Positions 1-34,312 of a DNA stretch of 34,312 nt are shown one piece after another. A model generated the notes under the pieces. It searched no databases, was not told the DNA's origin, and saw only the letters and a program-made list of their open reading frames with translations. Made by a program: the position numbers and the translations under genes. Numbering within the stretch: the stretch's first letter is position 1; each line of letters begins with the position of its first letter. Source of the DNA: an uncultured Aquitalea sp. (GTDB lineage: Bacteria > Pseudomonadota > Gammaproteobacteria > Burkholderiales > Chromobacteriaceae); the NCBI RefSeq assembly GCF_945957525.1, contig NZ_CAMFLA010000030.1:1-34312 (forward strand). Direction: 5' to 3'.

Positions 1-8
1 GGAGGCGA

Positions 9-37
9 ACTATACCTCCCGCCCCAACCTCCGTCAA
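9..37 (-). promoter_or_regulatory. Strong sigma70 promoter of stable-RNA type, firing left out of the window
   Basis: Read on the minus strand there is a -35 TTGACG (32-37), a 17-base spacer and a -10 TATAGT (9-14). AT-rich sequence directly upstream (38-56) could be an UP element. The bases after the -10 (TCGCCTCC) are GC-rich, like the discriminator of stringently controlled rRNA and tRNA promoters. The transcript would start near position 2 and leave the window. That the target is an rRNA or tRNA operon is inference; a strong protein-gene promoter is the alternative. Confidence 0.6.
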
Positions 38-290
38 CAGGTATTTTGAGAAAAAGCGACTCGCCCCCGCCCGCCTCAACCCAAACCCTTGATCCGCAAC
101 GGTTTCGTTTTAACCGGCCCGTCATGATTCTTCGATCCGCCAGCGCGTGGACCTTGTTGGGCGGGCTATGAGGGGCAGCTTTGCCTGGGGATGGGCGATG
201 GAAACGGGGGAATTCCCCGTCTCGGGAGGGGGAAACCCGCGAAACCTGGCTGCCGATGGCGGAAGCCGCCCCTGACGGGCGGAAGACACC

Positions 291-304
291 CTTCGGCCAA
301 CCTT
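291..304 (+). repeat. Copy of recurrent word CTTCGGC(C/A)AAC
   Basis: CTTCGGCCAACCTT in the gene-free left region. It matches the extended consensus seen at 4504-4518 and 9808-9822. See the finding on the recurrent word. Confidence 0.6.
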
Positions 305-476
305 GGGCCGGGCTCTGTATGGGAGCTTATATATAGACAGGCGGCATGAGCGGCTGAGGAGAGACGGCCGGATAAGGGACACGCAGGATAAGGAACACAC
401 AACAGGTCGGGCGCAAGATGTCACCCCGCACGCCCTCCGCACCAATCAGGCATTGCGCATGCGCGCCAACACCCAC

Positions 477-488
477 CTTCGGCAAACC
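477..488 (+). repeat. Copy of recurrent word, just past the argJ terminator
   Basis: CTTCGGCAAACC. It lies 10 bases beyond the argJ terminator stem, as read on the minus strand. This recalls the way uptake sequences cluster at gene ends in Neisseria. Confidence 0.6.
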
Positions 489-497
489 GCAAAACAA

Positions 498-519
498 AAG
501 CCCCTCTTACGAGGGGCTT
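498..519 (-). terminator. Intrinsic terminator of argJ
   Basis: A perfect 9-bp stem (498-506 with 511-519) and a 4-base loop. On the minus strand it is followed by TTTGTTTTG. It lies 76 bases past the argJ stop codon. Confidence 0.85.
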
Positions 520-595
520 GGGGTCGGGCGCATCGGGCATGAGGCCTGGCGTCGGCCCGGTTCTCTATATTAGAGAGGATCAAAAGGGATGCAAC

Positions 596-1813
596 TCAGC
601 TGCGGTAGTCCGCGTTGATTTTGACGTACTCGTAGGAGAAATCGCAGGTCCAGACGGTAGCTTGCGCCGCACCGCGACCCAGCACCACGCGGACGGTGAT
701 TTCACTCTGACTCATCACGCGCTGACCGTCTTCTTCCTGATAGTCGGGATTGCGGCCGCCGTTGCAGGCCACCAGCACATCATCCAGATACAGTGAAAGA
801 CGATCCACATCCAGATCGTTAACACCGGCATAACCGATGGCGCACAGCAGGCGACCCAGATTCGGGTCGGAGGCGAAGAAGGCGGTTTTGACCAGCGGGG
901 AACGCGCAATGGCATAAGCCACGTCCTTGCACTCAGCGATGGAACGGCCGCCTTCCACTTTGACGGTGATGAACTTGGTGGCGCCTTCGCCGTCGCGCAC
1001 GATGGCTTGCGCCAGCTCGGTGGCCACGTCCACCAGCGCAGCCTTGAGAATGGCGTAGGCCGGGTGGCTGACCGCATCAATGCGCGGCGCCGCGCTCTTG
1101 CCGGTGGAGATCAGGATGAAGCTGTCGTTGGTGGACGTGTCGCCGTCAACGGAGATGCAGTTGAAAGAGAGGTCGGCCACTTCCTTGACCAACTGCTCCA
1201 GCACGGGGCGGATGACCGGCGCGTCGGTAGCGACGAAGCCTAGCATGGTGGCCATATTCGGGTGAATCATGCCGGCGCCCTTGGCGATGCCGGTGATCTT
1301 TACCGGATGACCATCGATCTCCAGCGTACGGCTGGCCGCCTTTGGGGCCGTATCCGTGGTCATGATGGCTTCGGCGGCTTCAGCCCAGTTGGCCTGACGA
1401 CGGGTGGGCAATGCACTGATGATTTTGTCGGACGGCAGCGGTTCGAGAATCACGCCCGTGGAAAACGGCAGGATTTGTTCAAGCTCGCAGTCCAGCTCGC
1501 TGGCCAGCGACTGACACACCGACAGCGCGCGGGCGCGGCCGTCTTCGCCTGTGCCGGCATTGGCGTTGCCGGTATTGACCACCAGCGCGCGGATCTGCAC
1601 GCCGGCATCCAGATGTTTTTTGCTGATCTGCACCGGCGCGGCGCAGAAGCGGTTCTGGGTGAACACGCCGGCAACGGTGTTGCCCTTGTCGATGCGCACC
1701 ACCAGCACATCCTTGCGGCCCGGCTTCTTGATGCCGGCTTCGGCCACATTGAGTTCGATGCCGTCAATGACGGCGAGCTGATCCGCCGCGGCGGGAGTGA
1801 GGTTGACTGCCAT
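596..1813 (-). CDS. argJ: Bifunctional ornithine acetyltransferase / N-acetylglutamate synthase ArgJ
   Basis: 405 residues. ArgJ moves the acetyl group from N-acetylornithine to glutamate, recycling it in arginine synthesis; many members also make N-acetylglutamate from acetyl-CoA. The family hallmark is autocleavage into alpha and beta chains in front of a threonine. The matching motif [16 protein letters not shown] is present, with Thr189 as the expected nucleophile. The C-terminus ([10 protein letters not shown]) is also typical. An in-frame ATG 18 codons upstream exists, but the chosen ATG has GGAGAA at good spacing and gives the usual MAVNLTP start. It lies 72 bases downstream of recQ on the same strand, so co-transcription is possible. 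Whether this copy uses acetyl-CoA cannot be told from the sequence. Confidence 0.96.
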
Positions 1814-1885
1814 GATGAATTCTCCATTGCCGGCGCGACTTCGCGCGCCTTCCATACCTATTGTCAAGGGGCGATTGTAGCGGAT

Positions 1886-3679
1886 TCAGCCCGGCTGGCC
1901 ATTGAGGATTTCCAGCAATGGCTCGCTGTAGCGCGCCAGCTTAAGTTCGCCCAAGCCGTATACGCGACTCAACTCCGCCCGGGTTTGCGGGCGTTTTTCC
2001 ACCAGATCGCGCAGCGTGCGATCGGAAAACACCGCGTAAGCCGGGACGTTGTGCTCGTCCGCCATTTGCCGGCGCCATTGGCGCAGCGCTTGCCAGAGTC
2101 GCTCTTCGCGCTCGGTGCGCAACCAGCGGTCGGTGTTGACGCTGCGCGCCTTGCTGTCTTCCGCCACCGGCCTCAGATAGATTTTCTGCTCGCCTTTCAG
2201 CAATGCGCGGCAGCCCTCGGTCAGCACCAGCGACTGGCCGCGGGCGATGTCCACTTGCAACAGTTTGCGCGCCACCAGCTGGCGGATCAGCGAGCGCCAG
2301 GCGCGCTGATTAAAATCCCGCCCGATGCCGAAGGTGCTGACCTTGTCGTGCCCCAGGCCCAGTACGTATTGATTGCTGCGGCCCAGCAACACATCCACCA
2401 CATGGTTGGCCGAACAGCGCTGACCAACGCGGTAAATGCAGGACAGCAGCTTTTGCACCGGCAAGCTGGCGTCAAAGGTGATGGGCGGGCTCAGGCAGTT
2501 GTCGCAATGGCCACAGGGTTTGCTGGCCTCGCCGAAATGGGACAGGATTTGCTGACGACGGCAGGCGGCCGTTTCGCAAAAGGCCAGCATGGCGTCCAGC
2601 TTGCTCAGTTCAACCTGCTTTTGCAGCTCCGCCATTTCCGAACCCTGAATCATCTGGGTCAATTGCACCACGTCATTCAGGCCATAGCACAGCCAGCTTG
2701 AGGCCGGTAGCCCGTCTCGCCCCGCGCGGCCGGACTCCTGATAGAAATTTTCCGGGCTTTTGGGCATGTCGATATGCGCGACGAAGCGCACATCCGGTTT
2801 GTCGATGCCCATGCCGAAGGCTACCGTAGCCACCATCACAATGCCTTCTTCGCGCAGGAATTCGCGCTGATTGGCCTCGCGCACCTCATGCGACAGGCCC
2901 GCGTGATACGGCAGGGCGCGAAGACCGTTTTCCTTCAGCCACTCGGCCGTGTCCTCAACCCGTTTGCGCGAGAGGCAGTACACGATGCCGGAAGCGCCGG
3001 GGTATTCATTATTGATGAACTCCAGCAACTGGCGCTTGGCGTTGTGCTTTTCCACCACCTGATAAAACAGATTGGGTCGATCAAAGCTGGAGAGAAACAC
3101 CCGGGCTTCGGCCAACCTCAGGTAGTGCAGAATGTCTTCCCGTGTTTGCGGATCGGCCGTGGCGGTGAGTGCCACCCGCGGTACCCCGGGGAATTCATCG
3201 GCCAGCAAGCCCAGCTGCTGATACTCGGGACGGAAATCGTGCCCCCACTGACTGACGCAATGCGCCTCGTCAATGGCAAACAGGGCGATGTTCAGCGTAC
3301 GCAGGAAATCCTGAAACCGCGGCGTGAGCAAGCGCTCGGGCGCCACATACAGCAGATCCAGCGTGCCGGCGCGCGCGCGCCGGGCAATGTCGCGGGCATC
3401 GTCAGGTTGGGTGGCGGAGTTCAAGCAGGCGGCGGCAACGCCCAGTTCGGTCAGCGCCGCCACTTGATCCTGCATCAGAGCAATCAGCGGCGACACCACG
3501 ATGGCCACACCGGGTCGCATCAGCGCCGGAATCTGGAAACACAAACTCTTGCCGCCGCCCGTGGGCATCAACACCAGCGCGTGGCCGCCATGGGCGACAT
3601 GCTCGACGATCTCCCCTTGCTGCCCGCGAAAAGCCGGATAGCCGAAGATGTGACTCAATAGGGAATGGGCGTCCTGCAT
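1886..3679 (-). CDS. recQ: ATP-dependent DNA helicase RecQ
   Basis: 597 residues, close to the 609 of E. coli RecQ. It is a 3'-5' DNA helicase of recombination and replication-fork repair. Motifs in order: motif 0 FRGQQ near 18; Walker A MPTGGGKS with Lys44; the DEAH box at 137-140 followed by [13 protein letters not shown]; motif [10 protein letters not shown] near 316. The RecQ-type zinc site is Cys373, Cys389, Cys392 and Cys395. A winged-helix RQC region follows, and a single HRDC domain occupies roughly the last 80 residues. The frame opens 29 codons further upstream (3766), but starting at MQDAHSLL gives the normal family N-terminus. No clear Shine-Dalgarno sequence precedes it. One copy of the recurrent word lies at 3107-3116 and another at 2405-2414. 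Confidence 0.96.
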
Positions 3680-3927
3680 GATGATGTGACCAACGGCGGG
3701 CGCTGGCTTTGACTCGTGAAGTAAGGAAACAAGCGGGCTATTGTACGGCAAAGCGCGGAGGGACAAAAAAAGAGGCCGCCCTGTAAAGGAGCGGCCGAGT
3801 CAAGTTGGATGGAGACAATGTGAAACGAAGAGGAAAATGCTCTCGCCTGATGACAGACCGGCACGCCATCCGGATAGTTCCGCGCGGGCGGAAATTTCTT
3901 CGCCATGCGCCCCTGAAACTCGGCCAT
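3655..3927 (-). CDS. Doubtful small ORF with a strong ribosome binding site, running into recQ
   Basis: The frame of 90 codons starts [12 protein letters not shown], with GGAGG eight bases before the ATG (a near-ideal site). The first 28 or so codons show the GC3 bias of real genes here; later codons do not. The frame has no stop before the terminator at 3765-3796 and overlaps the start of recQ, which argues against full-length translation. In the neighbouring frame a TGA lies just before the terminator stem, so a frameshift (natural or from sequencing) could restore a protein of about 40 to 45 residues. I do not recognise the sequence. It may instead be a small RNA or a decayed gene. Confidence 0.2.
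3740..3767 (-). promoter_or_regulatory. Possible recQ promoter
   Basis: On the minus strand TACAAT (3740-3745) is a good -10. The best -35 candidates, TTGTCC or TTTGTC, are 15 or 16 bases upstream and poor. It lies just after a minus-strand terminator, so recQ needs a promoter about here. Confidence 0.3.
3765..3796 (-). terminator. Intrinsic terminator with no obvious gene to terminate
   Basis: On the minus strand GGCCGC (3791-3796) pairs with GCGGCC (3774-3779) and is followed by TCTTTTTTTG. It lies upstream of recQ. No recognised minus-strand gene precedes it, which implies an unannotated transcript between about 3.8 and 4.0 kb. Confidence 0.6.
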
Positions 3928-3945
3928 CGTCACGGCCTCCAAGAT

Positions 3946-3967
3946 AAAATCCGCCGGGCGGCATTTT
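3946..3967. terminator. Terminator-like hairpin upstream of the doubtful ORF
   Basis: Near-palindrome AAAAT-CCGC...GCGG-C-ATTTT with a one-base bulge. It has A and T runs on both sides, so it could act in either direction. On the minus strand it directly precedes the GGAGG of the ORF starting at 3927. Position and shape would suit an attenuator, but this is inference. Confidence 0.35.
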
Positions 3968-4019
3968 CTCCCCATGCCGGGGTATGCGACACTGGCGACA
4001 TTGTTTTGGAGATGGTTTC

Positions 4020-4502
4020 ATGCGCAATATTCTTATCGCGCTGGTCTCGGCCAGCGTTCTGCTTGCCGGCTGCGCCAGCCAACCGGCCACCCCCCCGATC
4101 AGCACCGGCAAACCGGCGACCCAAGCGCCTTCGCAGCAAGCCAACGCCGACTGGATCAATCTGGGCGTTTCGCCCAACGGCAATATCCTCAATGAGCTGG
4201 ACAAACTGTCCATCCGCCAGCAGGGCAACACCGTCACGTTCCGCGACCGCAAGACCATATTCAACGTGAAGAAGGAAAACTTCCTGTCCACGCCGCGTCA
4301 CAAGGTATCGGTAAACTCTTGGTCGATGGACTGCGCAGCCCGCACTTTCCGTCTGACCGGCATGGTGTTGTTTGATGAAAACGGCCGCCAGATCGCCAGC
4401 TTCACATATAATGACAGCCAGATAAAACCCATGCCCATCGTGCAGAACTCAGCCAGCTATCAGCAGATGCTGCAAGTTTGCCGGGGCAGCGTGGGCATCT
4501 AG
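4020..4502 (+). CDS. Adhesin_E-like outer-membrane lipoprotein
   Basis: 160 residues. The N-terminus MRNILIALVSASVLLAGC is a lipoprotein signal with the lipobox LAGC, Cys18 being the lipidated residue. After a Pro/Thr/Gln-rich linker (about 20-50), the rest forms one small domain with the pattern W..LG.S.NG..L.ELDKLSI...GNTVTFRDRKT and a conserved-looking Cys pair (SMDCAAR and LQVCRG). This resembles the surface-adhesin protein E family (Adhesin_E). I assign it by pattern, without a search. The ATG at 4020 follows GGAG at good spacing; an upstream ATG at 3984 would spoil the signal peptide. It is followed after 51 bases, including one copy of the recurrent word, by the ParA gene, so it may be first in an operon. 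Its function is unknown. Confidence 0.75.
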   Translation: MRNILIALVSASVLLAGCASQPATPPISTGKPATQAPSQQANADWINLGVSPNGNILNELDKLSIRQQGNTVTFRDRKTIFNVKKENFLSTPRHKVSVNSWSMDCAARTFRLTGMVLFDENGRQIASFTYNDSQIKPMPIVQNSASYQQMLQVCRGSVGI

Positions 4503-4503
4503 G

Positions 4504-4519
4504 CCTTCGGCCAACCTTT
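4504..4519 (+). repeat. Copy of recurrent word, directly after a stop codon
   Basis: CCTTCGGCCAACCTTT begins two bases after the stop codon of the lipoprotein gene. It is one of the longest matches to the consensus and sits in a 51-base gap with no terminator. Confidence 0.6.
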
Positions 4520-4553
4520 GGGGCTGGCGCTCCGATTCCGCAGAGGGAAAGCA

Positions 4554-5327
4554 ATGCAGGTGATCCGCCGTGTAGTGTTCAATCAGAAAGGTGGCGTCGG
4601 CAAATCCACCATCGCCGCCAATCTGGCGGCCGTGGCGGCCAGCCGCGGCAAGCGCGTGCTGTTGATCGACCTCGACCCGCAAGGCAACGCCAGCCACTAT
4701 CTGAGCGGTCAGACCCGGGCACCCGAGGGGCGCTCGGCAATGGATTTTTTCAACCAGATGCTCAACATCAGCATGTTCAGCAAGGACACCACGGACTTTG
4801 TCAGCGACACACCCTTCCCCGGCCTGTCGTTGCTGGCGTCCCACCCTGAACTGGGCGAGCTGATGGCCAAGCTGGAAACCCGCTACAAGATGTTCAAACT
4901 GCGCGAGGCGCTGGAACAGCTGGGCGACCACTACGACGAAATCTGGATCGACACCCCGCCAGCGCTGAATTTTTACACCCGCTCGGCACTGATTGCCGCC
5001 GACCGCTGCCTGATTCCCTTCGACTGCGACGCTTTTTCTCGCCAGGCCCTCTACAATTTGATGGCCAGCGTTGAGGAAATCCGTGCCGACCACAACGCCG
5101 AGCTGGCGGTGGAAGGCATTGTGGTCAACCAGTTCCAGCCGCGCGCCAGTCTGCCGGCCCGACTGGTGGCGGAGTTGAAAGCAGAAGGTTTGCCGGTACT
5201 GGACCCGCCCTTGTCCAGCTCCGTGAAGATCCGCGAATCCCATGACGCGGCCAAACCGATGATCCACCTCGATCCGCGGCACAAACTGTCCCTGGAATTC
5301 GTCGCCCTGTATGAAAAGCTGGCCTGA
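4554..5327 (+). CDS. Orphan ParA/MinD-type ATPase
   Basis: 257 residues. The deviant Walker A motif KGGVGKST has the signature Lys12 and the phosphate-binding Lys17. Walker A' (LLIDLDPQGNAS) and Walker B (IWIDTPPAL) follow, as in ParA ATPases. These bind DNA or membrane as ATP-dependent dimers and position plasmids, chromosomes or protein clusters. No parB or parS site is visible nearby, so this is probably not the chromosomal partition ParA. The start at 4554 (AGAGGG upstream) is preferred over an in-frame ATG at 4518, which overlaps the repeat word. It lies 15 bases before a histidine kinase gene. Orphan ParAs of this kind may position signalling or motility complexes; that role is inference here. 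Confidence 0.9.
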   Translation: MQVIRRVVFNQKGGVGKSTIAANLAAVAASRGKRVLLIDLDPQGNASHYLSGQTRAPEGRSAMDFFNQMLNISMFSKDTTDFVSDTPFPGLSLLASHPELGELMAKLETRYKMFKLREALEQLGDHYDEIWIDTPPALNFYTRSALIAADRCLIPFDCDAFSRQALYNLMASVEEIRADHNAELAVEGIVVNQFQPRASLPARLVAELKAEGLPVLDPPLSSSVKIRESHDAAKPMIHLDPRHKLSLEFVALYEKLA

Positions 5328-5342
5328 AGCCGGCGGGAAAAA

Positions 5343-7961
5343 ATGTCGAGCTTGAGTCGTTTCACCTCCGTCCTCATCGGCGCACTGCTGTCCATCGCCC
5401 TGCTGTCGGCCGAATACTGGCTGCTGCTGGACGACGACCGCAGCCACGAGCAGCAGAAAGAGCGTCATTGGGGCGAGCTCGGCAGCGAGTTGCTGGCCAA
5501 CAGACTGCAGGAAATGCTGGACCGCACCGACCTCTTGGCGCAAAGCATCATCCGCCAGCGCCACACCACGGGCAACGCGCCCAACCTGACCGAACTGGCC
5601 CAGGGCGTGCTGCGCGACGAAAGCCGCTTCGGCGGCATCGGCATCATCCGCAAAATCACGCCGGAACAGCGCAGCGCCTTTGAAAGCGGTATCGCCAACA
5701 GCATCCGCCTGCTGAAAGACCGTCATCTGGTCACCAGCCCCAGCCTGCCCATGTACTACCCGGTGGAAAGCTATTTGCCGGACGATGGCAACGCCCTGCC
5801 CCAGGGGCTGGACCTTGGCAGCCTGGACAATGCCCGCCGCAAAATGGATCAGGCGCGCAACCGCAACCAGCCGATGCTGATGTTCACCATCCTGCCGGGG
5901 GCCGCCCTGCCCCGGATGGACATCATCGCCAATCTGAACGACGACGGCCGCATGCTGCTGATCAATCTGCGCAGCGACTTGCTGTTGCAGGGCAGCGCCG
6001 CCGCCACGCAAGATTCGCCCAATCCGCTGCAACACGTGCGCCTGCTGGGCTGGAGCCAGGACAATCCGAATGTGGCGGTGCTGGATTCGCATCCCCTGCA
6101 GGCGGCTCCATCGGGCATGCCGCTGATGACCATGCGCCGCACTATCGGCGGCGCCGATCTGCTGTTCGCCGCCTATCCGCTGGATGACACCTCCCCTGCA
6201 CTGAGCAATCAGGGCTATGTGATTCTTGGCGTCACCGCGCTGGCGCTGCTGCTGCTGCTTACCCTGCTGCAAAAACAGATCGCGTCCGGCGGCGGCCTGC
6301 GTCTGTTGCTGAGAAAACAGCAGCAACAGCTGGAAATGAACAACCGCGCGCTGCGCGACCAGATCACCGATCGGGCCAATTCCGAGCAGGCATTGGCGGA
6401 AAGCGAAGCGCGCCAGCGCGCCATCTTGCAGGCCAGCTCCGACGCTATTGTGCTGATCAACCGCAATGGACTGATCACGCAAGTGAACCCCGCCGCCGCC
6501 AAGCTGATTGGCCAGACGGCCGAATCCATTGAACACTTGCCGGTAGGTTCGCTGCTGGCCGAACTCTACAGCCTGACACCGGGCCTGAATTTTGAAGCCA
6601 TCGCCAACAAGCGCGCCGGCCGCCCCTTTGAAGCGCACTTGCTGCGCAGCGACAACATCCAGATGCCGGTCGAGTTGTCGCTGAGCCGGGTGGACATGCC
6701 GGACGACTCCTTCTACGTGGCCGTCTGTCGCGACATCACTCAGCGCAAGGAGCAGGAAGCGGCGCTGATCCGCCTGAAAAACAGCTTGGCCGAGCAGGTG
6801 GAGGTACAAAGTCGCCAATTGTCCGCGCTACTGGAAGCCAGCCCGATGGCGATGGCCTACATCGTCGACCGCACTCTGCGTCAGGTAAACCGCGCCTTCC
6901 TCGACCTTTTCGAACGCACGGAAGAAGAAGTCATCGGCCAGAGCACATTGCCCTACTTTGAAAGCAAGGAGCAGTACGAACGCACTGGTCGCGCGCTGTA
7001 CAGCCTGCTCAACGACGGCAAGGTAGTGCAGACCGAGGTGCGGCTGCGCACCGGACACGGCAAATACATGTGGTGTCGGCTGTTCGGCAGAGCGGTCAAC
7101 CCCTCCGTTCCGAAGCTGGGCACCATCTGGATCTACCAGGACTTCTCCGCCCAGCGCGAAATGGAAGACGCACTGCGCCAGGCCAAGATACTGGCCGAAG
7201 AAACCAGCCGGGCGAAGACAGAATTTCTCGCCAACATGTCGCACGAACTGCGCACCCCGATGCACGCCATCCTCGGCTTCACCGAGATGGGCCAGTCGCG
7301 CGCGCGCCAATTGCAGGACGAGAAACTCGACCAGTACTTCGACCGAATCAACAGCAGCGGCAACCGTTTGCTGCAACTGCTGAACGATCTGCTGGATCTG
7401 GCCAAGATGGAAGTGGGCAAGATGGATTACCACATCGCCCCCAATGATCTCACGCAGTGCCTGCGCGACGCCTGCGACGAAATGACGCCGGTGGCCGCTC
7501 GCAGCCAGATCAAGATTTACCTCTATTGCACCCCGGAGCAACTTACCGCCGATATCGACGCCTTCCGACTGGGTCAGGTGATCCGCAATCTGCTCTCCAA
7601 CGCCATCAAGTTCAGCCCGCCCGGAGAAGTGATTCGCGTGACGGCCCGCCTGCAGCAGCGCGCCGACAGCCCGGGCGAAGAGGTGCTGATCAGCGTAGAA
7701 GACGCCGGCCCCGGTATCCCTGCCGATGAGATTGAAAGCATTTTCGGCAAATTCATCCAGAGCAGCACCACCAAAACCGGCGCCGGCGGCACCGGGCTTG
7801 GTCTGGCCATCTGCCGCGAAATCATCCAGGCGCATCAGGGCGCCATCCAGGCTGAGAATATTTCGCCGAGAGGCGCCGCCTTTACCGCCACCTTCCCGCG
7901 CAGGCAAGATCGGGTAAATCAGGAAGACTCAGGCCATGACGCACAAGCTGCTGCTCGTTGA
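5343..7961 (+). CDS. CHASE-PAS-PAS membrane sensor histidine kinase
   Basis: 872 residues. A first membrane helix (about 8-29) precedes a periplasmic CHASE-type sensor (about 40-275, with YYPVESYLP...LPQGLDLGS), then a second helix (about 292-312). A coiled coil follows, then two PAS domains (about 350-475 and 490-615). The HisKA domain carries FLANMSHELRTPMHAILGF, with His634 as the phosphorylated residue. The HATPase domain shows the N box NLLSNAIKFS, G1 EDAGPGIP and G2 GTGLGLAI. CHASE domains bind small extracellular ligands in other kinases; the ligand here is unknown. No receiver domain is fused. The 3' end overlaps the receiver gene by 26 bases, so the two are very likely translationally linked and form a cognate pair. 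Confidence 0.94.
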   Translation: MSSLSRFTSVLIGALLSIALLSAEYWLLLDDDRSHEQQKERHWGELGSELLANRLQEMLDRTDLLAQSIIRQRHTTGNAPNLTELAQGVLRDESRFGGIGIIRKITPEQRSAFESGIANSIRLLKDRHLVTSPSLPMYYPVESYLPDDGNALPQGLDLGSLDNARRKMDQARNRNQPMLMFTILPGAALPRMDIIANLNDDGRMLLINLRSDLLLQGSAAATQDSPNPLQHVRLLGWSQDNPNVAVLDSHPLQAAPSGMPLMTMRRTIGGADLLFAAYPLDDTSPALSNQGYVILGVTALALLLLLTLLQKQIASGGGLRLLLRKQQQQLEMNNRALRDQITDRANSEQALAESEARQRAILQASSDAIVLINRNGLITQVNPAAAKLIGQTAESIEHLPVGSLLAELYSLTPGLNFEAIANKRAGRPFEAHLLRSDNIQMPVELSLSRVDMPDDSFYVAVCRDITQRKEQEAALIRLKNSLAEQVEVQSRQLSALLEASPMAMAYIVDRTLRQVNRAFLDLFERTEEEVIGQSTLPYFESKEQYERTGRALYSLLNDGKVVQTEVRLRTGHGKYMWCRLFGRAVNPSVPKLGTIWIYQDFSAQREMEDALRQAKILAEETSRAKTEFLANMSHELRTPMHAILGFTEMGQSRARQLQDEKLDQYFDRINSSGNRLLQLLNDLLDLAKMEVGKMDYHIAPNDLTQCLRDACDEMTPVAARSQIKIYLYCTPEQLTADIDAFRLGQVIRNLLSNAIKFSPPGEVIRVTARLQQRADSPGEEVLISVEDAGPGIPADEIESIFGKFIQSSTTKTGAGGTGLGLAICREIIQAHQGAIQAENISPRGAAFTATFPRRQDRVNQEDSGHDAQAAAR

Positions 7962-8823
7962 CGACGAGCCCTTCAACCTGGAGTTGATGACCGAACTGCT
8001 GGAAGACGCCGGTTATCAGACCCTGCAGGCCGAAAACGGCGAGCAGGCCTGGCAGATTCTGCAAGAGCAGGGCCATTCGCTCTCCGCCGTGCTGCTGGAC
8101 AAGATGATGCCCGGCCTCAGTGGCTTCGACGTGCTCAAACGCATGAAAGCCACGCCGGATCTGGATTTCCTGCCGGTGATCCTGCAAACCGCCATCAGCA
8201 GCCCCGCCAGCGTCCAGGAAGGCATGGAGGCCGGCGCTTTCTACTACCTCACCAAACCGTTTTCCCGCGACATGCTGTTGGCCGTGGTGGAGGCCGCGCT
8301 CAGTCACTGGCTGCGACATCAGGCCTTCCGCGAAATCGCCAAACAGCAGCTGGATGCGCTGAATCACCTGCAAAAGGCAGAATTCAGACTGCGCACCCAC
8401 AAGGAAGCGCAAACCGTCACAGCGCTGCTGGCGCGCACCGCGCCGCAGCCGGAGCGGGCAGCCACCGGGCTGTTCGAACTGCTGGTCAATGCCATCGAAC
8501 ACGGCAATCTGGCCATTCCCTACCAGGAAAAGACCCATCTGCAAGGCGAAGGGTTATGGGAAGAGGAGCTGGAGCGCCGCCTGAGCGACCCGGTGTTGGG
8601 TCTGCGCGCGGTCAGCGTCAGTTTCGAACGCCAATTGCACGCGCTGTCTTTTGTGATTGAGGACATGGGCGACGGCTTTGACTGGCGACAGTATCTGGAA
8701 AACGAGACCGCCTCCATGTTGTCCAGCCACGGCAGGGGCATCCTGATTGCCCGCAAGCTATCGTTCGACTGGATGGAATACCGCGGCAAGGGCAATATCG
8801 TCGCAGCCGGCATCGCGTTGTGA
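7936..8823 (+). CDS. Response regulator with RsbW-like serine-kinase/anti-sigma ATPase output domain
   Basis: 295 residues. The receiver domain (about 3-120) has the acidic pair Asp9-Asp10, phospho-acceptor Asp55 in VLLDKMMPG, a switch Thr in LQTAIS and Lys in LTKPF. After a helical linker comes a HATPase_c_2-type domain (about 150-295): N box ELLVNAIEHGNL, G1 EDMGDGFDW and a GRGILIARKL segment, as in the RsbW/SpoIIAB family. The protein is therefore built to turn phosphorylation into protein-kinase or anti-sigma activity rather than DNA binding. It resembles HsbR of Pseudomonas but lacks the PP2C phosphatase domain. No STAS anti-sigma antagonist adjoins it; the only STAS gene in the window is mlaB, which serves lipid transport. 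The ATG overlaps the end of the kinase gene. Confidence 0.9.
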   Translation: MTHKLLLVDDEPFNLELMTELLEDAGYQTLQAENGEQAWQILQEQGHSLSAVLLDKMMPGLSGFDVLKRMKATPDLDFLPVILQTAISSPASVQEGMEAGAFYYLTKPFSRDMLLAVVEAALSHWLRHQAFREIAKQQLDALNHLQKAEFRLRTHKEAQTVTALLARTAPQPERAATGLFELLVNAIEHGNLAIPYQEKTHLQGEGLWEEELERRLSDPVLGLRAVSVSFERQLHALSFVIEDMGDGFDWRQYLENETASMLSSHGRGILIARKLSFDWMEYRGKGNIVAAGIAL

Positions 8824-8839
8824 GCGGCGTTTGCCGCTT
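8822..8839 (+). terminator. Weak candidate terminator after the response regulator gene
   Basis: Hairpin AGCGGC-GTTT-GCCGCT directly after the stop codon. It lacks a proper T run (TGAGACC follows), so it is uncertain. The gene converges with comEC 57 bases further on. Confidence 0.3.
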
Positions 8840-8879
8840 GAGACCTCCCCCGCCCTAACACTGAGCTGATTGTGTCGTT

Positions 8880-11162
8880 TCAAGCTCCGCACTCGCCCTG
8901 CGGACGCCAGTAGCGCCTATTGCGCGAACGATGGCAGTCAAACCACACCTGAGCCCCCACCTCCATCTCCAGCATGCCGTCCTGATCAGTACGCAAGACA
9001 GTGATCCCTCTGTCGGCCAACCTGGCCATCACCGTCGGATGCGGGTGCCGATAGCGGTTGCGGTAGCCGGCGCTGATCACCGCCAGTTCGGGCTTGACCG
9101 TATCCAGCCAGAGCCCTGAGGTAGATGTCCGGCTGCCATGATGCCCCGCAACAAGCACCGTGCTGCGCAAGGCATCGCCATAACGCGTCGCCAGCCGCTG
9201 CTCTACAGAAGACGGCGCATCACCGGTCAGCAGCAGCGCATGGCGCAGCCCAGCCACTCGCAACACGCAGCTGTGATCGTTGTCCTCCGCGGAACCCAGA
9301 CCATCCGGCGGCGACAACACATCAAAGCGCACGCCATCCCAAACCCAGCTCATACCCTGACGGCAATCCTCGCCTTGCAAGCCGTAATCCTCCAGCGAAG
9401 CCCGTTGCCCGGCGAGAATACGTACGGGCGGACTCTCCGCCACCAGACTCTGCGCCGCGCCGTCGTGATCGTTGTCGTGATGCGACAACACCAGCATATC
9501 CAGCCGCTCGGCTCCCAACCCACGCAATTGCGGCAGTACCCACAGACCAGCATCGCCAATACCGGTATCAAACAGCAGGGTGTGCCGCCCGGTTTGCACC
9601 AATACCGACAACCCCTGCCCCACATCCAGCACCGTAGCGCGAAAAGCGCCATGCGGCGGCCTTTCCGGGGCATACAACAGCATGGGCATGAACATGCCCG
9701 CTCCCAACAACCGCACCGGCATGCCCCGCGGGGCAATCAACAGCAAGCTGCCGACAAATGCCAGCGCCGCCAATGGCCAGGGCGGCGCTGGCAGGCTCAG
9801 CATCGGCCCTTCGGCAAACCTTGCTGTCCAGTGGTAAAACATGCCGGCCAGCCAGCCGGCAGCGTGCATCAGCCCATCCCAGGGCAACACCACCGCCAAC
9901 AGGCACAAGGGCGTCAGCGCAAAAGACACCAGCGGAATGGCCCATAGATTGGCCAGCGGCGTTATCAGCGGATAACGACCAAACCACCAGATCAAGGGCA
10001 GCACGCCGCACAATGTGGCCGCCCACTGCCCGGCAAAAGCCGAGCGCCACCACGGCAGGCGACCGCGCCGCGCCATGCCGGACGCGATCAACGCCGCCAC
10101 CAGCCCGAAGGACAGCCACAAGCCCGGCGTCAGAACGGCAAACGGGTCCGCCGCCAGCACGGCGGCCAGGGCCATCCACCACAGATGAAAACCGCTCCAG
10201 TGCCGCCGCCAGGCATACATCAGCAGCATCACCGCCAGCATGCCTAGCGTGCGTTGCGTCGGTACGGACAAGCCGGCCATCGCCGCATAAAAACTGGCCG
10301 CCGCCAGGCTGACCATGGCTACCACCATACGCGGCGGCAAGCGGCGACTGGGCCAGCGACGTTGCCACAGCCGGGCCAGCGCCGCGAACACGCCCGCTAC
10401 CATGCTGATGTGCAAACCGCTGATGGACACCAGATGCGTCAGCCCCGTATCCGCCAGCCAGCGCCACTCCTGCCGCCCGATGCGCGATTGCGCACCCACG
10501 GTCAGGCCCGCCACCAGACCGGCTTCCGGCGTATCGCCCAACACCGTCTCGATGCGCGCCACGGCCTGCTCCCGCCAACGATCGATCTGCGCCAACGGGG
10601 CATGGCTCTTGCCCAGCGGCAGCGCCTGACCACTTGCGCTGCCGGTCGCCAAGACACCCTCCGACCACAGCCATTGTTCGGCGTCAAAGCCATAACGGTT
10701 GGCCGGCGCGTGCGGACGGCGCAAACGCGCGCCCATTTTCCAACGGCTGCCCGCAGGCCACGACTGCTGCGTCTCGCCCTTGCGCGCATAGACGGTGACG
10801 ATGATGCGCTTCGGCAAACGTAGGCCCGGGGTCAGCGTGCGCTCCACCTCCAGCGTGAGGCGGGTGCCGTAGTCCTGAACAGACGGCAAACCGCGCACCA
10901 CGGCGACAAAACGCACTGGCACTTGCTCCCAGGCCTCCGGCAGGCTGTCCGCCAGTCGCCATTGCGCCCGCCAGTCTGCCCAGGCAAGGCCGAGCAACAG
11001 CGCGGACAGCAACACCAGCGTCTGCCGACGCCAGCCCGTCGCCGCGCAAACGGCTGAAAGCCGCGCCAACAGCCACAAACCGCACAAGGTCCAGGGCGAG
11101 GGGAGTTCGGGCAGCATGGCGCACAGGCCAATGCCCAGCACAAAAGCGATGAGTAAGGTCAT
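8880..11162 (-). CDS. comEC: DNA uptake channel protein ComEC/Rec2
   Basis: 760 residues. ComEC is the inner-membrane channel that takes single-stranded DNA into the cytoplasm during natural transformation. Order: an N-terminal hydrophobic segment and a DUF4131-type region (about 1-190), the multi-pass Competence domain (about 210-490, with GLTVGAQSRI and LVSISGLHISMVAG), and a C-terminal metallo-beta-lactamase-like domain (about 500-745) with the metal motif SHHDNDHDGA and DTGIGDAG. The motif form H-x-D-N-D-H is usual for Gram-negative ComEC. The start has AAGGGGGG just upstream. The reading frame is intact, so the gene looks functional. It contains two exact copies of the recurrent word (9810-9819 and 10810-10819) and one near copy (9013-9023). 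Confidence 0.95.
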   Translation of the reverse strand: MTLLIAFVLGIGLCAMLPELPSPWTLCGLWLLARLSAVCAATGWRRQTLVLLSALLLGLAWADWRAQWRLADSLPEAWEQVPVRFVAVVRGLPSVQDYGTRLTLEVERTLTPGLRLPKRIIVTVYARKGETQQSWPAGSRWKMGARLRRPHAPANRYGFDAEQWLWSEGVLATGSASGQALPLGKSHAPLAQIDRWREQAVARIETVLGDTPEAGLVAGLTVGAQSRIGRQEWRWLADTGLTHLVSISGLHISMVAGVFAALARLWQRRWPSRRLPPRMVVAMVSLAAASFYAAMAGLSVPTQRTLGMLAVMLLMYAWRRHWSGFHLWWMALAAVLAADPFAVLTPGLWLSFGLVAALIASGMARRGRLPWWRSAFAGQWAATLCGVLPLIWWFGRYPLITPLANLWAIPLVSFALTPLCLLAVVLPWDGLMHAAGWLAGMFYHWTARFAEGPMLSLPAPPWPLAALAFVGSLLLIAPRGMPVRLLGAGMFMPMLLYAPERPPHGAFRATVLDVGQGLSVLVQTGRHTLLFDTGIGDAGLWVLPQLRGLGAERLDMLVLSHHDNDHDGAAQSLVAESPPVRILAGQRASLEDYGLQGEDCRQGMSWVWDGVRFDVLSPPDGLGSAEDNDHSCVLRVAGLRHALLLTGDAPSSVEQRLATRYGDALRSTVLVAGHHGSRTSTSGLWLDTVKPELAVISAGYRNRYRHPHPTVMARLADRGITVLRTDQDGMLEMEVGAQVWFDCHRSRNRRYWRPQGECGA

Positions 11163-11277
11163 CCCCCCTTATGCCCGCCACCCGCCGGGCGATTCAATGA
11201 CCGGAAAGACAGGGAGCCCGCTTGTCCCGAGCGCGTCCATGCCGTATCGTCGCGGGCAAACGCCAACAGGAACCGTC

Positions 11278-12063
11278 ATGTCCGCTACACCGCTTTACTG
11301 TGCCGAATCAGCACGTCGCGACTACGCCGCACGTCTTGCCGAGCGCTTCAACCTGCCGCTGCTGACCCGTCGCCCCGTCGAGGGCTATTGGCTGGAGTTA
11401 GGGCCGGCACGGCTGGAGCTACTGACCACGGGCAAGCATGGCGCGGTGTATGCGGAGTTTGTCGAAGGCGCAGCCAAGCACCGCCGCGAACAAGGCGGCG
11501 GCCGCGGCCAGCCGGTGGCCAAGGCCGTGGGTTTGAAGGGTGCGAAAGATGTGCCCGCCGTTGTGGACGCTACTGCGGGTCTGGGCCGTGACAGCTTTGT
11601 TCTGGCCACGCTGGGTTGCAACGTCACCATGGTGGAACGCTCGCCGGTGGCGGCCGCTCTGCTGGCCGACGCGCTGGACCGCGCCGGCAGCCACCCGGAC
11701 ACCCATGACATCGCCGCGCGCATGCGACTGGTGCACGCCAACGCAATCGACTGGCTGGCCAGCCTGGCCGATGCGGACAAACCGGATGTGGTGTTTGTCG
11801 ATCCGATGTTTCCGGATACCGACAAAAAAAGCGCTGCCGCCAAAAAGGACATGCAGGCGTTTCAACAGGTGATCGGCGACGACATGGACAGCGCCGCCCT
11901 GCTGACGGCCGCCATTGCCGCCGCGCGAACGCGGGTGGTGGTGAAACGCCCACGGCTGGGCGCGCCGATAGCGGGAGTCAAACCCTCCGCCATCCTGGAC
12001 GGCAAGTCCACCCGTTTCGATCTCTACGTGATCAAGGCGCTGCGGCCGGCCGGGTCCGACTGA
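11278..12063 (+). CDS. rsmJ: 16S rRNA (guanine(1516)-N2)-methyltransferase RsmJ
   Basis: 261 residues, near the 250 of E. coli RsmJ. It methylates G1516 of 16S rRNA using S-adenosylmethionine. The N-terminal part has the family pattern GYWLELGPARLELL. The SAM site is VVDATAGLGRDSFVLA near 95-112, followed by VERSPV and the active-site segment VVFVDPMFPD, which is diagnostic for this family. The C-terminus (KRPRLGAPIAG...STRFDLYVIK) also fits. The frame is open back to 11116 and overlaps the start of comEC on the other strand. The ATG at 11278 has AGGA upstream and gives the normal length; an ATG at 11239 is a weaker alternative. Confidence 0.93.
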   Translation: MSATPLYCAESARRDYAARLAERFNLPLLTRRPVEGYWLELGPARLELLTTGKHGAVYAEFVEGAAKHRREQGGGRGQPVAKAVGLKGAKDVPAVVDATAGLGRDSFVLATLGCNVTMVERSPVAAALLADALDRAGSHPDTHDIAARMRLVHANAIDWLASLADADKPDVVFVDPMFPDTDKKSAAAKKDMQAFQQVIGDDMDSAALLTAAIAAARTRVVVKRPRLGAPIAGVKPSAILDGKSTRFDLYVIKALRPAGSD

Positions 12064-12130
12064 CCGCTGGCAGGCTTTCGGCTATGCTTGTAGCTCCGCG
12101 TGACAGAACAATGACAACTGCGCCAAGCCC

Positions 12131-12880
12131 ATGAATCTCACCTTTGCTGATCTCATCCAGCTGTACTGGTCCACGCCCAAGTGGGAAGTCAATCTGCTCA
12201 TCGCCTGCAATATGCTGGGCGGCCTGCTCCTGGGTTGCCTGCTGGGCTATGAACGCTGGTTCAACGGCCGCGCCGCCGGCATGCGCACCTATGGTCTGGT
12301 GTCCATGGCCTCCACCGCCGCCATCAGCATCATTGGCTACTCGGGGTTCTGGTATGGCGGCCTGCATCCGGACGTGATGCATGGCGACATGACCCGGGTA
12401 GCGCAAGGCGTGCTGACCGGAGTGGGTTTTCTCGGTGCCGGCATGATCATGAAAGAAGGTCTCTCCATCAGCGGCCTCACCTCCGCCGCCTCGGTGTGGA
12501 TGTCCTCCGTCATCGGCATTCTGGTGGGCGTGGGCTTTTACGCCGCGGCCATCATCGTCACCCTGCTATGCATTGCCACCATGCTGGCCATCAACTGGAT
12601 GGAGCAGGTATTGCCGCGCCGCTTCAGCCTGTTTCTCACCTTGCGCTTCAAACCCCATCAAAACTGGACGGTCGAGAACCTCAAAACCAGTCTGGAGCAG
12701 TTCGGCGTACTGATGCACGAGGACAGCATCACCATCCGCGCCGGACAAGACAGCACGGAATGGAGCTTTCTGGTGTCCGCGCAAAACCGCCATGTCCTGG
12801 TGAATGTGGTGGACCTGTCGCGCAAGATCATGAAGATCGAACACATCGAAGAGTTCTCCGCCCAGCCGGCGCGCAACTGA
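12131..12880 (+). CDS. MgtC/SapB-family inner-membrane protein
   Basis: 249 residues. The N-terminal 150 residues hold about five hydrophobic helices with the family signatures GLLLGCLLGYERW, GRAAGMRTYGLVSMASTA and GVLTGVGFLGAGMIMKEG. A cytoplasmic tail (about 155-249) follows, with an ACT-like length. In pathogens MgtC inhibits the F1Fo ATP synthase and supports growth at low magnesium and inside macrophages; housekeeping members are less understood. The Shine-Dalgarno sequence is weak. It lies 67 bases after rsmJ. Whether this is an MgtC ortholog or the wider SapB/YhiD type cannot be settled by eye. Confidence 0.88.
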   Translation: MNLTFADLIQLYWSTPKWEVNLLIACNMLGGLLLGCLLGYERWFNGRAAGMRTYGLVSMASTAAISIIGYSGFWYGGLHPDVMHGDMTRVAQGVLTGVGFLGAGMIMKEGLSISGLTSAASVWMSSVIGILVGVGFYAAAIIVTLLCIATMLAINWMEQVLPRRFSLFLTLRFKPHQNWTVENLKTSLEQFGVLMHEDSITIRAGQDSTEWSFLVSAQNRHVLVNVVDLSRKIMKIEHIEEFSAQPARN

Positions 12881-12889
12881 GCGCCGCGT

Positions 12890-12895
12890 TACAAT
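12890..12895 (+). promoter_or_regulatory. -10 element placed for a leaderless slyX transcript
   Basis: TACAAT ends six bases before the slyX ATG. Transcription would start at or next to the A of the start codon. No Shine-Dalgarno sequence is visible in the 21-base gap, and no good -35 is seen. Confidence 0.4.
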
Positions 12896-12901
12896 AGCCC
12901 C

Positions 12902-13117
12902 ATGAACAGTGAACAACGCCTCGACGAGCTGGAAGTGAAGCTCGCCTTCCAGGACGATCTTCTGGAAGCCCTCAACGCCACCGTGGCCCGCCAGCAGCAG
13001 GAGATCGACCTGCTGCAACAGCAACTGCGCGTACTCTACAACCAGTTCCGCGCCAGCCAGCCGGACGGTCAGGGCAGCGGGCATTCGCTGCGCGACGAGA
13101 TCCCGCCTCATTACTGA
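12902..13117 (+). CDS. slyX: SlyX family protein
   Basis: 71 residues, the usual size of SlyX (72 in E. coli). It is almost wholly a coiled coil (LDELEVKLAFQDDLLEALN...) with the family C-terminal tail ending RDEIPPHY, typical of SlyX. Its function is unknown. It lies 21 bases after the mgtC-family gene without a ribosome binding site, and is followed by a strong terminator. A -10-like box so close to the ATG suggests its own leaderless transcript (see findings). Confidence 0.93.
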   Translation: MNSEQRLDELEVKLAFQDDLLEALNATVARQQQEIDLLQQQLRVLYNQFRASQPDGQGSGHSLRDEIPPHY

Positions 13118-13132
13118 TCTTTCCGCCTGAAC

Positions 13133-13169
13133 AAGCGACAAGGCCGGGCAATGCCCGGCCTTGTCGCTT
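13133..13169. terminator. Strong intrinsic terminator, slyX and facing GNAT gene
   Basis: A perfect 17-bp stem (13133-13149 with 13153-13169) with loop AAT, followed by TTTGCG on the plus strand. It lies between convergent genes and can serve both. Confidence 0.88.
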
Positions 13170-13182
13170 TTGCGCTTTGCGG

Positions 13183-13764
13183 CTAGCCGCTCTGGCGCCG
13201 CTTGCGCGACACCTGCGCCTCAATGTTTTTGCGCGCGATCAGCAAACCCTGCCCGGCCGGCCTGGCGGGCTGGGCGGCCTCGCCAAGCCACTTGTACATC
13301 ACCAGGCAATCTACCAGGCCCAGCGCCGAATGACGGTACGCCTTCGGCAAACGTCCCACCTCGGCAAAGCCCAGTTTTTGCCACAACGCCACTGCCGTGG
13401 TGTTGCTGCTCACCACGCTGTTGAACTGCATGGCGAGAAAGCCGCGCTCGCGCGCCCGCGCTTGCGAATGCTCGCACAAGGCGCTGGCGACGCCCTTGCC
13501 GCGCGCGGCCGGGTCCACCATATAACCGCAATTGCACACATGACCGCCCGGTCCCGCCGCATTCGGCTTGAGAAAATAGCTGCCCAGCAAACGGCCATCC
13601 TCTTCGGCCAACCAGGTTTCCAGTGGCAGATCGCACCACAGCGCGCGCGCTTGCTCCGGCGTCATCGCCGGATCGTAAGCATAAGTTTCCTGCGCCGACA
13701 CAATGGCGGCGAACACCGGCCAGAAGGCAGCGAAATCGGCGTGAGTCATGCGGCGGATGTTCAT
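13183..13764 (-). CDS. GNAT-family N-acetyltransferase
   Basis: 193 residues. It has the GNAT acetyl-CoA fold: beta strands with GRLLGSYFLKPN, the pyrophosphate-binding loop VDPAARGKGVASALCEHSQARARERGF, and a C-terminal VALWQKLGFAEVGRLPKAYRH. The sequence is like yhhY-type or phosphinothricin-type acetyltransferases; the substrate is unknown. A basic tail of about 35 residues (RKNIEAQVSRKRRQSG at the end) extends beyond the domain. The start ATG overlaps the stop of the EamA gene by four bases (ATGA), so the two are translationally coupled. Two copies of the recurrent word lie inside (13343-13352 and 13603-13612), in different frames. Confidence 0.9.
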   Translation of the reverse strand: MNIRRMTHADFAAFWPVFAAIVSAQETYAYDPAMTPEQARALWCDLPLETWLAEEDGRLLGSYFLKPNAAGPGGHVCNCGYMVDPAARGKGVASALCEHSQARARERGFLAMQFNSVVSSNTTAVALWQKLGFAEVGRLPKAYRHSALGLVDCLVMYKWLGEAAQPARPAGQGLLIARKNIEAQVSRKRRQSG

Positions 13765-14678
13765 GGTGTCTCCAGGTTGGCCGAAGGGCGTGGTTCCGGT
13801 TTGCGGGTCATGCCGCCGGACAGCAGGCTGGCGCCGGCAATCAGCGCGCCGCCCAGCCACTCGCTGGCAGTCATGGTTTCGTGGGCCAGCAGCCAGGCGG
13901 ACAGCGCCGCAAACACCAGCTCCATCAACATCAGTGTCATGGTTTGCGTTGCCGGCAACTGGCTGACACCGTGTTGGGAAATCACGCTGGTGGCCAGCAA
14001 GGTGCAACCCAGAATCCCCAGCAGCAGCCAGCCTTGCGGCGTAATGGTCAACAAACGGGGCAGGCTGTCGTGCAACCACAGACTGGTAAAGCCCATGCTG
14101 GCCACGCCCACCCAGATGGTGGCGGACTTCACCGGCACCGGCAGGCCCTTGGCCCCGCGGCTCAAGACATTGCCCAGCGCAAAGGCCACCCCGCCGGACA
14201 AGGCCAGCCACTCGTAGCGCTGACTGAGCATGGCTGCGCCATCCAGCGCGCCGGGCCGATAAAGAATGACCATGCAGCCCGCCAGCGACAAGACCACCAC
14301 CAGCCAGCCCTGCCGGGTCAACCGTTCCTTGAGCAACAGCCAGGCGAACAACACCGACCACAAGGGCGACAGATAAAACAACAGCAACACCCGCATCACC
14401 AGCCCCTCGGACACGGCCCAGGTGTAGCTGAAATTGCACCAGCCAAACAGGAAAGCCAGCGGCAACAATACCGGCTGGAAACGGAACTGCCGGCGAAACA
14501 CATCGCGGAATACCGCCACGCCCAGCGTTGCCGCCACCAGATACACCACCAAAGAAGTCATGGGAATGCTAACGCCGCGCTCATTGAGCGCGCGAAAGGG
14601 GAACCACATCAGGCCCCACACCAGCGCCGTGACCAGAATGCAGGCCACCGCCAGAAGCTTTTGTTTTACAAGAGGCAT
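13761..14678 (-). CDS. EamA/DMT-superfamily transporter
   Basis: 305 residues with about ten hydrophobic segments in two repeats, the layout of drug/metabolite transporters. The first repeat starts with ILVTALVWGLMWFPFR and has LFYLSPLWSVLFAWLLLKERL at its end; the second ends with MTLMLMELVFAALSAWLLAHETMTASEWLGG. The pattern (P/E-W in loops, LKE and HE motifs) is typical for EamA. The substrate cannot be told; amino acids or related metabolites are possible. The start at 14678 lacks a clear Shine-Dalgarno sequence. It is coupled to the GNAT gene by a four-base overlap, and a copy of the recurrent word (13776-13785) encodes its C-terminal SANLETP. Confidence 0.9.
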   Translation of the reverse strand: MPLVKQKLLAVACILVTALVWGLMWFPFRALNERGVSIPMTSLVVYLVAATLGVAVFRDVFRRQFRFQPVLLPLAFLFGWCNFSYTWAVSEGLVMRVLLLFYLSPLWSVLFAWLLLKERLTRQGWLVVVLSLAGCMVILYRPGALDGAAMLSQRYEWLALSGGVAFALGNVLSRGAKGLPVPVKSATIWVGVASMGFTSLWLHDSLPRLLTITPQGWLLLGILGCTLLATSVISQHGVSQLPATQTMTLMLMELVFAALSAWLLAHETMTASEWLGGALIAGASLLSGGMTRKPEPRPSANLETP

Positions 14679-14807
14679 GCCGATTTTTTAATATGTCCGA
14701 TCTTGTGGATGCTGCGGCGCAGTGTCCACCCGAATTTTCCGCCAGAGACAGGCCGCTCCCACTAGCCGGACGGCCCCATACAAGACAAAGCAAAGAGAGA
14801 CGCCTGC

Positions 14808-15995
14808 GTGAATCCCCAACTGGCCAGCCTGCAACCTTATCCGTTCCAGCGCCTGCGACAACTGATGGCCGGCGCCGTGCCGCCAGCCGGCAAGACCCAC
14901 ATCAATTTGTCCATTGGCGAACCCAAGCACCCGACGCCGGACGTCATCAAGGACGCACTGACCGCCAACCTCGGCGGCCTGGCCAGTTATCCGGCCACGC
15001 TGGGCAGCCCGGAGCTGCGCCAGGCTTGCGCGGCCTGGATGCAGCGCCGCTACGGCCTCGCCATGGATGCGGATAAGCAGATCCTGCCGGTCAACGGCAG
15101 CCGCGAAGCGCTGTTCGCCTTTGTGCAAACACTGGTCGATGCCAGCGGCGAGCAGCGCCCGGTGGTGATTTCGCCCAATCCGTTTTACCAGATTTACGAA
15201 GGCGCGGCACTGCTGGCGGGGGCTGAACCCTACTACGTCAACTGCCTGTCCGACAAGCGTTTCCAGCCAGACTGGCAAAGCGTGCCGGAAGCCATCTGGC
15301 AACGCACGCAGGTGGTGTTTGTCTGCAGTCCGGGCAACCCCACCGGCGCGGTGATGTCGCTGGCCGACTGGAAAAACCTGTTCGAACTGTCCGACCGCCA
15401 CGGCTTTGTCATCGCCAGCGATGAATGCTATTCGGAGATCCACTTCGGCCAAGCACCGCTGGGCGGACTGGAAGCGGCGGCGCAACTCGGACGCGGCTTT
15501 GAGCGCATCGTGATGTTCACCAGCCTGTCCAAGCGCTCCAACGCGCCGGGCATGCGCTCCGGCTTTGTGGCCGGCGACGCCGCGTTGCTGGAAAAATTCC
15601 TGCTGTACCGCACTTACCAGGGCGGCGCCATGAGCCCCACCATCCAGGCTGCCAGCGCGGCCGCCTGGAATGACGAAGCGCATGTGGAAGCCAACCGCGC
15701 CGCCTACATTGCCAAATTCGACGCAGTCACCGACCGCCTGGCCGCCGTTCTGGAGCTTGCCCGCCCGGATGCCAGTTTCTACCTGTGGGCCCGCGTGCCG
15801 GGCGGCGACGACGCCGCCTTTGCCCGCCGTCTGTTCGAGGAAGAACACATCACCGTGCTGCCCGGCTCTTATCTGGCGCGCGACGCGCACGGCGTGAACC
15901 CGGGGCGCGGCTTCATCCGTATCGCGCTGGTGGCAACGCTGGCAGAATGCACGGAAGCGACCGATCGCATCATTCGATTCATGCAGAACAACTAA
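14808..15995 (+). CDS. dapC: N-succinyldiaminopimelate aminotransferase DapC
   Basis: 395 residues, starting at GTG with AGAGAG upstream. It is a fold-type I PLP aminotransferase that converts N-succinyl-2-amino-6-ketopimelate to N-succinyl-LL-diaminopimelate in lysine and peptidoglycan synthesis. It shows NLSIGEPKHPTPD near the start, SYPATLGSPELRQA, NPTGAVMS, the DECYSEI segment, and the PLP Schiff-base lysine at Lys242 in FTSLSKRSNAPGMRSG. The N-terminus (MNPQLASLQPYPFQRLRQL) matches proteobacterial DapC rather than general aspartate aminotransferases. dapD follows after 150 bases, which supports the assignment. Confidence 0.94.
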   Translation: MNPQLASLQPYPFQRLRQLMAGAVPPAGKTHINLSIGEPKHPTPDVIKDALTANLGGLASYPATLGSPELRQACAAWMQRRYGLAMDADKQILPVNGSREALFAFVQTLVDASGEQRPVVISPNPFYQIYEGAALLAGAEPYYVNCLSDKRFQPDWQSVPEAIWQRTQVVFVCSPGNPTGAVMSLADWKNLFELSDRHGFVIASDECYSEIHFGQAPLGGLEAAAQLGRGFERIVMFTSLSKRSNAPGMRSGFVAGDAALLEKFLLYRTYQGGAMSPTIQAASAAAWNDEAHVEANRAAYIAKFDAVTDRLAAVLELARPDASFYLWARVPGGDDAAFARRLFEEEHITVLPGSYLARDAHGVNPGRGFIRIALVATLAECTEATDRIIRFMQNN

Positions 15996-16145
15996 GCGCC
16001 GCCAACAACACCTCTCAGAAGCCCTGAACCAAAGCGCGCCGACGCAGGTCCAGGGGTTTTGTGAGCGGGTCCAAAGCCGCACGCTGACCTACCTACCGGA
16101 CAAAACATGACTGTATCCATTCACATCGCCAAAGGACTCCATCAC

Positions 16146-16967
16146 ATGCATCCGATCCAGACTCTGATTGAAGAAGCCTTCGAAAAGCGCGCTGAAATCA
16201 CCCCGGCCACCGTCTCCGCCGAACTGAAGGCCGCCATCGGCCAGGTCATCGCCGAACTGGACAGCGGCCGCCTGCGCGTCGCCGAAAAAACCGACGGCGA
16301 CTGGGTCGTCAATCAATGGGTGAAGAAAGCCGTGCTGCTGTCGTTCCGCATTCGCGACAACGCCCTGTCCGACGACGGCGTCAGCCGCTATTTCGACAAG
16401 GTGGACACCAAGTTCCACGACTGGAACGAAACCCACTTCCGCGAAGCCGGCTTCCGCGTGGTGCCGGGCGCCGTGGCGCGCAAGGGCAGCTATGTCGCCA
16501 AGAACACCGTGCTGATGCCCTCCTACGTCAACATCGGCGCCTATGTCGATGAAGGCACCATGGTGGACACCTGGGCCACCGTCGGCTCTTGCGCCCAGAT
16601 CGGCAAGAACGTACACCTGTCCGGCGGCGTAGGCATCGGCGGCGTGCTGGAGCCGCTGCAGGCCGGCCCCACCATCATTGAAGACAACTGCTTCATCGGC
16701 GCGCGTTCCGAAGTCGTGGAAGGCGTGATTGTGGGCGAAGGCTCCGTCATCTCCATGGGCGTCTACATCGGCCAATCCACCAAGATCTACGATCGCGAAA
16801 CTGGCGAAGTCAGCTACGGTCGCATCCCGCCGGGCTCGGTGGTGGTCTCCGGCAACCTGCCGGCCAAGGACGGCAGCCACAGCCTGTACTGCGCCGTCAT
16901 TGTGAAGAAGGTGGATGCGCAAACGCGCAGCAAAACCAGCATCAACGATCTGCTGCGCGGCGTTTAA
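16146..16967 (+). CDS. dapD: Tetrahydrodipicolinate N-succinyltransferase DapD
   Basis: 273 residues (274 in E. coli). It adds succinyl from succinyl-CoA to tetrahydrodipicolinate, the step two reactions before DapC product formation. A helical N-terminal domain (about 1-95) precedes a left-handed beta helix of hexapeptide repeats (about 100-240) with [33 protein letters not shown] and SGGVGIGG. The start at 16146 has AAGGA at good spacing and gives the family N-terminus [15 protein letters not shown]; the frame is open from 16107. A terminator follows. Confidence 0.96.
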
Positions 16968-16983
16968 GCCCCGGCCGCACGCG

Positions 16984-17008
16984 CAAGGCCCGGCATTGCC
17001 GGGTCTTG
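16984..17008 (+). terminator. Intrinsic terminator of dapD
   Basis: An 11-bp stem with one G-U pair and loop ATT, followed by TTGTTTG. It lies 17 bases after the dapD stop. Confidence 0.82.
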
Positions 17009-17051
17009 TTGTTTGTACGGATAGCGCCATTTTCAAGAATGCTTCACCATC

Positions 17052-17116
17052 ATGTTGTTAAACTGTTTTAAGTCGCCCCGCCCGCTCCGGCCTGCGTGAT
17101 ATGGTTTTAACAACAT
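17052..17116. repeat. Perfect 11-bp inverted repeat in the mla upstream region
   Basis: ATGTTGTTAAA (17052-17062) and its exact complement TTTAACAACAT (17106-17116) flank 43 bases of GC-rich DNA. The arms are AT-rich, unlike the surroundings. They could be paired binding sites for a regulator of mlaF or the base of a large stem-loop. It is not a terminator. Confidence 0.6.
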
Positions 17117-17156
17117 CTTTCCGCTTTTGACGTTTACATTCGGAAACCATCGGGAT

Positions 17157-17186
17157 TTGTCGCTGGTCCTAACTAGCCGATAAAAT
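17157..17186 (+). promoter_or_regulatory. Probable promoter of the mla operon
   Basis: TTGTCG (17157-17162) with GATAAA (17179-17184, spacer 16) or TAAAAT (17181-17186, spacer 18). This is the only good promoter-like pair between the dapD terminator and mlaF. It predicts a leader of about 80 bases. Confidence 0.5.
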
Positions 17187-17196
17187 TCCAGCACGC

Positions 17197-17253
17197 CGAC
17201 AGGCTGGCCTGCGCGCCGCTGTCGACGACGGGTTTCATCGCCCGTTCTTTTTC
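17197..17253 (+). other. Structured leader of mlaF, possible attenuator
   Basis: Two hairpins: CGACAG/CTGTCG (17197-17224), then ACGGG/CCCGT (17228-17245) followed by TCTTTTTCC. The second has the form of a short intrinsic terminator 18 bases before the mlaF start. The stem is only five base pairs with an eight-base loop, so function is uncertain. Confidence 0.35.
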
Positions 17254-17270
17254 CATCAGCCGGAAACCCT

Positions 17271-18089
17271 GTGTCCTCTGATCATTTCATTGAATTCCAG
17301 GACGTGAGCTTCGCCTATGGCGACCGCCCCATCCTGAAAAACATCAACCTCGCCATCCCGCGCGGCCAGCTTGTGGCCATCATGGGCGGCAGCGGCAGCG
17401 GCAAGACCACCATGCTGCGCCTCATCTCGGGTCAGATCCGCCCGAGCCGGGGCAAGGTGCTGGTGGGTGGTCGCGATGTGGCCGCCATGAGCCATGCCGA
17501 ACTGTTCGAGCATCGCCGCCGCATGGGCATGCTGTTCCAGTTTGGCGCGCTGTTCACCGACCTGTCGGTGGAAGACAACGTGGCCTTTCCGCTGCGCGAG
17601 CACACCCGTTTGCCGGACAGCATGATCCGGGATCTGGTGGTGATGAAGCTGTCCGCTGTCGGTCTGCGCGGCACCCAGACACTGATGCCCGCCGAACTGT
17701 CCGGCGGCATGGCCCGCCGCGTGGCGCTGGCCCGCGCCATTGCGCTGGACCCGCAACTGATGCTGTACGACGAGCCCTTCACCGGGCTGGACCCGATCTC
17801 GCTGGGCGTGATCGCTCATTTGGTCAAGAAACTGAACGACGCGCTGGGCACCACCGCCGTCATGGTGACGCACGACGTGCACAAGTCGCTGGATATCGTC
17901 GACCACGTCTACTTTGTCTCCAATGGCGAAATCGTCGCCGAAGGCAGCGCGGAAGAAGTGCGCGCCTCCACCTCTCCCTGGGTGCATCAGTTTGTCTGGG
18001 GCGAAGCCGACGGCCCAGTGCATTTCGCCTACCCCGCCGGCAGTACGCTGGAAGAGGATCTTGGTCTGAAAGGAGGCCGGCATGCTTGA
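17271..18089 (+). CDS. mlaF: Phospholipid transport ABC ATPase MlaF
   Basis: 272 residues starting at GTG. It is the ATPase of the MlaFEDB inner-membrane complex, which helps keep the outer membrane asymmetric by moving phospholipids between membranes. It shows Walker A GGSGSGKTT, Q loop FQFGALFTDLSVEDNVAFP, signature LSGGMARRVALARA, Walker B LMLYDEPFTGLDP and switch His in VTHDVH. The segment FTDLSVEDNVAFPLRE is characteristic of the Mla/Ttg2A branch. It is first of six plus-strand genes and overlaps mlaE by eight bases. Confidence 0.95.
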   Translation: MSSDHFIEFQDVSFAYGDRPILKNINLAIPRGQLVAIMGGSGSGKTTMLRLISGQIRPSRGKVLVGGRDVAAMSHAELFEHRRRMGMLFQFGALFTDLSVEDNVAFPLREHTRLPDSMIRDLVVMKLSAVGLRGTQTLMPAELSGGMARRVALARAIALDPQLMLYDEPFTGLDPISLGVIAHLVKKLNDALGTTAVMVTHDVHKSLDIVDHVYFVSNGEIVAEGSAEEVRASTSPWVHQFVWGEADGPVHFAYPAGSTLEEDLGLKGGRHA

Positions 18090-18867
18090 TTCCCTGCTCT
18101 CCCCGATCCGCAATCTGGGCCACATGACCGTCAACGCTGTCTGGCGGCTGGGTTTCATCACCCGCTTCCTGCTGGCTATCCTGCGTTACTCCGGCCAGAG
18201 CCTGCTGCGCTTCAGCCTGACCATCCGCGAAATCTACTTCGCCGGCGTGCTGTCGCTCATCATCATCGTGGTGTCCGGCCTCTTCGTCGGCATGGTGCTC
18301 GGCCTGCAGGGTTACAACACCTTGTCCCGCTTCGGCTCGGCCGACGCATTGGGCGCGCTGGTGGCGCTGTCCCTGCTGCGCGAATTGGGCCCGGTGCTGG
18401 CCGCGCTGTTGTTCGCCAGCCGCGCCGGCAGCGCCATGACGGCGGAAATCGGCCTGATGAAAGCCACGGAACAGCTGGACGCCATGAGCGTGATGGCGGT
18501 CAACCCCATTGCCCGCGTGGTGGCCCCGCGCTTCTGGGCCGGCGTGATCTCCATGCCCATCCTGGCCGCGCTGTTCAACGTCATGGGCATCTTCGGCGGC
18601 TATCTGGTTGGCGTGGTGATGATCGGTCTGGACAACGGCACCTTCTGGTCGCAGATGCAAAACAATGTCGATCTGCATTACGACGTGATCAACGGCCTGA
18701 TCAAGAGCCTGTGCTTCGGCGTCGTGGTCACCCTTATCGCCGTCTTCGAAGGCTACGATGCCACGCCCACGGCGGCGGGCGTCTCCTCCGCCACCACACG
18801 CACGGTGGTGACTTCGGCTCTGGTAATCCTGGCGGTGGACTTCGTCCTCACCGCCTTCATGTTCTAG
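18082..18867 (+). CDS. mlaE: Phospholipid transport permease MlaE
   Basis: 261 residues, the usual family size. It is the membrane subunit of the Mla complex (MlaE/Ttg2B permease family). About five hydrophobic segments are visible, including ILSLIIIVVSG-like and VLAALLFASRAGSAMTAEIGLMKATEQLDAMSVM, the latter being the family signature. The AGGAGG just before the ATG (in the end of mlaF) is an ideal ribosome binding site. mlaD follows after 10 bases. Confidence 0.95.
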   Translation: MLDSLLSPIRNLGHMTVNAVWRLGFITRFLLAILRYSGQSLLRFSLTIREIYFAGVLSLIIIVVSGLFVGMVLGLQGYNTLSRFGSADALGALVALSLLRELGPVLAALLFASRAGSAMTAEIGLMKATEQLDAMSVMAVNPIARVVAPRFWAGVISMPILAALFNVMGIFGGYLVGVVMIGLDNGTFWSQMQNNVDLHYDVINGLIKSLCFGVVVTLIAVFEGYDATPTAAGVSSATTRTVVTSALVILAVDFVLTAFMF

Positions 18868-18877
18868 GAAACGTTGA

Positions 18878-19366
18878 ATGAAACGCTCTACTATTGATTT
18901 GTGGGTTGGCATTTTCGTGGCCATCGGCCTTGCCGCCGTGGTGTTCCTGTCCCTGAAGGTGGCCAATCTCACTCCGCAAAGCGCCGACCAGACCTACACC
19001 CTCTACGCCGATTTCGACAATATCGGCGGCCTGAAGGTGAAAGCGCCGGTGAAGCAGGCCGGCGTGGTGGTGGGTCGCGTGGCCGGCATCGAGCTGGACA
19101 GCAAAACCTACCGCGCCCGCGTAACGCTCAGCATGGACAAGAAGTTCACCTTCAGCCGCGACGTGAGCGCCGAGATTCTCACCTCCGGCCTGTTGGGCGA
19201 GCAGTACATCGGCCTGATGCAGGGCGGCGACCCGGACGAGCTGAAACCGGGCGAGCACATCACGCTGACCTCCTCGGCGCTGGTACTGGAGCAGCTGATC
19301 GGCAAGTTCATGACCAGCTTCGCTGAAAAAGGCAGTAGCGGCCACGATGCCTCCGCCGCGCAGTAA
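18878..19366 (+). CDS. mlaD: MCE-domain lipid-binding protein MlaD
   Basis: 162 residues. One N-terminal membrane anchor (about 8-28) is followed by a single MCE domain (about 38-115: YTLYADFDNIGGLKVKAPVKQAGVVVGRV) and a helix that ends the hexamer pore. MlaD hexamers in the periplasm hand lipids between MlaC and MlaFE. It is tightly spaced in the operon. The Ser/Gly-rich C-terminal tail is short and unremarkable. Confidence 0.95.
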   Translation: MKRSTIDLWVGIFVAIGLAAVVFLSLKVANLTPQSADQTYTLYADFDNIGGLKVKAPVKQAGVVVGRVAGIELDSKTYRARVTLSMDKKFTFSRDVSAEILTSGLLGEQYIGLMQGGDPDELKPGEHITLTSSALVLEQLIGKFMTSFAEKGSSGHDASAAQ

Positions 19367-19402
19367 CTCTTTAAGACCACTTTTCGATTGAAGAACAAGA
19401 CC

Positions 19403-20023
19403 ATGAAAAAATTCCTCGCTTGCTTCTGTGTTCTGCTGGGCCTCAGCGCCCCCGTTTTCGCCGCCGCCGACAATCCGGTGGACCTGGTGCGCGACGCATC
19501 CCGCCAGATTCTGGACACCATCAAGAAAGAAAACGGCAAGAACACTGCACAGATCCGCCAACAGGTGGAGTCCATCGCCGTACCCCAGTTCGACTTCCAA
19601 CGCATGACAGCGCTGGCCGTCGGCATGGGCTGGCGTCAGGCTTCGCCGACCCAGCAAGGCCAGCTGGCCCAGCAATTCCAAACCCTGCTGGTACGCACCT
19701 ACTCCTCCACCATGACCCGCTTCAAGAATGCGCAAATCGACGTCAGCCCGAATGCCGTCATGGGCAACAGCGGCCGCGAAGCCACCGTCAAGACCCAGGT
19801 TTCCCTGCCCGGTGCCAACGACAAGGGCCCGGTAGCCGTTGACTACACCCTGTACAAAACTGCTCAAGGCTGGAAGGTATTCAATGTCAGCGTGGAAGGC
19901 GCCAGCCTGGTTACGGTCTACCGCAACCAGTTCACTCAGGAAATCAGCAAGAGCGGCGTGGACGGCCTGATCAAGATGCTGCAGGACAAGAACGCTGCCC
20001 CGGCTGCGGCCAGCAAGGGTTGA
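19403..20023 (+). CDS. mlaC: Periplasmic phospholipid-binding protein MlaC
   Basis: 206 residues. A signal peptide (MKKFLACFCVLLGLSAPVFA, cleaved after AFA-type AAA) precedes the Ttg2D/MlaC domain with VDLVRDASRQILDTIKKE and ALAVGMGWRQASPTQQGQLAQQFQTLLVRTYSSTM. MlaC carries phospholipid through the periplasm between MlaA and MlaD. The frame is open from a TTG at 19388; the ATG at 19403 gives a normal signal peptide. The Shine-Dalgarno sequence is weak for either start. Confidence 0.94.
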   Translation: MKKFLACFCVLLGLSAPVFAAADNPVDLVRDASRQILDTIKKENGKNTAQIRQQVESIAVPQFDFQRMTALAVGMGWRQASPTQQGQLAQQFQTLLVRTYSSTMTRFKNAQIDVSPNAVMGNSGREATVKTQVSLPGANDKGPVAVDYTLYKTAQGWKVFNVSVEGASLVTVYRNQFTQEISKSGVDGLIKMLQDKNAAPAAASKG

Positions 20024-20025
20024 TC

Positions 20026-20319
20026 ATGTTCGAGGAAACCGCTCCGGGCGCCGGTCGCCTGACCGGCAAACTGGATATGAACAGCAGCGGCGCGCTGCTG
20101 CAGACACTCACGCGCCGCGCCGCCTCCGGACCGCTGCGACTGGATATCTCCGGCATCGACGAGGCCGACTCCGCCGCCATCGCGCTGCTACTGGCCAGCC
20201 AGCGCGCAGCGCAGGCCGCCGGCCACGCACTGACACTGGAAGGTTGGCCGAAGAACCTGCGCAGCCTGGTTGAGCTGTACGCACTGGACGGGCTGCTCGG
20301 CCTGTCGGGAGAACATTGA
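20026..20319 (+). CDS. mlaB: STAS-domain protein MlaB
   Basis: 97 residues. A single STAS domain (RLTGKLDMNSSGALLQTL... LRLDISGIDEADSAAIALLLASQ). MlaB binds MlaF and stabilises or activates the complex. The ATG lies two bases after the mlaC stop, and the stop codon overlaps the mlaA start. The Asp-Ser of DEADSAAIALL is at the position phosphorylated in anti-sigma antagonists, but in MlaB it is not known to be regulated. A copy of the recurrent word (20243-20252) encodes GWPKN. Confidence 0.92.
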   Translation: MFEETAPGAGRLTGKLDMNSSGALLQTLTRRAASGPLRLDISGIDEADSAAIALLLASQRAAQAAGHALTLEGWPKNLRSLVELYALDGLLGLSGEH

Positions 20320-21155
20320 TGAAACGGACGCGTCTTTCCCTTTGCGCGCCCCTGCTGGCGGTCAGTCTGCTGGCCGGCTGCGCCAGTGCGCCGCCCAGCT
20401 CCCCGCACGACCCTTACGAGTCGTTCAACCGCTCAATGTACAACTTCAACGACAAGGCTGACCGCTGGGTGGTCAAGCCTGCTGCTGAAGGCTATCGCGC
20501 GGTAACGCCGCAACCGTTCCGCTCGGCGGTGGGCAACTTCTTCGACAACATCAAGGATGTCTACAGCGCCGGCAGCAATCTGTTGCGCTGGGAACCGGAG
20601 AAGGCACTGAACGACACCATGCGGGTGATGATCAACTCCACCTTCGGCTTGTTCGGCCTGATCGACATCGCCACCCCGGCCGGCCTGAAGAACAACAAGA
20701 ATGGACTTGGCGACACCTTCGCCACCTGGGGCTGGAAAGACAGCAATTATCTGGTGCTGCCTTTCTTTGGACCCAGCACGGTGCGGGATGGAACGGGCTT
20801 TGGCCTGTCCTTGTTCACCAACGGGCCGGAACGTCTCGTGTACCACAACACGCCGGAGGCAGTGGCGTTCTATAGCCTGTACGGCGTCAATACCCGTTCG
20901 CGCTTTATAGACCTGGGGCTGGACGAATCGCTGGGCACCGCCGCCATTGATCCTTACACCTATATGCGCGACGGTTACCTGCAGCTGCGGGCGAAGCAGT
21001 TGGGTTTGCCCAACCCCACCCAACAGGACGACGTAAACATCGATGATCTGGTCAGCGCGCCTGCTGCTGCGCCCGTGAAAGATGCCTCCGCGCCGGCAGC
21101 CGCATCGGCCCCGGCCGCAGCCGCACCGACGGTAGACGCCTCGGCCGCGCAATAA
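20319..21155 (+). CDS. mlaA: Outer-membrane lipoprotein MlaA (VacJ)
   Basis: 278 residues. Lipobox LLAGC with Cys21. The VacJ domain shows DPYESFNRSMYNFNDKADRWVVKPAAEGYR, VGNFFDNIKD and GLGDTFATWGWKDSNYLVLPFFGPSTVRDG. MlaA sits in the outer membrane and removes phospholipids from its outer leaflet, passing them to MlaC. The last 45 residues are an Ala/Pro-rich low-complexity tail that most family members lack or vary. In E. coli mlaA is elsewhere; here it is last in the operon, as in several betaproteobacteria. Start and mlaB stop overlap (TGATG). Confidence 0.94.
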   Translation: MKRTRLSLCAPLLAVSLLAGCASAPPSSPHDPYESFNRSMYNFNDKADRWVVKPAAEGYRAVTPQPFRSAVGNFFDNIKDVYSAGSNLLRWEPEKALNDTMRVMINSTFGLFGLIDIATPAGLKNNKNGLGDTFATWGWKDSNYLVLPFFGPSTVRDGTGFGLSLFTNGPERLVYHNTPEAVAFYSLYGVNTRSRFIDLGLDESLGTAAIDPYTYMRDGYLQLRAKQLGLPNPTQQDDVNIDDLVSAPAAAPVKDASAPAAASAPAAAAPTVDASAAQ

Positions 21156-21171
21156 GACTCGCACTACCCTA

Positions 21172-21202
21172 GCGACAAGGCCGCCTCTGGCGGCCTTGTC
21201 GC
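21172..21202 (+). terminator. Terminator of the mla operon
   Basis: A perfect 14-bp stem GCGACAAGGCCGCC with loop TCT, then ATTTCC. The T run is short. The first bases of the stem repeat those of the slyX terminator. Confidence 0.75.
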
Positions 21203-21297
21203 ATTTCCGCATGCCACATACTCGCCTTTGATCTGGCGCAAATCCAACCCCACCTTTTATATTAGAATTTGCTTAATTAAATGACAGGAGCCGTATC

Positions 21298-21459
21298 ATG
21301 GAAGACATCCGCGTATCGCAAGAAGTGCTGGAATACCTGACCCGCTGCATGCGTCATGCCGTATCCAACGGCCAGTACCTGACACCGCAACTGCTGGAAG
21401 AAGCCATTGAAGACTTCGCCGCCGAACATCCGCAACAAAACGTGGCTATCCTCCACTGA
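21298..21459 (+). CDS. Small conserved-looking protein of 53 residues, unknown function
   Basis: A 53-codon frame from ATG at 21298 to TGA at 21457-21459. It begins MEDIRVSQEVLEYLTRCM and is mostly helical, acidic and soluble, with one cysteine. AGGAG lies eight bases before the ATG, and an AT-rich promoter-like segment (TATATTAG at about 21258-21265) precedes it. Codons are GC3-biased like the neighbours. It stands between the mla terminator and its own terminator at 21506-21528, so it is a free-standing transcription unit. I do not recognise it. Confidence 0.75.
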   Translation: MEDIRVSQEVLEYLTRCMRHAVSNGQYLTPQLLEEAIEDFAAEHPQQNVAILH

Positions 21460-21477
21460 GCCCCGCCCAGTGCAATA

Positions 21478-21491
21478 GCCGCCAAGGCGGC
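21478..21491 (+). other. Small GC-rich hairpin after the 53-residue gene
   Basis: GCCGCC-AA-GGCGGC, 18 bases after the stop codon and ahead of the true terminator at 21506. It has no T run. It may be a 3'-end stability element. Confidence 0.35.
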
Positions 21492-21505
21492 AAGTCATAA
21501 AATGA

Positions 21506-21528
21506 AAAGGGCGACAACGTCGCCCTTT
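21506..21528. terminator. Bidirectional intrinsic terminator
   Basis: A perfect 10-bp stem AAAGGGCGAC/GTCGCCCTTT with loop AAC, then GTGTTTTCC. It lies between the convergent 53-residue gene and the chemoreceptor gene. Confidence 0.85.
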
Positions 21529-21535
21529 GTGTTTT

Positions 21536-21550
21536 CCTTCGGCCAATCTT
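21536..21550 (+). repeat. One-base variant of the recurrent word at the end of the chemoreceptor gene
   Basis: CCTTCGGCCAATCTT overlaps the stop codon of the chemoreceptor gene (minus strand) and lies between it and the terminator. It differs from the consensus by one base (T for C). Confidence 0.5.
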
Positions 21551-23531
21551 ACAGCTTGAAGCGGCCAATCAGCCTTTCCAGCTCATCGCCCAGGGTTTTC
21601 AGGCACTCGGTGGCGTCATGCGCCTGCGCCACCGACTCATCAGTCCGTTGCAACATATTGTGAATGCTCTCGATATGTTGGGCGATCTCCTGACTGGCGG
21701 TGGACTGCTCTGCCGTCGCCACAGCGATATCTCCCACGGTACGCACCACCTGCTGCGTGTTGTCGGTAATCAGCGAGATGGAATCCGCCGCCGCGCGCGC
21801 CAGCCTCACCCCCGAGTCCACCTGCGCCAGCGCGCCATCCATGCTGCCGGAAGCGCGGCCGGTTTCCTGCTGGATGCTAGAGATCATGCCGCCGATTTCA
21901 AGCGTGGCCTGCGCCGTGCGTTCGGCCAACTTGCGCACCTCGTCGGCTACCACCGCAAACCCCCTGCCCTGTTCGCCCGCGCGCGCCGCCTCAATGGCCG
22001 CATTCAAGGCCAGCAGATTGGTCTGGTCGGCAATATCGCGAATCACATTGACGATGCTGCTGATATCCGCCGAGCGCGTTTGCAAAGAGGCCATCACATC
22101 GGACAGGGCGCGCACCGTGGCGGCAATCTGCCCGATTTCCGCCGCCGTGGAATGTACGCTGCCCGCCACCTGACGCGACAACTCGCCCGCCTCCTGCGCC
22201 AGTCCTTCGGCAGAGCGAGTGGAGTCGGCAATATGGCTGATGCTGACCGACAGCTGCTCCACACTGGCGGCCGTGGCGTTGGCCGCCTCGGACTGCTGGG
22301 CCGAACTACTGCGGATATGGCGGATATCGCCGGCCAGGCCACGCACCGATGACGACAAATCGTCGGCATGGCCTTTAACATCCACCATCATGTCGTGCAA
22401 CAGGCCGGTAAAGCGGTTGAAGGCGGCGGCAGCCTGGCCGATTTCATCCTTGCCGTTGCCCTGCAACTGGCGAGTCAAATCGCCGGTACCATCGGACAAT
22501 TCGCTCATCGCGCGCTGCAGACGACTTAGCGGACGCAAACTCAGGCTGATCCCCATGCCCATCAACAGCATGATGAGCGCCAGAATGGCGGCGCTGATAA
22601 TGATGGATTGCCATAGTGCCGCTTTGGCCGGCGCCAGCGCGGCCTCCAGCGGAATGCTGATGCGCACGGCCCAAGGCGCGGCGATGGCGCCAACAGTGAC
22701 CGGCATCACGAAGTGGCGGTTGCCGTCGCCGGTTTCATACTGGTAGGGCTGACCCTTCAGGATGGCTTCCTTGGCCTCTGCCGGCAAAGCGTTATCTGGC
22801 TTGCCTATCAGCGCCTTGTCCGGACCGCCCAACAACACCGCCTTGTTGGAGTACAAGCTCATGAAACCGCTGTCGTAGGGTTTGATCTTGGCAGCCAGCT
22901 CCTGCAAGTGGCCCAGCGCCAGATCAACACCCGTCACCCCTATCGCCTTGCCGTCCGCCAGCAAGGGGATGGACAGCGTGCCCATCAGAATCTTGATGTC
23001 CGGATCGACATAAGGCTCGGTCAGCATCGGCTTGCCGCTGGCCTTGGGCGTTTTGTAGTAGTCGCTGTCGTCTACCCCCTCAGCACCCCACACTACATCC
23101 ACCTTGCCGCCCTTGGTAAACCAGTAAACGCCGGCGCGACCCGTTTTGTCGTTATGCTCAGAACCGGCCAACTCCTTGTCCTTGCCATCCAGCGCATCCG
23201 GCTCCCAGATCACCCAGTAGCCCACGGCATCAGGATTGTGCGGCAGCTGGCGCTTGGTCATCTCGGAAATCAGCGCGCGCGGATTGGCTTGCTGGCCTTG
23301 CCTCACAGCCATTGCATCTTCGGACAGGGCCTGCACGGTATTGAAAGAAGACTCCAGCAAGCGCTGCACATTGCCAGCCTCGCGCTGCGCCAGCAATTCG
23401 GCGCTGCCAAGCGCCGCCTGGCGCGCTTGCTGGTAATTGCTGTAACTGTTGGCCCCGATGAGCAGGGAGAATCCCACGAATATCAGCGCAGCGCTGCCGG
23501 CCAGCATCTTGCTGCGGATGGTTGTCAGCAT
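21549..23531 (-). CDS. Methyl-accepting chemotaxis protein with a periplasmic Cache sensor
   Basis: 660 residues. A membrane helix (about 9-31), a large periplasmic sensor of dCache type (about 35-275), a second helix (about 283-305), HAMP, and a signalling domain. The sensor has TEPYVDP and GVTGVDLAL, common in Cache receptors for amino acids and amines, but the Arg and Trp of the classical amino-acid motif are not obvious (DSDYYKTP instead), so the ligand is unknown. The hairpin tip is [39 protein letters not shown]. No CheR/CheB-tethering pentapeptide ends the protein. The start is set at [10 protein letters not shown]; the frame opens 20 codons upstream. The gene separates mla from the murA operon. 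Confidence 0.93.
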
Positions 23532-23682
23532 ATTGAACCCGTTTTGTTTATCTGTTTTGCGATGCGGTCGCTCCGTCTTGCACATGGGCAAGACACGCCA
23601 CTTCCCCTTTTATGATCATAGATAAAGGAAAAACAGGTTTCCTGACAATAGTTAAAAATCCGTCGCGTAGCATAAATGATAA
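23532..23682 (-). promoter_or_regulatory. AT-rich upstream region of the chemoreceptor gene
   Basis: Between the murA terminator and the chemoreceptor start the DNA is AT-rich. On the minus strand TTGTCA (23643-23648) could be a -35, but the -10 at 17 bases (TTATCT) is poor. A perfect 10-bp palindrome TATGATCATA lies at 23611-23620. No sigma28-type box was recognised. Confidence 0.35.
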
Positions 23683-23708
23683 AAAAGGCAGCCCGCAGGC
23701 TGCCTTTT
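23683..23708 (-). terminator. Intrinsic terminator of the murA operon
   Basis: An 11-bp stem (23683-23693 with 23698-23708), loop of four, and TTTTTTATC on the minus strand. It lies 22 bases past the murA stop. Confidence 0.87.
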
Positions 23709-23730
23709 GCACGACAAGGTTGTAAAAGCG

Positions 23731-24990
<1,260 letters not shown>

Positions 24991-24993
24991 TCA

Positions 24994-25242
24994 TTAACCT
25001 TGCAGTTTTTCCCATTCGTCCGGCGTAGCCGCCTTGACGATGGAAAGCGCGTGAATTTCGTTGCTGGCCAGCCGGGTGGCGATCACTTCCTTCACCATGC
25101 GGTGGCGATCCACCAGACGCTTGCCGGAGAAAGCCGGCGACACCACGGTAGCGTAGAAATGGTGACCATCGCCCTCCACTTCCAGATGGGAGCAGTCGAG
25201 CCCGGCGGCGATGTATTGTTTAACCTGTTCGGCAGTCATCAT
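24994..25242 (-). CDS. ibaG: BolA-family protein IbaG
   Basis: 82 residues. A BolA domain with VEGDGHHFYATVVSPAFSGKRLVDRHRMV, the conserved His being in the H-x-M-V motif. IbaG (YrbA) works with monothiol glutaredoxins in iron-sulfur cluster handling and acid stress. It precedes murA, as in E. coli, which supports IbaG rather than BolA. Two adjacent ATGs exist; the upstream one is nine bases from AGGA and was chosen. Confidence 0.9.
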   Translation of the reverse strand: MMTAEQVKQYIAAGLDCSHLEVEGDGHHFYATVVSPAFSGKRLVDRHRMVKEVIATRLASNEIHALSIVKAATPDEWEKLQG

Positions 25243-25266
25243 AAGTAAAAATCCTGAAAACGCATC

Positions 25267-26022
25267 CTAATGGCGCAGCTTGTAGCCGGACTTGATCAGC
25301 CACAACGCCAGGCCGGAAAGCAAGAAGAAACTGCCACCCACCACAGCCAGCGACAACCAGGGACTGACGTCGGCCTGGCCGAAGAAGCCGTAGCGGAAAC
25401 CGTCGATCATGAAAAACACCGGGTTGATGTGCGACACGGTATACCAGAACGGCGGCAGGCTATTGATGGAGTAGAACACGCCAGAGAGGAAAGTCAGCGG
25501 CATGATCAAAAAGTTCTGGAAAGCGGCCAACTGATCGAACTTTTCCGCCCAGATGCCAGCAATCACCCCCAGCGTGCCCAGTACGCCGCACCCCAACAAG
25601 GCAAAAACGAAGGCCCAGAGCGGATGCGCGGGCAACGGCAGTCCAAACCATGCCGTGACCAACAGCACGCCAAGGCCAACCGCCAGACCTCGTACGATGG
25701 CCGCCAACGTGTAGGCCGAGAAAAACTCCACGGCAGTCAGCGGCGGCAGTAGCAAGAACACGATATTGCCGGTGATCTTGGACTGGATCAGGCTGGAAGA
25801 ACTGTTGGCGAAGGCGTTTTGCGCCATCGACATCATGGCCAGACCCGGGATCAGAAAAGCCGTATAGCTCACGCCCGGATAGGCTTCGACATGACGCGAC
25901 AGAACATGGGAAAAGATCAGTTGGTACATCAGCGCTGTCAGCACTGGAGCAGCCACGGTCTGGAAGGACACCTTCCAGAAACGCACCAGCTCCTTGCGGA
26001 ACAAGGTCATGAAGCCCTGCAT
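25267..26022 (-). CDS. ABC-2 type transporter permease
   Basis: 251 residues with six hydrophobic segments. It carries the ABC-2 pattern (FRKELVRFWKVSFQTVAAPVLTALMYQLIF near the start and PLTFLSGVFYSINSLPPFWY near 180), like YadH and NodJ-type exporters. It is the membrane partner of the ATPase just upstream, whose stop codon overlaps its start (TGATG). The substrate is unknown; cell-envelope lipids or polymers are possible given the murA context, but this is inference. Confidence 0.91.
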   Translation of the reverse strand: MQGFMTLFRKELVRFWKVSFQTVAAPVLTALMYQLIFSHVLSRHVEAYPGVSYTAFLIPGLAMMSMAQNAFANSSSSLIQSKITGNIVFLLLPPLTAVEFFSAYTLAAIVRGLAVGLGVLLVTAWFGLPLPAHPLWAFVFALLGCGVLGTLGVIAGIWAEKFDQLAAFQNFLIMPLTFLSGVFYSINSLPPFWYTVSHINPVFFMIDGFRYGFFGQADVSPWLSLAVVGGSFFLLSGLALWLIKSGYKLRH

Positions 26023-26924
26023 CAGTTGGCGCCCTCCTGCATCATGCGTACGAAGACGCTTTCCAGATCCTGCTCGATCACATTGAGCTCCCGTACGGCC
26101 ACGCCCGCTTCGCGCAGGGCGGCGAGCACGCCTTCCAGTTGCGACAACTCGCTCAGCCTGAGCACGACGCGCTTGTCTTCATCGCGCACCTTGAGGGCTT
26201 GCAAGGCCGCTGGCAACTCGCCCGCCAAGCGCAACGACACTTCGCGCTCCGCGCCGTGACGCAGCAATTTGCCTTTTTCCTCCAGCGCCACCAGCTTGCC
26301 CCGCTTGAGCATGGCGATACGATTGCAGAGCGTTTCGGCCTCTTCCAGATAATGGGTGGTCAGCACGATGGTGTGGCCGGCCTGATTCAGCTCCTGAACG
26401 AAAGCCCACAGGCTTTGGCGCAACTCCACATCCACCCCGGCAGTGGGCTCGTCCAGCACGATGACCGGCGGGCGATGCACCAGCGCTTGAGCCACCATGA
26501 CCCGTCGCTTCATGCCACCGGAGAGCGCCCGCATGTTGGCGTTGGCCTTTTCGGCCAACCCCAGTTTGAACAGCAATTCGTCGATCCAGTCGTCGTTGCG
26601 GGTCAGTCCGAAATAACCGGACTGGAACTGCAGGGTTTCGCGTACCGACAGAAACGGATCAAACACCAGTTCCTGCGGCACCACGCCAAGACTTTTGCGC
26701 GCAGCGCGAAAATCGCCGACTACGTCATGGCCCATGATGCGAATGTCGCCGCAACTGGGGCGGGACAAACCCGCCATGGCGGAGATGAGCGTCGTCTTGC
26801 CCGCCCCGTTGGGGCCAAGCAAGGCAAAAAATTCGCCGGATTCGACGGTGAAGCTGACATCGTCCAGCGCCTGAAAAGCGCCGTAATGCTTGCTCACCGA
26901 GCGGATTTCAATGGCCGAAGGCAT
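26022..26924 (-). CDS. ABC-2 type transporter ATP-binding protein
   Basis: 300 residues. Walker A LLGPNGAGKTTL, signature LSGGMKRRVMVAQAL, Walker B VIVLDEPTAGVD and switch His in LTTHYLEEAE. The C-terminal 80 residues carry the extra domain found in YadG-type and drug-export ATPases. It is first in the operon with its permease, ibaG and murA. This pair also neighbours ibaG-murA in other betaproteobacteria. The recurrent word at 26550-26559 encodes GLAEKA. Confidence 0.93.
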   Translation of the reverse strand: MPSAIEIRSVSKHYGAFQALDDVSFTVESGEFFALLGPNGAGKTTLISAMAGLSRPSCGDIRIMGHDVVGDFRAARKSLGVVPQELVFDPFLSVRETLQFQSGYFGLTRNDDWIDELLFKLGLAEKANANMRALSGGMKRRVMVAQALVHRPPVIVLDEPTAGVDVELRQSLWAFVQELNQAGHTIVLTTHYLEEAETLCNRIAMLKRGKLVALEEKGKLLRHGAEREVSLRLAGELPAALQALKVRDEDKRVVLRLSELSQLEGVLAALREAGVAVRELNVIEQDLESVFVRMMQEGAN

Positions 26925-26952
26925 GTGGGTAAGGTTCTGGAAAAAAACGTCA

Positions 26953-26981
26953 ATTATACCGCGAGCTCAGTCCACAGTGAA
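26953..26981 (-). promoter_or_regulatory. Promoter of the ABC-ibaG-murA operon
   Basis: On the minus strand a perfect -10 TATAAT (26953-26958), a 17-base spacer and -35 TTCACT (26976-26981, four of six bases). It overlaps the 3' end of tetR. Predicted start near 26946, just ahead of the ATPase ATG at 26924. Confidence 0.6.
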
Positions 26982-27614
26982 AAGATGTGCCATCACCGAT
27001 GGCTGGAAAATCGCCCGGTAGACATACTGCAACAGCCGGTGCGATTTGCCCGCCAGATCCGCATGCTCGGGATCCAGCAACCAGCGATTGATCAGGCCAT
27101 CGTGATAGGCCTGCACAGCCAGCGCCGCCTCCTGGCAATCCACATGCGGCAACAACAGGCCTTGCGCTTGCGCCAGCTGAAGAATGCCGCGCAAACATTC
27201 GCCGGACTCCCTCATGTGCGCCACGCACTCATCATGGATGGGTGCCAGCTCGTCAACGTGCTCGCTGCGCAGGAACAGGATGAGCAACACCCGGCGCAGC
27301 TGTGGAAGGGTGCTCAGCATGGACAGCAATGTGACGCTGTGGCGCCACAGCGCCAACGCAGGGTCCCGCTCCGCCGTCCGGGTCATTTCACTCTGAAAGT
27401 CGTCGAACAGCGGCGTAATGCGGTAAAGCAGCGCGCGGTATACGTCCAGTTTGTTCTGAAAATGCCAGTACACCGCGCCACGGGTCACCCCGGCCTCGGC
27501 TGCGATATCGGCCAGTGTCGTTTTCGAGACACCGCGCTCGCTGAACAGTCGCTCCGCCGCATCCAGCAACAAATTGCGGGTCTGCTCGGCTTCTTCTCGT
27601 GTTTTTCGCGCCAT
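26967..27614 (-). CDS. TetR/AcrR-family repressor of the efflux operon
   Basis: 215 residues. The N-terminal helix-turn-helix is TLADIAAEAGVTRGAVYWHFQNKLDVYRAL, the TetR_N pattern of the AcrR/TtgR branch. The C-terminal domain binds effectors, presumably drugs. It is divergent from the adaptor-pump-porin genes, with a palindromic operator between. The arrangement matches CdeR of Chromobacterium subtsugae, which represses cdeAB-oprM; assignment by that name is by analogy only. The frame opens at 27677, but MARKTREEAEQTR is the usual start. Confidence 0.92.
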   Translation of the reverse strand: MARKTREEAEQTRNLLLDAAERLFSERGVSKTTLADIAAEAGVTRGAVYWHFQNKLDVYRALLYRITPLFDDFQSEMTRTAERDPALALWRHSVTLLSMLSTLPQLRRVLLILFLRSEHVDELAPIHDECVAHMRESGECLRGILQLAQAQGLLLPHVDCQEAALAVQAYHDGLINRWLLDPEHADLAGKSHRLLQYVYRAIFQPSVMAHLFTVD

Positions 27615-27682
27615 ATTGAACAAAAACCTTCCTGTACAGTCTGTTGTTTTCTTGCTGCGGTATGCATAAGCAAACACTGATC

Positions 27683-27714
27683 ATTTTACATACGGACGCG
27701 CATGTATGTAAAAT
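27683..27714. promoter_or_regulatory. Operator palindrome containing opposed promoters
   Basis: ATTTTACATAC (27683-27693) and its exact complement GTATGTAAAAT (27704-27714) around a 10-base centre. It resembles the AcrR operator (TACATACA...TGTATGTA). Because of the symmetry, each strand reads TTTACA, an 18-base spacer and TAAAAT, i.e. a promoter for tetR and one for the pump operon on the same bases. Repressor binding here would shut both. Confidence 0.8.
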
Positions 27715-27824
27715 TCACAATCCATGACGACAGTGCCATTCCGGCTTTAGCCACGAATCGTTGTAATTGAACTGAATCAGTCTTAAAACGATAGCAGCCT
27801 CAGAATAACAGCAACACGCATCAA

Positions 27825-27874
27825 CCATCCGTACGGCATAATCAATCACAACACGCACAATACCGTCCGGATGG
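27825..27874 (+). other. Inverted repeat in the long efflux-operon leader
   Basis: CCATCCGTACGG (27825-27836) and CCGTCCGGATGG (27863-27874) pair at 11 of 12 positions around 26 AT-rich bases. It lies between the operator and the adaptor gene. It could be an RNA stem in the roughly 220-base leader or a second protein-binding site. The rest of the 27615-27940 interval holds no gene. Confidence 0.45.
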
Positions 27875-27940
27875 CACTTGCCGGCATGCACACCTCTGCC
27901 GGCTCCAAAGAAAACAATCAACCTCACGAAGGACACTTGT

Positions 27941-29137
27941 ATGTCGATGCAATCCATGCACCGCCTGCAGCGCAGTGGAAAATGGCTCGTACTCTCCGCT
28001 GTCGCCGTCAGTCTCATGGCCTGCGGCCAGAAGGACGGGCAAGGCCAACAGGGGGCAATGCCGCCCATGCCCGTTTCGGTCATCAAGATCGAACCCTCCA
28101 ACATCCCGGTTTCGTTTGAATATGTCGGCCAGGCCGCCGGTTCGCGCGAAGTGGAAGTGCGCTCTCGCGTTGGGGGCATCCTGCTGAAGCGAGCCTATAC
28201 CGAAGGCAAGCCGGTAAAACAGGGCGACCTACTGTTCCAGATTGATCCGGCCACCTTCCAGGCAACCCTGGATCAGGCTGCAGCCACACTCAAGGTACAA
28301 GAAGCGCAGCTGGCCAACGCCAAGCAGAACTACGACCGCGTGATGCCGCTGTTCAAGGAAAATGCCGTCAGCCAGAAGGACCGAGATGACGCCGTCGCCG
28401 CCTTCCAGGGTGCCCAGGCTCAGGTAGCCGCCGCCAAGGCCAAGGTGCAGGAGGCGCAGATCAACCTGAACTACACCAACGTCACCGCGCCCATCTCCGG
28501 CATGACCAGCCAGGAAACCCGCTCCGAAGGCAGCCTGGTCACCACGACTGCAGACGGCAGCCTGCTGACCAAGATCTCCCAGCTGGATCCGATCTACGTC
28601 AATTTCAGCATGTCCGACAGCGACCAGATGGCGCTGCGCAAAATGCTGGAAGGCGGCAAGCTGAAACTGAATGCCAACGGTCATTTCAACGTATCGCTGA
28701 AGCTGGCTGACGGTACCACTTATGGCCATACCGGCCAGCTGAACTTCACCGACAACCAAGTGGACAGCAACACCGGCACCATCCGCTCGCGCGCCACCGT
28801 CGCCAATCCGCAGGGCAAAATCCTGCCGGGTCAGTTTGTCCGCGTAGTGCTGAACGGCGCGGAACGCACCAATGCCATCTCCATTCCCCAACGCGCGGTA
28901 CTGACCACGCAGCAGGGCAAGATGGTGTGGGTGGTAGGCGAAGACAACAAGGCTCAGCCGCGCCCGATTTCGATTTCGCAAGACGTGGGACTGAACGTTC
29001 TGGTTGAGGGCGGCCTCAAGCCGGGCGACCAAGTGGTGGTGGACAACATCATCAAACTGCGTCCGGGCGCCACCGTGAAACCGCAGCCTTACAAGGCGGA
29101 TGCCAGCGCGGCAGCCGGCGCCAAGAAACCGGCCTAA
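27941..29137 (+). CDS. acrA: RND efflux periplasmic adaptor lipoprotein
   Basis: 398 residues. An N-terminal lipoprotein signal ends in SLMAC with Cys28. The adaptor has the usual order: beta-barrel and lipoyl segments (VEVRSRVGGILLKRAYTEGKPVKQGDLLFQID), an alpha-hairpin (about 105-180), the second lipoyl half (NLNYTNVTAPISGM), and a membrane-proximal domain. It bridges the inner-membrane pump to the outer-membrane channel. AAGGA lies eight bases before the ATG. It forms an operon with the next two genes; CdeA of Chromobacterium is the likely counterpart. Confidence 0.94.
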   Translation: MSMQSMHRLQRSGKWLVLSAVAVSLMACGQKDGQGQQGAMPPMPVSVIKIEPSNIPVSFEYVGQAAGSREVEVRSRVGGILLKRAYTEGKPVKQGDLLFQIDPATFQATLDQAAATLKVQEAQLANAKQNYDRVMPLFKENAVSQKDRDDAVAAFQGAQAQVAAAKAKVQEAQINLNYTNVTAPISGMTSQETRSEGSLVTTTADGSLLTKISQLDPIYVNFSMSDSDQMALRKMLEGGKLKLNANGHFNVSLKLADGTTYGHTGQLNFTDNQVDSNTGTIRSRATVANPQGKILPGQFVRVVLNGAERTNAISIPQRAVLTTQQGKMVWVVGEDNKAQPRPISISQDVGLNVLVEGGLKPGDQVVVDNIIKLRPGATVKPQPYKADASAAAGAKKPA

Positions 29138-29152
29138 GAGGGGTTCCAGTCT

Positions 29153-32100
29153 ATGTTTTCCGCCTTTTTCATCCGGCGGCCCATCTTCGCCAGCGTGATA
29201 TCCATCATTATCATGCTGGCGGGTCTGGCCGCCATCAAGGCATTGCCCGTCGAGCAATACCCTGAAATCGTGCCGCCGGTCGTGCAAGTGAGCGCCTCCT
29301 ATCCGGGCGCCTCGGCCGAAGTGATCGCCAACACCGTCGCCGCCCCGCTGGAGCAGGCCATCAACGGCGTAGACAATATGCTCTACGTGCAGTCGGTCAG
29401 CTCCAGTAGCGGCAAACTGGTGCTGAACGTGTCGTTCAAGATCGGCACGGACGCCGACCAGGCCACCATCAACGTCAACAACCGCGTGCAGTCCGTTACC
29501 TCACAGTTGCCCGAAGAGGTGCGCCGCCAGGGTGTCAACGTCTCCAAGAAGTCCAACTCCATCCTGCAGGTGATTTCGCTGTACTCGCCGGACAAGAGCT
29601 ACGACACCCTGTACATAAGCAACTACGCGCTGCTGAACGTGGTGGATGAGCTCAAGCGGGTGCCGGGCGTGGGCGACGTGGTCAACTTCGCCGGCCAGGA
29701 CTACTCCATGCGCGTGTGGCTGAAGCCGGATCGCCTGGCCCAGCTCAAGCTCACCCCCAGCGATGTTGCTTCCGCTATTCGCGAGCAGAACGCGCAGTTC
29801 GCCGCCGGCAAGATCGGCGCGGAACCGCTGAAGGGCAAGCTGGACTTCACCTACACCGTCACCACCAAGGGACGACTGTCCGAACCGGAGGAGTTCGAGA
29901 ACATCATCCTGCGCTCCAACGGCGACGGCTCATCGGTACGGCTGAAGGACGTGGCCCGCGTGGAGCTGGGCGCGCTCTCTTACGACTTCAATGGCGTGCA
30001 TAACGGTCGCCCCACCATCCCGGTAGGTATCTTCCTGGCGCCGGGTGCCAACCAGCTGGCTACTGCGCAAGCGGTGGAAACCGAGATGAAGCGGCTGTCG
30101 CAGAGCTTCCCCAAAGGCCTGTCTTACGGCATCCCGTACGACACCACCAAGTTTGTGGAAGTCTCCATCAATGAGGTGTATCACACCCTGGCTGAAGCCA
30201 TGGTGCTAGTATTTGCCGTGGTCTTCCTCTTCCTGCAGAACTGGCGCGCCACGCTGATTCCCTGCCTGGCCGTGCCCGTTTCCATCGTCGGTACTTTTGC
30301 CGGCATGTATCTGTTCGGATTCTCCATCAACACGCTGACCCTGTTCGGCATGGTGCTCGCCATCGGTATCGTGGTGGATGACGCCATCGTGGTGCTGGAA
30401 AACGTAGAACGACTGATGTCGGAAGAAAAACTCACGCCGCGGCAAGCCAGCTTCAAGGCCATGGAAGAAGTGTCCGGCGCGCTGGTGGCCATCGTACTGG
30501 TGCTCTGCTCGGTATTTATCCCGGTAGCCTTCCTTGGCGGTATCGCCGGCCAGATGTACAAGCAGTTCGCCATCACCATTGCGGTATCGGTCACCATCTC
30601 CGGTCTGGTTGCCCTGACGCTGACGCCCGCCCTGTGCGCGCTGATTCTCAAGGAAGGCCATCAGAAGCCGGCCCGCTTCTTTGTCTGGTTCAACAACTGG
30701 TTCGACAACCTTACCAGTCGTTACACCTCGGGCGTGGCCTTCTTCATCAAGCGTTCCGCACTGGGCATCCTGCTGTTTGGCGGCCTGATCGTGCTGTGCA
30801 TCGGCCTGTTCCGCACCATCCCCAGCAGCTTGGCCCCGGATGAAGATCAGGGCTACATTCTGGCGGTGGCGATTCTGCCGGACGGCGCTTCCCTGCAACG
30901 CACGGAAGCGACGATGAGCAGGCTGGACGCGATGATGGCCAGCAATCCGGCCGTGCAAGACCGCATGTCCTTCGCTGGCTTCGACATCCTTTCCGGCGGC
31001 AACCGCACCAACGCCGGCGTGTCCTTCATCACCCTCAAACCTTGGGACGAGCGCAAGACACCTGACCTGTCATCCCAGGCCGTGGTCAAGGACGTGTTCG
31101 GCAAAGGCATGATGGGCATCACCGACGGTATCGTGCTGGCCTTCAACCCGCCGCCGATCTCCGGCATGTCCAACACCGGCGGCTTTGAAGCCTATGTGCA
31201 GAACCGCAACGGCGCCAGCTCCACGGAGTTGGGCGAGGTGACGCAGAAGCTGATTCAGGCCGCCTCCAAGCGCCCTGAACTCAAGGGTGTCCAATCCACC
31301 TATTCGGCCAACGTGCCCCAGCTGTTCGTACAGCTGGATCGTGCCAAGGCCAAGTCCCTCAACGTGCCGATCAACACGGTGTTCGACACCATGCAAAGCA
31401 CCTTCGGGGCCCTGTATGTGAACGACTTCAATAAATTCGGCCGTACCTTCCGCGTACAGCTGCAATCCGAAGCCGACTTCCGTACCAAGGTGGACGACCT
31501 GCGCAACATCTATGTCCGCTCGCAAGACGGCAACATGATCCCGCTGACTTCGCTGGTTACCGTACAGCAAACCACCGGCCCGGAAAGCCTGGAGCGTTAC
31601 AACATCTTCCCGGCCGCCAAGGTGGTGGGTGGTCCCGCACCGGGCTATAGCTCGGGTGAGTCCCTCAATGCCATGGAAGCTGTCGCCAAGGAAGTATTGC
31701 CCGAAGGCTATACCCTAGCCTGGACCGGCTCCGCCTTCCAGGAAAAATCCAGCAGCGGCTCTTCAGTGATGGTGTTCGCGTTCGGCATGATCATGGTATT
31801 CCTGATTCTGGCTGCTCAGTATGAGCGATGGAGCCTGCCGATCAGCGTGCTGATGGCCGTACCGTTCGCGGTGTTCGGCGCGCTGATGGCCAACTGGCTG
31901 CGCGGGCTGGCCAACGACGTCTACTTCCAGGTAGCGTTGGTTACCCTGATTGGTCTGTCGGCGAAAAACGCGATTCTCATTGTCGAGTTTGCGGTACAGC
32001 AGATGGAAGAAGGACTGGGTCTGGTCGAAGCAGCGCTTGCGGCTGCGCGACTGCGCTTCCGCCCCATCGTCATGACCTCCCTCGCTTTCGTGCTGGGCTG

Positions 32101-32296
32101 CGTTCCGCTGGCCATTTCCAGCGGCGCCGGTTCGGCCAGCCGACACTCCATCGGCACGGGCGTGATCGGCGGCATGCTGGCGGCCACATTCATTGCCACC
32201 TTCTTTATCCCGATGTTCTTCATGCTCATCATGAAGCTCTCCAAAAACACAGAGCCCAAGGCGAAAGCCGAGGCAGGAGGCAACGCAGATGCTTAA
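29153..32296 (+). CDS. acrB: RND multidrug efflux pump, HAE1 family (AcrB-like)
   Basis: 1047 residues, the standard size. It is the proton-driven inner-membrane pump. The N-terminus [20 protein letters not shown] is typical. Proton-relay residues are Asp409-Asp410 in [17 protein letters not shown] and Lys938 in [14 protein letters not shown]. Two large periplasmic loops with the porter and docking domains lie between helices 1-2 and 7-8. It probably exports hydrophobic drugs; the spectrum cannot be told. The 3' end overlaps the outer-membrane factor gene by eight bases. Confidence 0.95.
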
Positions 32297-33686
32297 GCGT
32301 GCCCTTATCCCCATGGCTGTCTCTCTGGCCCTCACCGCCTGCGCGGTAGGCCCGGACTACAGCCGCCCCAAACTCGATCTGCCACAGCAAGCGGCGTCGC
32401 CCGCCGCCGTGCAGCAGGATTGGTGGAAGCAGTTTGATGACGCCACGCTCAACAGCCTCATCGACGAAGCCGTGCAGCACAACAAGGATCTGGCGCAAGC
32501 ACAGGCACAGGTGGAAGAAGCCGCAGCGCTGGCTGGCATTGCCCGGGCTCAGTTGCTACCCAGCATCAATGCCAATGCCGGCTATCAGCGCGGCCGATCC
32601 TCGGTAGAAACCACCACGCCAAGTACGCCACTGGTCGCCGATGTCCGTTCGGCCAACCTTACCGCCTCGTGGGAGCTTGACCTCTGGGGCAAGCTGCGTC
32701 GCAGCAGCGAAGCCGCCCGCGCCACGCTGGCAGCCAGCCGCTATACCCAGGATGCGGTGCGCCTTTCCATCAGCGCCCAGGTTGCGCAGACCTACTTCCA
32801 GCTGCGCGCGCTGGATGCCCAGCTCGATATCGCCAAGCGCACGCTCAAAAGCCGCGAGGAGTCGCTCAGCCTTCGCCAGAAGCGCTTTAACGGCGGCATG
32901 ACCTCAGAGCTCGACCTGCGTCAAGCCGAGGCCGAGGCGGCCTCGGCGCGCGCCACGGTACCGCAACTGGCCAAGTCCGTCGACCAGACCGAAAGCGCGT
33001 TGGGCATTCTGCTCGGTCGCTCTCCCCGGGACTTGATTGACGGCACGGTGTCTCGCGGCAAAGCCATTGAGCAACTGCGCACTCCGCCAGCCATTCCGGC
33101 GGGGCTGTCTTCCAGCCTGCTGGAGCGCCGGCCGGATCTCGCCGCGGCGGAAGCACAGTTGATTGCCGCCAATGCGCGCATTGGCGTGGCCAAGGCAGCC
33201 TACTTCCCCACCATCAGCCTGACCGGAGCACTGGGGTCGCAGAGCACCTCGCTCGACAGCCTGTTTACCAGCCCCACTCGTACCTGGAGCTTTGTCGGCA
33301 ACCTTGCCGCGCCGGTATTCAACTTTGGTCAAACCGGCATGAACGTGGACGCTGCCAACGCGCGCCAGAAGCAAGCGCTGGCACAGTACGAAAAGAGCGT
33401 GGAAACCGCCTTCAAGGAAGCCCGCGACGCACTGAGCGCCAACAGTACCGCGCGTCAGGTTCAGGAAGCGCAAATCACCCAGCTGACAGCACTCAACAAG
33501 GCGCTGCATCTGGCCACATTGCGTTACGACAATGGCTATTCCAGCTATCTGGATGTACTTGATGCCGAACGCAATGCCTTCCAGGCCGAGCTGAATCTGG
33601 TCAATGCGCAGCTGGATCGCCTCAACGCCTCCGTCAGCCTTTACAAGGCTTTGGGCGGCGGCTGGGAAGGCCCGCACGCCGACTGA
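32289..33686 (+). CDS. oprM: Outer-membrane efflux lipoprotein, OprM/NodT family
   Basis: 465 residues. Lipobox LTAC with Cys18, followed by [14 protein letters not shown], the OprM/NodT start. Two repeats of beta-strand and long helices follow, with [17 protein letters not shown] near 125-141 and [23 protein letters not shown] near the end. The protein forms the trimeric exit duct of the pump. It completes a self-contained tripartite system and is followed by a strong terminator. The recurrent word at 32648-32657 encodes SANLT. Confidence 0.95.
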
Positions 33687-33700
33687 TATCGCCCCAAAGC

Positions 33701-33727
33701 AAAAGCCGCTACATGGTAGCGGCTTTT
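33701..33727. terminator. Intrinsic terminator between the efflux operon and the DUF5329 gene
   Basis: A perfect 12-bp stem AAAAGCCGCTAC/GTAGCGGCTTTT with loop ATG, followed by TTT on the plus strand and a T-rich tail on the minus strand. It can serve both convergent genes. Confidence 0.88.
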
Positions 33728-33742
33728 TTTGTCTCTACTTGC

Positions 33743-34105
33743 TCAGTGCGACTGGCGATACTGCTTCAGCGCGGCGTTCAGCCACACTCCCGACTCCATC
33801 ACAGGCTGCCCGGGACAGGCCAGATGGTACGGCTTACCGGACAGATAGCTCTTGCTGGCAACACCCTGAATGAAATCCTCGGTAGTCTTCACGCGATCAC
33901 CAGCTTTATCCAACTTCATCTTCAAGTGGTCCACGGCCGTCGCAGCGTCATACCAGCTCCCGCTGCGCTCGAACTTGCAATTCGACTGGCCAATCTTGCC
34001 CAGCAAAAAATTGATCTCCTTCCCCGGCACACCCTCGGGCATCGCCTCAGCTACCAGAGGCAACACGATTAACGCGCCCAAATACCAAAATTGTTTCTTC
34101 AACAT
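33743..34105 (-). CDS. Secreted DUF5329-like protein
   Basis: 120 residues. A signal peptide (MLKKQFWYLGALIVLPLVAEA) is followed by one small domain: EINFLLGKIGQSNCKFERSG, SWYDAATAVDHLKMKL, TTEDFIQGVASKSYLSGKPYHLACPGQPV and a C-terminal WLNAALKQYR. The two cysteines probably form a disulfide. The pattern fits DUF5329, a family of unknown function; assignment is by pattern. AAGGA precedes the ATG at 34105; the frame is open to 34174, but that start lacks a signal peptide. Confidence 0.82.
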   Translation of the reverse strand: MLKKQFWYLGALIVLPLVAEAMPEGVPGKEINFLLGKIGQSNCKFERSGSWYDAATAVDHLKMKLDKAGDRVKTTEDFIQGVASKSYLSGKPYHLACPGQPVMESGVWLNAALKQYRQSH

Positions 34106-34189
34106 GCTTCCTTCCAATAAGGTCTGATCAAGCAAGCCTGTATCCTGCCTGTACTGCACAAGCCTGACCAGCACTCATGGATGAACAAA

Positions 34190-34200
34190 GTTTGCCGAAG
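34190..34200 (-). repeat. Copy of recurrent word upstream of the DUF5329 gene
   Basis: CTTCGGCAAAC on the minus strand, in the gene-free right edge, 85 bases upstream of the DUF5329 start. A second copy lies 78 bases further on in the same orientation. Confidence 0.6.
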
Positions 34201-34240
34201 TGACTGGACTGCCCCGGCACCTGTAGGCATTCCGGCCTTA

Positions 34241-34262
34241 TGATTGGACATCGGACCAATCA
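34241..34262. repeat. Short inverted repeat at the right edge
   Basis: TGATTGG (34241-34247) and CCAATCA (34256-34262) around eight bases, between the two copies of the recurrent word. Possibly an operator; nothing else supports it. Confidence 0.4.
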
Positions 34263-34267
34263 CACAC

Positions 34268-34278
34268 GTTTGCCGAAG
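34268..34278 (-). repeat. Copy of recurrent word at the right edge
   Basis: CTTCGGCAAAC on the minus strand. Just after it, AAGGAGG (34288-34294) precedes an ATG at 34305 that is cut by the window end; too little remains to call a gene. Confidence 0.55.
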
Positions 34279-34312
34279 AGTCTGGCAAGGAGGCCAAAGA
34301 CCCGATGGGGAG

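Follow-up and report, generated by a model that had tools for sequence, protein, structure and literature searches.

An abundant, strand-balanced word as a candidate DNA uptake sequence dialect outside the Neisseriaceae

A 10-base word, TTCGGC(C/A)AAC, recurs throughout the 4.05-Mb genome (G000) from which the analyzed stretch of 34,312 nucleotides, here called the window, was taken, and is very probably a dialect of the DNA uptake sequence (DUS) outside the Neisseriaceae. This candidate assignment, made from sequence comparisons, was the best supported reading because of the density of the word, its strand balance, its genus dialects, its depletion from one foreign island and the presence of a ComP homologue with loops that track the word. 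The word was abundant, strand balanced, lineage specific and ∼12 bp in length, reading AGGTT(G/T)GCCGAA on the Neisseria strand, and three genus-level variants were detected. The initial annotation had proposed either an uptake sequence or a genome-architecture word; the first proposal stands as a candidate and the second was not upheld.

All 18 exact copies reported for the window were verified in position and strand (Table 1), and 12 of these extended to CTTCGGC, as had been stated. A chance level below one copy was confirmed with 100 dinucleotide shuffles of the window (mean, 0.18; maximum, 1). The abundance had been understated, as G000 contained 1,984 copies, a density of ∼1 per 2.0 kb, while the same pattern read backwards occurred 29 times (16 plus 13). 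A DUS is expected to be the most overrepresented 10-mer of its genome, with ∼1 copy per 1 to 2 kb; the word had this density in G000 and ranked first among overrepresented 10-mers in the sequence covered (387 kb, made up of contig C1 and the window).

Table 1. Copies of the word in the window and uptake genes of G000 (window numbering unless a contig is given)
Feature	Position	Strand	Context
TTCGGCCAAC	292..301	+	intergenic
TTCGGCAAAC	478..487	+	intergenic
TTCGGCCAAC	2405..2414	-	within called gene 1886-3766 (-)
TTCGGCCAAC	3107..3116	+	within called gene 1886-3766 (-)
TTCGGCCAAC	4506..4515	+	intergenic
comEC/rec2	8880..11162	-	Competence, DUF4131 and lactamase_B domains; inner-membrane DNA-uptake channel, uptake machinery component
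TTCGGCAAAC	9810..9819	+	within comEC
TTCGGCAAAC	10810..10819	+	within comEC
TTCGGCAAAC	13343..13352	+	no called gene at site
TTCGGCCAAC	13603..13612	+	no called gene at site
TTCGGCCAAC	13776..13785	-	close to 3' end of called gene 13761-14678 (-)
TTCGGCCAAC	20243..20252	-	within called gene 20020-20319 (+)
TTCGGCCAAC	21921..21930	+	within chemoreceptor gene 21549-23591 (-)
TTCGGCCAAC	24178..24187	+	within EPSP-synthase-family gene 23731-24984 (-), presumably murA
TTCGGCCAAC	26550..26559	+	within called gene 26022-26924 (-)
TTCGGCCAAC	31303..31312	+	within RND efflux pump gene 29153-32296 (+)
TTCGGCCAAC	32648..32657	+	within outer-membrane efflux gene 32289-33686 (+)
TTCGGCAAAC	34190..34199	-	intergenic
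TTCGGCAAAC	34268..34277	-	intergenic
candidate receptor comP	contig C9:75210-75596	+	outside window

The codon-aware control proposed by the initial annotation was performed on 310 kb of called coding sequence from the same 387 kb, with synonymous codons shuffled 200 times while the protein and the codon usage were held. There were 143 coding copies compared to ∼9.6 expected, a 15-fold excess; the C form occurred 97 times (6.4 expected; shuffle maximum, 13) and the A form 46 times (3.3 expected; shuffle maximum, 10). Coding copies had been placed in several frames and were found to occupy all six, with a bias toward xLAE/xFAE (77 of 143). The intergenic share was 49 of 194 copies, with 2 more lying across a gene end, as judged with a simple in-house caller that missed some genes. 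The extended word was CTTCGGC(C/A)AAC(C)T, and flank conservation ended beyond ∼13 bases around it. One-mismatch variants were enriched ∼2-fold (90 versus about 47), which is less than the enrichment reported for Neisseria (PMC3630211). A pattern of two words at one fixed spacing had no match.

Comparison with sister genera covered 61 genomes in 10 putative genera (labelled g1 and so on, with g1 being the genus of G000) of what is probably the family Chromobacteriaceae. The word was enriched in 23 of the 61 genomes and in 7 of the 10 genera. Dialects were read in 11 of the 23 word-bearing genomes and numbered three, namely, TTCGGC(C/A)AAC, CTCGGCCAAC and TGCGGCCAAC: g5 had TGCGGCCAAC, g4 had CTCGGCCAAC and the remainder had TTCGGCCAAC. 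Among these 11 genomes the word thus differed between lineages and was constant within them, as in a DUS, with three dialects for seven genera and g1 as the exception. Only 1 of 10 g1 genomes carried the word, all 9 genus-mates of G000 being without it, and it was absent from all 19 genomes of g7. No alternative dialect at DUS density was detected in 320 kb of genus-mates G001 and G004 or in 532 kb pooled from seven mates, and none was found in short stretches (40 to 180 kb) of g7, g8 and g9, of which the G034 stretch has a reported GC content of 0.224, a value evidently due to extensive masking. A word of G016, GACCTGACCC, was rejected as a dialect, being a paired inverted repeat. In G010, 29 words were present in an 80-kb stretch and 0 in another stretch of 5 kb.

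The word was compared with the eight Neisseriaceae dialects (AT-, AG-, muc-, sim-, king-, king3-, eik- and wadDUS), for which the receptor is ComP. In common with these, it is ∼10 to 12 bp long, has thousands of strand-balanced copies in coding and intergenic DNA, forms lineage dialects and is accompanied by a homologous ComP minor pilin. The initial annotation had considered it unlike the Neisseria word; however, the reverse strand, AGGTTGGCCGAA, matched AG-simDUS, AGGCTGCCTGAA, at 9 of 12 positions without gaps, a level reached by 0.5 to 0.9% of shuffled 12-mers, and matched AG-mucDUS equally well. AGGTTGGCCGAA has T at +2, as in mucDUS, and T at +3, as in simDUS and eikDUS, while the g5 dialect ends in CA, as does king3DUS. 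The differences were a core (+6 to +8) of CCG instead of CTG, a G at +5, and a change at +10 in the g4 dialect, a position described as constant in all eight known dialects (PMC3630211). The CTG core is reported to be common to those eight (PMC3630211) and to be essential in Neisseria. Furthermore, the word belongs to a different bacterial family, several genera of which lack it. The uptake signal sequence (USS) of the Pasteurellaceae, AAGTGCGGT, is likewise an abundant lineage-specific word and is tied to natural transformation, but the two words are unrelated and the USS receptor is not ComP. ComN has been proposed for that role (PMC12616744).

A ComP-homologous type IV minor pilin was found in all 15 word-bearing genomes searched, covering all seven word-bearing genera. 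The top matches of its profile (A1) were solved ComP structures (2NBA, 4e-21; 2M3K, 8e-19; 5HZ7, 1.6e-18), and all eight rows of the profile matched Pfam ComP_DUS; the pilin thus combined the minor pilin class, the Pfam match and ComP as the nearest solved structure. An alpha1-beta1 loop motif, [STPA][TN]x(W/M)P, was present in 15/15 pilins of word-bearing genomes and 0/15 others, and a beta1-beta2 loop motif, N[TVA]D, in 14/15 and 0/15 (the g10 pilin lacks one of the two motifs), although the motifs were picked after the alignment was seen and the word-bearing genomes are related to one another. Both loops are reported to contact the DUS in Neisseria (PMC4906244, PMC12061091). Genomes with and without the word could not be told apart by pilin net charge. 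The DD region of Neisseria ComP is described as having four conserved cysteines that form two disulfides (PMC4906244), whereas the pilins found here have one conserved pair (two cysteines in 14/15, three in G000) and no second disulfide.

An uptake word whose reader is a pilin or another protein outside the ComP class is unlikely. The two cysteines are compatible with such a receptor, as are the four ComP_DUS-model matches in G000 and the retention of ComP-class pilins in word-less genomes, but the ComP-class pilin is the closest to solved ComP and has contact loops that follow the presence of the word, an association examined in this class. The best ComP_DUS match in G000 was rejected as the receptor because the soluble part of this pilin matched PilE (4NOA). 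A ComP_DUS match is uninformative by itself, since 55 of the 61 genomes had a match above the cut-off of the model. Likewise, carriage of the word cannot be predicted from the ComP-class pilin by itself, because this pilin was kept in the word-less genomes searched (nine genus-mates and five g7 genomes).

For a DUS read by this pilin, the steps can be proposed as follows. The ComP-class pilin, displayed in the type IV pilus, would bind the word on extracellular double-stranded DNA, and the pilus would pull the word-bearing DNA inward. ComEC would carry one strand through the inner membrane, and DprA, which is present in G000, would recombine it together with RecA. The word would build up by point change and recombination, within and between genes, because word-bearing fragments would enter more often.

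Earlier views placed the origin of the uptake-word habit solely in the Neisseria family. We lean slightly toward the view that ComP-type sequence-specific uptake predates the split between the Neisseriaceae and this sister family, that at least three new dialects without the "essential" CTG core have appeared since, and that the system was lost or switched off several times with the pilin gene kept. If this ancient origin is true, g1 offers a natural before-and-after pair for the gain or loss of an uptake code. Were the word functional, the origin of the uptake-word system would move back in time, the CTG core would be seen to be able to change, and the word and receptor pairs, among them relatives that retain the receptor but have no word, would bear on the way the pilin reads DNA and on the loss or switching of such a code. 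The profile search detected a ComP-class pilin in G032, which we take to be C. violaceum. For C. violaceum, a report of no BLAST-detectable ComP was made by Frye et al. (2013; PMC3630211). Among the papers listed for the word itself and for uptake sequences or transformation in the Chromobacteriaceae and the Burkholderiales, no title or abstract opening contained a report of the word, and no listed title among those for the exact word dealt with uptake. The word may be present in Table S1D of Frye et al., a list of overrepresented 10-mers from five genomes of this neighborhood (PMC3630211).

Strand balance bears on the second proposal of the initial annotation. A word serving chromosome architecture or recombination, of the KOPS, Chi or matS kind and read one way by FtsK, RecBCD or similar, would also be abundant, nonpalindromic and spread genome-wide. 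KOPS and Chi are polarized along replichores and HIP1 is palindromic; this word shares their short length and high copy number but, as far as tested, is neither, polarity having been examined on one contig. Copies were balanced genome-wide (1,008 forward, 976 reverse), and no polarity was detected on C1, the single long contig tested (353 kb; 94 versus 82; P = 0.41), where GC skew was negative in 34 of 36 bins. Neighboring copies were mixed in orientation (++, 48; +-, 46; -+, 45; --, 35). Genus-level dialect changes and absence from sister species would also be odd for a core chromosome function, and this explanation is quite improbable. In favor of the uptake reading, a low-GC transposon/defense island held 1 copy compared to 12.1 expected (P = 7e-5), its boundary having been picked after the data were seen.

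There is very little chance that the word is a restriction-modification, regulator-binding or terminator site. The C form includes the palindrome GGCC, but the A form disrupts it; the ∼2,000 sites were mostly intragenic in the part examined; and the 4 of 174 neighboring pairs with gaps of <20 bp, although all oppositely oriented, compare with ∼2 expected at random by our own arithmetic and are too few for a terminator role.

A reading without DNA-word function, in which the copies trace codon usage, protein motifs or a mobile repeat, could account for the LAE/FAE bias but is a negligible prospect. The codon-aware control has refuted it for the most part, and the six frames, the intergenic copies, flanks without homology and retention of the word in 0 of 79 genus-mate comparisons at 15 sites all argue against it. 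Counting against the DUS reading, as do the CCG core, the two-cysteine pilins and the word-less genomes that keep the pilin, word positions were common to genera at only 1 of 24 sites. Codons at word sites differed nonsynonymously from those of genus-mates more often (101 of 175 cells) than codons elsewhere (9,834 of 26,394), which suggests that the word takes precedence over protein sequence, although these comparisons are biased because the sites were chosen for carrying the word in G000. At 13603..13612, five of six genus-mates carried TTCGGCCAGC or CTCGGCCAGC in place of TTCGGCCAAC.

All 18 copies of the word TTCGGC(C/A)AAC claimed for the window by the initial annotation were confirmed at their places. 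A whole-genome count of the window's genome (G000; 4.05 Mb in 35 contigs, estimated to be 100% complete and 0% contaminated, with the window being the entire contig C30) detected 1,984 copies versus 29 of the backwards-read pattern. The claim that protein sequence does not explain the copies was upheld when called genes totalling 310 kb were shuffled synonymously 200 times, with protein sequence and codon usage preserved: 97 coding copies of the C form and 46 of the A form (named for the base at position 7) were observed, compared to shuffle means of 6.4 and 3.3. All six frames were occupied by coding copies (the initial annotation had noted several), but 77 of 143 were present in a single one (xLAE/xFAE). 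Intergenic copies made up 49 of 194 on contig C1 and the window, a share that is probably too high, as our own gene caller left parts uncovered (coverage: C1, 79%; window, 90%). Spacing on C1:1-330,000 was slightly more even than random, with a CV of 0.90 and a 5% quantile of 271 bp versus 97 bp expected. Overall, the word is real, lineage-specific and independent of codon use.

One region of C1 with a GC content of 0.43 to 0.52 contained 1 copy versus 12.1 expected (p = 7e-5), with its boundary having been set after the word profile along C1 was viewed and the lower GC content somewhat reducing the expectation. By its gene content, this region looks like a transposon-borne defence island. In Neisseria, mobile DNA that is poor in the DNA uptake sequence (DUS) is known. 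The uptake machinery of G000 includes at least ComEC and DprA; the latter says little alone, since it was also detected in 11 of 14 control genomes.

Locations of features in G000 and in another genome of the family, G016
Feature	Location	Strand	Content or context
comEC	window 8880-11162	-	two word copies inside gene
RND efflux pump and outer-membrane factor genes	window 29153-33686	+	in tandem
Word-poor island	G000 C1:330,001-352,812		Mu-type transposase, TniQ, TIR, NERD-helicase, large helicase, reverse transcriptase
ComP-class pilin gene	G000 C9:75210-75596		preceded by two genes, one for PilX and one whose product has an N-terminus of pilin type
Inverted pairs of GACCTGACCC	G016:C1:29345-50070		40-41 bp apart, six times in ~21 kb

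Enrichment of the pattern YKCGGCCAAC was detected in 23 of 61 family genomes (holders), comprising G000 and every member of the genus-level groups g5 (13/13), g4 (2/2), g3 (2/2), g6 (1/1), g10 (1/1) and g2 (3/3), and was absent from the nine other g1 genomes (the genus-mates of G000; 0/9), g7 (0/19), g8 (0/6) and g9 (0/4). The weakest holder, G026 (84% complete), had 294 versus 66 copies with YKCGGCCAAC and 205 versus 17 with TTCGGCMAAC, and non-holders reached a maximum of 3.4 times the control with YKCGGCCAAC, so that holders and non-holders are clearly but not widely separated. Genus-mates had TTCGGCMAAC at about twice the control (e.g., 75 versus 48), which may be residue or background. 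Among 300 genomes of the order, nine of them from this family, CGGCCAACCT was abundant in the family only (442 copies in G000, 485 in g6 and 1,149 to 1,267 in three g5 genomes), with at most 64 copies in any of the other 291.

Genus-level dialects, read from sequence stretches of 11 holders, were CTCGGCCAAC in g4 (2 genomes), TGCGGCCAACCTT in g5 (2 genomes) and TTCGGCCAAC(C) in g2, g3, g6 and g10 (6 genomes) as well as in G000, in which the A form was common. As a positive control, this method detected GCCGTCTGAA 41 times in one 21-kb Neisseria locus; one locus each from Snodgrassella, Formivibrio and Chitinimonas gave nothing comparable. In G001, a word-less genus-mate, CCAGTTGCAG was about ninefold in excess (20 versus 2.15 in 220 kb; ∼1 per 11 kb). 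The GACCTGACCC repeat of G016 was rejected as an uptake word, its paired inverted layout being that of a hairpin-type repeat family.

Information in the aligned flanks was confined to about -3 to +12, with C at -1 in 75% of copies, C or A at position 7, and AAC followed by C and then T; on the opposite strand the extended word reads AGGTT(G/T)GCCGAA(G). In alignments with Neisseria 12-mers, the opposite-strand G form matched AG-simDUS (AGGCTGCCTGAA; PMC10715097) without gaps at 9 of 12 positions, and mucDUS likewise at 9 of 12. Of shuffled 12-mers, 0.5% matched equally well without shifts and 0.9% when shifts were permitted, so that homology with the Neisseria words is suggestive, not proven. 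Eight of 10 core positions had a base found in some known dialect, the exceptions being G at +5 and C at +7, the central position of the CTG core.

A profile built from eight pilins of word-bearing genomes was compared to solved structures, and ComP, the pilin receptor of the DUS, was on top (2NBA, 4e-21; 2M3K, 8e-19; 5HZ7, 1.6e-18), with the next pilins at ∼2e-13. The stretch common to the profile and solved ComP resembles LLENAxFxExxYxxxGxxKxTSTxWPxLP. Scores within the set of 61 genomes were 117 to 216 bits in 15 holders (inflated, because the profile was built from holders), 144 to 159 in the nine genus-mates, 102 to 138 in five g7 genomes, 85 to 113 in four g8 genomes and at most 68.2 in four g9 genomes, the last being on the level of PilE-like pilins. 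The alpha1-beta1 and beta1-beta2 loops contact the DUS in Neisseria by NMR (PMC4906244 and PMC12061091). Among 30 pilins of related genomes (15 holders; 15 non-holders, namely nine g1, five g7 and one g8), and with patterns defined after the alignment was viewed, an alpha1-beta1 motif, [STPA][TN]x(W/M)P, was present in 15/15 holder and 0/15 non-holder pilins and a beta1-beta2 motif, N[TVA]D, in 14/15 (g10 being the exception) and 0/15, respectively. Most weight falls on the contrast between G000 and its nine genus-mates; the pilin tree groups the G000 pilin with theirs (support of 92/93, with a long-branch warning). Holder pilins have two cysteines each (three in G000), and hence lack the DD region with two disulfides that characterizes Neisseria ComP. 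The mature part of the G000 pilin begins with Val in place of Phe (RG/VTLLEL), and its third Cys is located in the helix region.

Recognition of the word as an uptake sequence by a ComP-type pilin would account jointly for its density, its balance between the strands, its dialects, its depletion in the island and its covariation with the receptor, and we infer that the word has this role. It would work like a DUS, but differs from the strictly defined Neisseria DUS in two features, the CTG core and the DD region, and is thus classed as a variant rather than a strict DUS.

Among the named-genome matches listed, those nearest to the putative MurA of G000 were from Neisseria, Formivibrio and Snodgrassella (76 to 77%). 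In a MurA tree, covering one gene, with several long branches and g10 left out, G000 was sister to its nine genus-mates and g1 was sister to g7, presumably Chromobacterium, while two Neisseriaceae fell outside the family, which we take to be Chromobacteriaceae, as its sister. At a guess, g5 may be Vogesella and g1 Aquitalea. Several losses of an ancestral system would be favoured over several gains, as the core and the receptor are shared and the word resembles that of Neisseria. At 15 alignable G000 word sites, the word was retained in 0 of 79 comparisons with genus-mates, with typically three or four mismatches (53/79), more than in random aligned 10-mers. Where codons at word sites differed between G000 and genus-mates, the difference was non-synonymous in 101 of 175 cells compared to 9,834 of 26,394 elsewhere; both comparisons are biased, as sites were picked by word presence in G000 and cells recur across mates. 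Between G000 (17 sites) and other genera (8 sites), 1 site was common in 40.6 kb aligned. Word sites are hardly common between genomes, indicating that the words turn over.
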